Below, in pieces: positions 1 through 64,000 of a DNA stretch of 64,000 nucleotides (its first letter is position 1; each line of letters starts with the position of its first letter). The notes beneath the pieces were generated by a model. The model had not been told where the DNA came from. It made no database searches and saw only the letters and a list, made by a program, of their open reading frames with translations. The stretch covers positions 1 through 64,000 of the forward strand of contig NZ_BBBJ01000007.1 in the NCBI RefSeq assembly GCF_001316005.1, read 5' to 3'. A program made the translations under genes and the position numbers. The DNA comes from Vulcanisaeta distributa JCM 11217 (GTDB lineage: Archaea; Thermoproteota; Thermoprotei; Thermoproteales; Thermocladiaceae).

Positions 1-89
1 CGGATTTGAACCGGGGGGGGACTTCCCGACCCAATTGGGTTCTCGGGGGGGTTATGAGCCCGCAGGCTACCAGGCTACCCTACCCCGCT
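1..89 (-). tRNA. Initiator tRNA-Met (CAT), 3' end cut by window edge
   Basis: Read on the minus strand, the 5' acceptor strand AGCGGGG begins at 89. Exactly 33 bases precede the anticodon CAT (56-54), with loop CTCATAA and a D-arm typical of archaeal initiator tRNA. The T-loop TTCAAAT lies at the window edge. Between anticodon and T-loop there are about 25 more bases than a mature tRNA needs, including runs of seven and eight C and a small hairpin with ACCC/GGGT arms. This fits an intron, abnormal C-run lengths, or both. The last acceptor bases lie outside the window. The identity is fairly sure; the intron borders are not resolved. Confidence 0.6.
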
Positions 90-352
90 GGTTTTATGGG
101 TCATTCTTTGTGCTTTTAAGGCTTTCGCTGGCTGTGGTGGGTTTGGTTTTTAGTTTTGGTGTGTTGGGGTGGTTGGTGGGTGATGATGGGAGGGGGGGTT
201 ATGATGTGTGATTGTGCGCCGGCTTTTTGCTGATTCTCTTGATTAATGCTCAGTGAGCCTTCCCGAGAAATATGAATAACCTACCAATCGGTCTTGAACA
301 TATTGTGAGTGCCATGAACCTGGTGCTCTTGATTAATGAATTGCGTCAGTGT
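90..352. other. Intergenic; no convincing gene
   Basis: I see no convincing gene here. The stretch holds a G7 run (192-198), a short hydrophobic plus-strand frame ending near 210 without a good start, and a 13-base direct repeat CTCTTGATTAATG at 236-248 and 326-338. Confidence 0.4.
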
Positions 353-557
353 CTAAATGATCGCGTCCCTAACCATGGCTATGGCAATCAATGACCTAAA
401 CATAAACCCACGCCTTAAGTAGGCTATTGCAGTCTTGAGGAGGTCACTGCGAAGTGAGTCGGCTCTCCACTAAACGCCAAGCCTAATGGCCTTCCTCCTA
501 ACGGAAACGAGCAACTGCAGACTAACTGCCTTGAATGATTCTCTCCAGGAATTCCAT
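353..557 (-). pseudogene. Degraded small ORF, unknown family
   Basis: From an ATG at 557 the minus strand reads a plausible helical protein (beginning M-E-F-L-E-R-I-I-Q-G). It needs one frame change after about 15 residues and then runs through a single in-frame TAG to a basic helical end (L-K-T-A-I-A-Y-L-R-R-G) and a stop at 353. The length and charged helices resemble small archaeal PaREP-type proteins, but I cannot place it in a family. It is either a decayed gene or a short gene damaged by the base errors seen across the window. No gene is visible between it and the thermopsin-like gene. Confidence 0.28.
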
Positions 558-666
558 GGCTAGGGCAGGGCCTCCTTGGGCAGGATAAGAATTACTCCCT
601 TTATCAAGTAACACACCTTTTAAAATATTTGTCCTAGAACTTATCAATAACGTGGTTGCGCAATGC

Positions 667-2987
667 TCATACCGTGATCACGTCATTACCCTGCCCATCA
701 CCTCTAAACCTCATTATTAATAGCACCATCAATACCGTGAGTAACATCATTAGGTATATCGTATAGTAATCACGATAGTTCACGTTAACGTACATTGGCG
801 AGTCAATAGCTAGTATGATATTGCCCAGTAGTGGGTATTCACGACCATTGACGTTGATTGACGAGACAACGGCGAGGGTTAGGTTAGGCAACACCTGGTA
901 CCTGGGTATTGACAGCCTGATTACCGAGCCTGGCCACACCCACCCCCCCGTGTAGCTCGTGGTCCTGGTTCCATTGACTATCACTGGCAATGAACCCTTA
1001 ATAACCACCAGGTACTGCGGAGATCCAGCTATGTTTATGCGGGTTGGTTCTGTGATTATTACCGTACCATTAACCGGGGGATTCAATTATAAGCCTCGTC
1101 GAATTACCGAGGTAGTAATACCTAGGTACGATAATGACTAGGCTTGTTCCGTTGGTGAGCCATCCTGTGTAATTCACGGTCTTAACGCCATTTATCAAGA
1201 TGGGCACTGGGCTCGTAACCACCACTAAGTACTGAACTGCCCAATCCACGGTGATGCTCATGGGACTGCAGACCTTGTATGTGCCCGTCCCATTAATCAC
1301 CACATACCTAGTGTCATTACCCAGGTAGTGGGCATCCGCGTTCACAATGAGGCGGCTGCACGCAGTCACCCAATTAACATAGTTCATTGTTAAGGAGCCA
1401 TTCACGTTGATTGGGTATTCACTGCTCACGGTGATTAAGTACTGCCTAATCCAGCCTATGGTTATGTTCATTGGCTTATCCACTGTAATTAATAGTGAGG
1501 AGCCGTTAATGGGTAGTAACCTAGTTCCATTGCCCAGGTAATTTGGTGTGGCAGTTATGTTAATGACTGAACCAGCCCTAACCCACCCAGCGTAGTTACT
1601 AACTAGCGACCCATTGACACTTATCTGGCCTATGCTTGTTATTGAAATTAGGTAGTAAGTGGAGTAACTAGGCCTAACGATCACCACCTTGGGAACACTT
1701 GATGGCGTAACCTCAACACCCGTGGTGTTTAGAAATCTCCGGGCCCCCCCGTTGGTCATGACCCATACGCCGGCGAGCCTCATCATTACTCCAGGCGCAG
1801 GTTCCGCAATTTGCGGGTAGGATATGTTTATGGGGTTTACTATGTACGTACTATGCACAACTCCATCCAGACCCACCCACTCCACATAAGTCATTGGAAC
1901 ACTCAATGCATTGAAGGTGTCCACTTGCCCGTAATTTGGCTCACCATTTACGACACAGGGCAATTCACCGCACGTGGTTGTGCTAGGTACGTTGATGTTA
2001 GGTTCGTGTTAATGGCGAAGTTGTACATATTTGTGACCGGCATGAAGGATTCACCATTCCAATAAAGAAGAGCGATCTGGGCGTTAAACGGCTGCGCATT
2101 GCTCAGTCCATTACCAATTATTAATTCCGAGTCATAGGAATAACCACTGGGTGTGGCTAGGTATGGGTTCATCATTATGACAACCTTGGCGGCAAGGCCT
2201 AACGACACCTCATATGCCCAGTTAATTCCTGGCTCGCCGTAATGAGTACCATTCTCTATCACGGCATAGCCCAGCCAAACCACGGCATTCCCATTAGTTA
2301 TGTTAACCATAACCGACAGGTACAGGGCATATGGAATCTCAACGTGCCCTAGCCATATCGTCGCCATGCCCAGGACCTGAGATTCGCTGTTTGTAATGTT
2401 GACTACGTAAATCGTCAGTAGAGAATTACCGTTAGAAATATTGAGGATCTCCTCGACCCAGTACTCGGCTATCTCGTAATAATGATAATCCACCACCAAG
2501 GATCCAAGGGCAATGTTGATGGGATTGCCAGGTTGGTACTCTGTAATGTTCACGTAGGCCAGCAACTCATTAGTAATTACTGGACCTAGGGATGTTATGC
2601 CAACCCCCCCGGGCTGGTTGATGACCCTAACGACCGCGTTAACCCCCCACACCGCACGGCGCTGGGTATAGAACCACTGAGTATTGGCCCTGCGGCATTG
2701 GAATTACGTAAGCTGCGCCGCCCGTCACGTTCTGGGAATATATGGCGTAGGCCTGTTCACCCGAGACCCACCTGCTGTATTGACCTGGGGGTGAATATGT
2801 ATAGGCTGTAGTTATTACTGAGTACGTGAATCAACAGGTACTGACTTGAAAGCACTGTTACATTCCACAATCCCCCCCAACATGCACCACTACTCGGTGG
2901 ATTAACGGTTATTGACTGCGCATAAACCACACTGGGCATTGACATAGCCACAATTAGGGCTAGCGCTACCGCAGTTACATACCTCAT
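667..2987 (-). CDS. Thermopsin-like (peptidase family A5) surface protease, frameshifted
   Basis: This is a reconstructed protein of about 770 residues, secreted and probably membrane anchored. Residues 1-24 form a signal peptide ending V-V-Y-A-Q. The next ~300 residues resemble thermopsins, acid proteases of hot acidophiles, with elements such as I-T-S-L-G-P-V-I-T-N-E-L and Y-W-N-G-E-S-F. Then come four or five repeats of the form V-N-G-(x)n-Y-x-G-W-V...Y-L-G-N-x-T-R, and a C-terminal transmembrane helix near residue 735 with a basic tail. The frame breaks at 2797-2801 (G5, four needed), 2643-2648 (C6, five needed), near 1965 (one base missing) and 1076-1080 (G5, four needed). A TATA-like CTATAAGG at 3013-3020 lies 26-33 bases before the ATG. 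One repeat carries an extra Gly at a C7 run (943-949). Catalytic residues were not verified. Confidence 0.72.
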
Positions 2988-3729
2988 TCAATGCCTATAT
3001 CATGCGCATCCCTTATAGGTCTTTAGTTAGGATCAGGCGTATTATTGGTAATCGTTAAATATTACATCCTGACCTAAGCCTAGTAATGTCACTGTATAAA
3101 GAAGTCCCTAATTAGTGGCGTGGTCTTTGGATACCTATACACAGTCATTACCTACGTATTCGTCCTGGTTTACGTAATCCTACCGATCAAGCTCATACCG
3201 CTGATTCAATAAGCTATTGCAATATCTAATTGCCATGATAAGCATGGTAGGGCTATCCTTCTTAACCCTCGGCGTCGATGCTGCCATAGCCAGGGAAAGC
3301 GTCATGCTCTATTCATAGCCCGAAATCATCCCTCAAAACTTCTTATAAGTCCATTAATCATGAATACCGATGTTACGAGAAAGACAATGATTATGGCGGT
3401 GATTATTAAGTGTGTTATGAAGTTTTATGAAGTAAACCACATCATTAATAATGGTCTCTGAGTATGGGGCTACAGCAGTAATTAATGAACACGCTTATGC
3501 ATTGAGTATGTTCATTAAGTAATTCATACGTTGTTAATAATGATTATGATATTGCAGCATTATGATTAATAACCTAAAATGAGCTAATATCCCTAACGAA
3601 GAACCTAACCAATGCATCAATAACATGAATATAACGATGCACATTAATGAATTACCGGCACACTTAAAAGTTAATCTTGCGGGTTAACAACACGTAAGAT
3701 TGTTAAAGGGGTTTGATAGTGGTATCCTA
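2988..3729. other. Intergenic, AT-rich, with a membrane-protein remnant
   Basis: No intact gene is visible. Around 3117-3320 the plus strand reads two short hydrophobic pieces in neighbouring frames (G-Y-L-Y-T-V-I-T-Y-V-F, then S-M-V-G-L-S-F-L-T-L-G), probably the remains of a small membrane protein. The rest is low-complexity AT-rich sequence full of stops. The start side of the thermopsin-like gene's promoter is at 3013-3020. Confidence 0.4.
3117..3319 (+). pseudogene. Decayed small membrane protein
   Basis: Two hydrophobic stretches of about 30 and 25 codons lie in different frames with stops between them. Together they could be two transmembrane helices of a short protein. No start codon is convincing. 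I cannot assign a family; this rests only on hydrophobicity. Confidence 0.22.
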
Positions 3730-4179
3730 ATGCAGTGCCAATTACCCGCCAGGTATGAGTATGGGGAACACACGGCCGACGTCGCGTGATAGCCTACGGA
3801 TGCACGCTTGAGGAGGCCTTTAAGAATGCCGCACTTGGGGGGGTTGCTGACCTTACTTATTACGTTGATAGGGTTGAGCCGAGGGAGTTCGTAGAGGTTA
3901 ACGTGGAGGGCGAGGATCTTGAGCAATTATTGTTTAATTGGATTGATGAGTTCATATACCTATTCGATGGCAGGAAGTTCGCCTACGGCGACTATTTCAG
4001 GGAGGTTAGTATTGAGGGTAATGGACCATACAGGATTAGAGCTACCGTCGGTGGTGAGCACTTTGACATTAATAAGCATGGTTATAGGGGGCCTAATAGT
4101 TAAGGCGATGACCTACAACATGATGGAGATTAAGAAGGCCAATAACTATTGGAGACTCACGTTCGTGGTTGACATCTAG
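3730..4179 (+). CDS. Archease, frameshifted
   Basis: Archease is a small metal-binding protein that helps the RNA ligase RtcB turn over; archaeal homologs also interact with RNA modification enzymes. The signature [10 protein letters not shown] sits near residues 9-18, followed by E-E-A-F-K-N-A-A and a C-terminal F-V-V-D-I whose Asp normally binds metal. Two breaks interrupt it: a missing C near 3783 (D-V-R-V-I-A-Y expected) and a G5 run at 4086-4090 where four are needed. A G7 run at 3837-3843 adds a Gly after N-A-A-L. Start ATG 3730 gives a seven-residue lead into the motif. The reconstructed length of about 149 residues is usual for the family. Confidence 0.85.
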
Positions 4180-4219
4180 GTTATGCATTAAAAGGGGGGG
4201 ATTACGTACTAACTATCGT

Positions 4220-4464
4220 ATGTCATCAAGCACCACGAAGCGTAAGATCGGCCTTACACTCATTGGTATTGGTGTCGCCCTGTTGTTAGTGGCCTCGGCG
4301 CTCGCGTATATAGAATTAATCCGGAGCATCTCTATACCACAGCCGATCTCACTTACGAGCGTGCTTTACGTATTGGCCGTGGTCACGTATAAGGTAGCTT
4401 CATAGCCGTAATCGCCTGGGCAGGTGCAATACTCATAACGAGGGGGGGCCTACAAGCGTTATAA
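4220..4464 (+). CDS. Small two-helix membrane protein, unknown, frameshifted
   Basis: About 80 residues: a basic N-terminus (S-S-S-T-T-K-R-K), a transmembrane helix at ~12-32 and a second at ~50-75, interrupted by a one-base loss near 4397 after which A-V-I-A-W-A-G-A-I-L continues to a stop at 4464. I do not recognise the family. ATG 4220 was preferred over the upstream ATG at 4169 because the earlier start would add residues encoded across a G7 run and overlap archease. It ends a few bases before the convergent vapC stop. Confidence 0.5.
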
Positions 4465-4468
4465 TGGG

Positions 4469-4928
4469 CTAGCCGATATATTTAGCATTCAGCCCCCCCT
4501 CATTAATCAACACCTGGTACAATTTCCTATCAGCCGTGACAACCTCATTAGCGCCTATAAACTTTGCTGATGCTACTTGTACAGCATCGGCTTGGTAAAT
4601 GTGATATTTCTCAATTATTGACCACGTGCTCCTTAGTATTGATAACTTAATTGGTATAATCATAAGTACGCCTAATTTAACTAGTCTTAAGGTTTCTCTC
4701 ATGAATCGTAGCTTAGCGGTTTCATACTCATTATCAGTTATTAACTTCCTCATTCTTGCCCTATCAAGGACCCCCTAATACCTCTCCTATGTTCCATGCA
4801 TTGAATGCTAATTTTACACTACCCGTATAGGAACTTAAATAAAGTGATTTTACATAATCACTGCCGGGTTCAGAAATGTACCTCTTTACTATGGCACTAC
4901 TGTCCAGATAAATCACTCTCTCTTTCAT
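4469..4928 (-). CDS. vapC: VapC-type PIN-domain toxin, frameshifted
   Basis: VapC toxins are PIN-fold ribonucleases, usually held inactive by VapB. The reconstructed ~153-residue protein has the PIN acidic positions: Asp in I-Y-L-D-S-S-A (residue ~8), Glu in N-I-G-E-V-L, Asp in Q-A-D-A-V-Q-V-A and Asp in T-A-D-R-K-L. The frame breaks once at C5 4771-4775, where four restore V-L-G-V-L-D-R-A. Near the C-terminus a C7 run reads E-G-G-L where PIN proteins usually have E-G-L. Its ATG overlaps the vapB stop (ATGA), so the pair is one translation unit. The target RNA cannot be told. Confidence 0.85.
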
Positions 4929-5155
4929 CCCTCATCTCCCTCACGAGACCACTCACTGGCTCCCTGCTTAATCGGTTCAAAATCAAGCTCTGGATTGGTC
5001 TCCTCGGGTATTAGTGTATTAAGCTCAATCATCAGCTCCTCTTTAATCAATTCCTCCAGCAATTCGCTAGCGTCTAAACCCTGCTCCGCAGCATGTCTCT
5101 TAAACTCTCTCCATAATTCCTCATCGATATAGATACTAGTCTTTATCTTGCCCAT
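4925..5155 (-). CDS. vapB: VapB-type ribbon-helix-helix antitoxin
   Basis: A 76-residue protein with N-terminal strand K-I-K-T-S-I-Y-I-D and two helices typical of ribbon-helix-helix DNA binders, then an acidic C-terminal tail (E-E-T-N-P-E-L-D-F) that probably covers the toxin. It lies directly before vapC with a 4-base ATGA overlap. VapB antitoxins usually repress their own operon together with the toxin. The upstream region 5160-5200 is AT rich and carries a TATA-like CTTATTTA element on the minus strand. No frame damage. Confidence 0.85.
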   Translation of the reverse strand: MGKIKTSIYIDEELWREFKRHAAEQGLDASELLEELIKEELMIELNTLIPEETNPELDFEPIKQGASEWSREGDEG

Positions 5156-5271
5156 ACCTTCCTTATTGACTTAAAGGAGTAAATAAGTTTTTCTGTAAAT
5201 ACTTAATTAATCCAGCGTTCCTAAATTACTAAGGCGTTAAGACTTATTACTTAATCAAAATACTGGCTTTT

Positions 5272-5625
5272 GTGAGGGTTGCTATTGCGTTGGCAATACT
5301 CTCACTGGTGATTACATTGATTGTACTCGGCATTTCAGCATTAACGACGGGGGGGAATTTAAGTAGGTACGTTAGCGCCAGCATTTATCAGTCAGGTACT
5401 GGGTATTACCTAAACTTCACGGTGCGTAACCCATTGCCATTACCATTGGTGATAACCATATCGCAGGGAGGCCTTTCAAGGAGTGTTTATGTTGAGCCCT
5501 ATGGTTTTGGAGAGGTCGTAATGCCAATAACGTCACTTAACGTACCAATAAACATAACCGTGTCAATACCTGGTATTGCCAACGTCACCAGTACGGTGAC
5601 CCCCCATCATGAGGATCAGGGATAG
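5272..5625 (+). CDS. Secreted/anchored small protein with Ig-like beta domain
   Basis: Starts at GTG 5272, about 30 bases after an AT-rich TATA-like stretch (5241-5255). Residues 1-27 form a hydrophobic signal or anchor helix; the rest is beta-rich (Y-L-N-F-T-V-R-N-P-L-P-L-P-L) and resembles extracellular Ig-like domains. At its end a C6 run (near 5600) precedes an overlap of 17 bases with the next gene. If the run were five C, the frame would run straight on into the next protein and make one ~245-residue polypeptide. No family recognised; probably faces the cell exterior. Confidence 0.55.
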   Translation: MRVAIALAILSLVITLIVLGISALTTGGNLSRYVSASIYQSGTGYYLNFTVRNPLPLPLVITISQGGLSRSVYVEPYGFGEVVMPITSLNVPINITVSIPGIANVTSTVTPHHEDQG

Positions 5626-6010
5626 ATTAATAAGTGGCGTGGTTAATGCCGTTACCGACGTACTACTCCTAATCCTAATGTTGATATTGTACTCATTACT
5701 TAGCTCATACATGGCGCACCTGCCCTTTTCATTCACGGCAATAACCACGGAGTACATCACGCTAATCGCGGCCTTCGCATTGCTGGCGTTTTTACGCGGT
5801 TTACTGGCGGGTCACGTACTTGCCTACCCAGTAATCCTTGGTGAGGCTACGTTGATAACGGCGATATTCCTCTCAATACCGAGTACAATCACGGCCTATG
5901 GGGTTACCGTAAATATAACGCCACTGATCTACTTCTTATGGTCCATAGAGATGGCTTGGATTGTCTACTCAATAATCGATCAATTCAACAACACACTGCT
6001 TGATCCCTAA
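5609..6010 (+). CDS. Four-helix integral membrane protein, unknown
   Basis: 133 residues with four predicted transmembrane helices (about 13-33, 44-63, 70-95, 103-123) and short loops. I do not recognise the family. It overlaps the preceding secreted-protein gene by 17 bases and could be its C-terminal continuation if the C6 run near 5600 is one base too long. Its TAA shares bases with the stop of the convergent glycosyltransferase at 6007-6010. Confidence 0.55.
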   Translation: MRIRDRLISGVVNAVTDVLLLILMLILYSLLSSYMAHLPFSFTAITTEYITLIAAFALLAFLRGLLAGHVLAYPVILGEATLITAIFLSIPSTITAYGVTVNITPLIYFLWSIEMAWIVYSIIDQFNNTLLDP

Positions 6011-7280
6011 CGTAGGTATTCCTCGATTTTAACGGCAAGTTCCTTAACGAGCTTACTCATTAATAATTGCGAGGCTCTCTCCCTGGCATTCCTACCCATC
6101 CTATCCCTCTCCTCAGGATGATCAAGGAGTCTCTCCACGGCTTTGGCGGCACCCTCGATATCCTCCGGTCCATTAACGTGTATACCATCTACCCCCCCAT
6201 CCCTAACGACCCACTTCTGTCCATAAACGGCGGAGGTTATTACGGGCACGCCACCATACATAAACTCCAACTGCGTCAAGCCAAGGGCCTCCATCTTACT
6301 CATTATTATGTTCACGTAGGCCTCCTTAATCAACTTCTTCTTATCCTCAACACTCAACTCCCCCCCAGTCAATGTCACATTACTCAAGCCCCCCCTAGTC
6401 TCATTGACCACCTCATCCCATTGATCGCCAGGCTTGCCGGCAATGACGAAGTGCACGTCACGCCTATGCCTAAGCATCCTGGCAACCCTGACAACGGCCA
6501 GTGGGTTCTTCCTCTCCTCAATAGTGCCCAGGTAAGCCACTATCTTAGCGTCATCGGGAATCCTATACTTAACCCTGAAGTCGCTCGAATCAACAGCATT
6601 CAAATCAGCCACCTCATCATCATCGATACCTCCCGGGAATACGTAAATTTGCTCAGGCCTTGCACCCATCCTAATCATTTCCTCACCCTCAAGTGGCGTT
6701 ACGCAAAGGACAAGGTTCGCAGCCTTAAATATCTCGGGAAACGCCATGTGGTTCCAGGCGAGCCTATACGTTCTCTCGACTACGTCATACCTCGTTGGGT
6801 CTGGCGGTTGATAATGGCTCATGTGACCAAAGAACACGTTACCACCCTCAAGACCAAACGTTGTCAACATCCTCCTCCACATCACGTACTTAGCCGCATC
6901 CTCAGGTCCATTCCAAAGCGTGGAATGAGTTATCAAGGAGTTCACGTTAAAATCATCGCCAATCCTCCTGAGCACATCAACGAAGTTCTTGAACATGATT
7001 CTCCTAGGAGGCCACTTGGCTATGTAACTGTCAACCTAATGGTGGGTAACCCAATGGTGGGGTCCTTCTCCTGAAATACGTAGCCCTCCAGTGACGTCTC
7101 AACAACTCTCCTCCTAACGACCTCATTACCGTCATGGTAAATACTCGTTATTAGGTAAGCCTCATAACCAAGCCTAAGAAACCACTTAACCATCCTCTGA
7201 GCAACCAACTCCTGCCCCCCCTTGGAATTGCTCGTTTGATACATTATAACGCCAATGACAGGCTTAGCCACCGCCATCAC
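6007..7280 (-). CDS. Glycosyltransferase family 4-like, frameshifted
   Basis: A GT-B fold glycosyltransferase, likely making surface polysaccharide or glycoprotein glycans. The N-terminal Rossmann half has S-K-G-G-Q-E-L-V-A; the C-terminal half has the nucleotide-sugar side L-G-T-I-E-E-R-K-N-P, F-V-I-A-G-K-P-G and the acidic E-A-L-G-L-T-Q-L-E. The frame breaks once near 7030-7040 (one base missing) between L-T-V-T and S-Y-I-A-K-W. A C7 run at about 6190 reads R-D-G-G-V-D-G where family 4 enzymes have R-D-G-x-x-G. The start (GTG 7280 or ATG 7277) overlaps the end of the upstream channel-like gene, so the two are probably co-transcribed. Confidence 0.83.
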
Positions 7281-8007
7281 CCCCCCTCCTTTCACCCCCC
7301 CTACTTCCTGACTGACCCCACTCACGCTCCAGGAACCTCCTTAACGGCTCCCTCAGTGGAACCGCCAGTACAAGGCCTATGGCAACCCCCCCAAGTCCAA
7401 TGGCCACAGCCCAGGCGAGTCCTTGGGCAAAGATGTAAAGTATCGTGACATTAACCTTCATGACGCTCAACGCTATTGTTATGACCATGTAATAGAGTAT
7501 GAACCTAAATGCGTCGCCAACGAAATTAAGTAACGTCTGTGCGTATTGGTCATTCGCAGGATAACTACGTTTAAAATAATCACTTATCCAATCCACCATT
7601 ATCAAACCAATGATTAATATAATAACGCCAGATACTAAGTACGGCAGATACGACAATACGCTCTTCGATGTGTCGTATAGAAAGGCGAGGTTTGGACTCG
7701 CGTAGGATAATTCAAGGAGTGCGTAGAAGATTGCGGCTATGTAAATGACCCACTTAACGAATAAGCCCAGGAAGTCACCGGCCGTATAACCACTCCTAAG
7801 TAGTGCACGACCAACTGAGGTCTTCCTAAAGAAGGCATCGAGGCCCGTAGTATATGATATCTTCTTAATTAGTATCTCCACGAGTCTCCCAACCACGTAA
7901 CCAACGATTATTATAACCACGGCAGCTAGTACTGTGTAAAAAACACCCTGTGGTATAAAGCCAAATACCTCGGTCTGCGTTGCTGTTGAATTTACGGTAG
8001 CACTCAT
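7264..8007 (-). CDS. Membrane protein with MscS-type TM helix repeats
   Basis: 247 residues with four to five transmembrane helices (about 22-45, 75-98, 108-130, 155-175, 185-210). The pattern of alternating G-L-F-V-K-W and G-L-G-G-V-A-I-G-L-V-L-A-V-P segments is that of the conserved TM-helix domain found in small mechanosensitive-channel-like proteins. The C-terminus is Gly/Arg rich and contains two G7 runs. It lacks the beta domain of full MscS. It overlaps the glycosyltransferase start. Role in osmotic response is inference from family. Confidence 0.68.
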   Translation of the reverse strand: MSATVNSTATQTEVFGFIPQGVFYTVLAAVVIIIVGYVVGRLVEILIKKISYTTGLDAFFRKTSVGRALLRSGYTAGDFLGLFVKWVIYIAAIFYALLELSYASPNLAFLYDTSKSVLSYLPYLVSGVIILIIGLIMVDWISDYFKRSYPANDQYAQTLLNFVGDAFRFILYYMVITIALSVMKVNVTILYIFAQGLAWAVAIGLGGVAIGLVLAVPLREPLRRFLEREWGQSGSRGGERRGGDGGG

Positions 8008-8231
8008 TACTAAAGAGATTTACAGCAAGGTATTTAATACTTTAGGATGATGCTTTTGACGATATAAACTATCATATTGATGTTGTTAATTTAGTATCAA
8101 AATAGATTGAAAGAGAAAACTAAACCAACTTATATACTTACACTGGCCCTTAATGTCTATTAAGTCAACATTAACAGATTAGAATCATTGGAGACTTAGT
8201 TTTATATTGATTAGTATCGTGTGCTTAAAAT
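8008..8231. promoter_or_regulatory. Divergent promoter region
   Basis: This gap separates two divergent genes. For the rightward gene a TATA-like TTTTATAT at about 8199-8206 lies 25-33 bases before ATG 8232, as expected for a leaderless archaeal mRNA. On the other strand AT-rich sequence at 8020-8045 may serve the leftward operon. No further signal seen. Confidence 0.4.
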
Positions 8232-8741
8232 ATGGAGGTTCATATGAGAAGGTTGAATACTGAGACACTGGCTAAGGAAAGACTTGAGGAGGCCATTAAG
8301 GAACTTGATGTGGCGGAGGTTTTCTTAAGGGAAGGCCTTGTCAGGAACGCTGCGGGTAAGGTGTTCCAGGCATGGAAGGCGTTCCTCTCATACTTAGCGT
8401 TAAGGAATGTGAATTTACTTCAGGAAAAGTATCGCGGGAATAAACGTGTTGGAAATGCCGCTATACCGCTCTATGAGTGGATAGCCGCAGTATTACCGAC
8501 TAATAGAATGACTGAGCTAGGTGCGGAGATTGAGAGGATAGTCCCAGGCGTGGCCGAGTTAACGGCCATGGCCCTACAATTACATGAGTATCGATACAAC
8601 GGTCCAGACCCGGAAGGCATTAGGAGTAAGATACCAAATGATGAAACAGCCATGGTATTAATTAAATCCTTCATAACTAAGGCGAGGGCATTAATGAGCA
8701 CTTCAAGCAGTGAGTCAAGTAGTATCAATACATCTGGTTAA
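8232..8741 (+). CDS. PaREP-type HEPN-like helical protein
   Basis: 169 residues, all helical, with a pattern of paired helices (L-E-E-A-I-K-E-L-D-V-A-E, then R-N-A-A-G-K-V-F-Q-A-W-K-A) seen in the PaREP/HEPN-like families expanded in Thermoproteales. It is homologous to the minus-strand gene at 51778-52237 in this window: both share R-N-A-A-(G/S)-K and L-H-E-(Y/F)-x-Y-N-G. A catalytic R-x4-6-H motif of HEPN RNases is not evident. Ser/Thr-rich tail. Function unknown; stands alone behind its own promoter. Confidence 0.6.
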   Translation: MEVHMRRLNTETLAKERLEEAIKELDVAEVFLREGLVRNAAGKVFQAWKAFLSYLALRNVNLLQEKYRGNKRVGNAAIPLYEWIAAVLPTNRMTELGAEIERIVPGVAELTAMALQLHEYRYNGPDPEGIRSKIPNDETAMVLIKSFITKARALMSTSSSESSSINTSG

Positions 8742-8758
8742 CGCTAATGACGTAATTG

Positions 8759-10192
8759 TTAAGATTGTAGGTATTTGGCGGCTTTCTTAATGGCCTTGAT
8801 TATGTTTATGTAGCCTGTGCAGCGGCAGATATTCTTGATGCTTAGTTTCAGTAGGTCATCATTAGCCGTTGGGTCTATGTTGGTGAGGTAGTCCTGGGTC
8901 ACCATCATGAAGCCGTGTGTACAATAACCACACTGCATTGCGTACTCCTCAAGGAATGCCCTCTGTATTGGGTGTAGTTCCATGCCCTTACTCAAGCCCC
9001 CCCTTATTGTTGTTACTGAGTGCCCTGAGACCCTGACCACAGGTACCATGCATGACTTGACGGCTCTACCATCAACAAGCACAGTGCATGCACCACACTT
9101 ACCCTCATCACAGCCCCTCCTAACCTCCCTAAATCCATGTCTCCTTAGGAAGTCGAGAAGCAATAGTCTTGGCTCAACCAAGTCCTCAATCCACTGCCCA
9201 TTGACGTTAACCCTAACCCTAACCAAGTCCCCCCCCACATACTCAACACCATCCCTGAACTCCCACTTAATTAACTCGTCCTTAACAGGAGCCTTAATGT
9301 ACTGCACCGAACCACTGGCTATCTCGGTCAAGGCCTTGGTTAGTAAGTTCCTGGCCACCTTGACCTTGTAATCACCAGGTGCGTGGGTATCCTCAAGGGG
9401 CTTGGCGTCAATTGATGAGAATATGGAATTCACAATATCATTGACCCTAGTTCCAACCTCCTTAATCCCAAGCCCATTTAAGTGGCCGCTCACTAACACG
9501 GGCTCTGGGTAAACGGCGCCAATGGCTATCCTGGAGTCTGTTATGACCCCCATCCTTTTCCTGATAGGTGACGGCTATGATAACACTCGGGAATGACGCA
9601 CCACCCCCCCTCCTAAAGAATTCATAAACGCCCCCCTAAAGCCGCTGAGTGGTATCCTGACCTCCGTGATTAATTCATTAGGCTTTAGGTCAGTGGTGTA
9701 TGGTCCCTTATAGAGTTCTGAAACCTTAACAGTCCTCTCAGTACCGATTCCCCCCCTAATCATGACCTCAGCATCCAGGGCTATCAGAGCTGGGTAGTAA
9801 TTAGCCGCTGGATCTGCATGAGCTAGGCTACCACCTATCGTGCCGAGATTCCTAACCTGAATATCTGCTATATGCCATGCAGACTCACTTAATACCTTTG
9901 CATTGTCGTTAATGAGCTTGTTCATTGCAATGTCGTTATGCGTAACCAATGCGCCAATCCTTAGGTAATTGCCCTCAACCTTGACGTACCTAAGGTCATT
10001 AATGCCAAGTATGTCAATTAAATACTTAACCTCAGTCATCCTAAGCTTAAGCATAGGCATTAAACTCATGCCACCAGCGAGCACCTTAGCATCACCACCA
10101 TATTCATTGAGCAGCTTCAACGCCTCATCGACTGTTGAAGCCCTAACGTACTTAAATCCCCTGGGAATACCAAGGGCGTAAGCCATGCCCAT
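8759..10192 (-). CDS. Molybdenum hydroxylase FAD subunit fused to [2Fe-2S] subunit, frameshifted
   Basis: The first ~290 residues are the FAD subunit of CO/aldehyde/xanthine dehydrogenases, with FAD motifs A-G-G-M-S-L-M-P and I-G-G-S-L-A-H-A-D. The frame then runs on, with no stop, into the iron-sulfur subunit: plant-type cluster C-D-E-G-K-C-G-A-C plus later Cys, and the second cluster C-G-Y-C...C-R-C. It passes electrons from the Mo subunit to FAD. Two breaks: C6 at 9631-9636 (four or seven restores frame) and C5 at 9547-9551 (four restores D-G-V-I-T-D-S-R). A C7 run reads T-I-R-G-G-L where the family has T-I-E-G-L. Starts ATG 10192 (or GTG 10195), overlapping the end of the large-subunit gene. 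Substrate unknown. Confidence 0.82.
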
Positions 10193-12555
10193 CACCCCTC
10201 GACAGCCCTCATTATCTTATAAGGCCTCAGTGGCAGGTCTGTTACTGCTTTACCAATTATTGAGGCCAGGGCATTGACTATCGCCGCAGGCACACCCATC
10301 ATGGCTCCCTCACCAACACCATGAGCCCAGAGACTAGATGCTTCGTGGGTGTTTCAAAGTGTATGAACTCCACCTCCATACCCACAGCCTCAGCCAGCGT
10401 TGGTGTTTCATAGATATCGAGACTCGTCGTTAATGGATTACCCTGATCATCATACATCAACTCCTCATAAAGCGTGAGGGCGAGTCCATGCATTAAACCA
10501 CCCATTAATTGTCCATCAACGAACTCCCTCTTGAGTATCCTACCAGCGTCATGGGCTATCACGTACTTCTTAACCTTAATGTCATACGTGTTTGGGTCGA
10601 GCTCTATAACGGCAAGTTGCGCCTGTATTGCGTATGTGGCTGATGAGTTTATTTTATCACCCTCTGCCGCCTTAACCGTTGGCGGTTGATAAAACACGGT
10701 AGCGCTCAATGACGCATCCAAGCCCTCTGGTAATGAGCCTGGGTCCCAATTAACTGATGATGCCATTCTCCTAATGTCGATCCTCCTACTTGGGTTGTTT
10801 ATGTCATAGAACTGACCATTCTCATAACCAACCTTATCCGTGCCAAGCATCGCCATGGCTATTCTCGTCAACTTCTCCCTCAATTGTCTCGCGGCAAGTA
10901 TCGCAGCACTAACTACTATTGGGGGGGCGAACCTGGATGAATATGAACCATCTGATAGCGCCCACGTCCTTGTCGTATCAACCCTATTCTCAACAATTAT
11001 TACTGAGGGGGTCGACACCCAGTTCCGAGGCGACGACCTCGGCGAGCGTTGTTTCGTGACCAAGCCCCCCCTCGTTGGTGCCATTAACGAAAACCCTAAT
11101 GTACCCACTCATGTCGAGGCTGATTGTTACATAGGAACCAGAGCCCGAGTGCGGGTATTTACGCTTGCTTGGCTCGATTGCTAAATCTGTGTAGCCTAAA
11201 TTCGTGCCTGCCGGCTCCACGAGGACTGCAATACCAACACCAATGTTTGGGTTCTTCCTCCTCTCCTCAAGCCAACGCCTATACTCAGGTTCTATAGCCC
11301 TAACGACCCTCTCATAGTCCTGCCTTGGGTATAGGCCGCCTGTGACCGTCTCGTAGAAGTACTCATCACCAATCTTCTTCGGGAACTCCCTAATTAGGTT
11401 CTTGATCCTAAGCTCGAGTGGGTCTATACCAAGTTCACGGGCTAATTCATTAACGGCAACCTCAAGCATGTAATAGAATGGTGGGCCGCCATAAGCCCTG
11501 TTAAGGCCTGTTGGTAACTTATTCGTTATTACTACGTAATCCTCAACATCGATGGCCCTAACATCATATGCACCGTTCATGTTACCGTGAACCCTAAATA
11601 GAACGCCAGGATCAGGCGGCCTTGGATACGCACCAACATCCTCATAAAACCTATACCTAAGTCCCTGAATCACGCCATCCCTAGTCGCCGCAACCTCCAC
11701 AACACCCTTCCTAGCACCACCTGAGTTGCTGCCCACGAGGTGCTCAGTCCTACTCTCAACCCACTTAACAGGTCTGCCACTAAGTATTGACGCCGCAGCG
11801 GCTAGTGTTATGTATGGATAAAGTGAGTACTTAGAGCCGAAGCTACCACCAACGTCCCTAGGGCCAAAGAGCCTAAGACTACCCGTTGGTAAGCCTAGAG
11901 CTCTCGTTACAAAGTAAGTTATCAATAACGGCCCTTGAGCATTAGCCCAGACATTCAGTTCACCACCAGTATAATGTGCAAGGACTCCGTAGGTCTCCAG
12001 GGGCATTGCATTGTGCTTTTGATAGTAGAACTCACGCTTTATAACGACCGGAGCCTCAGAGAACACCTTATCCACAGGCCCAAACTTCATATGCCTATAC
12101 ATGGCCACGTTCGACTTAAGCTCCTCATGAACTAGTACATCACCCTTCAACGCATCATCAAAGGTGAGCACGGGCTTTAATGGCTCGAAATCAACCTGGA
12201 CATAATCAAGTAAGTCAATCGCCTTATAGGGGGGGTCATCGGCGAGGACCACGGCTATTGGCTCACCAACGAACCTGGCCTTATCCCGGGCAAATGGATA
12301 ATACTTGATCGGCGCATCCACAGCCAGTGGGAATGGGTTTGGTATTACCTTAGCCAAGTCGCTTGGCCCGTAGGCAATGCCTCCATGCTCAAAGACCCCG
12401 CTTAAGTCAACCTTGAGTATTCGGGCATGGGCGTAGGGGGGGCTCCTGTAGATCGCCATGTAGAGCGTGCCTGGCGGTGTGGGTATATCATCAATGTACT
12501 CGCCAGAACCGGTCACTGCACGGAGACCTTCCCGATAATGAGGCAATTTACTCAT
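10192..12555 (-). CDS. Molybdenum hydroxylase large (molybdopterin) subunit, frameshifted
   Basis: Catalytic subunit of the CO/aldehyde/xanthine dehydrogenase family, about 785 residues when reconstructed. Seen: the near-N-terminal substrate-domain motif (here R-S-P-P-Y-A-H-A-R, normally R-S-P-x-A-H-A), [21 protein letters not shown] and the late G-V-G-E-G-A. The family's active-site Glu region is the C-terminal G-V-G-E. Breaks: G5 at 11007-11011 (four restores D-P-S-V-I-I-V-E) and CCC at 10326-10328 (four restores S-G-A-H-G-V-G-E-G). The AYR motif needed for CO oxidation (V-A-Y-x-C-S-F-R) is absent, so aldehyde oxidation is more likely than CO oxidation. First gene of the operon with the fused FAD/FeS subunit. 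Confidence 0.88.
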
Positions 12556-12603
12556 TAACTTCAGTAATTGGGGGGGATTGGTTATTAAAGTATTAAGTTA
12601 TTA

Positions 12604-13182
12604 ATGTTATTAAGGTATATGGCGCCTAGGATATTCATCTATAGATTGCCGCAGGACGATCCAAGGAAGAACACGGCTATTAAGCTGGCTAGGTTTGGGC
12701 TTGTGTATTTAGTAGATAGTATTAGGGCGCTACCGAGCGGCTCAATAATACTTGACCCAACCGCCAAAACGCCATTAACACCCAGCGATAGGGATACTGC
12801 CATGTCAAGGGGGGGTTTATCATTAATTGATTGCTCATGGAAAAGGGCAGTGGATGTCCATGCTAAGTTCGTTAAGGGCCACTTCATTAGGAGGAGGCTG
12901 CCACTGCTCATAGCGGCTAACCCGACCCACTACGGTAAGCCCTACATCTTAAGTACGATTGAGGCAGTAGCAGCTGCTTTATACATAATGGGCTTTATGG
13001 ATGATGCCATGGAGATTCTAAGGCTGTATAAGTGGGGGGGTCCAAACTTCGTGATAATTAATCGGAGGTACCTTGAGCGGTATGCCGCGGGTGATTTGTC
13101 GCCGGAGAGGGAATTGCTTGGTGTTGATGATGTTGAGCATGGGCTTGAGCAATTAATGATTGCATTAACTAGGAATGATTAA
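12604..13182 (+). CDS. tsr3: Tsr3-type rRNA aminocarboxypropyltransferase
   Basis: Tsr3 transfers an aminocarboxypropyl group from SAM to a hypermodified pseudouridine of small-subunit rRNA. Family motifs are present in order: L-D-P-T-A-K-T-P-L-T-P-S-D (~55-67), D-C-S-W-K (~80), A-A-N-P-T-H-Y-G-K-P (~108-117), E-A-V-A-A-A-L and Y-K-W-G-G-P-N-F. Two G7 runs (about 12810 and 13034-13040) each add a Gly; the family has K-W-G-x-x-F. Length of 192 residues is normal. Start is ATG 12604 or, five codons on, ATG 12619. It diverges from the hydroxylase operon. Confidence 0.9.
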   Translation: MLLRYMAPRIFIYRLPQDDPRKNTAIKLARFGLVYLVDSIRALPSGSIILDPTAKTPLTPSDRDTAMSRGGLSLIDCSWKRAVDVHAKFVKGHFIRRRLPLLIAANPTHYGKPYILSTIEAVAAALYIMGFMDDAMEILRLYKWGGPNFVIINRRYLERYAAGDLSPERELLGVDDVEHGLEQLMIALTRND

Positions 13183-13185
13183 TGG

Positions 13186-13880
13186 TTACTTCCTACTGTT
13201 GGCGTGTAGGCATATACTTCTTAACGGGCATTTATCGCAAAGTGGGTTATCGACTAAGCAGTACTTCTTACCGATGGTGACCACGGAGGCATGTACCAAC
13301 TTATAGGTGTATAAGTCCCTGGGTATTAACTTCTCAAGTGTTTCCTTCCAGGAATCATAATCATCACCAGGGTTAACGCCCAATACCCTACTGAGAACTC
13401 GCTTCGTATACTGTGAAATAGGCATTGTTGGTATGTTCAGGGCGAAGAGCATTATCGAGTCCGCAGTCTCCCTACCAATACCATCCTGGTTAAGCAGGAA
13501 ATCCCTGACATCACCCTAAGCCTCAGCCTTTCTAAACCGCCAATCACCGTAATGTTGCGGGCAAGCTTAACGAGCCTTTGAGCCTTTGTGAACCTGTAAT
13601 TAACTCCCTTAATTATCTCAGCCAGGTAATTAGGGTCGGCATTAGCAATACCCTCAAGAGTGTTTAAACCAAGTTTTCTGAGCCTATTAAGGACCTCATG
13701 AACTACGTCCCAACGGGTTTGTTGAACGAGTATTGCTGTGATTACGACCTCATCGGGCGTCTCTGCACCACCCCCCCACCACTTAGTTGAATAGGCATCA
13801 GCGGGATACCAGCCCACGCTCTCTAACTCGTCCTTCATGTTATCGAAGATTTTGATTAATTTGTTCATCGTCTCGTTCAT
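13186..13880 (-). CDS. Endonuclease III-like HhH-GPD glycosylase, frameshifted
   Basis: Base-excision repair glycosylase fold: helix-hairpin-helix N-Q-D-G-I-G-R-E-T-A-D-S-I followed by a [4Fe-4S] loop C-x6-C-x2-C-x5-C near the C-terminus. The N-terminal W-W-G-G-G-A-E-T-P-D-E-V...L-V-Q-Q-T-R-W matches archaeal endonuclease III relatives. One break at CCC 13514-13516 (four restores R-G-D-V-R-D-F-L-L-N). Two oddities: Glu stands at the endonuclease III Lys position of the hairpin, and the position of the catalytic Asp (V-D-x-H/Y) reads I-S-Q-Y-T, so Ser replaces Asp. It may be catalytically different or inactive. Stops 3 bases from convergent tsr3. Confidence 0.83.
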
Positions 13881-13935
13881 TACCGAGCGTAATGCCTGGA
13901 TAAGTTTATTAAAGTAAACCCGCGCAACACGTGTA

Positions 13936-14169
13936 ATGAGTGCGAGAGGTAGGAGGCCGGTTAGGCGTAGTCCATTGCCTGGTTATAAGGCTTGTAGGAA
14001 TTGTAAGGCAGTGGTGCCTGAGGATGTTGATAAGTGCCCAGTGTGCGGTGGTACCGACTTCACGAAGGATTGGATGGGCCTAATAATAATACTTAAGCCC
14101 GAGGAGTCCTGCATAGCCAAGAGACTTGGCATTACTAAGGCCGGCATGTACGCAATCGAAGTCCTATAA
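13936..14169 (+). CDS. spt4: Transcription elongation factor Spt4 (RpoE2)
   Basis: Spt4 pairs with Spt5 on the RNA polymerase clamp to promote elongation. The 77-residue protein has the zinc site C-R-N-C (~20-23) and C-P-V-C-G-G (~35-40), then D-W-M-G-L-I-I-I-L. The next gene encodes ribosomal protein S24e, a standard archaeal neighbour. Reading frame intact. Confidence 0.92.
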   Translation: MSARGRRPVRRSPLPGYKACRNCKAVVPEDVDKCPVCGGTDFTKDWMGLIIILKPEESCIAKRLGITKAGMYAIEVL

Positions 14170-14224
14170 TCCCATAGGTAACAAATAATACTTATTAAGG
14201 GGGGGTTTCTCAACGTCAAGACTG

Positions 14225-14626
14225 ATGTCAATACCAATGCCGAAATTACCGGAGGGCGTTGAGGCAGGTAAGCTCGTATTTAAGCTACTCAACATTAGGG
14301 AGAATAAGGTTATTGGCCGTAAGGAAGTCACCGCCGAGGCTTGGCACGTGGGCTTACCAACACCAAGTAGGGTTCAATTACGTGAGGAGATTGCCAAGGC
14401 CATGGGTGTTGATGTTAAGCAGGTATACGTTGTTAGGGTTGTCACCGAGTATGGTAGGCATAGGAGCGTCATTGAGGCTCACGTTTATGACGATCCAAAC
14501 ATAGGCGAGAATGTCGAACCACTCTATATCAAGCTCAGGAACATGCCGAAGGAGGAGGCTAAGAAGATACGTGAGGAGATGAAGAAGAGGAAGACCGAGA
14601 AGAAGGCTGCGGCTAAGAAGCAGTAA
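14225..14626 (+). CDS. rps24e: Ribosomal protein S24e
   Basis: Small-subunit ribosomal protein present in archaea and eukaryotes. Seen: K-L-L-N-I-R-E-N-K-V-I-G-R-K-E near residue 20, G-V-D-V-K-Q-V-Y-V-V-R, the G-R-H-R-S loop and a lysine-rich C-terminal tail. 133 residues, normal. It follows spt4 by 55 bases; a G7 run lies in that gap just before the start. Not frame damaged. Confidence 0.94.
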   Translation: MSIPMPKLPEGVEAGKLVFKLLNIRENKVIGRKEVTAEAWHVGLPTPSRVQLREEIAKAMGVDVKQVYVVRVVTEYGRHRSVIEAHVYDDPNIGENVEPLYIKLRNMPKEEAKKIREEMKKRKTEKKAAAKKQ

Positions 14627-14642
14627 TTTACGCGTATAAATC

Positions 14643-14654
14643 TACACCCGTGTA
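14643..14654. promoter_or_regulatory. Inverted repeat TACACCCGTGTA
   Basis: A near-perfect palindrome (TACAC-CC-GTGTA) lies just after the S24e stop and about 48 bases before the next start, followed by a T-rich stretch. It could be a terminator hairpin of the spt4-rps24e unit or an operator of the next gene. Only the symmetry is observed. Confidence 0.3.
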
Positions 14655-14701
14655 AATCAATAGATTTTTAAGTGAATAATCAGTGAATTGGTGGTATATC
14701 T

Positions 14702-15370
14702 ATGGATTTTAGGGAAGTCCCAATTAATGAATGCCCAATTAAGTACCTGGACACGCTTCACCTAATACTATTCATACTTTATAAAAGGACTGAGTTATGC
14801 AGGAACCTTGGCCTTAACTGCATGGACCTACCCGTACTGGCAACAACACCGCTTACCGTTAGGAATTGTGACAGGAATGATGTTCATAAGTTCTTTAGGC
14901 GCATGAGGAGGATTGTGGAGAGGATTGGTAATGAGATTGAGATTTTTAGATTCGGCAGGTTAAGTGCGTCATTGGCCATTGAGTTTAGTACCGGCAATAT
15001 TAAGGTCCATAGCAGCTTCATCGTGAGTGATAGCGATTGCAACAAGGTTCAATGCGTTACTGTGAATAATGTCACCACGTTATATATGAGACTAATCATT
15101 AGGTTGAGTGATAAGAACATAGTCGTCCTTAATGTGCCTGACGTCCTCATTTGGCTGGCAAGGGTTTATGGCTTAGATACCGTGTATAGCGCGTTGAATA
15201 TGGTGCATAATTATGTTGAGAATGGTACCTTTGGCGATGACCTTGATAAGGTCCTTGAGATAGTTAGTAAGTGGGGCGTTAATTTGGATAGGGACTCCTT
15301 TATCAATGCCACATTGCCTGGTAGAAGAAGCCTATTGATTTTGAGGGAGATCCTCAGTACCACGGCTTAA
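14702..15370 (+). CDS. Uncharacterised protein downstream of rps24e
   Basis: 222 residues, intact, ATG 14702. Mixed alpha/beta with several cysteines (Cys near 11, 33, 40, 56, 117, 122), no signal peptide and no membrane helix. A basic segment K-F-F-R-R-M-R-R-I-V-E-R lies near residue 65. I do not recognise the family. A possible TATA-like TTTTTAAG lies at about 14665-14673, 30 bases before the start, so it may be transcribed on its own. Its stop abuts the convergent stop of the radical SAM gene. Confidence 0.6.
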   Translation: MDFREVPINECPIKYLDTLHLILFILYKRTELCRNLGLNCMDLPVLATTPLTVRNCDRNDVHKFFRRMRRIVERIGNEIEIFRFGRLSASLAIEFSTGNIKVHSSFIVSDSDCNKVQCVTVNNVTTLYMRLIIRLSDKNIVVLNVPDVLIWLARVYGLDTVYSALNMVHNYVENGTFGDDLDKVLEIVSKWGVNLDRDSFINATLPGRRSLLILREILSTTA

Positions 15371-16794
15371 TTACTCACTACGTCTAAGTAATTTCTCTGT
15401 GAACCAAGGAACCAGGGAGTTCTTTATCGCGGACATTATCGTACCCAACCTACCATGTACCAACTCATGGATTAGGAAGCCAAGTCTACTGTAGTACTTC
15501 ACGTAAGCCCACTGAAGCATTTTCTGGGCCTGCTCCTTAGTGAATTTGTAACCCCCCCTCATAACGGCTTTAAGCGTTGTCCAATGCTCCCAATTCCAAT
15601 CCTCAATAAGGTTATCATTAAGTGCTTGGTAATAAAGTGGTGTGCCTGGGTATGGCGTGGCGACTGTGAACTGCGCATATGTTGGGTTTAGCTTCATGGC
15701 GAACTTGACTGTGTTCTTCATGTCATCTATTGACTCCCATGGGAATCCTATCACGAAGGAACCCACGTGGTCTATCTTAATCTCCTTAGCCCACTGAAAC
15801 ACCCTAACCGCCTGCTCAAGGGTTATCCTTTTACCAATCCTATTAATCGTGTCCTGCTCCCAGACTCAACGCCAAAGTATAGCGCGGTGCACCCATGGTT
15901 CTTTAGCGCAGTCATCATCTCCCTATCTATTGTGTCAACCCTAGAACCACAGGAGAAGTTTATATCAAGCTTTCTCTCCTCAAGTTCCCTGAGGAATTCA
16001 TACACAAACCTCTTACCGAGTGTGAACTCATCATCGGTGAATACGATTATGTTCGTCTTATACGTATTCACGGCATCCTCAATCTCATCAGCACGGCCTT
16101 AGCCGACCTATACCTAACCATCCTGCCCCAGAAGTATGATGTTGAGCAAAAGGAGCAGCCGTATGGGCATCCCCTACTCGCCATAACATGGACTATCTTA
16201 ATTGGCTTACCAAATAGCGTGTATTTATCCATGGGCAATAAGTGGCGGGCCGGCGGTGGTAATTCATCAAGATTCCTAATTGGCGGCCTATCGGGAGTCT
16301 TAATCACTTGGTCACCATCCTTAAATGCTAAACCCTTTATTGACCTTAACCGCGCTGGGTCTAACCCGTACTTCTCCATCGTGTTTATGAGCTCAAGCGT
16401 TGTATACTCACCCTCGCCCCTAACAATAACATCAACGTTATTGTTCAACGCCTCCTCATACATGAAGGTTACGTGGGGGGCCACCCATTATAATCGGTAT
16501 GTCCCTATCATACTCCTTAATCGCCTTAGCTGTTTCATAGGCCTTATAAACAGTTGGCGTTATTGCTGTTATACCAACAACATCTGGCTGCCAGGACTTA
16601 ACCTCGCTCATGAATGTCCTCAGATCAATGCCCTCAGTTGGTGAGTCAATTATCCTAACCTTATGTCCAGCCCTCTCGAGTACGGCCGCGATCCAGGCAA
16701 GGCCAAGTGGCGGTGCCTTAAGGCCAAGTACCTTATACAGTTCTAACTTATCAATTCCTGGAGGGACTGCGAGTAAGACTTTCATTTTCATCAC
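15371..16794 (-). CDS. B12-binding-domain radical SAM protein, frameshifted
   Basis: N-terminal ~140 residues form a cobalamin-binding-like fold (V-L-L-A-V-P-P-G...K-A-P-P-L-G-L-A-W-I), followed by a radical SAM core with the cluster motif C-P-Y-G-C-S-F-C (C-x3-C-x2-C) and the later F-G-V-E-S-G and S-F-V-I-G-F-P-W elements. Such enzymes often methylate or rearrange unactivated carbons. Three breaks: G6 at 16475-16480 (five restores G-G-P-H-V-T-F), a missing C near 16098, and a missing G near 15861 (restores E-S-G-E-Q-D-T-I). GTG 16794 or ATG 16791 follows the stop of the upstream SPASM gene directly. Substrate unknown. Confidence 0.84.
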
Positions 16795-16795
16795 C

Positions 16796-18317
16796 TCACT
16801 TGAAGGCTAACGGTGATACCTTCACCTTAATCCTCAGTATATCCTCCTGCAGCTTCCTCCACTCGGCCGAGTTATATATACAGCCCGGGTCTGGAGCGAG
16901 TACGTCACCGAAGTAGTTATACGCCCTGGCCCTACAGCCACCGCAGATCAGCTTATACGGGCATTTACCGCAGAATCCCTCAAGCTATCCCTATCCCTGA
17001 AGTTCTCCATGAATGGATCCATCCAAATATCCCAGAAGGACTTAGTCCTTAGGTTACCCACTGGGTATGGCAGGAATACGCATGGCGTTAGCGTACCCTC
17101 AGGTTCGATTGCTGCATAAACACGGCCAGCGCCACAACCACCGATGAACTCCGTCAACTCCCTAGTTATTGGATCATTGGCAATTACGAAATGTGTTGGT
17201 GAAACATCCTCACCACCGCTTAACTGATTAACTACCCTGCCGTACTGAGGAGCCGTGCTTATGATCTCCATCTTCCTCCTCCTCATCTCCTTATAAATAT
17301 GCCTAAGGAACTCCTCCCTCTCCTCGGGTGACAGGTCAATCTCCAGGTTCTCACGGCCCCTACCTACTGGAACGAAGTTGAAGAACACAACTCTCTTAAC
17401 GCCAATCTCCTGGGCCAGGTCAAGTATCTTGTCAACCTCATGAATATTGTACTTGGTCACCGTGAATGCTAACGCCGCACTAAAGCCAAGCTTAACGGCA
17501 TTCCTAAGCCCCCCCTGCACCGCCTTAGCCCATGCACCTGGTACACCCCCCCTAAACTTATCATGAACATTGGGATCAGCAGCGTCAATGCTTATCTCGA
17601 CATACCTAAGTCCAAGCTTCTTAGCCTTCTCCGCAAATTCGAGATTTGCAAACGTCGTTCCATTAGTCGCAATGGCCGGGTAAAAACCCCTTCTACCTAT
17701 CTCGCCAAAACAGGCCAGAAGTCTCTGTGAACCGTTGGCTCACCACCAGATAATGCGATGGCCGGTACTCCGGCCTCATCAAGCTCCTTAACAACCCTAA
17801 GCTTCTCATCAAGCGTTAACTCATTGGGCAGTGGTTTACCGGCGTTTTGGTAACAATGAATGCACCTTAGGTTGCAGGCGTTTGTGAAGTTCCACACTAT
17901 GAAGAATGGGGGGGCGGGGGGGAGCTTCTGCGGTGTCGTAACACCGAATAGGGCTATGCCTCTCAATGTAGTGACTATGCCCCTCCTAATCGCTGGATCA
18001 CTAAGCAACTGCTTAATTGGCTCCTCATCCGCGTGCAGCCAAGCCGTGGCAAGCTTCATGCCCATCTCAAAGAATGGAGCCACGAAGTGAGCCACCGTTG
18101 GGCACTGGGATTCACCAGCATACTTTGCCAATACCCACTCCATCAATGGCTTCCTCTCACCATTGAACTCCACCTCCTTAGTCAATACCCTGAGCGCCCA
18201 TCTAACAATGCCTCTATTCAATAATCTAATCGCGGCTATTAATGCACCAGCACCACTTCCCGAATCCTCCACCTTCTTCTTCACTAACTTATCAATGTGT
18301 TCTCCCAATGATGACAT
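16796..18317 (-). CDS. Radical SAM/SPASM protein, frameshifted
   Basis: About 505 residues. The first ~140 form a helical N-terminal domain of unknown role; then comes the radical SAM core with C-N-L-R-C-I-H-C and S-G-G-E-P-T, and a C-terminal SPASM Cys cluster (F-C-G-K-C-P...I-C-G-G-C). SPASM members commonly modify peptides or proteins, so a maturase role is possible, but no substrate peptide is recognised nearby. Breaks near 17704 (one base missing) and near 16977 (one G missing). A C7 run gives K-F-R-G-G-V-P-G where the family has R-G-x-x-G. Forms an operon with the B12-type radical SAM gene, one base apart. Confidence 0.8.
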
Positions 18318-18549
18318 ACTAGTAATATCTATTTAGATATCAAATTAAGCCTGCTTATCCGAAAAACAACGTGAAGTTCTATGTGGCTTCACGAGCAAGC
18401 AAACTCTTTTCAATATTATCAGCCAGGATAGAGTCATGTCATTTAATCCATTGGGTTCGCCCTCATCATCCTGAAAAGAGAATTTAACTGAATTAATTAA
18501 GTCTATTTAGCGTTAATACTTAATAAGGTGTATGTCTAATCCCTGACTC

Positions 18550-19839
18550 GTGGGGGGGACAAAGTTCGATGTAATAGTGGTTGGCGCAGGACCGGCGGGA
18601 CTCACGGCAGCCCAGCAATTGGCTAGTAGGGGGGGGTTTAAGGTGTTAGTCATTGAGAGGGGTAAGAAGCCAGGTAGTAAGAATGTCTTTGGTGGCAGGA
18701 TTTACGCCCACGTCCTTGATAGGCTATACCCTGAGTACGTTAAGGAGGCACCAGTTGAGCGCTGGGTCAGGAGGGAGAGGATAACAATGATGACTGAGGA
18801 TTCCTGGACAACCGTGGACTTCGAAACCACGAAGGTCGAGCATAAGTCCTTCACCGCATACCTAACAAACTTCGTTGAGTGGCTTGATAAGAAGGCAGAG
18901 GCGGCTGGCGCCGTAGTTGTCTCAGAGGTTCCAGTTGACTCATTAATAATTAAGGATGGGAGGGTTGTCGGCGTTAGGGCTGGTAATGATGAGGTTTATG
19001 GTGATGTTACGATAATAGCCGAGGGAATAAACAGGCTGGTTCTAGAGAGGAGCGGTTTAGCCCCCCCTAAGTTAAGTCCAGAGATTGTGGCTCTCGGCGT
19101 TAAGGAGGTCATTAAGTTGAGTAAGGAGGAGATTAATGATAGGTTTAACCTTGATGAGGATGAGGGTTTAGCATGGGTTATAGCTGGATTCCCAACGCAT
19201 TACCTACCAGGTGGTGCCTTCATATACACTAATAAGGAGGCCATAACCCTGGGCATAGTCCTATACCTAAGTTATGGCTATCAACTTGACGTGCCAATTC
19301 ACGACCTTATTGAGGAATTTAGGCTACATCCAATGGTTAAGAGACTTATTAAGGGTGGCCAACTCCTTGAGTACTCAGCCCACCTAACGCCCGTTGCCGG
19401 CATTAACGCGGCGCCACCTAAATTATACGGTAATGGATACCTAGTCACTGGTGATGCGGCTGGTTTCCTGCTACATCTCGGCATATTAATTAGGGGGGGT
19501 GTGGACTTCGCCATGGAGAGCGGTAGATTGGCTGCGGAGGCTGTCACTAAGGCTCATGACTTGGGTAAGTACGATGAGGATACGTTATCAGTTTATGGAA
19601 GGCTACTTGAGGATTCCTTCGTGCTTAAGGAGCTTAAGACCTTTAGGAATGCACATAAGGTTTTAATAGAGCCGAGACTGTATAGTGACTACGTGAGGAT
19701 GATAAACAATCTGTTGAGGAGGTACTTCGAGGTTGATGGAACACCAAGGAAGCTGGGCTCAACACTCCTTGAAAGCAAAGGTAATTTAACTCTCATTGAT
19801 TTAGCAAGAGATGCCATTAGGCTGGTGATGAACCTATGA
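18550..19839 (+). CDS. etfC: EtfC/FixC flavoprotein (quinone oxidoreductase)
   Basis: FAD enzyme that takes electrons from the electron-transfer flavoprotein to quinone. It has the dinucleotide motif G-A-G-P-A-G, then E-R-G-K-K-P-G-S-K-N-V-F-G-G-R, and the late I-R-G-G-V-D-F-A-M-E-S-G-R. Two tracts add a residue against the family: G8 at 18629-18636 (S-R-G-G-F-K-V) and G7 near 19493 (normally R-G-x-D-x-A). Start GTG 18550; 429 residues, normal. The EtfABCX system of Pyrobaculum aerophilum is a known electron-bifurcating NADH:menaquinone/ferredoxin enzyme, so a similar role is likely here. Overlaps etfX by 4 bases. Confidence 0.88.
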   Translation: MGGTKFDVIVVGAGPAGLTAAQQLASRGGFKVLVIERGKKPGSKNVFGGRIYAHVLDRLYPEYVKEAPVERWVRRERITMMTEDSWTTVDFETTKVEHKSFTAYLTNFVEWLDKKAEAAGAVVVSEVPVDSLIIKDGRVVGVRAGNDEVYGDVTIIAEGINRLVLERSGLAPPKLSPEIVALGVKEVIKLSKEEINDRFNLDEDEGLAWVIAGFPTHYLPGGAFIYTNKEAITLGIVLYLSYGYQLDVPIHDLIEEFRLHPMVKRLIKGGQLLEYSAHLTPVAGINAAPPKLYGNGYLVTGDAAGFLLHLGILIRGGVDFAMESGRLAAEAVTKAHDLGKYDEDTLSVYGRLLEDSFVLKELKTFRNAHKVLIEPRLYSDYVRMINNLLRRYFEVDGTPRKLGSTLLESKGNLTLIDLARDAIRLVMNL

Positions 19840-20128
19840 GCCTAGACAGGAAGATTCCAATTGAGGAGAGATTGAATAGTAACGCTTGGGATGTTGACCA
19901 GAGACCGCACATTAGAATTATAGACCCTGACCAGTGCAGGAAGTGCGATAAGAAACCCTGCCTATACCTATGTCCAGCAAGGTGCTACACACCAGGTCCA
20001 GACGGCACAGTGGTATTTTCACACGAGGCTGCCTTGAGTGCGGCACATGCCGTGTAGTCTGCCCAGAGAATAACATTGAGTGGAATTATCCGAAGAGTGG
20101 CTTTGGCGTTCAGTACAGGTTTGGTTGA
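19836..20128 (+). CDS. etfX: EtfX/FixX ferredoxin-like subunit, frameshifted
   Basis: Ferredoxin-like partner of EtfC, ~97 residues. Cys motifs [14 protein letters not shown] and [12 protein letters not shown] provide the iron-sulfur ligands. One break near 20030: GAG GCT should read GAG GGC T, a missing G, after which C-L-E-C-G-T-C runs to the stop at 20128 with W-N-Y-P-K-S-G-F-G typical of FixX. Its ATG overlaps the etfC stop. About 75 bases separate it from etfB. Confidence 0.85.
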
Positions 20129-20206
20129 TGCTTCGTGCCTGCTATATAATGCTATATATGTCAAAGTTCAGAAATACATATTAAGTCAAATATCTGCCTT
20201 TAATTG

Positions 20207-21034
20207 ATGGGTGGATTAACGATAATAGTCCCTGTGAAAGCCGCGGTACCCAATGTGACAGCAGTTAGGCTTGACCCTGTGACCCATAATCTAGTGCGTG
20301 AAGGGGGGGTACCACTGATGCTTAATCCATACGATAGGAATGCCCTCGAATTCGCCCTTAAGCTTAAGGATAAGTATGGTGGTAAGGTAATAACACTATC
20401 AATGGCGCCACCAAGCGGTAAGGACTTCCTAGAATCAACAATCGGCATGGGCGCTGACGAGGCATACCTAATCACTGATAGGGTATTCGCAGGTGCTGAT
20501 ACGTTGGCCACCTCATACACCGTGGCAAGGAGCATACAGAGGCTGTTCCCTAACTTCGACCTTATAGTATTTGGTGAGGAGACCACGGACTCAACAACAG
20601 CTCACATGCCTGCCCAGGTAGCCTCCTGGTTGAGTCTGCCCTACGTATATTACGCGGTTGATGCGGAGGTTAAGCTTGAGGATAGGCTTATCGTGGTTAC
20701 TAGGTATCTGGAAGATGAGGGAGTCTATGAGACCTACGAATACAAGATGCCAATAATAATCAGCGTTTATAAGAATAGTAATCCACCGAGGGACATAAGT
20801 CTCACTAAGAAGGTTGAGGCTAAGTTAAATGGATTGGTGAAGATGGTTGATAATAATACTTTAAAGCTCGAGAGGGAGTGCGTCGGTCTGAGGGGCTCGC
20901 CAACGATAGTTGCTAAGATTGAGGACGCAAAACCAATAGAGAGGAAGAAGCAAATATTCAAGGGTGATCCGAGGGAGGCGGCTAAGTGGTTGCTTGAGAA
21001 CCTGACCAAGGAGGGGGGGGTGATCAAGCCATGA
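20207..21034 (+). CDS. etfB: Electron transfer flavoprotein beta subunit (FixA)
   Basis: FixA/EtfB, the subunit that in bifurcating systems holds NADH and the bifurcating FAD region together with EtfA. N-P-Y-D-R-N-A-L-E (~40), S-M-A-P-P-S-G and T-D-R-V-F-A-G-A-D-T are family motifs, followed by G-E-E-T-T-D-S-T-T. Start ATG 20207 follows an AT-rich region (about 20175-20185), so a promoter separate from etfC is possible. G7 near 20308 gives R-E-G-G-V-P where one Gly is usual; G8 lies just before the stop. Stop overlaps etfA start (ATGA). Confidence 0.9.
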   Translation: MGGLTIIVPVKAAVPNVTAVRLDPVTHNLVREGGVPLMLNPYDRNALEFALKLKDKYGGKVITLSMAPPSGKDFLESTIGMGADEAYLITDRVFAGADTLATSYTVARSIQRLFPNFDLIVFGEETTDSTTAHMPAQVASWLSLPYVYYAVDAEVKLEDRLIVVTRYLEDEGVYETYEYKMPIIISVYKNSNPPRDISLTKKVEAKLNGLVKMVDNNTLKLERECVGLRGSPTIVAKIEDAKPIERKKQIFKGDPREAAKWLLENLTKEGGVIKP

Positions 21035-22091
21035 GCGCGGCGCAGGCCCAACAAAAGATCTGTAGTGAGTGGAATCCAGTGAATAAGAATGAGTATAGGG
21101 GCATTTGGGTATATATCGAGTATGTAAACGGCGTAATTAAGGATGGCAGTCTGCAATTGATTGGTAAGGCCAGGGAGTTGGCAGGTAAGATTAACACCGA
21201 CATGACGGCCGTGATTCTAGGCTATAACCTTGGTGATGCTGTTAAGGAGCCCATTTACTATGGCGCAGATAAGGTAATCTATGTCGATCACCCAGCCCTG
21301 GCTAAGTACATACCGCATATCTACGCCAACGTCATCGTTCAATTAGCCAATAAATACAAGCCAGAAATAATACTATTCGCAGCAACCAAGAGAGGCAGGG
21401 AATTAGCGCCGTATGTGGCCAACTCATTGAGGACTGGCATCACGGCTGACTGCACCGAGTTGGATGTAGATCCAAAGACCAGGGATCTAGACCAGGTAAG
21501 GCCTACTTATGGCGGTAACATACTAGCCCATATAAGGACTCCAACCAGAAGCCGCAACTGGCCAGTGTTAGGCCCAACGTATTCCCAACACCACCGAGGG
21601 ATACAAGTAGAAAGGGCGAGATCATAGAGGAAACCATTGACTCGATGCCTAGCATTAATGGGCAGGGGGGGTTAATTGAGGTTAAGTCCGTAACTAAGGG
21701 CGAGGAGTTACCGCCGGTTGAGAAGGCCGACATAGTCGTTGTTGCTGGGCGTGGCGTGGGTAGCGCTGATGGTGTTAAGCTACTCACGGAACTTGCAAAG
21801 CTACTCGGCGGTACCATTGGCGGTACTAAGAAGGTTGTGGATGCTGGTTGGTTACCAGCTGATAGGCAGGTTGGGCAGACTGGTAAGACCATAAGGCCCA
21901 CGCTTTACATAGGCATTGGCGTTAGCGGCGCCATTCAGCATATTTTCGGTATGAAGGAGTCTAAGATAATAGTGGCGATAAATAGTGATCCAAATGCGCC
22001 AATATTCCAGTACGCGGATTATGGAATAGTTGGTGATTATAGGGATGTTGTGAAGGAGCTGATAGAACTATTAAAGAGCTATAAGAAATAA
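21031..22091 (+). CDS. etfA: Electron transfer flavoprotein alpha subunit (FixB), frameshifted
   Basis: EtfA/FixB, binds the second FAD that hands electrons to EtfC. The N-terminal half has L-F-A-A-T-K-R-G-R-E-L-A-P and T-A-D-C-T-E-L; the C-terminal half has the FAD-binding G-G-T-K-K-V-V-D-A-G-W, Q-V-G-Q-T-G-K and G-V-S-G-A-I-Q-H. One break near 21543: a missing C, after which K-P-Q-L-A-S-V-R-P-N-V-F is restored. Complete at about 353 residues. Last gene of the etfC-X-B-A set. Confidence 0.88.
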
Positions 22092-22131
22092 TTAAATAAT
22101 ATATTTAACTTATTTTAACTATGCCATAATT

Positions 22132-23467
22132 TCATTCGAGCTGTTTTCTAACAGTCTCGGGACCTATTGATGCGCCTATTATTGTCATTGCCGCACCAAT
22201 CATTACGACTATTGATGGCGCCAGGGCAGCCGCAGTTATTGGGTTCATGCCACCTTTTAGGTTGGCATACAATAATAATGCGAAGGTCGGCGCTAATGAA
22301 CCAATCGCTGCATTCAGATTCCAGCCAAAACCAATCCCGCTCCACCTGACCTCTGTTGGGAATATTTCGGAGAAGTAGGCGGTCTGCACAGTGGCGCTTA
22401 GGGTGAATATGAAGTACATGAGGCCAGTGATAGGGCCATTATTGGTATTGAGAGGGTTGTTAGGGCTAGGTAAAGTGGGTATATTGTAATTAGGAGTATT
22501 GCCGTTGGTACTATCAACATCCTTCTCCTACCGAATAGGTCAGTTAGGTAGCCACCAAATGTATTGCCTATTATACCGCCAATGCTGCCGAGCATTAACG
22601 GTAAATATGTCAATTGGACAAAGGCCCTCTGGAGCTCCGGAATATAGCTTGATAGTAACTTGGTGAATGTTGTTACGAAGCCATACCCTGCGTAGAACAC
22701 GAAGGTTAGGCCAAGGTTAATCAGTATGACGAGAACTAGGCTAAACCAGTACCTTCTAATGGCGGTTGCTAACGGTACTTTAACGATCTTACCCTCCTCC
22801 TTCTTCCTCTCCCAAAGTATTGACTCTGGGGCTGCGAACCTTATTATCAAGCCTATTATGACGACAACAGCACCGCTCAGGAATAAGATCCTCCAGCCAA
22901 TTACGCCTATTGGATAGTAAGCACTGACAAGTAGTAATAAGCCTGTTGCGAGTAGTGAGGCGACTGACATGCTTGAGTTAAGCACCCCCCCATTAACTAA
23001 GCCGCGCCATTTAGGTGATGCGAATTCCAAGGCCCACACAACACCGCCACCAGCCTCGCCACCATAACCAAATCCCTGGACAAACCTGAATATGGTGAGT
23101 AGGGTTGGTGCCCAAATCCCTATCTGCGAGTACGTTGGCAGTAATGCTATGACTATTGTCGCCACGGCCATCGTAACCGCATCACCAAGCAGCGCATTTC
23201 TTCTACCGTACTTATCCCTATGTGCCCAAAGAATATCGCACCGAGGGGGGGTCTCGCGAAGTAGCCCACGGCAAAAACAAGTAATGTGTATAGAAGCGCC
23301 GCCAATGGGTTTGACTTCGGGAAGAATAGCTCACTTATATATGGGATTAATGAGAAGTATATCAGGAAGTCGTAATACTCAAGGGCCCATGCGAAGAAGG
23401 TCGATATTGACGCTAGCATTAAGCCCCCCCTCCTTCTAACGTGCTCAGGAATAGATGGTCCGCTCAT
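22132..23467 (-). CDS. MFS transporter, metabolite:H+ symporter type, frameshifted
   Basis: Twelve-helix major facilitator of the MHS type, which import carboxylates or similar compounds. The loop between helices 2 and 3 reads A-R-P-P-L-G-A-I-F-F-G-H-I-G-D-K-Y-G-R-R once a missing G near 23217 is restored; the family has R-P-x-G, and the extra Pro is at a G7 run (23245-23251). E-S-I-L-W-E-R-K and the late G-P-E-T are also typical. A second break near 22428 lacks one base. It is homologous to the plus-strand carrier at 44685-46010. Convergent with etfA. Confidence 0.85.
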
Positions 23468-23534
23468 AGCATAGTATCAAGTTAAGGGCACATTTAAAGT
23501 GTTACCTAGTGATATATATGGCTATTTAACATTC

Positions 23535-24786
23535 CTAACTTTTGACACGTGACTTGGTTATGGATAGGTATAAACTTAGTACCTCCCTCGCCAATTCACG
23601 CTTGTGCAATGGGCCTATTCTCCTAATAACTCCATTCTTATCTAATACGAGTACCTCATCCTTCTCAGTGCCAAATCCCCCCCTGCTCTCACCAACCAAG
23701 TGCGCAAGTGCCAAGTCCCAATCGCCCTCACTAGCCCTCCTTAATGTCCTGGCGATTAACTCCTCCTCCGTGATCCCAACCTCGGCCTTATAGGCTATTA
23801 AGAATGTATTTGGCGAAAACCTCTTCAGATCCCTGGCAATCTTAGGTGCTTGAATTAACTCAATGACTACCTTATCCAAGTCACTACTTAATTTACCGCT
23901 TACTCGATCCCTAACGTAGAAGTCGAGTGGCGCTGCCGTGAGTATTGCTAGGTCGTAATGGCGCTTACTGACTAGATTAATGGCTACATCATACATCTCG
24001 AGGACGCTCTTAACCCTGTAGATCTCGGCGCCGGGTGGGTCACTAATGCCTACTGGTCCCTCAATTAGTGTAACCCTGGCACCCCCCCTAGCATCGCCTC
24101 CCTGGCGAAGTGATAGCCCGTTAAGCCACTACTTGGTGTTGTTATGTACTTAGTGGCATCGATATACTCATGCGTTGGGCCTGAGGTAATAAGTACGGAT
24201 AAGCCAATCATGTCCCTTGGCGATAATAAATCAATTACTGAGTCAACGATCTCCTGATTAGGCGCCAACTTAGCCTTACCCTCCTCAATAACAGGCTCGA
24301 CAAAGCGAACCCCTAAGTTACGCAATTTCTCAATGTTCGCCCTAATGATTGGGTTTCTCCACATTGATTCGTTCATTGCCGGGACGAGTAATAATGCACG
24401 CCCGAGCCGAGGGCAGTCATTGCGCATAGGGTTACCGAGGTATCACCAATGCCATTGGCGATCTTACTGATCGTGTTCGCCGTGGCTGGCGCAACAACCA
24501 CTGCATTGGCTGTTGCGCAGATGTTAACATGTTCGGCGTAACCACTTAGCTCCACGTATACGGGGTTACCCGTAGCCCACTCCATGATCCTCGGACCAAG
24601 TAACTTACTTGCCTCCTTACTCATGAACGTGATTACATCAGCCCCCCCATGCCTAATCAATTCCCTAGCAATGTCTGGAATCCTATAAATCGAGATGCCG
24701 CCAGTTAAGGCCAGGACAACCCTTTTACCACGCAGTAAATTACTTCTTGAACTCCTTATTAACTCAATATCCTCCCTAAAGGACAC
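23535..24786 (-). CDS. coaBC: Bifunctional CoaBC, frameshifted
   Basis: Coenzyme A synthesis: CoaB joins 4'-phosphopantothenate to Cys, CoaC decarboxylates the product. The N-terminal half is CoaC (L-A-L-T-G-G-I-S-I-Y, A-P-A-T-A-N-T, L-V-P-A-M-N-E-S-M-W); the C-terminal half is CoaB (T-S-G-P-T-H-E-Y-I-D-A-T, T-P-S-S-G-L-T-G). Breaks near 24403 (missing G restores S-G-R-A-L-L-L) and at C7 24082-24088 (five or eight restores G-A-R-V-T-L-I-E-G-P). This is a case where a run of seven is out of frame. A C7 near 24643 gives R-H-G-G-A-D-V. Confidence 0.87.
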
Positions 24787-24978
24787 AATTACTGTGAAAT
24801 CGCCGATTATTAAGTTATTTCAGACCATGCGATTCCAATCATTGCTCATGACCCAACCGCCTCATCATCAATGATTTAGTTAGTGAACAGACTTTTAAGT
24901 CTATGGCATATTGGAATGAGCAGAAGAAGAATACGCGTTAATGCTTAGTCTTTTGATTTAATTTCAATTACTAATTAA

Positions 24979-25065
24979 GTTTCAATCACAAAACACAGCG
25001 CAGATAAACACTTCATGAAGTTTCACGTTGGTTTCACAATTCAGTTTCACAAAAGCCCTTAAAAG
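24979..25065 (+). promoter_or_regulatory. GTTTCA(C) repeat array and TATA box before AbrB-like gene
   Basis: Within the 300-base gap between coaBC and the AbrB-like gene, GTTTCA occurs at 24979-24984, and GTTTCAC at 25020-25026, 25031-25037 and 25044-25050 (starts 11 and 13 bases apart). A TATA-like CTTAAAAG follows at about 25058-25065, some 25-32 bases before ATG 25090. Repeats just upstream of a TATA box suggest operator or activator sites, possibly bound by the regulator encoded next. The rest of the gap shows nothing. Binding is inference. Confidence 0.42.
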
Positions 25066-25089
25066 ATCACTAGGGTTACGGTAAGGTCG

Positions 25090-25490
25090 ATGGCATTCAC
25101 AGAGGAGATTAGGTTGGTAGGAGGGGATTACCAATAGATGACTTACCGTACTCAATCAAGGTCTACATAAATAACCAAGTATTAATACCAGCAAACCTAG
25201 TTAGGTCCTTGGGACTCGATAAGGTAAAGTACGTCGACGTGGTCCTTGAGCATAACGGGCAAAAGATAGAGGTTAACAACGTTAAACTCCTTAGGACTAG
25301 GCATACGGCGAGTAGGCAGTTCACAATACCGAAGGATGTGAGGGAGAAGTACGGGATTAGACCGTTTGATGACGTAACGGTACACATGATAATACCAAGG
25401 CAGGTTCATCTTCATCAAAGAATTAAGTTGATGAATAAATTCAAAACTGAACAGCATCTAAAAATCTCTAACACACAATCCGGGCATTAA
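25090..25490 (+). CDS. AbrB/SpoVT-like DNA-binding protein, frameshifted
   Basis: About 133 residues with two swapped-hairpin AbrB-like modules: the first around Y-I-N-N-Q-V-L-I-P-A-N-L-V-R, the second R-Q-F-T-I-P-K-D-V-R-E-K-Y-G-I. AbrB proteins bind DNA as dimers; a double-module protein can act as a monomeric pair. One break near 25125: G4 where five restore L-P-I-D-D-L-P-Y-S. Leaderless start at ATG 25090 behind a TATA box and the GTTTCAC array. The next gene, GH15, lies 58 bases downstream and may be its target. Confidence 0.62.
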
Positions 25491-25548
25491 CTCATTACTT
25501 AACTTCCTGAATAATACTTATTATTTCCTTAAATTTATATATTAATAA

Positions 25549-27402
25549 ATGAGGACGGTATTCCTTAGTAATGGCTCGTTGGCTTTATTATATGATGAGA
25601 ATTACTACATAAGGGATATTTACTACCCATTGCTTGGTCAGCATCATCACCACTCCTTCGGCGGTAGGTTCAAGATTGGTATTTGGCATGACGGTAAATT
25701 CACGTGGCTTGAGGGCATCGGTAATAAGGAGATTAAACTGTCAGGTTCAAAGGCTGAGCTTCATGCTCAGTGGGATGGGCTTGATATCCATATGGAGGAT
25801 ACGGTATTAATACCGCAGCCCGTATTGGTTAGGCACGTATCCATTAAGGGACCTGGCTTTGTTAGAGTTATTTTCTACCATGACTTTAAACTAAATGATT
25901 ATGAGGCTGGCGATACCGCGTTTTACGACCCATCACTAGACGCGGTATTTCATTATAAGGGGGGGAGTACGTGGTTTGGCATTGCATCAACCAACCCAAT
26001 CTATGAGTATACAACAGGTAGGAGGGACCTCAATGTAGTGCTTCCCGACTGTGAAGATGGCATACTTAGTAAGAACCCAATAGCCCAGGGCTCCGTGGCC
26101 TCCGCAATATCCATAGCGAGCCCCCCCGAGTTCTATTACTTTATCGTGGCAGGAGACAATTATGAGAGGGTTATGAGGTTAATAATCGAGCTTAGAGACA
26201 GGAAAAACGTGGAGACCTACTTCCGCAGATCGGTGAATTACTGGAGTAATGTGGCTGCGGAGTACGGTGATGATGAATTGGCGTCTCAAAGTATTGTGGT
26301 CCTGCTTGGGCATGTAGGTGTTAATGGCTCGATACCCGCCTCACTGGATACATCAATAATAAAGTTTAACCTGGACACATATGGCTATCTATGGCCTAGG
26401 GATGCTGCGTTTGCCGCAATGGCCCTGGACATGGCGGGTTACTACACATTCACGAAGCGCTTCTACTCCTTAGTGTTCAAGCTGTTTGGTGGTGAGGGCT
26501 TTCTATTCCAGAAGTATAATCCAAGTGGTACCTGGGGGGCTCGACGTGGCACCCATGGACCATCAGAAGTAGGAAATCACTGAATATTCAGGAGGATGAG
26601 ACAGCAACCGTGATATACGCCTTTTGGCATTACTTCCAGAGGACGAGGGACTATGACCTACTTAGGGAGGTCTATGATGTGATAACTAAGGCCGCTAACT
26701 TCATGACTAATTTCAGGGATGAGAAGCTGAAACTACCCTTTGAATCCTACGACTTATGGGAGGAGAGACTCGGTGTGCATACGTATACGGTGGCTTCGGT
26801 ATACGCAGGACTACTTGCAGCTAGCAACTTGGCTAAGATGCTTGGTGAGTATGAGAGTGCCAGTAAGTGGGAGGAGACTGCATGGAGATTCGAGAGGCAA
26901 TTAGGAACTACCTATTCGATAAGGAGAGGGGCGTGTTTTATAGGTCTGTCAGGATTGATGATGGCAAGATAACGGAGGTTGATAGAACCGTCGATGCGAG
27001 CATAATGGGTATATTCCTCTTTAACGTGTTCGATGTGTATGAGCCATGCTCGAGAGTAGTGTTAAGGTTATTATGGATAGGCTTTGGGTTAAGCCCATAG
27101 GAGGCATTGCCCGTTATGAGGGTGATTACTACCAAAGGGTTCCCGGTGATTATAGTGGTGTTCCTGGTAATCCATGGATAATAACCACGCTCTGGGTTGC
27201 CCAGTACTACATGGCTAAGGGTGATTGTTATAGGGCTAAGGAGTTAATGGATTGGGTTAATAAGGTAAAGACACCCACGAACCTACTACCTGAACAAGTT
27301 GACCCATTCAAGGGATTGCCCGTTTCAGTAACCCCCCCACTTGTTTGGAGTCATGCAGAGTATTTAAGGGCCTATATAATGAGGAGGAAACATTGCGCTT
27401 AA
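25549..27402 (+). CDS. Glycoside hydrolase family 15 (glucoamylase type), frameshifted
   Basis: An archaeal GH15 enzyme that releases glucose from starch-like or other alpha-glucosides. N-terminal beta-sandwich ~1-250, then an (alpha/alpha)6 barrel. Motifs: Y-L-W-P-R-D-A-A-F-A-A, N-I-Q-E-D-E-T-A (general acid region) and V-W-S-H-A-E-Y near the C-terminus (general base). Breaks: G6 26534-26539 (five restores T-W-G-S-T-W-H-P-W), near 26890 (missing C) and near 27047 (missing C). C7 27332-27338 gives T-P-P-L-V-W where the family has one Pro. No signal peptide, so intracellular, as in Sulfolobus-type enzymes. TAA shares TTAA 27399-27402 with the convergent pfp stop. Confidence 0.87.
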
Positions 27403-28415
27403 AGTCCCCCCCAATACGTTTCGTAAAGCGTCATCCAATAACCACTAACCAGCCTATTCCTGCCCAAGACCTCCGTTATTGGTACCCTGACTATATCACC
27501 ACCCCCCCTATAGGCAATCATCTTCCCAAAGTCATTCCCCCCCTCAATCGCATTGAAGGCCTCTGTGGCGAACCTAACGGCTAACACCCTATCAAACGCG
27601 GTTGGTGGTGCACCCCCCCTAATTATGTGGCCCGGAACCACGGCCCTAGTCTCAAGTCCCGTGGCCTTCTCTATGTATTGAGCAAGCTCATTACCAACAC
27701 CACCAAGTCTCGAGTGCCCAAACTCATCCTTAGGCCCACCATACTCCTTAATACCCTCAGAGACCACGATCAATGCCCACCTTCTATCCTTGTAAACCTC
27801 CTTAACCCTATTAGCAACGATGTCCCAGTTAATGGGCTTCTCGGGTATTAAGACAAAGTCCGCCATCGTAGCTAAACCAGTGAATAAGGCTATCCAACCA
27901 GCCTCCCTACCCATAACTTCAACAACACCAACCCTCTCATGGGAAATTAACGTAGTCTTAAAGGACTCGGTAACCTTAATGGCTTCGTTAACGGCTGTGT
28001 CGAAGCCTATTGTGTAGTCGGTGCCATATACATCATTGTCTATTGTCTTTGGAATACCAACTACATTAGCTAAACCTCTTGCCTGTGTTTGGGCTGCCGC
28101 GCCTAGTGTGTCGTCACCACCAATTGCCACGATCACGTCTAAATCAAGCTCCCTTAAATTCCTGGCGAAGGTCTCAGCCTAGCTTCATCCTTGAATGGGT
28201 TAGTCCTCGACGTCCTAATGAATGTGCCACCCTCGAATGCAATGTCTATTAGGTCCTTAGACGTGACCCTCCTAACCTCCTTATCCAGTATTCCCTTCCA
28301 ACCATGGAATATTGCATAAACCTCGTGTTTCCTCTCCAATAATTTAGTCAGTGTATATACGGCTATGTTAAGCCCTGGTGCGTCACCACCCCCCAGTGAG
28401 GATGCCCACCTTCAT
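27399..28415 (-). CDS. pfp: Pyrophosphate-dependent phosphofructokinase, frameshifted
   Basis: Interconverts fructose 6-phosphate and fructose 1,6-bisphosphate. Residues mark the PPi type: G-G-D-D-T (Asp where ATP enzymes have Gly) and P-K-T-I-D-N-D (Lys where ATP enzymes have Gly). Also seen: the N-terminal T-G-G-G-D-A-P-G-L-N, M-G-R-E-A-G-W and R-G-G-A-P-P-T-A-F-D-R. Breaks: C6 at 28389-28394 in the phosphate loop (five restores G-G-G-D-A-P-G) and near 28180 (a missing G restores A-E-T-F-A-R). Its ATG overlaps the aldolase stop. In Thermoproteus tenax fba and a reversible PPi enzyme are co-transcribed. Confidence 0.9.
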
Positions 28416-29214
28416 TTAGCCTCACCCAACACCTCAGTAACCTTCTTACCTCCATACACTATCTCTGAAAGAACCCTAGCGAACTCTAACGCGTCCTTCC
28501 TCTGCCACACATTCCTACCAACCGCAATACCAATGGCACCAGCCTCAAGAACACCCTCAACCTGCCTCAGGAACTCCTCCTCAGTCTTCGTCTTAGGGCC
28601 ACCTGACATTAGCACTGGAACCTTACCGGCAACCTTGACAGCCCAGGCGAAGGTCTTTGGGTCACCGGTATACTTTATTTTCATTGCATCGGCACCGAGC
28701 TCAAGGGCTACCCTGCCGCATAAGCCACTATATCCGGTGCTGTCTCATTCGTGACCTTACCACCCCCCCTCGGGTACGACCATACAATCAGCGGTATATC
28801 GAACTTAATAGCCTCCCTCTTTATCCTGGCTAATTCCTCAAACATCTTCCATTCATAACCACTACCTGGATATATCGTATAACCCACAGCAGAAGCGCCC
28901 AGACTTACGGCCTCCTCAACCGTGCAGTTAGCCACTGATATTGGCTCACCATTATATAGGCTCGTCTTGCCATTCAACTTGACAATAAGCGGTACACTAC
29001 CATCGTAGTACTTCTCAGCAATACCCCCCCTCTGGAAGACGACGCCGTCAAAGCCAGCCTCACGCGCCAGCTTAAGTATGTACTCAGGGTCTGCGGAGTC
29101 TGGATTGTCAAGGAAGTCCGTTGGCCCATGCTCAATGCCGTGGTCATAAGCAAGTATTATTGATCTACCTCTCCTTGCGAATATCCTCAGGAACTTCTCA
29201 ATTAAGCCTGCCAT
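28412..29214 (-). CDS. fba: Class I archaeal fructose-bisphosphate aldolase, frameshifted
   Basis: Archaeal-type class I (DhnA family) aldolase that splits fructose 1,6-bisphosphate. Features: L-A-Y-D-H-G-I-E-H-G-P near residue 22, W-S-Y-P-R-G near 148, the Schiff-base Lys in M-K-I-K-Y-T-G, and the phosphate site S-G-G-P-K-T-K. One break near 28713: a missing base after A-Y-A-A, then V-A-L-E-L-G-A-D-A-M-K. C7 runs give R-G-G-I-A and P-R-G-G-G-K. Start ATG 29214; TTG 29217 is one codon earlier. First gene of a two-gene unit with pfp. Confidence 0.92.
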
Positions 29215-29293
29215 CAATTCTTCGATTGTTAAGACCCATATTTAATGTGTGAATGTTAGAAATGTGTTGTTGGGTATAATGATTACACCGCTT

Positions 29294-30028
29294 TTAGGCA
29301 TTATTACCCTCATTATTAATTGTAATACCGTAAATATCCCGAATCTGCTTAAGTAGGTCATCAACCATGAACCTAAGTATTTCAAAACCAATCTCGGGCC
29401 TTACGAGGTCCCTACGCAATGAACCAATAATGCCCGTCTTACTAACGTCAATAGTCCTGAAAACGTTTATATTACCGCTAGCCTCGATATCGGTGATTCT
29501 ATCCCACCTAACAAGGTTCTTATCTATTGCAGCAATTAATGATGCTTCAACGGCATCGGCATGCCCGAAGGATGGGAAGTACCTCGTTATATAATCAATG
29601 ACCCTCCTATTGTATACGTAGTAATGATAAGCCCTAGGACTAACCCCCCCTGAGTAATTCCACTCCTTAACAACTATGTTTAGTGCATCTACATTGCCGC
29701 CATGCCCATTGACGAACACTACCCCAATAGGATTCCATGCAGACACACTCTCAATAAAGTCGAGAAGGTAACGAATTAGGCTTTCAAAGCGGACCCACGT
29801 TGTGCCTACGAAGCCCGTATGCTCCATTGAGGAACCAATGGCAATTAATGGATAAAGCAAGGCCTTATTTCGCATTTTACGTTCAACCTCTGCTGCAACG
29901 TAATTAGCGATTATCGAGTCAGTGCCCAGGGGGGGCAGGTGAGGGCCGTGTTGTTCTATGGATCCAATCGGTACGATGATTAAAGGATCCTTAGGCACTT
30001 CATCACGTGTTATTTCCAATATCCTCAC
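29294..30028 (-). CDS. Creatininase-family amidohydrolase
   Basis: Metal-dependent hydrolase of the creatininase family, which also includes archaeal FAPy (formamidopyrimidine) deformylase ArfB and mycofactocin MftE. Metal ligands: E-Q-H-G-P-H-L-P-P-L-G-T-D near residue 25, the D-S pair, G-H-G-G-N near 112, and H-A-D-A-V-E. The family motif is H-L-P-x-x-T-D; the extra Pro is at G7 29929-29935. Frame intact, 244 residues. Exact substrate not deducible; it lies alone between fba and ttuA. Confidence 0.84.
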   Translation of the reverse strand: MRILEITRDEVPKDPLIIVPIGSIEQHGPHLPPLGTDSIIANYVAAEVERKMRNKALLYPLIAIGSSMEHTGFVGTTWVRFESLIRYLLDFIESVSAWNPIGVVFVNGHGGNVDALNIVVKEWNYSGGVSPRAYHYYVYNRRVIDYITRYFPSFGHADAVEASLIAAIDKNLVRWDRITDIEASGNINVFRTIDVSKTGIIGSLRRDLVRPEIGFEILRFMVDDLLKQIRDIYGITINNEGNNA

Positions 30029-30051
30029 GTGATAGCGTTAATGCATTACTA

Positions 30052-31246
30052 TTAAAAACCTGCGTTTAAGCTTCGGATCTTCACCCTAACAACCTCCCTA
30101 GTATATGGACCCAGCGCCGTCCCGAGAACACGTTGAGTGAACCTATCATAAGCGCACACATCACCGCTCGTTGGTAGCCCACACACCTTACATAGATGAG
30201 TCTCACTGGTTCCCGAAATACCCGCCTTGCCCATTGCCCTAAATGAGTTGATATTCCTAACTATTCCCTTCAGGAAACCCAACTTAATACCAGGGTGAGT
30301 TCTCTCCAGTTCATTAAACATAGCCTTTAACTGATCCTCCAACGTATTCCTTGGTTTATATGGACAGGGCTGAGCCGTGAACGGCAATTGCGCGGCTAAT
30401 GAGTATAGTAGTGTCTCCCTCTCGTAAGTCTCGTATAAAGGCCTTATGTGGCTACACCACCATTAATCGTCTCCGTCCTTGGCACAAGCTTAATGAGTGA
30501 GTCATAGTCGTGAATTAATAACGCCTTAAGGCATATGCCGCTAAATCATCTGCGTGATGTCCAGTGGCCACTGAGGAGACCTTAAACTCCATAGCCGCCG
30601 CATTATAGATATATCTGCGTGTTAAGCCGCATATTGAACATGGTGGTCTACCTGACTTATCTCGGTGAATTATGTCGGGAAAGTCCATATTGAATAGTTC
30701 CTTATACGTAATTACGACTAAAGGCGCACCACTCATCCTTGATAGCTCCTCAACGGCCTGCCTAGCCACCTCCGAATAACCTGGTATCCCCCCCTGGTCA
30801 ACGTGCAATGCTATTAAGTCGAACTTAAGGTCTTTCCTAAGCTCAGAGAGTACTTGAAGCATTGTAGAGCTATCCTTACCACCTGAGATAGATGCCAGTA
30901 CCGTATCACCACTCCTAATTAATTTATACTCATCAATCACCTTACCAATCCTCCTCCTAACAAACTCAATAAAATGCTCCCTACAGAGTGCCAACTTAGC
31001 ATAAGGAATCCTAACAAACGCCCTCCTACCACAAACACTACACCTACCAGGTATTGATTCCCTAACAACCTCAACCACATCACCAGCATGAAGTGGTCTC
31101 TTAAAGTCACTAATTAAGGTGCCATTAACGATGACGTGGGTTGCATCATCAGCCTTAACAGCACTTAATAACTCATTAATACTTACAGAACTACCGCTAA
31201 TAACCGCACTCCTATCCTCCTGAATAAACTCAACCCTAATAGACAT
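30052..31246 (-). CDS. ttuA: TtuA-type tRNA 2-thiolation enzyme with N-terminal beta-grasp domain, frameshifted
   Basis: TtuA/NcsA enzymes thiolate uridine in tRNA with ATP and an iron-sulfur cluster. The PP-loop S-I-S-G-G-K-D-S-S-T lies near residue 120; N-terminal Zn ligands C-S-V-C and C-R-E-H flank it and P-P-C-S-I-C-G carries cluster Cys; the C-terminal Zn site has C-K-V-C-G and D-V-C-A-Y-D-R-F. Unusually, residues 1-70 form an extra domain like ThiS/MoaD/TtuB sulfur carriers (V-I-V-N-G-T-L-I, L-H-A-G-D-V-V-E-V-V) with no free Gly-Gly end. Breaks near 30522 (missing G) and 30450 (missing C). C7 30788-30794 gives D-Q-G-G-I-P-G, normally D-x-G-I-x-G-Y. Confidence 0.87.
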
Positions 31247-31315
31247 TCAAGAATCAAAACCAAAAGCAACAAGCCCTTAAAAACCATTAGATCAACCATG
31301 ATTAAAAATACATGG

Positions 31316-31407
31316 TGCGGCCGCCGGGATTCGAACCCGGGTTCTGCGGCTTTCTACGTTCATTGCTCGGCAGGCCGCCATCCTAGACCAGGCTAGACTA
31401 CGGCCGC
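31316..31407 (-). tRNA. tRNA-Gly (GCC) with a 16-base intron
   Basis: 5' acceptor GCGGCCG pairs with CGGCCGC at the 3' end; T-arm CCGGG-TTCGAAT-CCCGG. The anticodon stem GCGGC/GCCGC encloses 23 bases, CTGCCG..., so about 16 bases are intron, placed after position 37 as in canonical archaeal tRNA introns. Anticodon GCC gives glycine. No CCA is encoded. It lies between ttuA and the DUF309 gene, and its G/C runs are normal. Confidence 0.85.
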
Positions 31408-31432
31408 GGTTTGAAACACGCTGTTTTGGGTT

Positions 31433-31933
31433 TTAAGCTTTTTGTATTGATCCCAGGTCTTCCCTCTCGATCTTAAAGGGCTTCATAATCAATAAGGCGT
31501 TATCCATCTTTCTTAGTAGCTTCTCCTTATTTATGTAGGGTATTTGGTTTTTCGTGATTAACTCCTTCGCCTTAATGATCAATCTCTTAAATGCATCTAG
31601 ATTGTTTTCCTGGATCTTCACGAGGGATGCCGCCAATATTATCAATCCCTGTATACCCTCGTCCCTATTCTTACGCCAGATTTTTTCAAGCACCTCATGA
31701 GCCTCCCAGAACCTCTCCTCATTAAATAATTCAATATACCTCTTAATTGCACACTCTTCATTGTACTCTTCATCCTCCTCTAGGTCAATATTAATGGCAT
31801 TCTTTATTTCAAATCCCAGATTCTCTATTGTGCGTGCATAATCACCGGTATCGACGTTTAGGTCGATCTCAAGATGACTACTTGCGACTCTAATATTTAT
31901 TATCTTCAGCTTTGTTGCCTTACGCAGGTTCAT
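31433..31933 (-). CDS. DUF309-family protein
   Basis: 166 residues, intact. The helical core contains Y-I-E-L-F-N-E-E-R-F-W-E-A-H-E-V-L-E-K-I-W-R (~68-90), the signature of DUF309, whose members have a conserved H-E pair in a helical bundle and no established function. An N-terminal ~55-residue beta-rich extension precedes it. It lies between tRNA-Gly and the sugar ABC importer operon on the same strand. Confidence 0.72.
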   Translation of the reverse strand: MNLRKATKLKIINIRVASSHLEIDLNVDTGDYARTIENLGFEIKNAINIDLEEDEEYNEECAIKRYIELFNEERFWEAHEVLEKIWRKNRDEGIQGLIILAASLVKIQENNLDAFKRLIIKAKELITKNQIPYINKEKLLRKMDNALLIMKPFKIEREDLGSIQKA

Positions 31934-32036
31934 AAGTAGTACCTCTCTATTCTCTGGTTTAAATCCTGGATTTTTCGTTATTAGTAATACCCTAATGATT
32001 AAGAAATTTCATGACTGTTTTAATCCCTTTTTCAAC

Positions 32037-32863
32037 TCATCCTTTAGTCCCTGCGCCCAACGCCAGTAGTCCCCTGACGAAGTACCTACCTAGGAATATG
32101 AAGATGATAAGCGGTACTATGGCGGCTATTAATGAGCCTGCGTATGTCTCGTTATAAAGCACTCCATAACCACCTATATACTTCTGCACTGCAAGGGCTA
32201 TTGGCCTTAGTCCTGGTGATTCAACGAGCACCAGTGGTATGAAGAAGTTATTCCAGGCCATTATGAGTATGTATATTGCGGTGCTATAACGCCGGGCATT
32301 GCCAGTGGCAGTAATATCCTTAGGAACACCGTGAAGTCGCTCGCCCCATCTATGTATGCCATCTCTATGTAGTCCTTGGGTATGACGGATATGAATATGG
32401 ACATAAGCAATGCGCCAGTCGGTATGAAGAATATTAGGTAGCGAGTATTAAACCGCCGTAGGTATTAAATAGGCCTAGGGATACCATAATCTTAACCAGG
32501 GGGGGTACTGCAGCCACCTCATAGGGTATGAAGGTTCCTATAGCCACTAACGTGAATAATAAGTCACTCAACCAATGCTTAAGCCTGTAAAAGCCGAAGG
32601 TGCCAGTGCGCCTAGGAATGTGGATATAGCAACGACGGGTAAAACCACGATGGCGCTATTAATCAATCCATAGGCTAGGCTCCCCCCCGCGACGGTCACT
32701 ATGTTACTCACGTCGAATCCACTGGGTAGTAATACTGGGGGGTTGTTTCTGCGGCCAGGGTTGTCTTGAAGGAGTTCACTATCATCGCGTATAATGGTAT
32801 TAACCACAGTACTATTATTATCGCGAGAACGACTTGGTGAATCACCGACTTAGCATTGACCAT
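32037..32863 (-). CDS. Sugar ABC transporter permease, MalG type, frameshifted
   Basis: Second membrane subunit of a carbohydrate ABC importer, ~275 residues, six helices. The EAA loop E-M-A-Y-I-D-G-A-S-D-F-T-V-F-L contacts the ATPase. Four breaks: G6 32737-32742 (four or seven restores T-P-V-L-L-P-S-G-F), near 32598, near 32446 and near 32289 (each one base missing). The start ATG 32863 lies four bases after the MalF stop. Its EAA loop has D-G-A, whereas the MalF partner reads D-G-G-A at a C7 run. No ATPase gene is in this window, so an ATPase encoded elsewhere is probably shared. Confidence 0.84.
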
Positions 32864-32867
32864 ACCA

Positions 32868-33740
32868 TCACCCCCCCTGGGTTATCCACCTCTTTAAACC
32901 GTATAATGCGTAGGGTACGACTACGGCAACAGCAATCGCGATGACTATACCCGCTATCGCCGTCGCCTCGGCAAAGTGCTCGCTTATGTAATCCCAATAG
33001 AGGTTTATGACTGCCGTCTCGACAAATGGATTCAGCGCTACCATACCGTACGGTAGTGAGAATATCCTTAGGGCAAATAAGAAGAGTAGTGCCGATGAGA
33101 TTATTAAGGCACCCCCCCTGACGTTAGGCAGCAATATCCTTAGGTATATCGTGAATGTGCCAGCCCCCCCATCAACCTTAGCCGCATCAATTACTGACTG
33201 TGGCACGTTCATGAGCATTGCTAGGTAGAAAATAACCGCAAGCCCCGAGTAAGCCCAGGTGGTTACTAGAAAAATGCTCCAGAAGGCGTTCTGAGGACCT
33301 AGCCAATTAATTGTGGGTAGTCCAATTAGCTTAAATACGTAATCAAAACCATACTCGACATTATAGAGCCATAGCCATATGAAGGCGTTAGCTATCATGG
33401 GCATCGCTAACGGGTATATTAATATTGATAAATAGACATTACGCTGCGTATTACTCCTTAGGAAGAACAATAGGCCGGCTAGTATTATGCCCAGCGCATT
33501 GCCTGAGACGACTAGGAGAGCCGCTAACAATATTGATCTCTCCAATGACGAGACGGTTATCGGTGTTGTAAGGGTCTTTACGTATGTTTGAAGACCCACG
33601 AATTGGGGGGGTATTGGGTTAAATAATGACCAATTAGTGAATGAGTAGTAATAATCCCAAACGAGCATGTATAGGAGGAATACACCAAAGATTAAGGCGG
33701 GAGAGGAAAAAATTAGCATTGTTTTTAATTCATGCCTCAT
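32868..33740 (-). CDS. Sugar ABC transporter permease, MalF type
   Basis: Intact 290-residue permease with six helices. EAA loop D-A-A-K-V-D-G-G-A-G-T-F-T-I-Y-L-R near residue 195; the usual motif has D-G-A, and the extra Gly sits at C7 33164-33170. A second C7 near 33112 gives N-V-R-G-G-A-L. Upstream gene is the binding protein (13 bases away), downstream the MalG-type partner (4 bases), so the three form one operon. Confidence 0.9.
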   Translation of the reverse strand: MRHELKTMLIFSSPALIFGVFLLYMLVWDYYYSFTNWSLFNPIPPQFVGLQTYVKTLTTPITVSSLERSILLAALLVVSGNALGIILAGLLFFLRSNTQRNVYLSILIYPLAMPMIANAFIWLWLYNVEYGFDYVFKLIGLPTINWLGPQNAFWSIFLVTTWAYSGLAVIFYLAMLMNVPQSVIDAAKVDGGAGTFTIYLRILLPNVRGGALIISSALLFLFALRIFSLPYGMVALNPFVETAVINLYWDYISEHFAEATAIAGIVIAIAVAVVVPYALYGLKRWITQGG

Positions 33741-33753
33741 TTAAATCACCTGA

Positions 33754-35258
33754 TTAGCCACTGCTCGAGCTGCTGACCCACGGTGGTACGTAACAGCCGA
33801 GGTAGTAACCTGGCCAACCAAGGTAGCCAAGGCCCAGCTGATTAGCCTTTAACCACTCGGCCTTCTCCTCCGCCAATGCCGATGCTAGTGTACTCATCAC
33901 TGTGACGTGCCGCTCGGTCCAACCTCGGCATAGGTTAATAGGCCTTGGTCTATCTGGGCGAAGACATCGTCAAATACGCCGCCATCGCTAAGCTGGTATA
34001 CGAAGCGACACCAATCACTTGGGTTCTTACTCCAGTTGACGAGCTCCTCATAGCTCCACCACTGCTCCGGCGTGTTGTAGTAATCGGTGGTTATGTTGGT
34101 GTAGAACGTAACGGCCTTCCACTTTGTCCAGGTTGGTTCGCCACCTGGTATTCCGCTACCCCAATACCACGAGCTCCACCACTTTGCGAATAGTACTCCA
34201 TAGCTCTCGCCTGGGCCAACCGGGACGGCCACTGCATCCACAACCAGTGGGTAAACACCCGCGGTTCCTGGGAATGGCTCTGCCATGGCCGTTATGTTGG
34301 TCCATGACGTGTATGGCGGTATTGCTGGGTACGTGGTCGTGTTTAGGAAGTCATACGCATAGGTTACCCACCAGTCACCATTTACCTGGAATGAAGCCTT
34401 ACCCTCAATGATCCAGGCGACTCCCTGGGTCCATGTCATTGACTCCCAACCTGGGCAGTCAAGGGCTTGGAACTTCAGGAACCAGGTGTTTGTCTCGTTG
34501 ATTATTGCCTGAACCTGCGGATCGCTTAGGTTGAGTGTTCCATATAGGAACTCCATGTATAGCTTGGGACCACCAAGTGCCAGGAATATGTCCTCCCATA
34601 GGTTGAACTGATCCCAACCACTGTCACCGCCTGGTATCATGAAGCATATGCCGTGTTGATAAAGCACGTACGCGTCATAATACAGCTGGTCAATTGTTGT
34701 TGGTATTGGTAAGTTGTACTCCCTCAATACCTGTGGGTTGAAGAATAGTAGGCCACCCCCTATGTACATTCACTGGGAATAGGTACATGTGGCCATTGAA
34801 CATGCCAGCCTCCATGACGGGTATTGACACGTTGCCCGTACTAATCAGTGAGAACCACCAAGACGTTGCATTATAGAATGAGTTAGCACCTTGGGGGGGT
34901 GCAATCTCTATGTAACTAATCATCTCCGGACCTTCATGTGACTGGAATGTCGTTGGCGGCTTACCCGCCTCAATTAATGCTATAATTGCGTACTTAGCGG
35001 ATGTACCGCCAGCGCCAGGTACTACGTACGGCACGACAGGTATGTGGAAATACTGGTCAAATAATGGCCAGGTATGTTCGCCAGCTACCTTACCAGTGGT
35101 TGCCCACCAGGTGTAGAAGAGGACTTCCTTAGGTGGTGGCGGTGTTGTGGGTCTCGTTGCGTAGTATGCCAGTAAGCCCCCCCGAGGACGACTACGACGA
35201 CTATTAGGACCACAACCCATATTAATGTTGTACGGGAGATTCCTAGACGGGCCGTCAT
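33754..35258 (-). CDS. Sugar ABC transporter substrate-binding protein, frameshifted
   Basis: About 500 residues, anchored by an N-terminal helix (I-W-V-V-V-L-I-V-V-V) and followed by a Thr/Pro linker, then the two-lobe binding protein: V-L-F-Y-T-W-W at the domain start, G-W-D-Q-F-N-L-W and F-Q-V-N-G-D-W-W later. It captures a sugar outside the cell. Breaks: C7 35177-35183 (five or eight restores G-G-L-L-A-Y-Y), C5 34756-34760 (four restores H-R-G-G-L-L-F-F), near 33904 (one base missing). C-terminus rich in Ser. First gene of the operon. Sugar specificity unknown; neighbouring sugar-acid genes suggest a uronate or its polymer fragments. Confidence 0.83.
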
Positions 35259-35316
35259 ACGGTCTCTTCAGATACTTTCATAAATTTTAAAGTTTTAGGG
35301 TATTATTAGTATACCC
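35259..35316 (-). promoter_or_regulatory. Promoter and palindrome before sugar ABC operon
   Basis: On the minus strand a TATA-like CTTTAAAATT (about 35283-35292) lies 26-35 bases before ATG 35258. Immediately upstream is an inverted repeat GGGTAT-7 bases-ATACCC at 35298-35316, of operator size. The region also faces the divergent altronate dehydratase genes, so one regulator could act on both directions. Observed: symmetry and position; function is inference. Confidence 0.42.
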
Positions 35317-35476
35317 AAGTACACCCATGTATCTATATTGATGAAAATATACCGCACTTATTAAGGTATAATACTATAGTTGTGAGTAGGTGTGTTAAGT
35401 TATTTATTTCGTAAATGATTAAATAATACTAAGTTAGTTATAATGCTAAAATAGTGCTGTCGGCTTTTATCGTCGT

Positions 35477-35803
35477 ATGGAGTCTGTAATCATAACCGGC
35501 GCCCCCCGCTATAGTGCTTAATCCAAGTGATAATGTTGCCGTTGCCCTTAGGGATTTGAGGGCTGGTGATGATGTTGAGTTAGTAATAGGTAATTCAAGG
35601 GTCAAGGTTAAGTTACTTAATGACATACCTTTGGGCATAAATTCGCCATTAGGGATATTCGTATGTGCGAGTACGTGATTAAGTACGGCCATGTGATTGG
35701 TAGGGCTAAGCGTGACATTAAGATTGGCGAGCACGTACACGTTCACAATGTGGAGAGTTTAACCGCAGTTCACAGCGTATGCAGGGGGGGCGGTAATCCA
35801 TGA
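35477..35803 (+). CDS. Altronate dehydratase small (SAF) subunit, frameshifted
   Basis: The SAF-domain half of the altronate/galactarate dehydratase family (UxaA N-terminal part), ~105 residues. Motifs after repair: [33 protein letters not shown] and [11 protein letters not shown]. Breaks: C6 35502-35507 (five restores G-A-P-A-I-V-L-N) and near 35636 (missing C). TATA-like GCTAAAATAG lies about 27 bases upstream of ATG 35477. Stop overlaps the next start (ATGA), so the two halves are made as separate subunits. Confidence 0.78.
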
Positions 35804-36975
35804 GTAGGCCCACAATACTTGGTTACGTAAGGCCTGACGGTAGGGTTGGCATTAGGAATTACCTACTTGTGATGTCGACGGTAGTGTGCTCGAGCTTCGT
35901 GGCCCGCAGAATCGCGGATCAGGTACAGGCGCCGTGGCCATTGAGAACCCATTTGGATGCGGCCAACTTGAGCCTGACCTGGAGATCACCAAGAGGACGC
36001 TGATCGGCATGGCAAAGAACCCAAACGTGGGTGGTGTCCTCGTCGTTGGCCTTGGTTGCGAGCAAATACAGGCTGATGACCTGGTCAAGGAGATTGAGAA
36101 GACAGGTAAGCCCGTTGAGAAGGTCGTGGTTCAGGAGGTTGATGGCGGGACCCCCCCGGCGGCGATTGAGAAGGGAGTTACGTTACTTAGGAAGATGGCT
36201 GAGGAGGTACTTTCACAGAGGCCTGAGGAGGTTGATGTGTCAAATTTGGTCATGGGTGTCGAGTGTGGTGGTTCAGACGCAACCTCTGGATTAGCGGCTA
36301 ATCCAGTCGTTGGTTACGCATCAGATAAATTAGTTGATCTTGGCGGCACGGTAATACTCTCCGAAACCCCCTGAAATGATCGGTGCCGAGGATATACTCG
36401 CCAGGAGGGCTGTGTCTAAGGAGGTTGGTGATAAAATAGTTAGGGTTGTTAGGAAGTGGGTTGACTTAGCCGCGTCCTACGGTGTTGACCTGGTTGGGAC
36501 ACAGCCATCGCCAGGCAACATAGCTGGTGGCTTAACAACGATTGAGGAGAAGTCCCTGGGCGCCATAATTAAAGGTGGTTCTAGACCAATACAGGGCGTT
36601 GTTGATTATGCCGAGGAGGTCAGGGGGGGCAAGGGACTGTGGATAATGGATACGCCAGGATACGACATAATGTCGGTGGTCGGCATGGTGGCCGGCGGCG
36701 CCACCCTAGTCGTATTCACCACAGGTCGTGGAACACCAACGGGCAATCCAATAGCCCCGGTGATTAAGGTCACGGCAAACCCATACACGGCAAAGAAGAT
36801 GCGTGAGAACATGGACTTCGATGCAAGTACCGTGACCCTCGGCCAGGAAACCATTGAACAGGCTGGTGAGAGATTGTTCAAGCTCATAATTGATGTGGCT
36901 AGGGGCAAGCCAACAAGAGCCGAATTACTCGGGTTTAGGGAGTTCGTGATACACAAAATAATACCATCATTCTAG
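35800..36975 (+). CDS. uxaA: Altronate dehydratase large subunit, frameshifted
   Basis: Catalytic half of the UxaA/GarD family: dehydrates D-altronate (or a related sugar acid) to 2-keto-3-deoxygluconate using iron. Seen: [13 protein letters not shown] near residue 8, G-C-G-Q near ~45 after repair, [18 protein letters not shown] and P-S-P-G-N. Breaks near 35921 (missing G) and C5 36367-36371 (four restores T-P-E-M-I-G-A-E). G7 near 36623 gives R-G-G-K-G-L-W. Pairs with the SAF subunit. Confidence 0.87.
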
Positions 36976-36977
36976 AA

Positions 36978-37292
36978 TTAAAGCAATAATTGTTCAGTTT
37001 CCTTAAGCGTCCCCCTAACAACATCAACCTCAAGACCTAATGACTCTAACGCAGTGACTCCAAGCACATTAACGTCTCCCTCCTCACCGAATATCACCGT
37101 TACGGCACCCCCCCTCCTACCCATGACCTCAATGATCGCACCACCAATATCCCTCTCAACATAGCCGCCAAAGGCCAGGAATCTCCTCCTCTCAAGTGGC
37201 TTAATTCCTATTGAGTTTAAGAGGGATGACGCTATCACAGAGTAAACAGTTCCAGTATCCACAATCCCATCAACCTCAACGTACTTACTCAT
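36978..37292 (-). CDS. Retropepsin-like aspartic protease domain protein
   Basis: 104 residues with V-D-T-G-T-V-Y-S-V-I (~11-20), the catalytic D-T-G of retropepsin-type proteases, and the later L-G-V-T-A-L-E-S-L-G-L typical of the small archaeal/bacterial clan-AA family. Such single-domain proteins work as dimers. Intact; a C7 run gives R-R-G-G-A-V. Convergent with uxaA; physiological substrate unknown. The N-terminus is short but the motif is complete. Confidence 0.65.
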   Translation of the reverse strand: MSKYVEVDGIVDTGTVYSVIASSLLNSIGIKPLERRRFLAFGGYVERDIGGAIIEVMGRRGGAVTVIFGEEGDVNVLGVTALESLGLEVDVVRGTLKETEQLLL

Positions 37293-37367
37293 GTCCGCCG
37301 GATTATAAACCTAAATTTAACCTTAACAATACCCATTAAATGCGCGTTGACACGGCGGCTTTTAAAC

Positions 37368-38268
37368 CTACCCATCACTAATACCAGCCATTTCATAGTA
37401 CAGCTTCAACAGGGCCTGCGTCCCCCCCTTCTCGCCCAGCCCCCCTTAGCCACTAAGGCATTGTATAGTTGCAGTGTTAATGCCGTGCCTGGAAGCGGCA
37501 CGTTAAGCCTATTAGCCGTTTCAATGGCGTACCTAAGGTCCTTCTTCAGGTGGGCTGCCCTAAACCCGGGTTCGAAGTCTCCCTTCATCATCTTTGGCAT
37601 GTAGTACTGAACAGTGAATGAGTTGGCAGCGCCAGTAGATAACACTGTGAATAATTTCTCCATGTCAATACCCGCCTTTTTAGCGAGCGCCATCGCCTCG
37701 GCTACGGCGAGCATATCGATGCCAACAACTATCTGATTGAGGAGCTTGAGCATCTGACCATTACCAACATCGCCGGCATATATTATCGTCTTACCCATCG
37801 CCTGGAGAATTGGCCTAACCTTCTCAAAGACCTCGTACTTACCGCCGACCATTATGGTTAACGTGCCCTGCCTAGCCCCCCCAATGTCACCGCCAGTTAC
37901 CGGCGCATCCAGGAACTCAATGCCGTACTTACCCAACTCCCTGGCGAAGTACCTGGCGTGGTCAGGCGAGTTTGTGCTCATGTCAATGACTATAAGCCTG
38001 GGTGGGCGCCGTGAACAACACCATTAGGGCCCAGTAGGACTTCCTCCACGTCTGGTGCGTCTGTAACCATGTCAATGACGACGTCGGACCTCTCGGCAAC
38101 CTCCCTTGGGCTCTCGGCGACGGGAATTCCGAGCTTAGCAAAGGGTTCGGTCTTTGACCTGGTCCTATTATAAACGATTAATGGGAAGCCAGCCTTATGT
38201 ATGTTCATGGCCATGGCACTACCCATGATACCAAGCCCGATGAACCCCCCCACCCTAAGTCTTTCCAT
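37368..38268 (-). CDS. Beta-hydroxyacid dehydrogenase (tartronate semialdehyde reductase-like), frameshifted
   Basis: NAD(P)-dependent enzyme of the 3-hydroxyisobutyrate dehydrogenase family: nucleotide motif G-F-I-G-L-G-I-M-G-S, substrate motif D-A-P-V-T-G-G-D-I-G-G-A, and K-D-L-R-Y-A. Near galactarate/altronate genes the usual job is reduction of tartronate semialdehyde, but that is inference. Breaks near 37998 (missing C) and C6 37440-37445 (four or seven restores L-G-E-K-G-G-T-Q). Two C7 runs add Gly relative to family and to the paralog at 46028: R-V-G-G-F-I-G-L-G against K-V-G-I-I-G-L-G. Confidence 0.85.
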
Positions 38269-38361
38269 ACAGGTAGCCCAAGACGCGCCACTTAATAATC
38301 ATTGCCTATAACCTGTTTAATTGGGATCATTATTTAAAGGCGCATTTGGTAAGTCGGTAAT

Positions 38362-39362
38362 GTGAGGCTTGTTAGGGTTGAGGATGCGGTTGGGCAGGTG
38401 CTTGGTTACGACACGACGTATGTGGGTAAGGATGGGGGGGCAACGGTATTGCTGCCCAGAGGCCACGTGATCACAAGGGATGATGTCGAGAGACTTAAGG
38501 ACTCTGGCGTTTACTTCGTGTGGGTTGAGGGTAATGAGGAGTCAAGTGATTTGATGTATGAGTGGGAGATTGCCGAGACAGTGGCTAGGGCGGTGGCTGG
38601 GGGGGAGAATACGTACGTCAAGCCCGCTAGGCAAGGCTCGGCCTGGATCATGGCTAGCGTTAATGGTGTGCTTAAGGTTGATATACACGGCTTGACTGAG
38701 TTAAACCTGGGTGGTAATGTTCTTTTGATTACTAGGCAGGGCATGAGCGGTGTTGTTAAGGATGAGTTGGTTGGCGTTGTTGACGTGATACCACTTAGCA
38801 TGAGGAGGGGGGGCGAGGTTGAGGAATTACTGAGGTATAGGAATCTAGTTAGTGTCGTGCCGTTTAAAAGGAGGAAGATTGGCATTGTCATCACGGGTAC
38901 CGAGATTTACCAGGGTAGGAAGAGGGACCTTTACTACCCAGTGATTAAGGCTAGGGCTGATAAATACGGCTGGGAGGTGGTATTTAACACGGTGGTACCT
39001 GACGACGAGGACAAGATAATTGGCGCCGTAAAGGATGCCATAAGCAATGGTGCGGAGGCCGTAGTAGTCACGGGTGGCATGTCTGTGGACCCAACGGATA
39101 AGACACCAATCGCGGTCAGGAGGCTTGGGGGGGCTAGGGTCATAGCCTATGGTGTACCCATTAAGCCGACGACAATGACGATGATAGCCATACTCGATAA
39201 TACACCAATACTCGCAGTATCCGCCGGAGGAATATACTACAGCGACTACAACGCCATTGACATATTCCTACCAAGCTAATGGCAGACCTAATACCCGGCA
39301 GGGAGGAAATAGCGGCAATGGGCCATGGAGGGTTACTACCGAGTTATAAATTGGGTCATTAA
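38362..39362 (+). CDS. Molybdopterin-binding (MoaB/Mog-fold) domain protein, frameshifted
   Basis: About 330 residues. N-terminal ~150 residues resemble the MoeA-like linker domains; the C-terminal MoCF fold has K-I-G-I-V-I-T-G-T-E-I-Y and V-V-T-G-G-M-S-V-D-P-T-D. Such proteins bind molybdopterin or act as CinA-like regulators; with AOR and a molybdenum hydroxylase in the window, pyranopterin cofactor handling is plausible. One break near 39277 (missing G) restores F-L-P-R-L-M and the family's G-H-G-G end. Start GTG 38362. Stop shares TTAA 39359-39362 with the convergent HEPN gene. Confidence 0.72.
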
Positions 39363-39784
39363 ATCGTTATACTAAGTAAATTAAGTATCTTAATAATGAT
39401 ATCCCTCGCCCTACGCGCCTTAGATAATGCCTCTACGGCATTTGAACGGTCATAAATCATGCCAGGCGTTAAGCCCATATTCGGTTCACCATAAGTTGAG
39501 CGTGCATGTTCAACCGCTAATTCATGCTCATCCTCGCCAATTCAATAACTAATTCCCTAACTTCACCTGGTAATTGATTAATGATGCCCATTAATTGATT
39601 TGATGGATCGTGACTCCACGTGGGCACTTGATAAATCGCTATAATTGCCTTTGCGAAGTTTTCAACGGCTAGCGAATAATGCACACTCAGCCCAATCCTC
39701 AATGGAACAGTACCTCTCGGCCCTACTTAGATGCTCATTAGCTAATCTATACCTATACCGAACCTCACTTATTGGGTCAATCAT
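39359..39784 (-). CDS. HEPN-domain protein of a HEPN/MNT pair, frameshifted
   Basis: Helical HEPN-type protein, ~140 residues: H-L-S-R-A-E-R-Y near the start, L-A-V-E-N-F-A-K-A-I-I-A in the core, and E-H-A-R-S-T-Y-G-E-P near the C-terminus. In paired HEPN/MNT systems the HEPN part is often an RNase toxin, but the catalytic R-x4-6-H is not clear here. Breaks near 39692 (G run one too long) and near 39537 (missing C). Its ATG overlaps the upstream nucleotidyltransferase stop. Confidence 0.62.
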
Positions 39785-40248
39785 AATATCCTAACCCGCT
39801 CCATCGGCTTTGGCAACACCCAGTAATACGCCCTACCATCCTTAACCCTCCTGAACCCGCTCTCAATGATTCTACGCCTCACGTATTCCAGGAACCCACT
39901 TAATTCGCCAGTCTTATCTAGCAGTACTATGGCGTCCCAGTAAATATTAAGCAATAATGGCGTTATTAGTCCTGGGTTTAAGAAATCATTAATATCCATA
40001 TCAAGCACGGTCAGAGGATAATCGCGTAGTAAGGCACTAATCGCCAAATAAATAGCCCTCCTCCTTCTAACGGGATCAATACCACCTAAACCCCTATGAA
40101 GGACTAATAAATCAACATCACTACGTTCTCCTGCCTCACAGCGGGCTAGGGAACCAAACAGCAGTACGGCGATGAAATTATTATTCACTAACTTGTTTAG
40201 TTTAGTCCTTAAATCATTAATGGCGTCTTGGCAGTTAATCGTTACCAT
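39781..40248 (-). CDS. MNT-type nucleotidyltransferase
   Basis: 155 residues, intact. Active-site motif L-F-G-S-L-A-R-C-E-A-G-E-R-S-D-V-D-L-L-V-L (~31-51) holds the Gly-Ser and the two Asp of the polymerase-beta-like fold. In MntA-HepT systems this enzyme neutralises the HEPN partner by adding AMP. The overlap (ATGA) with the HEPN gene supports such a pair; antitoxin action is inference. Confidence 0.8.
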   Translation of the reverse strand: MVTINCQDAINDLRTKLNKLVNNNFIAVLLFGSLARCEAGERSDVDLLVLHRGLGGIDPVRRRRAIYLAISALLRDYPLTVLDMDINDFLNPGLITPLLLNIYWDAIVLLDKTGELSGFLEYVRRRIIESGFRRVKDGRAYYWVLPKPMERVRIL

Positions 40249-40499
40249 AGGTAATACGGCTTAAGCCTTAAATGCCTTTAGTACCCTATCATTTAAGTAC
40301 TCTCTCGGTGGTTTGAGAATAATTCTAATGAGGACTTGAATGTAAAGAACTTAAGTGATTAAGTAGCTGAGCATTATTTCACAGTTTAATCAATAATTTG
40401 TAGGAAAAATAATGGGCTTATCTTAGCGTTAGGGATGGTAATAATGTGATTTAATCTCCATGAGAATGCCTTATAAGTTTGGAAATAGGGTGAGGTTGG

Positions 40500-40975
40500 A
40501 TGGAGGAGTTGATTAGGGTTGCTGAGGAGCGTGGTATTGACGTTGAGGACTTAATAATAAATGCCATTAAGAGTAGGAGTAATGATCCATCGGAATCAAT
40601 AAGAATAAGGCTTGAATTAGCGAGGAGATACATTACCGAGGCCAGGGAATACATGAGCAAGGGCGATGCCGTCCAGGCCAGCGAGAAGGCGTACAAAGCA
40701 GCTGAGGAGGTTGTGAAAGCATTGGCAGAGAAGTATGGATTACCTGAGTACCAGCAAGCCACGAGAGAGGGCGGGTGGTATACCCATCAATTAAGTTCTG
40801 CAGTTAATAAATTATCAAGGACACTGGGCGGTTGGGTCCTAAATGGCTGGAGCAGCGCTACCTACTTCACGTTTGGGGCTTCCACGAGGCTAAACTGGGT
40901 ATTGATGACATAAATGGCTATGTCGATGAGGTTGAGAGAATGGTTAAGGAGACTGAGAAGGCATTAACGCATTGA
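40500..40975 (+). CDS. PaREP1-family protein, frameshifted
   Basis: About 158 residues of the PaREP1 family, a helical HEPN-like family expanded in Thermoproteales and without known function. Core: R-L-E-L-A-R-R-Y-I-T-E-A-R-E-Y, G-D-A-V-Q-A-S-E-K-A-Y-K-A-A-E-E. One break near 40860; after it L-H-V-W-G-F-H-E-A-K-L-G follows. It aligns along its whole length with the minus-strand gene at 52270-52758; that paralog carries three G7 runs and is one residue longer at each, which makes this pair the best internal control for the tract effect. Confidence 0.76.
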
Positions 40976-41036
40976 ATCTGGGAGACTAAATATGTAAAAT
41001 AAAGAATTTTTAAGATGTTCATTAAATGACGCGGTC

Positions 41037-42882
41037 GTGGCATCATTTGGTTGGGTTGGGAAAGTACTATATATTGACTTAAGTAGTGGTAGGACTTGGG
41101 CAGAGAGTGTTGGTGAGGATATTTACGATAAGGTGCTCGGTGGTGAGGGGCTTGCTGCCTACATAATCTATAAGCACTTCAGGGAGATAAAGGGTCCGCT
41201 AGACCCATCAAACATTCTCGTGTTTGCCACAGGGCCGTTAACAAGCGATATTATTCCACAGAGTGGTAGGGTGTCGATAGGCTTCATATCGCCGCTCACT
41301 GGGATATGGGGATCGGCCCATGTAGGTACCAGGTTTGCCTATGAGTTGAAGAGGGCGGGCCTTGATGCGGTAGTCGTAATGGGTAGAGCGAGAAGCCTGT
41401 TTACATATACATTGAGGAGGGGCAGGCAGACATTAGGGATGCCAGTAGGTACTGGGGGGGTCTTGATATAATAGAGACTGTGAATGCATTGAGGAGGGAC
41501 CTTAATGACCAGTCAATTAAGGTGCTCGCCATCGGACCTGCTGGGGGGGAGCACTTGGTTAAGTTCTCGACGATAGCGAATGAGGAGGGCATTGGTGGTA
41601 GGTCCGGCGGTGGTGCTGTCATGGGTAGTAAGAACCTGAAGCTATTGCCGTTAAGGGCACCAAGCCCATTGAGTATGCATATCCCGAGGAGTTGAGGAGA
41701 TATGTTAGGGAGTTGAACGTTAAGCTGGGCAGTTCTGCAAGAGGCGTTTCACTTAGGAAGTTCGGCAGCGCCGGTAGCGTGGGTATTTATAATGAGATTG
41801 GTAATATACCCGTGAGGAACTTCGCCTGGGGTAGGTGGGATGATGATGAGGTATTTAAGATAACGGGTGAGACCATGGCGAAGACAATACTGGAGAGACC
41901 GTACCCATGCACAACATGCCCAGTGGCATGTAAGAGGTTTGTCAGGGTTAAGCCAGGTAAGTGGTTTGATAAGGAGTTTAGGGGTTTGGGCCCTGAGTAC
42001 GAGACAATATCGCTATTCGGCACAAACCTGTTAATCAGTGACTTGGAGGCCATAGCCAGGATGAATGAGGAGTGCGATAGGCTTGGGCTTGACACAATAT
42101 CGACGGGTAACGTGATTGGCTTCATATTTGAGGCCGCAGAGAAGGGGGGGTTAATTAGTAAAGAGATTGAGGGGGGGTTAAGGCTGGAGTGGGGGGGTAA
42201 TGCGGATACCGTGATTAAGTTAATACGAAAGATAGCCTACAGGGAGGGCATTGGTGACTTACTGGCTGAGGGCGTGAGGAGGGTTTCTGAGAAGATTGGT
42301 GGACAGGACTTCGCAGTGCACGTTAAGGGGGGGCTGGAGATGCCGGCCCATGATGGTAGGGCCTTCTTCGCACATGCCTTAAGCTTCGTAACGATTAATA
42401 GGGGGGGCGCTGATCACCTTGGCTGGCCGCACATGCCGTGGAGGGGGGGCATTGCCGTGCCTGAGCTCGGCATTAACGCGAGGGATGATAGGTATAACGA
42501 GTCTGAGGAGGTGGTTGACATAGTCATCAAAATGCAGAACCTAATGACTGTGTATGACTCACTGGTAATGTGCAAGTACGCGTTCACGGCCGGGTTAACA
42601 GTCACGGACATAATAAATCTACTGAAGTACACAACAGGTAAGGATTACACCGTGGACAAGCTCATGGAGATAGGCGACAGGATTTGGAAGATAGAGAGGT
42701 GGATAAATAACCAGTTGGGGGGGATAACGAGTAAGGACGATAAATTACCAAAGAGAATGCTAACACCACACGCGAATAGGAACGACACGAAGGTACCCTA
42801 CGTCGTCGAGAAATGGTTACCAATCTATTACAGGAAGAGGGGTTTAACGGAGGACGGTGTCGTTAAAGAATTAGACGTGTAA
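41037..42882 (+). CDS. aor: Aldehyde:ferredoxin oxidoreductase family (tungsten), frameshifted
   Basis: Tungstopterin enzyme oxidising aldehydes to acids with ferredoxin, ~615 residues. Seen: K-V-L-Y-I-D-L-S-S-G near the start, G-P-A-G-G-E-H-L, G-G-G-A-V-M-G-S-K-N-L-K, cluster Cys C-T-T-C-P-V-A-C plus a later V-M-C-K-Y, and N-R-G-G-A-D-H-L. The family motifs are G-P-A-G-E, V-K-G-x-E and N-R-G-A-D-H; here each gains a Gly at a G7 run (41543-41549, 42327-42333, 42401-42407). Breaks near 41389 (missing C) and 41641 (missing G). Start GTG 41037. Convergent with the TPP enzyme gene. Confidence 0.9.
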
Positions 42883-42885
42883 AAC

Positions 42886-44565
42886 CTAACCTATTGACTT
42901 AAAGCCATAGAGCCTTTGATATGGTATTGGCACGGCATTGGGGGGGTCTATATGAACATCGACTACCACAGCCTTGTCGGAGTTAAGGGCATCAGCGAGT
43001 AATGGCTTGAGGTCCTCCCTACGCGTTATCGTAATTCCCTCCGCACCCAATGACTGGGCTAGTAATGCAAAGTCAATATTAGGTAATTTAACCAGGGTCT
43101 CAGTAATACCTCCAAACCTAACCCTCTCATAAACACCCAAAACCCTATAGGCTGAGTCGTTAAACACGATGATCCTTGGCTTGGCGCCGTACTGAACGGC
43201 CGTTGAAACCTCAAGCCCACTCATTAGGAAACCACCATCACCGACAAGAGCCACCACATCCCTATCTGGGTAAATTATTGAGGCAGCTACAGCACCAGGT
43301 ACAGCAAGCCCCCCCATCGATACATAACTGGTACTCGTTATGTAAGACTCACCCTCATAAATAGGCATTAGGAAGCTCTCAATCCTATGTGCACCAACAT
43401 CGCCAATAAATATCGTCTTACCCCCCTATTGAAGATCTCCCTAACGGCCCTAATGACCTCCCAAGGCTTAATTAAACCACTCACATCCCTATAGTAACTC
43501 TCAAGTTCTCTATTCTCAACAGACCATAACTCCCTAAGCTCATTAATCACATAATCCCTACGCCTAACACTCAAACCCCCCCTTAGCGCCACAAGTAATT
43601 TAGCGAGGAAGTCCTTGGCATCAGCATGTACCTCAATGTATGGTTCATAGGCTTTACCGAGGTCATAATCATCAACATTAACGTGGACAAGCTTACCATG
43701 GATCTCAAGGCTATACCTACCAGTACCGATCTCACTAAACCTATTACCAATAGCCAACACCACGTCGGCTCTCCTAATAATCTCGTACGCAACCATATTA
43801 CCCGCCTTACCCGCGGCAACACCGGCATAAAGTGGATGAGCGGGAGATATTAATCCCTTGGCCATTATCGTAGTAGCCACAGGAGCATTCAAGACCTCGG
43901 CAACCTTAATAGCCAATTCACCAGCCCCGACAGAAGCACACCCCTACCAAGCAAAAGCACGGGAAGCTCTGCATCGGCAAGAAGCTTGGCGACCTCTCTA
44001 ACAACATTGTCGTCGGCCATGGGCCTCTCAACACCGACACCGCCAATATCGACAGGGGGGGAAACCTCGATCTCCGAATCAAGCATGTCCAAGGGCACCT
44101 CAATATAGACTGGGCCAGGCTTACCACTAACCGCGACCCTATAAGCTTGGCCAGGGTCTCAGAGATATCACTGTCATTACCTAACCTAAATGACGCCTTA
44201 ACAACACTGCTCAAGGCATTAAACTGAGCATCACCACGCAACTGATGCATATGAGTACCCCTACCACCAATCACCGAGGGCGCAACGACAATCAAAGGAT
44301 CACCCTCAACAAAAGCCTCAGCAATGGGCGACAAGGCACCAAAAATACCGGGACCAGCAGTAAGCACGAGCAAACCAGGCCTAAGTAACAACCTAGAGGA
44401 AACAAGAGCCATGAATCCGGCGGAAGGCTCGAACCTGGCATTAACAACAAACCCGCCCTTACCAATCAAGGACCTCAACAAACCCAAAATATTCTCAGCG
44501 GCAACAGTAAAGACATAACCATTAATATTAGTAAGCCAACCAGCGATTACTTCATAAACCCTCAC
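42886..44565 (-). CDS. Thiamine pyrophosphate enzyme (acetolactate synthase/decarboxylase family), frameshifted
   Basis: About 560 residues in the three-domain order of acetolactate synthase-like enzymes. The N-terminal domain has the cofactor-activating Glu (R-F-E-P-S-A-G) and T-A-G-P-G; the C-terminal domain has G-D-G-G-F-L-M-S-G-L-E and V-F-N-D for Mg-TPP. Presence of the Glu argues against glyoxylate carboligase, which lacks it. Breaks near 44150 (missing G), 43926 (C4, five needed) and C6 43421-43426 (four or seven restores R-G-K-T-I-F-I-G-D-V-G). Reaction not assignable; a 2-oxoacid decarboxylase or carboligase. Confidence 0.84.
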
Positions 44566-44684
44566 GTAACACTTTTCATGATTAGAGACTTAAGGGTTAT
44601 TATTAACCTTATAATTTTAAGTAAGTCAATAATACGCATTAAATTTAATATTTATTCCTAAGGAAGTATTAATAAATAATTTTG

Positions 44685-46010
44685 ATGAAGGAGTTTGAGC
44701 AGAGATGGACTAGGCAAGCTGCTTATGCCTTATTGGGTCAAACAATAGGTTTCTTTCTCGATGCTTATGATTTAATGTTTGTAACAGCAATGACCCCAAT
44801 ATTAGCGAAGGTTTTATTGCCGTCAAAAATGCCTGCATGGCTTGCCTATTTTATCACGCTTTTTGGTTACGTATTTACATTAATAGCGAGGCCTGTTGGT
44901 AGTGCATTATTCGGTAATTACGCAGACTTAATTGGTAGGAGGAATACCCTGCTTTATACATTGCTTGGCGCCGGCATACTTAGTGCCGTCACTGCTGCAA
45001 TACCCACATATGCCCAGGTGGGCATTATGGCGTACATAATATTTGCAATACTCAGGTTTATTGAGGGTATATTCATTGGTGGTGAATACGCGGCTGGGCA
45101 CCCCCCCTTCGCACTTGAGCAGGTACCAATTAAATGGAGAGGGTTAGCTGGTGGTATTGATCAGTCGGGCTTTGCATGGGGTGTCGCGCTCGGCGGTGCG
45201 GTGGTCTCGGTATTTTATTCATGGCTTGGCCCATCGAGAATGCTAGCTTATGGGTGGAGATACGTGTTTCTGACTGGTCTCATACCTGCTGTGGTGGGCT
45301 TTATAATTAGGCTTACCCTGCCTGAGTCACCAGTTTTTGAGGAGATTAAGGAACAGGGTAGGCTGGAGAAGGTGCCATTCTTCTCCTTATTTAGCACTAG
45401 GGAGAGGGTGCTAACGTTTTTACAGGTGATGCTTGTTATGACCGGCATGTTCTATTGTTCATGGTCAATGTTTAACTATTTCGTTGGAATAGTGGAGGGC
45501 GCTGGTTTATCAGGTGGCGAGGCTGCCTTTTATTACTCAATGGCTGGCATAATAGATGCCATTAGCTTAATAATATGGGGTTTAATCTCGGACTTTATCG
45601 GTAGAAGGCTAGGCATAATAACAGCTGGTATTGGCGCCGTTATCATGGCGATACCCTCATTCTACTTACTATACATCGGCGCATACACGAGAAATGCGGC
45701 AATCCTATGGTTAGGTACAGTACTCGTTGGTTGGTTCACGAACTACGTCTGGGGGGGAGTAGAGCCTGCCTACTTAACGGAGAGATTCGCAACGGTCAGG
45801 AGAGGCTCAGGTGTTGGCTTTGGATATAGTTCAGGCATATTCCTATCATCGCCAATAATGCCATTCCTATCAATCCTACTTTACCCAATCCTCCACAGTA
45901 TGTGGATGATAGCCGCAATAATGCTAATGATAGGCGGAACACTATCGGCAATAGGTGCATACATAGGACCGGAAACAAAAGGCGTTAGTTTAAGGGCATT
46001 CAGTGCATAA
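44685..46010 (+). CDS. MFS transporter
   Basis: Intact 12-helix carrier, 442 residues. Helix 2-3 loop A-R-P-V-G-S-A-L-F-G...D-L-I-G-R-R-N and P-E-S-P-V-F-E-E are typical of the metabolite:H+ symporter/sialate-permease group. Homolog of 22132-23467: there A-R-P-P-L-G carries an extra Pro at a G7 run that this protein lacks, whereas here G-H-P-P-F-A-L-E (C7 45101-45107) carries one that the other lacks. Start ATG 44685 (TTG 44682 is one codon before). Likely imports a sugar acid, by context only. Confidence 0.88.
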   Translation: MKEFEQRWTRQAAYALLGQTIGFFLDAYDLMFVTAMTPILAKVLLPSKMPAWLAYFITLFGYVFTLIARPVGSALFGNYADLIGRRNTLLYTLLGAGILSAVTAAIPTYAQVGIMAYIIFAILRFIEGIFIGGEYAAGHPPFALEQVPIKWRGLAGGIDQSGFAWGVALGGAVVSVFYSWLGPSRMLAYGWRYVFLTGLIPAVVGFIIRLTLPESPVFEEIKEQGRLEKVPFFSLFSTRERVLTFLQVMLVMTGMFYCSWSMFNYFVGIVEGAGLSGGEAAFYYSMAGIIDAISLIIWGLISDFIGRRLGIITAGIGAVIMAIPSFYLLYIGAYTRNAAILWLGTVLVGWFTNYVWGGVEPAYLTERFATVRRGSGVGFGYSSGIFLSSPIMPFLSILLYPILHSMWMIAAIMLMIGGTLSAIGAYIGPETKGVSLRAFSA

Positions 46011-46027
46011 GATCGGGATGCAGCCAT

Positions 46028-46915
46028 TCAAGGGCTTTTACAATATTCTCTTAAAATCTTCATTAGCGCTATCCCATCTTCACCTCCATAGCCCTTGCTG
46101 CTCGCCATTACGTAGAATTGTACGGCAAGGCTTGTCATTGGTAATGGGCAGTTAATGTTTTTGGCCGACTCCAGCGTATACATTAGATCCTTAATTATAT
46201 AGTCGACCGGGAAATATGCCGAGTAGTCCTCCTTGAGTATCTTCTCGCGTCTAGCTTCAAACCAATAATTATAGGCTGCTGTGTCCCTGGCAGCCTTCAG
46301 GAACTCCTCAATGCTCATGCCAAACTTGGTAATGAACTGTAGGCCCTCGAGGAACACCAGTAATTGTGCGAAGCCCATGGCATTTGTTATTAACTTAAAG
46401 GCCACGGCAGTCTCTATCCTGCCCATGTAGTAGATCCTACCTGACGAGAGGTCCATAAACAGCCTTTGTACATTTGGATTCTCAAAGAGTTCCTTAGGAC
46501 CACCAACAAAGAGAGGTGTTTCTCCTCTCTCAGCCTGGGGCACGGTTAAGCCAAGCATTGCAACGAGGAAGCCAACACCCCTCTTTCTACATTCCTCAGC
46601 AAGTTTCAACTTACTCGGTATGTCCGTGGTGCTAGTCTCAACGGCTATCAAGCCAGGCCTTGGGTTCTTAAGCACACCATTCTCACCGAGATAAACATCG
46701 AGCATATCCTCAGACCTAGGCACATTAGTCAGGAGTATATCCACAGTAGACGCCATCTCAGCTGGCGAAGACACACCCTTAGCCCCAAGCTTAACAAAAT
46801 CCTCAACCTTAGACCTAACAATATCATAGACATATAAGTCATAACCCCCCCTCCTCAATAAATTACGCGCAAATGCACCACCCATCCTGCCTAAACCGAT
46901 AATTCCAACCTTCAT
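46028..46915 (-). CDS. Beta-hydroxyacid dehydrogenase (HIBADH family)
   Basis: 295 residues, intact: I-I-G-L-G-R-M-G-G-A nucleotide motif, T-D-I-P-S-K, L-G-L-T-V-P-Q-A-E-R-G-E-T-P in the substrate region, and I-K-D-L-M-Y-T. Reduces or oxidises a 3-hydroxyacid with NAD(P). Paralog of 37368-38268. C7 46845-46851 gives R-R-G-G-Y-D-L where the paralog has K-A-G-F-P-L. Lies behind the MFS carrier (convergent) and next to a Bat-type regulator on the same strand. Confidence 0.88.
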   Translation of the reverse strand: MKVGIIGLGRMGGAFARNLLRRGGYDLYVYDIVRSKVEDFVKLGAKGVSSPAEMASTVDILLTNVPRSEDMLDVYLGENGVLKNPRPGLIAVETSTTDIPSKLKLAEECRKRGVGFLVAMLGLTVPQAERGETPLFVGGPKELFENPNVQRLFMDLSSGRIYYMGRIETAVAFKLITNAMGFAQLLVFLEGLQFITKFGMSIEEFLKAARDTAAYNYWFEARREKILKEDYSAYFPVDYIIKDLMYTLESAKNINCPLPMTSLAVQFYVMASSKGYGGEDGIALMKILREYCKSP

Positions 46916-46985
46916 TGAGATAATTTCTATACTATCGTATTTAAATACTAATTATTACGCATAAATATTAGCAACTATTCATTTA

Positions 46986-47675
46986 TTAATTACCACCATT
47001 ATTCAAGTATGAAGATATGATTTTTCTCAGGGCATTTCTAAGGTGAATATTTACAGTGGCCTTACTGATATTGAATTCCTTAGCAAGTTCGTCGAGGCTT
47101 ACACCTCTTGGGTAATTGAAGAAGCCCATGCGGTATGCTGTTTGGAGGATTCTCCTTTCAATATCTGTTAAGCCGTAGATAGATGGTGTGAATATGGGGG
47201 CTTTTGACACCTTAGTGATGTTGAAGGTTAGTACTTTACCGTAATTATTAAGTTCATTCCTGAGTTCGTAAAGTGACATCTCTAATTCGTTTATGTCCTT
47301 AGTGAAGAAGTACGCTGTGAAGTCCTTAATTCCCTTGCTAACGTATGAACTTACCACTACTCCGCCGCGTTCAAGTATTAGGTATTTGAGCATGCCCTTA
47401 ATGTCGCCTAGAAAGAAGAGTTCGTAGGTATGATTGTTGATCTTATTAACTGAGACCACATCAACGATATTACCAAGGTACTTAAACCTCCTAATGAAGG
47501 ACTTAACAACATCACTTCTCGTACCAGTCACAGTAATAATCTCAAAGCTATAACCCCCCCGCTCCTTAAACGGATAGTAATACCTCATGGATGTCCTAAT
47601 GCCATCAAAATCCCTCGTATAATAACTCCAATCATCATAATGCTCAACCTGAACATAAAGTCTAACTAATTTCAC
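46986..47675 (-). CDS. Bat-type helix-turn-helix regulator
   Basis: 229 residues. The C-terminal ~55 residues match the Bat-type HTH of archaeal regulators: L-T-D-I-E-R-R-I-L-Q-T-A-Y-R-M-G-F-F-N-Y-P-R-G-V, then S-L-D-E-L-A-K-E-F-N-I-S-K-A-T-V. The N-terminal part is a ligand-sensing domain without recognised family. It probably controls the adjacent sugar-acid genes on either side (inference). AT-rich upstream region near 47690-47720. Frame intact; a C7 run gives E-R-G-G-Y. Confidence 0.84.
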   Translation of the reverse strand: MKLVRLYVQVEHYDDWSYYTRDFDGIRTSMRYYYPFKERGGYSFEIITVTGTRSDVVKSFIRRFKYLGNIVDVVSVNKINNHTYELFFLGDIKGMLKYLILERGGVVVSSYVSKGIKDFTAYFFTKDINELEMSLYELRNELNNYGKVLTFNITKVSKAPIFTPSIYGLTDIERRILQTAYRMGFFNYPRGVSLDELAKEFNISKATVNIHLRNALRKIISSYLNNGGN

Positions 47676-47733
47676 ATTAATAAAACATATTTATATTCTT
47701 ATAAGTTTTTAGCGATATATAATTGAAAAACTA

Positions 47734-49078
47734 TCAATCAATAAATTTATTGGGATTCATTATATTGCTGGGGGGTCAATTAATCTCTTTATATTCCTCA
47801 TTAAATTTAATGCTACAATATTATTTCTCTTGAGATACTGTTCGTGAAGTAATGATTTCTTTTGAAGGCCAATACCGTGCTCGCCACTTATGGTACCACC
47901 TAATTCAATAGCTATTCTTGCAACCTCATCATACATCCTTTGCGCTAGTTCCTCCTCGCCCTGCTTAAATAATATGTGCGGGTGCATATTACCATCACCT
48001 ATGTGTGCTAATATTGGCACTGGTCTTCCATACTTTATGCTAATACCCCCCCTCAATCTATTTATTGCCTCGACTAGTTTTGATATGGGTACCGTTATAT
48101 CTTCAGAGTAGAAATTTCCGTACATAGCCTTAATGCTTCACCAGCCCTTGACCTAAATTCATACATTCTATCAATATCATCCTTATTTAATAATTCATGC
48201 ATTTCACCAATGCGAGATGCTATATCCATTAATTCGTGGACGTAATCATCCTCAATCATCGTAAACACTAAACCGCCATTAGCCTCCTTAAGCCTGCGTT
48301 AAATACTTCATTCACAGCCTCACCGAGTAGTAATCCATGTACTCCATAAGCTCAGGTATTACGCCCCCCCTACTCCTAACCTCATAAACAAACTTGGCTA
48401 GGGATTCCATATCACTTAAGTACGCAATAAACGCCCTAAGTCGTTTACGGGGTAATGGCATTATTCTGAGCCAGGCCTCGGTAATAATGCCCAGAGTGCC
48501 CTCACTACCAACGAACAAGTGTACAAGGTCGTAACCAGCCCTATTCTTCCTAAGTGGCTCGCCAACCTTAATAACGTCACCACTTGGCAACACCACCTTT
48601 AGGGCAAGTACCCAGTCCTTAACTGTGCCGTACTTCACAGCCCTCATACCGCCTGCGTCAGTTGCTATTATACCGCCTACGGTGCACATGTAATGACTAG
48701 CTGGGTCAGGTGGGAAGAAGAAACCATACTTGTTAAGTTCCCTGTTTAAATCATCAAGAATGACACCAGGTTGAACCCTAACATACCAATCAACGGTATT
48801 GACCTCAAGTATCTTATTCATACCACGCATATCAATTAGGATGCAGCCATCACAGGAAACAGCGCCAGTAAGGCTCGTACCTGCGCCCCCCCAGGGCACC
48901 ACAGTACGTGGAATTCATTAGCAACCTTAACAATATTAATGACATCATTCTCATCATGAGGATACGTAATGACCAGCGGTCTCACGGGAAACCCTATAAA
49001 ATCATTCCTTGCCCCCCCAAACTCAAACCTAATTCCTAGTGAATCGATACGTTTAACTACGTCATCTTTACTCTTCAT
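47734..49078 (-). CDS. glcD: FAD-linked oxidase GlcD type (glycolate/D-lactate dehydrogenase), frameshifted
   Basis: Oxidises a 2-hydroxyacid such as glycolate or D-lactate. FAD-binding half: [11 protein letters not shown] (family G-A-G-T-x-x-x-G; extra Gly at C7 ~48886-48892) and [13 protein letters not shown]-terminal half: [10 protein letters not shown] and [10 protein letters not shown]. Five breaks: near 48905, 48328, 48295, 48123, and G6 47770-47775. With four in the last run the end reads I-D-P-S-N-I-M-N-P, matching the family, and stops at 47734. Divergent from an MFS carrier, perhaps its uptake partner. Confidence 0.84.
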
Positions 49079-49172
49079 GATGTGGGATTATTACTAGAGC
49101 TAAAATCAAATAAAGAGGCAATTTAACAGATTAGAATACTTATTGAAATACCCTCATTATTTAATAGTTTTG

Positions 49173-50611
49173 ATGTCGCAGGGAGGACAATATTCTAAGG
49201 AAGAGATTGAGAGAGGTATTGCCAAGATTTATCAGACCGTGCTTAGTACGAAGAATATAACCGCAAGGTACATTGCCGTAATTGCATTGGCCTCATTATG
49301 GGTTGATGCATACGACTTTGCAGCATTCACGTTTGGTACTGCTGCCTTTAAGGCTACATTTCCATGGATGTCACCATTTCTATTTGGCTTTGCCGTTGCT
49401 GCCGTTCAAATAGGCGCTACTGTTGGTGCTGTTGCCGGTGGTTGGCTAACGGATAGGCTTGGTAGGAGGACGATGTTTATACTAAATATGATATTATTTA
49501 CGGTAATGGCAATTGGCGCTGGGCTTGCACCGGATCCGTATACATTCACAGTATTCAGAATCTTACTCGGTTTCGCACTAGGCGCTGATACAGCAACTGG
49601 TTTCACATACATTTTTGAGTATCTCGAGAGGAATCAGAGACTGTTCTGGAGTAATTTATGGCAGCTCCAGTGGTATTTAATGTATTTAGTCACAATAGCC
49701 ATAGTAGTTTTACCCCCCCTTTACTTCTATTTCCACACGTTACTAACTCCCTGGTTATGGAGAACAACCATGATATTGGGTGGCGTCTTCGCTTCATAAT
49801 ACTCATGCTTCGAGCGCGAATACCTGAATCAGTTCTATGGCTTGCGTATAAGGGTCATCTAGCAACTGCCAAGAGAATACTAAAGCAGACCTATGGTATT
49901 GACTTACCTGACGTGCCAGACATCGATATTGATTATAGGGCAGTGGCTAGGGGGGGATTTAGGTCGGCGTTTAAGATATTTAGGTGGTCAAAGTGGAGGG
50001 AATTGGTTTATTCATTTAATGGTAACTTCGAACAAAGCATTGAGTTCTACACATTTGGTTTCTATATGCCCTATATATTATTAACCATGCATTTAGCAGG
50101 TAGTTTAGCTACGATTGAGGCCTCTGCCGTCTTTTACGGTGTGGGTGTCATCGCAGGAATAGCTGTGGCCTATCTAACTCCCAGGATAGGTACGAAGTCT
50201 CAATACGTATTGGGCGCATTTCTAGCTGGGGGGGTGTCCCTATTTGGATTAGCCCTTACCTTCCTTTACCACTGGCCGTTATGGCTATTCGTACTATGGG
50301 CTTCAGTATTCTACTTTGGTCACGTAATTGGACCCGCAAGTCAGGGTATGACCTCTATAAATGCTGCATTTGGTGCAAGCGAGAGGGGGGGTACGGCTGC
50401 TGGCTGGGGGGGTTATTTCTGGATTAAGGCAGCGGCCGTCGTTGGCTCCTTCTGGGGGGGTCCATACTGGTTAGCGGCTATTGGTGCGCCAGGCGTAACC
50501 GAGGCTCTGGGAATCTATGCCTTAGCCACTGCCATACTAGGTTTGATACTGGGCTTTGATGCGCGTAAGTATCATCCACCAGAACTTACTGAGGAGGTAA
50601 AGGCGCAATGA
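49173..50611 (+). CDS. MFS transporter, sugar type, frameshifted
   Basis: Twelve helices, ~478 residues. Loop 2-3 G-G-W-L-T-D-R-L-G-R-R and R-I-P-E-S-V-L-W-L after helix 6 are sugar-transporter marks. One break near 49795 (missing C) restores F-A-F-I-I-L-M-L. Four G7 runs near the C-terminal half give E-R-G-G-T-A-A-G-W-G-G and W-G-G-P. Start ATG 49173 rather than the more upstream ATG 49143, since TATA-like TATTTAATAG lies only ~25-30 bases before a position between them and the extra residues are not conserved-looking. Divergent from glcD; mannonate dehydratase follows. Confidence 0.83.
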
Positions 50612-50722
50612 TAAGGTAATATTAGATATTCCCTTAAAATCCTATTTCACTTTTAAATCACTCAATTAAATATTAATACGTTAGATTACGTATATAAATA
50701 ACCATTTAAGGGACTTAAAACA

Positions 50723-51735
50723 ATGAGTATAAAGTTCGCTGAGATAATCCTGGAGAGTAGGCCTTCTTGGTTTTGGCGTGTTCTTAGGCAGGTTGGTGTT
50801 GAGTACGTTACAGGAGTCTTGCCAGATGGTTTACTGATTGGAGGCAGGTTGAGGAGGAGAAGCCGTGGGACTATGGTCCTTTGATGAGGTATAAGAATAT
50901 GCTTGAGGATAATGGTTTGAGGTTGGTTATTATTGAGGATAATCCGCCGATGGATGGCATTAAGTTTGGTATTCCCAGGGTTAGGGAGGAGGAGCTTGAT
51001 AATGTGGCTAGGCTTATTGAGAATATGGGTAGGTTGGGTGTTAAGATTTGGGTTTATAATTGGATGGCTGGTATTGGTTGGGCTAGGACTCATACGCATA
51101 TTCCCGGTAGGGATGGTATGTATGTGAGTGGCTTTGATTATAAGGATATTGAGGGTGCTCCGCCTCATAGGCTCGTTAAGGAGTATGGTGTTGATGCGAG
51201 TAAGCTTTGGGAGAATCTGAGGAGTTTCCTTGAGTATATCGTGCCCCTTGCCGAGCAGAGGGGGGGTGTTTACTTGGCGATGCACCCTGATGACCCGCCA
51301 ATACCTGAGTTTAGGGGGGGTGTGCCTAGGATTATGAATAGCGTTGAGGCCTTTGAAAAATTAATTAATTTAGTCAGGAGTGAGCATAATGGTATTACCT
51401 TCTGCATGGGTAATTTCACGCTCATGACCAACGACGTGCCTGGGGCCGTCAGGAGGTTAAGGGATAGGATTTACTTTGTTCACTTTAGGGATGTAAAGGG
51501 CGACAGGTATAACTTTGTCGAGACGCTGATTGGTGAGGGTAAGACCGACTTAGTCGAGGCCGCCAGGGCAATGCTTGAGATAGGTCATGAGTGGTACATC
51601 AGGGTTGACCACACGCCAACTCTTGAGGGTGACACCGAGTTGGGCGCCGCGGGTTATAATTACCTCGGTAGGCTCTACACGATTGGTTATATTAAGGGTT
51701 TGTTCACGGCTGTGGCTAGGCAAGTGGGTAAATGA
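50723..51735 (+). CDS. uxuA: Mannonate dehydratase, frameshifted
   Basis: Converts D-mannonate to 2-keto-3-deoxygluconate in glucuronate breakdown. The signature [12 protein letters not shown] lies near residue 185, with a TIM-barrel around it and V-D-H-T-P near the end. One break near 50832 (one base missing in GGTTTACTG) restores D-W-R-Q-V-E-E-E. G7 runs give Q-R-G-G-V-Y and F-R-G-G-V-P-R-I where one Gly is usual. ATG 50723 follows an AT-rich TATA-like region. ~337 residues, normal for archaeal members. Confidence 0.9.
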
Positions 51736-51777
51736 TTGGGCATTCGGTTATTGGGGGGGGAAGTCAAATTTTGTTCT

Positions 51778-52237
51778 TTAGCTATTTCTTATGAAGTTAA
51801 TGACCTCGGTTACGTCCTTCTTAACCAACTCCTCACTTGTGTACCTGGAAACCTCGCTGTCCCTGTCTAGACCGTTGTATTGGAACTCATGTAAATTAAG
51901 GCTATTTCTACGTAGAGCCTAAGCTCCTTATCACCTATTATTGAGGCTACCTCCCTAAGCCTTGAACTTGGCATGACTGCTATTAGCCAATCAACTCTAT
52001 CAACTACCTTATTTGGTCCCAACCTTCTGGTGCCTGGATAGTGCTTTGCCAATTCATCCCTATAATCAATTGCTAACCCGGCCACGTAGGCTTAATGGCT
52101 TGATAGGCCTTGCTGGCGGCGTTCCTCATTAATCCGTTCTTGAGGAACCTCTCGGCCAGGTCAGCTTCGTAGAGGACTTCCCTAAACCTATCCTCCTGGT
52201 ACTTCTTAGCGTCTATCCAGGGCTTTGTGATCTTCAC
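51778..52237 (-). CDS. PaREP-type HEPN-like helical protein, frameshifted
   Basis: About 153 residues after repair. Shares with the gene at 8232-8741 the segments (L/M)-(V/M)-R-N-A-A-(G/S)-K-(A/V)-x-Q-A and L-H-E-F-Q-Y-N-G, so the two are paralogs. Breaks near 52090 (missing G) and 51893 (missing A). The start is not certain: GTG 52237 is the best in-frame choice, but no stop separates it from the PaREP1 gene just upstream. Probably co-transcribed with that gene. Function unknown. Confidence 0.58.
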
Positions 52238-52269
52238 ATTTACAATCCCGCGTGAGGCGATAAAATACT

Positions 52270-52758
52270 TTAGGTCTCAATAACTCTCCTGGCATTAGTG
52301 ACTAAGTCCTCAATGAGCTTCAGGTAACTTGTTAAATCTTCAACACCTAGTTTACCCTCATGAAAGCCCCAAACATGCAGTGCGTACCCGGCCGCCCAAC
52401 CAGCCGCAACCCAACTCCCCAGCGTTGATGCAAGCCTATTACTAGCCTTTTGAAGATAGTGCGTAAACCACCTACCTTCCTTCAACGCCTGTTGGAACTC
52501 TGGCAAGTTGTATTTCTCCGCTAACGCCTTAATGCACTCCTCGGCAGCCCTGTAAAGCTTCTCACTGGCTTGAATGGCATCACCCTTACTAACGTAATCC
52601 TTAGCCTCATTAAGGTATTTCTCAGCGAGTTGTAGTCGTAGCTTCACCCCCCCGATTAATGGGTCGTTCTTACTTATTGCATTTATTATTAAGTCCGTGA
52701 TGTCGATACCCCCCCTCTCCCCCCCAGCAGCCTTTATTAACTCCCTGGGTATTTCCAT
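52270..52758 (-). CDS. PaREP1-family protein
   Basis: 162 residues, intact, with the PaREP1 core R-L-Q-L-A-E-K-Y-L-N-E-A-K-D-Y and D-A-I-Q-A-S-E-K-L-Y-R-A-A-E-E. It aligns with the plus-strand gene at 40500. Three runs of seven C (52647-52653, 52709-52715, 52719-52725) give G-G pairs; deleting one Gly at each makes the alignment gap-free (A-G-G-E-R-G-G-I-D here, A-E-E-R-G-I-D there). Role unknown; may form an operon with the PaREP-type gene downstream. Confidence 0.77.
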   Translation of the reverse strand: MEIPRELIKAAGGERGGIDITDLIINAISKNDPLIGGVKLRLQLAEKYLNEAKDYVSKGDAIQASEKLYRAAEECIKALAEKYNLPEFQQALKEGRWFTHYLQKASNRLASTLGSWVAAGWAAGYALHVWGFHEGKLGVEDLTSYLKLIEDLVTNARRVIET

Positions 52759-52794
52759 TTAGTTAAAGGTTGATGACCTGGCTTATATTTTTAT

Positions 52795-53670
52795 TTATAG
52801 TTTTATCACGGGTGTTCTCTGTGTTCCAAGTCCCGTTATTGATATCTCAACGATGTCCCCCCCATGCATTAGGGTTATAGGTCTCGGTGGTATTACGGCG
52901 GTTCCTGTTGATAATAATGTCCCATCAGGAACAGTGTTATCTCTAATTAAGTACTTTATTTGATCCTCAACCCTCCTCCTCATCTTAGAAGTGCTTATAC
53001 TGCCCTCAAAGATCACGGAATTACCTCTTATAATCCTCATGCTGATTGTTAGGTTGTATGGGTTACTGACTTCGTCAGGTGTTACCAGGAATGGACCGAT
53101 GGCGCAGGACCCATTATAAATCTTCGATTGAGGCAAGTAGAGTGGGTTTTGTGCCTCCAAGTCCCTTGCGGAGACATCATCACTAATTGTGTAGGCCAGT
53201 ATTTTACCGACTGAGTCAATCACGACACCAAGCTCAGGCTCTGGCAACGTCCATTCCGAGTCACTCCTAATGGCTATTGGCTCGCCATGGCCGACGCATC
53301 TGTTTGCCGTACCTTTAAAGAATATTTCTGGTCTCTCGGCATCGTAGACGAGTTCGTATATGGTCTTACCCCTTATCATCGCCACATCCTCCTCACTATA
53401 CCTAGCCCTGGCAACCTCATACACAATACCACTGCCCCCCCAGACTTCCGGTGGATCGTAGGGCTTCGTAAACCTAAGTCCTTTATACGTGTAGTCCTTA
53501 GTTAATAATTCATCAATGTTAATATTAACCTCAGGCCCTAGCGGGACGTCTTTACCCTCTGAATAGAGCTTGAGTGCGGTTATTGGGTCGCTAAGTAATA
53601 CATAGACCTTATTGCCTATGATTACGAAGTTACCAATCCAACCATTGTTAATAAGCCTGAAGATTCTCAT
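52795..53670 (-). CDS. FAH-family dehydratase, KdaD-like (2-keto-3-deoxy-D-arabinonate dehydratase)
   Basis: Fumarylacetoacetate-hydrolase fold, 291 residues, intact. Segments R-Y-S-E-E-D-V-A, K-T-I-Y-E-L-V-Y-D-A, N-R-C-V-G-H-G-E-P-I-A, S-E-W-T-L-P-E-P-E-L and D-D-V-S-A-R-D-L-E-A closely recall Sulfolobus KdaD, which dehydrates 2-keto-3-deoxy-D-arabinonate to 2-oxoglutarate semialdehyde (recalled from memory, not searched). The metal site is E-P-E-L and the Asp after it. C7 53435-53441 gives V-W-G-G-S-G where that family has V-W-G-S-G or V-W-G-A-G. Suggests pentose or deoxy-sugar acid breakdown. Confidence 0.82.
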   Translation of the reverse strand: MRIFRLINNGWIGNFVIIGNKVYVLLSDPITALKLYSEGKDVPLGPEVNINIDELLTKDYTYKGLRFTKPYDPPEVWGGSGIVYEVARARYSEEDVAMIRGKTIYELVYDAERPEIFFKGTANRCVGHGEPIAIRSDSEWTLPEPELGVVIDSVGKILAYTISDDVSARDLEAQNPLYLPQSKIYNGSCAIGPFLVTPDEVSNPYNLTISMRIIRGNSVIFEGSISTSKMRRRVEDQIKYLIRDNTVPDGTLLSTGTAVIPPRPITLMHGGDIVEISITGLGTQRTPVIKL

Positions 53671-53770
53671 ACATTGATTATTGCTTAGGGAGCCATTTAT
53701 GTGTTATATATAACATGGTTTAATTGCATAGCGTTAGGGATTAATTTTTACATGAATTTATCTAACCTAT

Positions 53771-54240
53771 GCAAAGCCTATTGGAGTTGTTGAATGAGAT
53801 TGCTAAGAGGAAGGATTAAGCCCTGAGCTTTATCTAGCTGATTTAATAGGCAGGGATTTAGACTCTAAGGACCGAGTCAATATTTACTTAAAGATCCACA
53901 GTGAACTGCTCAGTGAGGCTGAGAAGGAGTATGCCGCTAATGACCTTATGCAGGCTGGTGAGAAGTACTGGGGCGCAGTTACGGCGCTACTAAATGCAAT
54001 TGCCGAATTGAGAGGTTGGGAGCACTATAGTCATAGGGATTATGCGGTGATAATAGAGCGGTTGGCTGATGAGCTTAGTGATGATGAACTAAGGGCCTTA
54101 TTCGACTCCGTGGAGAAACTCCATGCGAATTTTATCACGGCTTCCTTGATAAAAATGGTTTTGATATACGTAGGGAGAGGGCTCTCATGCTTATTAAGAA
54201 ATTGAGTGAGTACATGACGAAGCTGTTAAGGATGGGTTAA
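53771..54240 (+). CDS. PaREP1-like helical protein, frameshifted
   Basis: About 156 residues. Core L-L-S-E-A-E-K-E-Y, M-Q-A-G-E-K-Y-W-G-A-V and H-A-N-F-Y-H are the usual PaREP1-like elements (Q-A-x-E-K-x-W). Breaks near 53816 and near 54135 (each one T missing), two of the few in A/T sequence. Ends L-S-E-Y-M-T-K-L-L-R. Function unknown; convergent with the enolase-superfamily gene. Confidence 0.64.
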
Positions 54241-54254
54241 TCATAGGCATTGGT

Positions 54255-55414
54255 TTAGGCAATGTACTTCCTTAGTCTCTCCTCATTTAATTCAAAGCCG
54301 AGTCCTGGCCTATTGGGTATTTCCACATCATCTCCCTTAAATACCTCCACCGGCTCATTGGTTATTTCATAGGCCAGTGGATTTTTCTCGACATAGTAGT
54401 ATTCGTAGGTTGGTGTGAAGGTTATGTGGCTTGGTAGTGATGCCACGAATTGGAGTGTCGCAGCCCTACATCCAGCCCCTGATAACCCAACATGGAATGT
54501 CATGGGTATGCCGAAGGCGTCAGCATGGCGGCTATTTTCATGGCCTCCGTTATACCACCGACCCTCGCTATGTCAGGCATTACGATGTCCACGGCCTCCC
54601 TAATCATGAATTCAAGCCATTGATACTTGGTGAATAGGGTCTCGGCAGCGGCTATTGGTATGTCAAGGGCTTGGCAATCCTTGAGTAGGCCTCAATATTG
54701 TCGGGCGGTACAGGTTCCTCAAACCAAAGCACGTCGTATCTCTCCAACATCCTACCAACCTTAATTGCCGTGGATACATTGTATGCGGTGTTTGCATCAA
54801 CCATTATCTCAACATCGTTACCCAGCGAGTCCCTTATTGCCTTAATCACGGCTTTATCCATGTCGTAGCCCCTACCAATCTTAACCTTAACATACCGAAA
54901 TCCCTCCTGCACGAGCCTCTCAACCTCCTTAACAGTGTCCTCAGGGCTCATGAAGAGCACCGACGATGCGTAGGCCTTAACCCTATCCCTAAAGGCACCA
55001 CCGATTAACTTATACACGGGCTTCCCAAAGTACTTACCCTTAATGTCCCAGAGGGCCAAGTCAACCCCGGATAAAGCCTCCACGTAGTAACCTGCGTAGT
55101 GGCCACGGATCCTCATTGCCGAGAATAACTGCTCCCAAATAACCTCATTATCCAGTGGGTCCTTACCAATGAGCATGGGCTTGAATAAGTTATTTATGAC
55201 TGCTGCAGTGGCTTCAGGGGGGGCCTCCCTGGCGATCGCCTCACCCCCCCCAACCAACTAACCCCCCCTCATCGGTCACAACCTTAACGTAAACTGCAGT
55301 AAATCCGTGGCTAATCTTCGATGCTACGTCCTCATAAAAGCCCCCCCTGAATCCAGTGACGGGTTTTCCAACATATGCCTTGGCCACGTACGTAATCACA
55401 TCAGCTATCCTCAT
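54255..55414 (-). CDS. Enolase-superfamily sugar-acid dehydratase (mandelate racemase type), frameshifted
   Basis: About 385 residues. Barrel acids: K-V-K-I-G (~150), V-D-A-N (~180), F-E-E-P-V (~205), A-E-T-L after repair (~230) and H in T-F-H-V-G-L-S. This set fits mandelate-racemase-group acid-sugar dehydratases such as gluconate, galactonate or arabinonate dehydratase. With KdaD and glucose dehydrogenase nearby, a step from aldonate to 2-keto-3-deoxy acid is likely; substrate uncertain. Breaks: C8 55244-55251 (four restores the family motif G-W-G-E), near 54676 (missing G) and near 54525 (missing G). C7 55262-55268 gives D-E-G-G-L-V where one Gly is usual. Confidence 0.85.
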
Positions 55415-55531
55415 GGAGATCTAGAATGCATTTATCAAAAGCCCTTAATAACCTATTATACTTACCCATTTTATTCCACTTTCTCGTAAGTTATTACTTT
55501 AATATAGATGCGCTCCACATAGTATAAAATA

Positions 55532-55918
55532 ATGAATTTACCCAGTGAGTGGGTTGAGAAGGGTGATGCCTTCCTAAGGGATGCGGAGAACCACATTAGG
55601 GATGGGCTTTATTGGCTCTCATGCTTCGAGGCCCAGCAGGCGGCTGAGCTTTATTTAAAGGGTTTCTTATTGGCTAAGGCAGGTACGTACCCATTCACGC
55701 ATGATCTAGCTGAGTTGTTGAGGACTATTAAGTCGTTGGGCATTGATGTTCCTGTGGAGTTATATGTTTACGCTGATGCGCTGAGTGGTGAGTATACCCT
55801 ATCTAGGTATCCTGGTAGAAAGCCTAGGGTTTATAATGGGGATACCGCAATTAGGTGTGTGGAGTATGCAAGGAGAATCATTGAATTCATTAGGTCGGCT
55901 TCTAAGGACCCTGGCTAG
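55532..55918 (+). CDS. HEPN-domain protein of HEPN/NT pair
   Basis: 128 residues, intact. Classic HEPN of the COG1895 kind: F-E-A-Q-Q-A-A-E-L-Y-L-K-G-F-L-L (~30-45), T-H-D-L-A-E-L-L (~56) and the Y-T-L-S-R-Y-P region (~90). These form four-helix bundles paired with a minimal nucleotidyltransferase. Unlike the first pair in the window, HEPN comes first here. Overlaps the nucleotidyltransferase start. Confidence 0.85.
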   Translation: MNLPSEWVEKGDAFLRDAENHIRDGLYWLSCFEAQQAAELYLKGFLLAKAGTYPFTHDLAELLRTIKSLGIDVPVELYVYADALSGEYTLSRYPGRKPRVYNGDTAIRCVEYARRIIEFIRSASKDPG

Positions 55919-56251
55919 GTACGTTGAGGAGGGTGATAAGCTCCTTAAGGAGTACGTGAATAGGCTTGTCCAGGAGATTCCCGAGAGCACAATAGTACTG
56001 TTCGGCTCCAGGGCTAGAGGTGATTACCTACCAATAGTGACTATGATATTGCGGTTATACTTAGGCATGTTAATGACGTACATAGTGAGTTATTGAGACT
56101 TCGTTCATTGAAGCCTGAGGGTTTATTCCTGGACTTACTCGTGCTTAGTGTCGATGATGTTGATGACCCAGTCATTAAGGAGATGCTTAGGGGCTGTAGG
56201 CTTCTCTATGATGGACTAGGTATGGGTAGCAGCCTCGGTTGTGAGCAATAA
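55881..56251 (+). CDS. Minimal nucleotidyltransferase of HEPN/NT pair, frameshifted
   Basis: About 123 residues. Motif V-L-F-G-S-R-A-R-G-D-Y-L-P-N-S-D-Y-D-I-A-V is restored after one missing A near 56033. The frame then continues with D-L-L-V-L-S. Start taken as TTG 55881, the best in-frame codon that includes the whole domain and overlaps the HEPN gene; the true start is uncertain. Such pairs act in toxin-antitoxin or regulatory roles; not shown here. Confidence 0.78.
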
Positions 56252-56255
56252 TATT

Positions 56256-57310
56256 TTATGATGGGGTTATTTCTAACACTGTCTTTATGTCATCGTGAGT
56301 CCACGTATATGCCTCCTGGTAATTACTCAGGTTCGCCCTCTTGGTTATTAACTTGGCGGGCCAGTTATTGAACTCGTCCTTAGCCCTCCTCAGGTGTTCC
56401 AGGGCCATCTCGAAGTGCCTGATCCCAGCGTTCACGGAACCTATGATCACCTTATTATTAAGGACTACGTTAGTCATTAACTCGCCGAGACCACTCAGTG
56501 AACCACCGCTTGGGTATACACCGAGTAAGACATAGACACCATTTGGTGCTATGTGCCTGAGCCCCCCCTCACTAATTACCTGTGGCGATCCAGTGGCCTC
56601 AATCACTATGTCATATTCACCGCTTATCTGCTCAGTCATGGAGTCCACGTACGTACCACCAAGCTCCTTAACGAGCTTCGCCTTTAGGCTATCCGGTGGT
56701 CTAGTGGCTGTCGTCACCGTGCTAAGGCCCATCAGTCTAAGGACCATCGTGGCCAGTAAACCCACGGGCCTGCGCCAAGCACTAATGCGGTCCTTGGTTT
56801 CCAGTCAAACCTGGCCTGCCCGATCCTTATGGCCATGTCAATGCCCTTCTCAACTACTGAGAGTGGTTCGGTGAGTACGGCAATATCAACTATCTCCTTG
56901 GGTACTTTAACCAGGTACTTGGCATCAGTTACTGAGTACTCAGCTGCGTGGCCGTGTAAACCCCCCCAAATGCCATGTTCTAGGTAATGACCAACTGGGC
57001 AGAAGTCCACGGGTAAGTCGCAGTTCAATGGTCTCCTGACTGTTGGTACGACTACGTCACCAACACCCACATTATCCACACCATCACCAAGCTCCACAAC
57101 CTCAGCCACAGCCTCATGACCAAGAATTAGGTATTGACTACCCTCAGGTGCCTTGCCGTACCTACCCTCGATTATCTCCTTATCCGTACCACAAACACCA
57201 ACTCTAATTGGCTTGAGCAAGACCTGCCCCCCCTTACTGGGGTTGGGCTTGGGTACGTCCATTAGCCTCAGCGATTCTGGTATGCCTGGGATAACGGTTA
57301 CTGCCTTCAT
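56256..57310 (-). CDS. gdh: Glucose/aldose dehydrogenase (zinc MDR type), frameshifted
   Basis: Crenarchaeal glucose dehydrogenase type: oxidises glucose (often also galactose or pentoses) to the lactone with NAD(P), first step of the branched Entner-Doudoroff path. Catalytic Zn ligands in G-V-C-G-T-D-K-E and G-H-E-A; L-T-E-P-L-S-V-V-E-K-G follows; cofactor motif G-A-G-P-V-G-L-L after repair near 56765 (C3, four needed). ~352 residues. C7 runs give S-K-G-G-Q-V and I-W-G-G-L-H-G; homologs usually have one Gly. Convergent with the HEPN/NT pair. Confidence 0.87.
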
Positions 57311-57380
57311 AATTAATTATGTGTAAAGCACTGGTATAAATGTTTTAGAATTAAGGATCTCAATTACGATTTAAGGGTGA

Positions 57381-59322
57381 TTAGGGCCCTTTCATCAGTA
57401 TTATCCTCTCATCCTTATCCTTCAATATCTTCTTGACCGCATCGTAAACCTCATCAACGAATATGGGCCTTCCCGTGACCTTAATGACCTTGTGCTTGAT
57501 CTCAATGCCTGTCTTCTCCCTAATCACGCTGGCGGCTTGTGCGTCGTAGTTCGACTCAACATCGATTATTAACTGTCCCTTGCTTAGGGCGTTCTTCACG
57601 AAATCGCTTGGGAATGGTATGAACATCTTAAGCTGCAGGAAGTTAACCCTATAGCCCTCCCTGTTTAGCATGTTCATGACGTCTAGCAATACTCCTTTTG
57701 TTGATCCCCAACCAACGAGGGTTATATCCGCGCTCTCCGGTCCATATAGCCTAACTTTATCCGTGATTGGTATTTCCCTATCCGCAAGCTCGAGCTTCTT
57801 CATCCTCTTCTCATACATCTCTGTCCTTGTGACTGGATCCTCGGTTATGTGACCGAACTCATCGTGCTCATCACCCGTCAACCAGAATATTGGCCCTAAC
57901 CCGGGTATTGACCTTGGTGATACCCCCCCATCCTTCGTTATCCTAAACCTCCTATAATCATTCTCATCCTTCGTCACTACTAACCCCCCCCTATCAATCC
58001 TAAGGGCCTTCTTATCGATATCCCAAATAACCGTTGAGTACGAGTTGGCGAGGGTCTTATCAACTAGGTGGAACACGGGCATTTGATACCTCTCGGCCCA
58101 GTTAAGGGCTTTGAACGCATCCTCGATAGCCTCCCTGTGATCACCCGATGAGATTACTATCCTTGGGAATTCACCGTGGCCCATGTGCATTACGAACCTC
58201 AGGTCTGACTGGCTATTCCTCGTCGCCATGCCCGTGCTTGGCCCAGCCCTCTGGTAGTGCGTTATCACGACTGGTACCTCATTCATTCCTGCGAAGCCCG
58301 TGCCCTCAACCATAAGGCTTAGTCCAGGTCCTGACGTTGCCGTCGCAGCCCTTGCGCCGGCTATCCCAGCGCCTATTGCCATGTTTATGGCTGATATCTC
58401 GTCCTCAGTCTGAACAACGACTATGCCAGCCTTCTCCAGGGCCTTGGCCTCCTCCGTGACGGGGGGGTCAAGGCTAACTATGTTGTGGGCCTCTATGAAG
58501 AATGACTCATCAGCCGCAGGCGTTATTGGGTAATAGGTCTGGAACCTGAGACCACCGAGTATCTTACCTATTGCCACTGCCTCATTACCATTAACGATTA
58601 TCGCCCTGACCTCCCTCTTTATCGGTGGTAGTGATATGTTCGTCTTTATCGGCTTTGCATAGTCATAAACCACCTCCACAATGGCTTTGTTATACTCAAG
58701 TAGTTTGCCCCCCCTCCTACCCGTGAATACATCCTCAAGGCCCTTGAATACGTAATCGATAGGTAAGCCCATTATCGCGGTTGAATAGGCGGTCATCACT
58801 ACGTTAGAGTACCTGCCAATCAATGATGGTAAGTCAATGTCGTGAAGCCTCTTCTTAACCTCCTGGAGTAGGTCCGCATAGTGCATGGTTAATACATTGA
58901 CTCCATTGTTCCTCAGGTAATCAATGACTCCCTTAACCGTGGGTTCAATCCCAGCCTTACTGAAGAACTCCCTAAGTCTCTCCTTTAACTCATCCTCCAT
59001 GTACTGCAGTTGGTCGAGTCTAGTATTGAATGTGGATGTGTCGACTATCACGTAGCCACCGCGCTTTACATCCTGGAAGTGAGTGAATACGGATTCGGCG
59101 TCAAGGGCCACTAATACATCCATCGTGCTTAGTAAGCCACCCTTTGGTTCATCACTAACCCTAACCATGAAGTAGCTATGCCTACCCTTAATGTTTGAGA
59201 AGTACTCCCTGTCACCAATTACGTAGTAGCCAGCCCTGGCGACAGCTCATGAAGACATTAGCGCCAGTATCAATGCCACCACCCTGTGGTCCACCAATAA
59301 CCCACATTATGTCCGTAGGCAT
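57381..59322 (-). CDS. 2-oxoacid:ferredoxin oxidoreductase, fused gamma-alpha subunit, frameshifted
   Basis: About 647 residues: gamma domain (~1-190, V-I-G-G-P-Q-G-G-G-I-D-T-G-A near the start) then alpha domain (Y-P-I-T-P-A-A-D-E-S, T-A-T-S-G-P-G-L-S-L-M, A-G-P-S-T-G-M-A-T). It decarboxylates 2-oxoacids such as 2-oxoglutarate, making acyl-CoA and reduced ferredoxin. One break near 59247 (missing G) restores V-F-M-R-A-V-A-R-A-G. C7 57923-57929 gives D-G-G-V-S-P-R where the family has D-G-x-S-P-R. The TPP-binding beta subunit that normally sits next door is absent on both sides. Confidence 0.86.
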
Positions 59323-59448
59323 TACACTAAGCCTTCTGAGACCTATTTATTAAGCCTTCTCCTATTGTAGAATATGTATTGATCACGTAAAATTAAGCCC
59401 ACATCATTAATTCAATAAAATATAACAATATTCGAATGAATTAATGAA

Positions 59449-60454
59449 TTAAGGTCTAATAAGTATCTTCCCAATTCTGGAATTATTTTTCATGAATTCC
59501 AGAGCATCACTAAACTTATCTAATGGGAATGTGGCAGCTATGACCGGCTTAACAAATCCCTTACTTAATAGCTTAAGTGTCTCAGCAACATCAGACCTGT
59601 TTGACCTAACGTTACCGATCATTATTATATCCTTCATGATTAGGTAGCCAAGCCTTAATTGGTATGTCTCGTCAGGGTTCACATTCCCAATAATTATCAC
59701 CCTTCCTCCACTACGTAGGCTCCTCAGCGACTCCTCAAGGGTTGGCGTTCCCACCGCCTCGATCACTATATCCGCACCAACATTATTCGTTAAGTCCTTA
59801 ACAACCTTACTAAACCTCTGCTCAGTAACCACCTCATCAGCAAACTGCTTAATGAACCTGGCCTTTTCAGGTGACCTTGTAATCGCTATAACCCTGGCAC
59901 CCAACGCCTTAGCCAATTGAACGGCGTGAATACCAACACCTCCACTCGACAGTCACCACGACAGTCTCTCCATACGCTAGCCCAGCCCTTTTAAGGCCCT
60001 TGTAAACCATGGCAACGACGCAGAGGGTGAATGCGGCCAATTCATCAGGCACTCCATTAGGCACCTTAACTAATGCATTGCCTGACACCCTGGCGTATTC
60101 AGCGAAGAATCCGTCAACGTTCTCACCATAACTAAGCGCGTTAATGCAGTATGAGTCAAGCCCACGCATGCAGAACTCGCAGGTACCATCCGGCTCGTGA
60201 AGCAACGGTACGACCCTATCCCCCCCCGGCTTAAACCTTGGGTCTCTCGATTCAACCACGACACCAACGGCTTCATGACCTAAAATAACTGGGTACTTCA
60301 TTCTCGGGTAATAACCAGCGAGTTGGAGTAGGTCGCGGTAGCACAGTGCCGCGTAGTTTATCTTTATTAGCACGTCGCCGTCATTAAGTCTTGGCATTGG
60401 TACGTCACGTACTTCGTACTTACCCCCCCTCTCATAAACAACAACTGCCTTCAT
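59449..60454 (-). CDS. Zinc alcohol dehydrogenase (MDR family), frameshifted
   Basis: About 335 residues. Catalytic ligands in A-L-C-Y-R-D and G-H-E-A-V-G; structural Zn loop C-E-F-C-M-R-G-L-D-S-Y-C has three of the usual four Cys. Cofactor region is broken near 59950; restoring it gives T-G-S-S-G-G-V-G-I-H-A-V-Q. C8 near 60224 gives K-P-G-G-D-R-V-V where the family has G-D-R-V. Substrate unknown; could act on an aldehyde from sugar acids. ATG 60454. Confidence 0.84.
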
Positions 60455-60510
60455 TAATTAACGATGAGGTTGCAATATTTTAAGGAATTCCCTGAACTGA
60501 TTATATTCAA

Positions 60511-61299
60511 TTACTCTTTAATTTCGACCCTAGCCATTTCATAATCACTGGGTCTCATATTGTATAATTCATCGATTAAGTTCACCTTTAATGATGCCGG
60601 TCCCGAGGATCTCTTCTCAGCCTTTTCAGCTGCCACTTCAAACGTGACTAGGCCCTCCACTGAGGCGACCAGGAAGTCCCTGTTCATGGCCATGAAGCTT
60701 GCAATTACTGAACCAACCATACAGCCACTACCCGTTATGTATTGTAGCATTGGCGTTCCATTACTAACAACCGCACCCCTCTTACCATCCGACACATAGT
60801 CCCTAGGGCCTGTGATCACCGCCGTAACTCCATACTCCCTAGCGAGTTTCTCCGCAATATCAAGGTTAGCCTCGCCCAATGAATCCACGCCCTTAACCAT
60901 GCCAGCCACACCCGCCAGAGCCATCATCTCGCCACCATTACCCTTAAGCACACTAACCTCAACCTCATTGAGGATCCTAAGCACAGTCTCCGTCCTAAAC
61001 CTAGTCGCACCAGCACCAACTGGGTCTAGGAGCACAGGCACGTTATTCCTACTGGCAGCCTTACCAGCCAATAGGAAGGACTCAACCCACCTATCATCAA
61101 GCGTACCAATATTTATGTACACGACATCGGCCTTAGCCGCCAACTCCTCAATCTCATCAATAGCGTGCGCCATTATTGGCGATGCACCAACGGCTAAGGT
61201 CACATTTGCCGCATCATTCATAACCACGTAATTCATTAGGTGATGAACTAAAGGTCTCCTTCTCCTAATGGTCTGCAGGTCATTCCAGTAATTGATCAT
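60511..61299 (-). CDS. thiM: Hydroxyethylthiazole kinase
   Basis: Phosphorylates 4-methyl-5-(2-hydroxyethyl)thiazole for thiamine salvage. Motifs: N-Y-V-V-M-N-D-A-A-N (~24-33), L-D-P-V-G-A-G-A-T (~91), K-G-N-G-G-E (~120) and I-T-G-S-G-C-M-V-G (~190). 262 residues, intact. Thiamine pyrophosphate is needed by the TPP enzyme and the 2-oxoacid oxidoreductase in this window. Notably its Gly-Gly pairs are not in G7 runs. Confidence 0.92.
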   Translation of the reverse strand: MINYWNDLQTIRRRRPLVHHLMNYVVMNDAANVTLAVGASPIMAHAIDEIEELAAKADVVYINIGTLDDRWVESFLLAGKAASRNNVPVLLDPVGAGATRFRTETVLRILNEVEVSVLKGNGGEMMALAGVAGMVKGVDSLGEANLDIAEKLAREYGVTAVITGPRDYVSDGKRGAVVSNGTPMLQYITGSGCMVGSVIASFMAMNRDFLVASVEGLVTFEVAAEKAEKRSSGPASLKVNLIDELYNMRPSDYEMARVEIKE

Positions 61300-61449
61300 T
61301 AATAGCTCAATAACATAGTAATTAATAAATATTAATAATGTTATTCATTAATTAAGATAAGAAGAGAGAACACGCAGAATTCCTCATGATTTGGTGCACT
61401 AAGTAATTTCACATAGACTTATTAATTCAGTCTATAGCATAAGAATAAG

Positions 61450-62328
61450 ATGAGCGAAAACCTTAGGAGCGAGTTTTTGCGTTTGTTGAGGGAGGATGAG
61501 GAGTTTAGGCTTGCGGTGATTGGTTTGTTGGGTATTGCTGATATTCAGTCATCGATTAGGGAGTTGGTTAATGCCGTTAATGAACTGACAAAGACAGTCC
61601 AAAGACTCGCTGAGGGCCAGGATAAATTGTGGCAGGAGGTTAGGGCATTGAGGGAGGACCAAAACAAGTTGTGGCAGGAGAACAACAAGATTTGGCAGGA
61701 GATAAGGGCATTGAGGGAGGGGGGGGCAGGAGAGGCTTTGGGAGGAGAATAATAAGCTGTGGCAGGAGGTTAAATCACTACGCGAGGGCTACGAAGGTTT
61801 AAGGAGTGATGTGAATAGGTTGTGGGAGGAGAATAAGCGAATAAACGAGAACATTGAGAGATTATGGCAGGAGAACAAGAGGATCAACGAAAACATAGAA
61901 AAACTATGGCGAGAAAACAACAAAATATGGAGGGAGATAAGGAGTATTAGGAGAACTTTAGAGCGTGTGACGTTGTCAATAGAGGAGGAAGCCAATGACG
62001 TTGTTCAGTATTTCCTTAAGCAGAGGGGGGGTATTATTGTGGAGACTAGGCCTACGCATTTCAATAGTCGGTTTGAGTTTGATGTTTATGGTACTAATGG
62101 GCAGTTGACGATCGTTGGTGAGGCTAAGACTAGGGCTAGTCCTAACACTGTTAGGAGGGTTGTTGAGAAGATAGATAATGCTGTTAAGGCAATGCCCGAC
62201 AAATTCCCTGGAAGGGTCATCAAGGTAATTTACTGCCTAAGGGCCATGCCGGGCGCGTCGAGGAGGCTAATAGGCTTGGTGTTTGGTTCCTTGAGTCTGG
62301 TAGGGAGAGGAATTCACCGAGCATTTAA
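61450..62328 (+). CDS. Coiled-coil protein with PD-(D/E)XK-like C-terminal domain, frameshifted
   Basis: About 290 residues. Residues ~50-175 form a long coiled coil of repeated units like L-W-Q-E-N-N-K-I-W and L-W-E-E-N-K-R-I-N-E-N-I, in steps near 14 residues. The C-terminal domain reads F-E-F-D-V-Y-G-T-N-G...V-G-E-A-K-T-R-A, matching the D...E-x-K core of restriction-like nucleases found in archaeal DUF3782-type proteins. Breaks: G8 61719-61726 (four restores L-R-E-G-Q-E-R-L-W) and near 62256 (missing G). The repaired frame stops at TAA 62326-62328, sharing TTAA with the convergent kinase stop. Function unknown; nuclease is inference. Confidence 0.7.
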
Positions 62329-62972
62329 TGACTTGGCTTGGCGATATTTAATTCCTTTATTAACTTAATTAGGGATTGAATTGGAGTACCACTGCTCGCG
62401 TCCACGCTAACCAGGTTGAGGGACTTAGCCAATGCATTATATATTACCCACTGCCTCGGTAGTGTCCTTGCGGTTGGTTCACGGCCTTTACGCTTAATTA
62501 ATGTCTTGAGGTCGGCAATTATGAACACGTTCTTACAGTGTTTGATTGCCAATGCCAATGTTGCCCTCCCCCCCCACAAGGTCTTGAGGAAGCCTGGCTC
62601 GGTGGTTACGCAGACCCACACCAGGAAGTCCAGGAGACCTCTCTCGCCAATCACGATCTCGTAAAAACTGGGCATTATGAACCTGAAGAACCAATTGGGT
62701 AGCACTGATATGAATTCCAGGAACCACCAAAGGGGGGGCCTTAGGTTTTTCGGTATTGAAATTCCATAATAGGGATTATCAACACCCCTCATGCTTGGGA
62801 ATAGCGCCAGGAACCTGGCCAGTAGTGACGCGGCCATGTGCGAGCCTCTGATCCAGGAAATCCTAACATGATCATTCCTCATTAAGTATTGAGCAAGTAA
62901 TTGCGCTAATGTACTCTTCCCAGACCCATCAGGCCCGAAGAGGCATATCCTATCATGACCCATCAACAGCAC
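62325..62972 (-). CDS. P-loop nucleoside/thymidylate kinase-like protein
   Basis: 215 residues, intact. Walker A F-G-P-D-G-S-G-K-S-T (~12-21), then I-R-G-S-H-M-A and I-G-E-R-G-L-L-D-F. The layout resembles thymidylate-kinase-like enzymes often encoded beside glycosyltransferases. No lid motif of genuine Tmk recognised, so substrate is uncertain. G8 near 62561 gives L-W-G-G-R. A decayed coding stretch immediately upstream ends 3-4 bases before the start and was probably in the same operon. Confidence 0.74.
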   Translation of the reverse strand: MLLMGHDRICLFGPDGSGKSTLAQLLAQYLMRNDHVRISWIRGSHMAASLLARFLALFPSMRGVDNPYYGISIPKNLRPPLWWFLEFISVLPNWFFRFIMPSFYEIVIGERGLLDFLVWVCVTTEPGFLKTLWGGRATLALAIKHCKNVFIIADLKTLIKRKGREPTARTLPRQWVIYNALAKSLNLVSVDASSGTPIQSLIKLIKELNIAKPSH

Positions 62973-62975
62973 CTA

Positions 62976-63440
62976 GACGAGTATGTATTTAACGTTTTCA
63001 CGACCCACCAACTCCCGTAGTACACTCAACACGTCAATTGATAATCTCTGTTCACTGATTAATATTAATGGTTGTTCATTTCTTATCCTCGCTAAAGCTC
63101 TCATCATATTCGCACGATAGATCATCCTAATTTCTTAAAGACTTTACTACTTGACATAATTGACACATACTTTATATCAAGGCTTTCCATACTTCTTAAA
63201 ACCTTAATAGGTACGTCAATGTGGTCGTGGCTTTACTTAATGTTTGTTACGTTATAATTAACAAGGTCAATTATTAGAAATGTAAGGATGATACCCTAGT
63301 TAAGTAGGTTAATCACCGTTGTTGTTAATATCTCTTCAATTCTATTGAGATTCCTTGTATTTGAGATATGAGATATACGGTATTATTGCTATTGTATTTG
63401 CGAATTTACTTGAAACTTTAATGACGCAATTGCCATGGTT
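62976..63440 (-). pseudogene. Decayed or heavily damaged gene upstream of the kinase
   Basis: The minus strand reads protein-like segments: R-I-E-E-I-L-T-T-T-V-I-N-L-L-N, stop, G-I-I-L-T-F-L-I-I-D-L-V-N, stop, H-D-H-I-D-V-P-I-K-V-L-R-S-M-E-S-L-D in one frame, then R-N-E-Q-P-L-I-L-I-S-E-Q-R-L-S in another, ending at a TAG at 62976 just before the kinase start. Two in-frame stops plus shifts make it non-functional as written. The alpha/beta pattern might be a glycosyltransferase or P-loop protein, not identified. Confidence 0.3.
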
Positions 63441-63704
63441 CATATTATCTAAGGGAGGAATTTCTACAAGTTAAGGAATTTACCACTAAGGTAATAACCA
63501 ATTAGGTGAGGATCATTATAACGTGTTGGGACTAATTATATAGGAGAATAGTTTCATCAACGAGTTTCATAGTCTTATGGCACGGTCTTTTTGATAAATC
63601 GTTATATAGAGTATTGGCAGGTTTATTGGGCTTTCCTACGTCCTTCTCCCACGTAAATTCATGCGAAACCTGTTAATTAATTAATACGTAGATAGGGAAA
63701 GACA
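63441..63704. other. AT-rich gap, nothing recognised
   Basis: AT-rich sequence with many stops in all frames. I see no gene, repeat or convincing promoter, and no G/C tract longer than three. Confidence 0.4.
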
Positions 63705-63998
63705 TTAGCATTGCTTTTGGTTGGGTTGATCTTGTTGTTCCTGCTTCTTCCTATTTGGTCCTATTATTCCGGCTATTAGGTGTCTTTCGGCTATCCATGT
63801 GAAGAATAGTAGTTTGTATACGTAGTCCAGGAGTTCCTCCCTGCCTGTTTCGCGGAATTCCTTAATCATGTGATCTGCAATCTCCCTTAGGGTCCTCACG
63901 TCATCCCACGTGTACTCCTCGTAGGGCTTAACCGTTATTAAGTACCTAAGCTTCTCCTCATCCTCCTTCGTATAGTACTTCGTCCTGGCTACGGGCAC
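63705..63998 (-). CDS. Small hydrophilic protein, unknown
   Basis: 97 residues starting GTG 63998 (an earlier start could lie outside the window). Charged helical protein with Y-Y-T-K-E-D-E-E-K-L near the start and a Gln-rich basic tail (K-K-Q-E-Q-Q-D-Q). Contains aromatic-rich Y-E-E-Y-T-W-D-D-V-R and L-L-F-F-T-W-I-A-E-R. Family not recognised; stands alone at the window edge. Confidence 0.5.
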   Translation of the reverse strand: MPVARTKYYTKEDEEKLRYLITVKPYEEYTWDDVRTLREIADHMIKEFRETGREELLDYVYKLLFFTWIAERHLIAGIIGPNRKKQEQQDQPNQKQC

Positions 63999-64000
63999 CA

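Follow-up and report, generated by a model that had tools for sequence, protein, structure and literature searches.

The long G and C tracts in the draft genome of Vulcanisaeta distributa JCM 11217 are, on the strength of sequence comparison, in all likelihood (a probability of roughly 97%) base-calling or consensus artefacts, and the true sites would be ordinary G/C runs, mostly of four bases. In the window, i.e. the whole stretch of 64,000 nucleotides that was analysed, G/C runs of four, five, six, seven and eight bases number 71, 10, 11, 123 and 10, respectively. This distribution is not graded but has a sharp maximum at seven, and runs longer than eight are absent. In total, 69 C7 and 54 G7 were counted, compared with means of 5.45 C7 and 4.2 G7 in 20 dinucleotide-preserving randomizations, and the A and T runs of the window have no comparable peak at seven. 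The original prediction of about 130 tracts, occurring every 500 bases, agrees with these counts (123 sevens plus ten eights). The genome-wide run count that it had called for confirmed the peak, with 3857 isolated G7/C7, and the maximum at seven is also present across 20 additional 20-kb stretches of the genome. The overall span and one closely spaced pair are:

13 to 62739, no strand: extent of the lengthened tracts (G/C; 123 sevens, 10 eights), from run counts; three bases longer than in relatives in 103 of 105 judged seven-runs
17908 to 17922, plus strand: two G7 with one base between them, from run counts; no clean ortholog

Tract length in unaffected relatives

Comparison with orthologs from unaffected relatives indicates the true length at these sites. 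With clean flanks required, the best ortholog had four bases at all 47 judged seven-runs and five at all three judged eight-runs, and a run of seven or more was found in the clean orthologs of none of the 50 sites; a single non-best ortholog shows three bases instead of four. This strict comparison excluded 76 of the 123 seven-runs and seven of the ten eight-runs, whose flanks were not clean. With looser flanks, exclusions on the same ground fell to 18 of 123 and one of ten; 103 of the 105 judged seven-runs were then longer by three bases and the remaining two by four, and the nine judged eight-runs comprised six longer by three, one by four, one by six and one unchanged. The unchanged run, at 55244, lies opposite a mixed CCCCAGCC, with a gap immediately past the run. 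The difference between tract and ortholog is confined to the run itself, the flanks being the same (47/47 and 3/3; 103/105 with looser flanks). Five tracts had been named earlier as adding a residue to a protein motif:

12436 to 12442, plus strand: G7; four G in relative G018
23245 to 23251, plus strand: G7; four G in relative G019
29929 to 29935, plus strand: G7; ACGG, four bases, in relative G023
33164 to 33170, plus strand: C7 at a putative MalF site (a label of the original prediction); no clean ortholog by the flank criterion
57923 to 57929, plus strand: C7; CTCC, four bases, in relatives G016, G019 and G023

Three bases have been added at 12436 and 23245, where the single readable relative has four bases, and at 29929 and 57923, where relatives carry four bases that do not form a homopolymer, so that three bases have likewise been added. 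The possibility that close relatives carry the same extra codons, which would have made them ancestral, is contradicted by the four bases found in unaffected relatives.

Length mapping and probable technical source

The relation between native and reported length was found to be similar in several genome pairs. A native G/C run of four is reported as seven in 60 of 110 cases for G000 against G019, 72 of 116 for G000 against G014, 237 of 417 for G015 against G019, and 17 of 29 for G011 against G012. In control pairs of unaffected genomes, four bases were kept in 127/127 (G014, G019) and 74/77 (G018, G014). A/T runs and G/C runs of three are essentially unaltered, with A/T runs of four unchanged in 301 of 305. 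Overall, a native four reads seven in about 57% of cases and stays four in about 30%, with some readings of three, five, six and eight, and the resulting lengths are bimodal, at four or seven with fewer fives and sixes. The 4-to-7 effect originally proposed is the dominant change but not a strict one, since four gives four or seven, five gives five to eight, and six mostly gives seven or eight. A strict rule of three added bases was rejected, the confusion table saturating near seven to eight. A strong effect of flanking bases was also rejected (48 tests, three genome pairs): the lowest p values, 0.0099 and 0.0103, both concerned the base that precedes the run by eight positions, each in one of two pairs, and this position gave p = 0.86 in the third.

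In all probability, the data path behind this draft handles runs of up to three bases correctly and turns longer ones, for G and C alone, into about seven. We infer that the reads came from Ion Torrent PGM runs of the JCM strain programme and were assembled with Newbler. The draft of V. souniana JCM 11219 (BBBK01), from the same accession series, was obtained with Ion Torrent PGM (PMC9872577), and a bacterial JCM draft with Ion Torrent PGM and Newbler 2.8 (PMC3961731). By extension from these two drafts, BBBF, BBBG and BBCP would probably have been generated on the same platform. Speculatively, a homopolymer recalibration could have been mis-set on the G and C flows, from length four up.

It is possible, although the less likely course, that the consensus step of the assembler rather than the base caller introduced the error (with gaps placed inconsistently in homopolymer columns, for example). 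The bimodal lengths are what a per-site consensus decision might give, as is the independence between two genomes: the states of G000 and G015 were unrelated (Fisher p = 0.80) at 65 of the 74 shared sites at which G015 had four or seven, the nine with another G000 length being omitted. The use of Newbler 2.8 for a JCM draft (PMC3961731) points the same way, whereas an error confined to G and C, and to runs of at least four, is more natural for a flow- and base-specific signal correction. Either way the source is technical, and the choice of assembler or base caller leaves the question of artefact or biology untouched. Long-read data, a first guess from the few contigs and low completeness, were rejected as the source given that the named strains are JCM ones and that Ion Torrent is stated for a draft (PMC9872577); a literature search found no paper on hot-spring nanopore work.

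Structured RNAs and reading frame

Lengthening was also found inside a tRNA, the 23S rRNA of this genome and the 16S rRNA of two other affected genomes, which would be intolerable for structured RNAs, so the tracts are better explained as artefacts. The tRNA lies at the start of the contig:

1 to 89, minus strand: tRNA-Met (CAT), truncated by the contig start; from alignment with three relatives, ends estimated from the alignment
13 to 20, plus strand: G8 in the T arm, read as C8 on the tRNA strand; four in relatives, four C added, by alignment
45 to 51, plus strand: G7 two bases past the CAT anticodon, read as C7 on the tRNA strand; four in relatives, three C added, by alignment

In the same alignment, the anticodon arm has lost one G. 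ARAGORN detected tRNA-Met in three of three relatives and none here, although the contig cut alone might prevent detection, and an Rfam search of the window and four stretches returned one tRNA only. In the genome's own 23S rRNA region, a native four has become seven in 21 of 39 runs and is still four in 10. The 16S genes hold 27 runs of seven or eight in 1580 nt (G011) and 19 in 1120 nt (G015), as against one in each of six unaffected relatives, where the rows lie in two orientations and only those of like orientation were compared.

Lengthening affects rRNA, tRNA, coding and non-coding DNA alike. Frameshifting outcomes were equally common within ORFs (41 of 316) and outside them (14 of 100), and selection on frame is absent at the lengthened tracts. 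Most errors in coding sequence keep the frame and add one residue because the change from four to seven adds three bases, and these codon-sized additions look like biology. The frame-shifting outcomes (four to three, five, six or eight) fit the low estimated completeness of three affected genomes (67, 67 and 47%).

That slippage has recently expanded the G/C tracts for real, in a lineage of weak replication proofreading or mismatch repair and with phase-variable or codon-adding tracts as the result, is very improbable. A whole codon is added in most changes, as that reading would have it, and variable G/C tracts have reportedly been seen in Pyrobaculum aerophilum. However, slippage predicts a spread of lengths and not a peak at seven with nothing above eight, frameshifts in ORFs are not selected against, and rRNA and tRNA are broken.

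Distribution among genomes

The distribution of the signature argues further against slippage and for the artefact. More than 1000 isolated G7 occur in three of 25 genomes of the family, and the other ten genomes of the genus, apart from one affected congener, have 0-5 each. The same excess is present in two of 398 genomes of a phylum sample and in one of 145 of the phylum sample around Thermogymnomonas acidicola, and the three-tract pattern in three of 81 genomes of the class, identical to the three of the family. Altogether, the signature was found in at least five genomes, with three archaeal phyla among the named ones, and extends to one Thermoplasmatota and one Methanomicrobia genome. At least three affected drafts can be named: Thermocladium modestius JCM 10088, T. 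acidicola JCM 13583 and Methanogenium cariaci JCM 10550. Among the best 25 of 150 loci, four (L241, L248, L251 and L291) have a strong peak, with 27-47 runs of seven or eight each, and the other 21 have at most 14.

Runs of seven or eight make up 0.56-0.60 of G/C runs of at least four in the five affected genomes, compared with 0-0.01 in three unaffected relatives, and this near-constant share is what a machine constant would give. The signature tracks the data source, presumed in the case of G000 and G015, and not phylogeny. The suggested tract expansion in this lineage is contradicted by the ten congeners with 0-5 runs, by the two affected congeners (G000, G015), which share lengthened sites no more than expected by chance, and by the affected genomes in other phyla. 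The four bases in unaffected relatives and the equal share in T. acidicola and M. cariaci also count against slippage. The systematic assembly effect offered as the other option is favoured by the orthologs, the broken rRNA and tRNA, the lack of frame selection and the unrelated JCM drafts; the lengthened tracts are very probably not a real genomic feature.

An alteration of the record text by an archive or database is just as improbable as slippage: the near-uniform addition of three bases, with nothing further, would suit it, but it would leave no exceptions, and yet about 30% of four-runs survive and fives, sixes and eights occur; moreover, G-runs were remarked on as unusual in three of the affected public genomes (PMC8044849). 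Finally, that the tracts are real in DNA and some RNA-level process trims transcripts, rRNA and tRNA included, to ancestral length is scarcely credible: the process would need to operate in the same way in three phyla, and the three strains with known names all belong to one culture collection.

Relation to known systems and consequences

The homopolymer-length errors known from flow-based sequencing (Ion Torrent, 454) resemble the present ones in affecting homopolymers only. Here, in contrast, three bases are added, only G/C runs of at least four are changed, the outcome is near two-valued, and about 60% of sites are affected in the consensus. A fixed addition of three is not the usual description of homopolymer errors on Ion Torrent. 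Phase-variable contingency loci, which comprise few tracts whose length differs among cells and which switch reading frame, are alike in having coding G/C tracts of about seven to eight; they differ from the thousands of sites, the single value and the inclusion of rRNA observed here. Ion Torrent signal varies with nucleotide type and homopolymer length, according to the accessible part of PMC5001236. Among the literature matches listed, no title or opening of an abstract described such a G/C-specific error.

By its available portions, PMC8044849 reports 'GnNiGn' repeats in M. cariaci JCM 10550, T. acidicola JCM 13583 and T. modestius JCM 10088, exactly the three genomes named here by the G7 signature, which its authors excluded for having no more than two G-runs per repeat. 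The 'GnNiGn' discussion, in those portions, makes no mention of error, and n > 7 is given there as against mostly seven here.

Recognition of the artefact removes a false biological signal from the affected archaeal genomes, and the share of seven- and eight-base runs among G/C runs of at least four provides a simple flag for public genomes. The effects include extra Gly or Pro in protein families, frameshifts, lowered completeness estimates, tens of false insertions in 16S and 23S genes, and one viral record in IMG/VR. In addition, two G-quadruplex surveys, in the parts accessible, marked affected genomes as unusual: T. modestius JCM 10088 is placed among the archaea of highest quadruplex density (PMC7565180), while a figure legend of the other survey draws attention to M. 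cariaci (PMC8044849). With a simplified G4Hunter, 2.3-3.6 hits per kb were obtained in the five affected sets, compared with 1.1-1.5 in three unaffected relatives.

Run lengths in the window and in its orthologs

The tracts of seven and eight G or C in the Vulcanisaeta distributa JCM 11217 genome are not a real feature. Uninterrupted G or C runs in the window comprise 10 of five, 11 of six, 123 of seven and 10 of eight bases, with none above eight, which bears out the roughly 130 runs of seven in the original prediction, many of which were there said to insert a single Gly or Pro into conserved motifs. By comparison, 20 dinucleotide-preserving shuffles of the window gave means of 5.45 C7 and 4.2 G7 against 69 and 54 observed, and run-length counts revealed no comparable peak at seven among its A or T runs. 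The same run-length shape was seen in 20 other 20-kb stretches of the genome, and isolated G7/C7 runs number 3857 across the whole genome.

At every window seven-run with a clean-flanked ortholog (47 of 123 judged), the best ortholog was found to have four bases; counting all orthologs at these sites, 81 of 82 had four and one had three. Three of the 10 eight-runs had clean orthologs, all of them (9/9) with five. No ortholog run of seven or more was found at the 50 clean-flank sites judged in the window. With looser flanks, 105 seven-runs could be judged, of which 103 exceeded the ortholog by three bases and two by four. Nine eight-runs judged in this way comprised six at +3, one at +4, one at +6, which falls in a poor alignment, and one unchanged, where the ortholog has the mixed sequence CCCCAGCC and a gap lies just past the run. 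Shorter runs in the window equalled their orthologs almost throughout (67/68 for runs of four, 1140/1155 for runs of three). Four of the five sites that the original prediction had named by coordinate were judged, with G4 opposite two and a four-base non-homopolymer opposite the other two.

Native run lengths genome-wide

Affected genomes were aligned with relatives lacking the lengthening (G012, G014, G018 and G019), and lengths were compared where four flanking bases agreed on each side. About 30% of native four-runs escape lengthening, and G and C behave alike.

Lengths in affected genomes of G/C runs that measure four in an unaffected relative
V. distributa, against G019 (n=110): 4 in 37, 5 in 10, 7 in 60; 3, 6 and 8 in one each
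Affected congener G015, against G019 (n=417): 2 in 1, 3 in 8, 4 in 125, 5 in 27, 6 in 13, 7 in 237, 8 in 6
G011, taken as Thermocladium modestius JCM 10088, against G012 (n=29): 4 in 10, 7 in 17; 3 and 6 in one each

Native runs of five read 5, 6, 7 or 8 in affected genomes, and native runs of six mostly 7 or 8. G/C runs of three were unchanged in 651 of 656 comparisons with G019, one having turned into seven, and A/T runs of four were unchanged in 301 of 305 (G015). In control pairs of unaffected genomes, G/C4 was kept in 127/127 (G014, G019) and 74/77 (G018, G014). Furthermore, the density of runs of four or more is not raised (379 per 100 kb in V. distributa against 431 in G014 and 388 in G019), so pre-existing runs were lengthened and hardly any new ones arose.

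As a separate observation, A/T runs seem lengthened in G019 (L073, L081-L082, L084-L103; 63% complete, about 30 contigs), with 2.5 six-runs, 6.5 seven-runs and 3.3 eight-runs per 100 kb against 10.1 six-runs and none longer in G014. This draft perhaps carries another kind of homopolymer error, in A/T.

Structured RNAs

Structured RNAs provide the decisive test of artefact against biology, and two were located in V. distributa:
Window start, cut by the contig start: tRNA-Met gene, recognized by alignment with three relatives
Contig 10, first 2180 bases: 23S rRNA

Compared with the three relatives, the tRNA-Met gene has gained three C lying two bases past the CAT anticodon and four C within the T arm, and has lost one G from the anticodon arm. 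ARAGORN detected tRNA-Met in all three relatives and none at the window start; since truncation by the contig start alone could block detection, the evidence is the alignment rather than the absent call. Among 39 sites of native length four in the 23S rRNA, 21 read seven, 10 four, six five, one three and one eight. One of the 4-to-7 sites adjoins the putative sarcin-ricin loop.

A search for 16S rRNA in V. distributa found none. Runs of seven or eight number 27 in the 16S of G011 (1580 nt) and 19 in that of G015 (1120 nt), whereas six unaffected relatives have a single one each. Lengthening also occurs at the 3' end and at the conserved 16S motifs GGGGATTAGATACCC and GGGGTGCAGCAGG. Ribosomal RNAs so lengthened could hardly work, and these sequences are therefore not likely to be those of living cells. 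In addition, the 16S match of another genome (G001, locus L064) spans 1679 nt, compared with some 1510 nt in its relatives; the inserted stretch exceeds 100 nt and may represent an rRNA intron.

Selection, inheritance and flanking bases

No selection against frame shifts is visible. With open frames counted from 450 nt upward, outcomes were frame-shifting in 41/316 cases inside and 14/100 outside for G015 against G019, in 14/101 and 1/14 for V. distributa against G014, and in 8/76 and 5/33 for V. distributa against G019. At 65 shared sites called four or seven in both V. distributa and G015, the states of the two genomes are independent (Fisher p = 0.80), and hence the lengthened sites are not inherited. 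An effect of flanking bases was also considered and is not relied on: among 48 tests on three genome pairs, the lowest p values were 0.0099 and 0.0103, each obtained in a different pair for the base eight positions ahead of the run.

Distribution of the signature

Among 25 family genomes, more than 1000 isolated G7/C7 runs occur in three: V. distributa (3857), G015 (4803) and G011 (7958). Their estimated completeness is 67, 67 and 47%. The remaining 20 genomes, all in genera g1-g3, range from 0 to 8. G012 and G013, of the genus of G011, have 43 and 119, more than any unaffected genome in those three genera; in G012, the one of the two so counted, only 0.01 of G/C runs of at least four read seven or eight, and its surplus is seemingly a natural excess. 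In a phylum sample of 398 genomes without G011, V. distributa and G015 alone stand out (next highest count, 340), and three close tracts on alternating strands occur in 3 of 81 class genomes, the same three.

A scan of public genomes and viral contigs for this three-tract pattern returned at least 150 loci. The signature was strong in at least four: T. modestius JCM 10088 (BBBF01), Thermogymnomonas acidicola JCM 13583 (BBCP01), Methanogenium cariaci JCM 10550 (BBBG01) and one IMG/VR record. At least three named affected genomes thus represent Thermoproteota, Thermoplasmatota and Methanobacteriota (class Methanomicrobia). Whole-genome G7 counts are 7958, 5915 and 8110, respectively, and T. acidicola is the sole outlier among 145 genomes sampled from its phylum (next highest, 737). 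Of runs of four or more, 56-60% read seven or eight in the five affected genomes, against 0-1% in three unaffected relatives. The proposed tract expansion in this lineage is consequently refuted, both by the independence of sites in V. distributa and G015 and by the same signature in three phyla.

The IMG/VR record (IMGVR_UViG_2681813007_000001, L291) carries the G7/G8 signature and is identical to contig 5 of M. cariaci JCM 10550 across the 3000 bases compared. The artefact has therefore entered IMG/VR too, probably in the form of a provirus.

Source of the lengthening

The signature spans three phyla, all named strains come from the JCM collection, and the ratio is constant, which suggests that a machine or pipeline is responsible. 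The alternative first raised, a systematic 4-to-7 assembly effect, was right in substance, given orthologs of four, broken rRNA and tRNA, and the same ratio across three phyla. A G/C-limited error with a sharp onset at four resembles a faulty homopolymer correction, which would have been applied from length four upward. The vendor's Ion Torrent base caller probably recalibrates from a threshold of four. Ion Torrent run length is taken from a signal that varies with both the base and the length (PMC5001236). Draft BBBK01 of V. souniana JCM 11219, of the same accession series, was sequenced on an Ion Torrent PGM (PMC9872577), and for a bacterial JCM draft the same platform was combined with Newbler 2.8 (PMC3961731); we infer that the affected records likewise come from the PGM. 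A rival source of the lengthening is an effect of the assembler consensus.

Consequences for published records

The interest of these tracts lies in data quality, as a simple signature marks records with untrustworthy proteins, rRNAs and G-tract statistics. For instance, T. modestius JCM 10088 appears, at 7.381 per kb, in a table of archaea whose quadruplex density exceeds 6 per kb, and the accompanying discussion suggests that high density may be tied to extremophile life (PMC7565180). Repeats of two G runs, up to several hundred, were described in exactly T. modestius, T. acidicola and M. cariaci, genomes that were left aside and, in the section concerned, not called erroneous (PMC8044849). 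A simplified G4Hunter count gave 2.3-3.6 per kb in the five affected sets against 1.1-1.5 in three unaffected relatives, a gap that base composition may partly explain for T. acidicola and M. cariaci, as the relatives counted were those of the other affected genomes. The high-density table in PMC7565180 also includes Methanoculleus chikugoensis JCM 10825 and Thermococcus celer JCM 8558, which may carry the same artefact.
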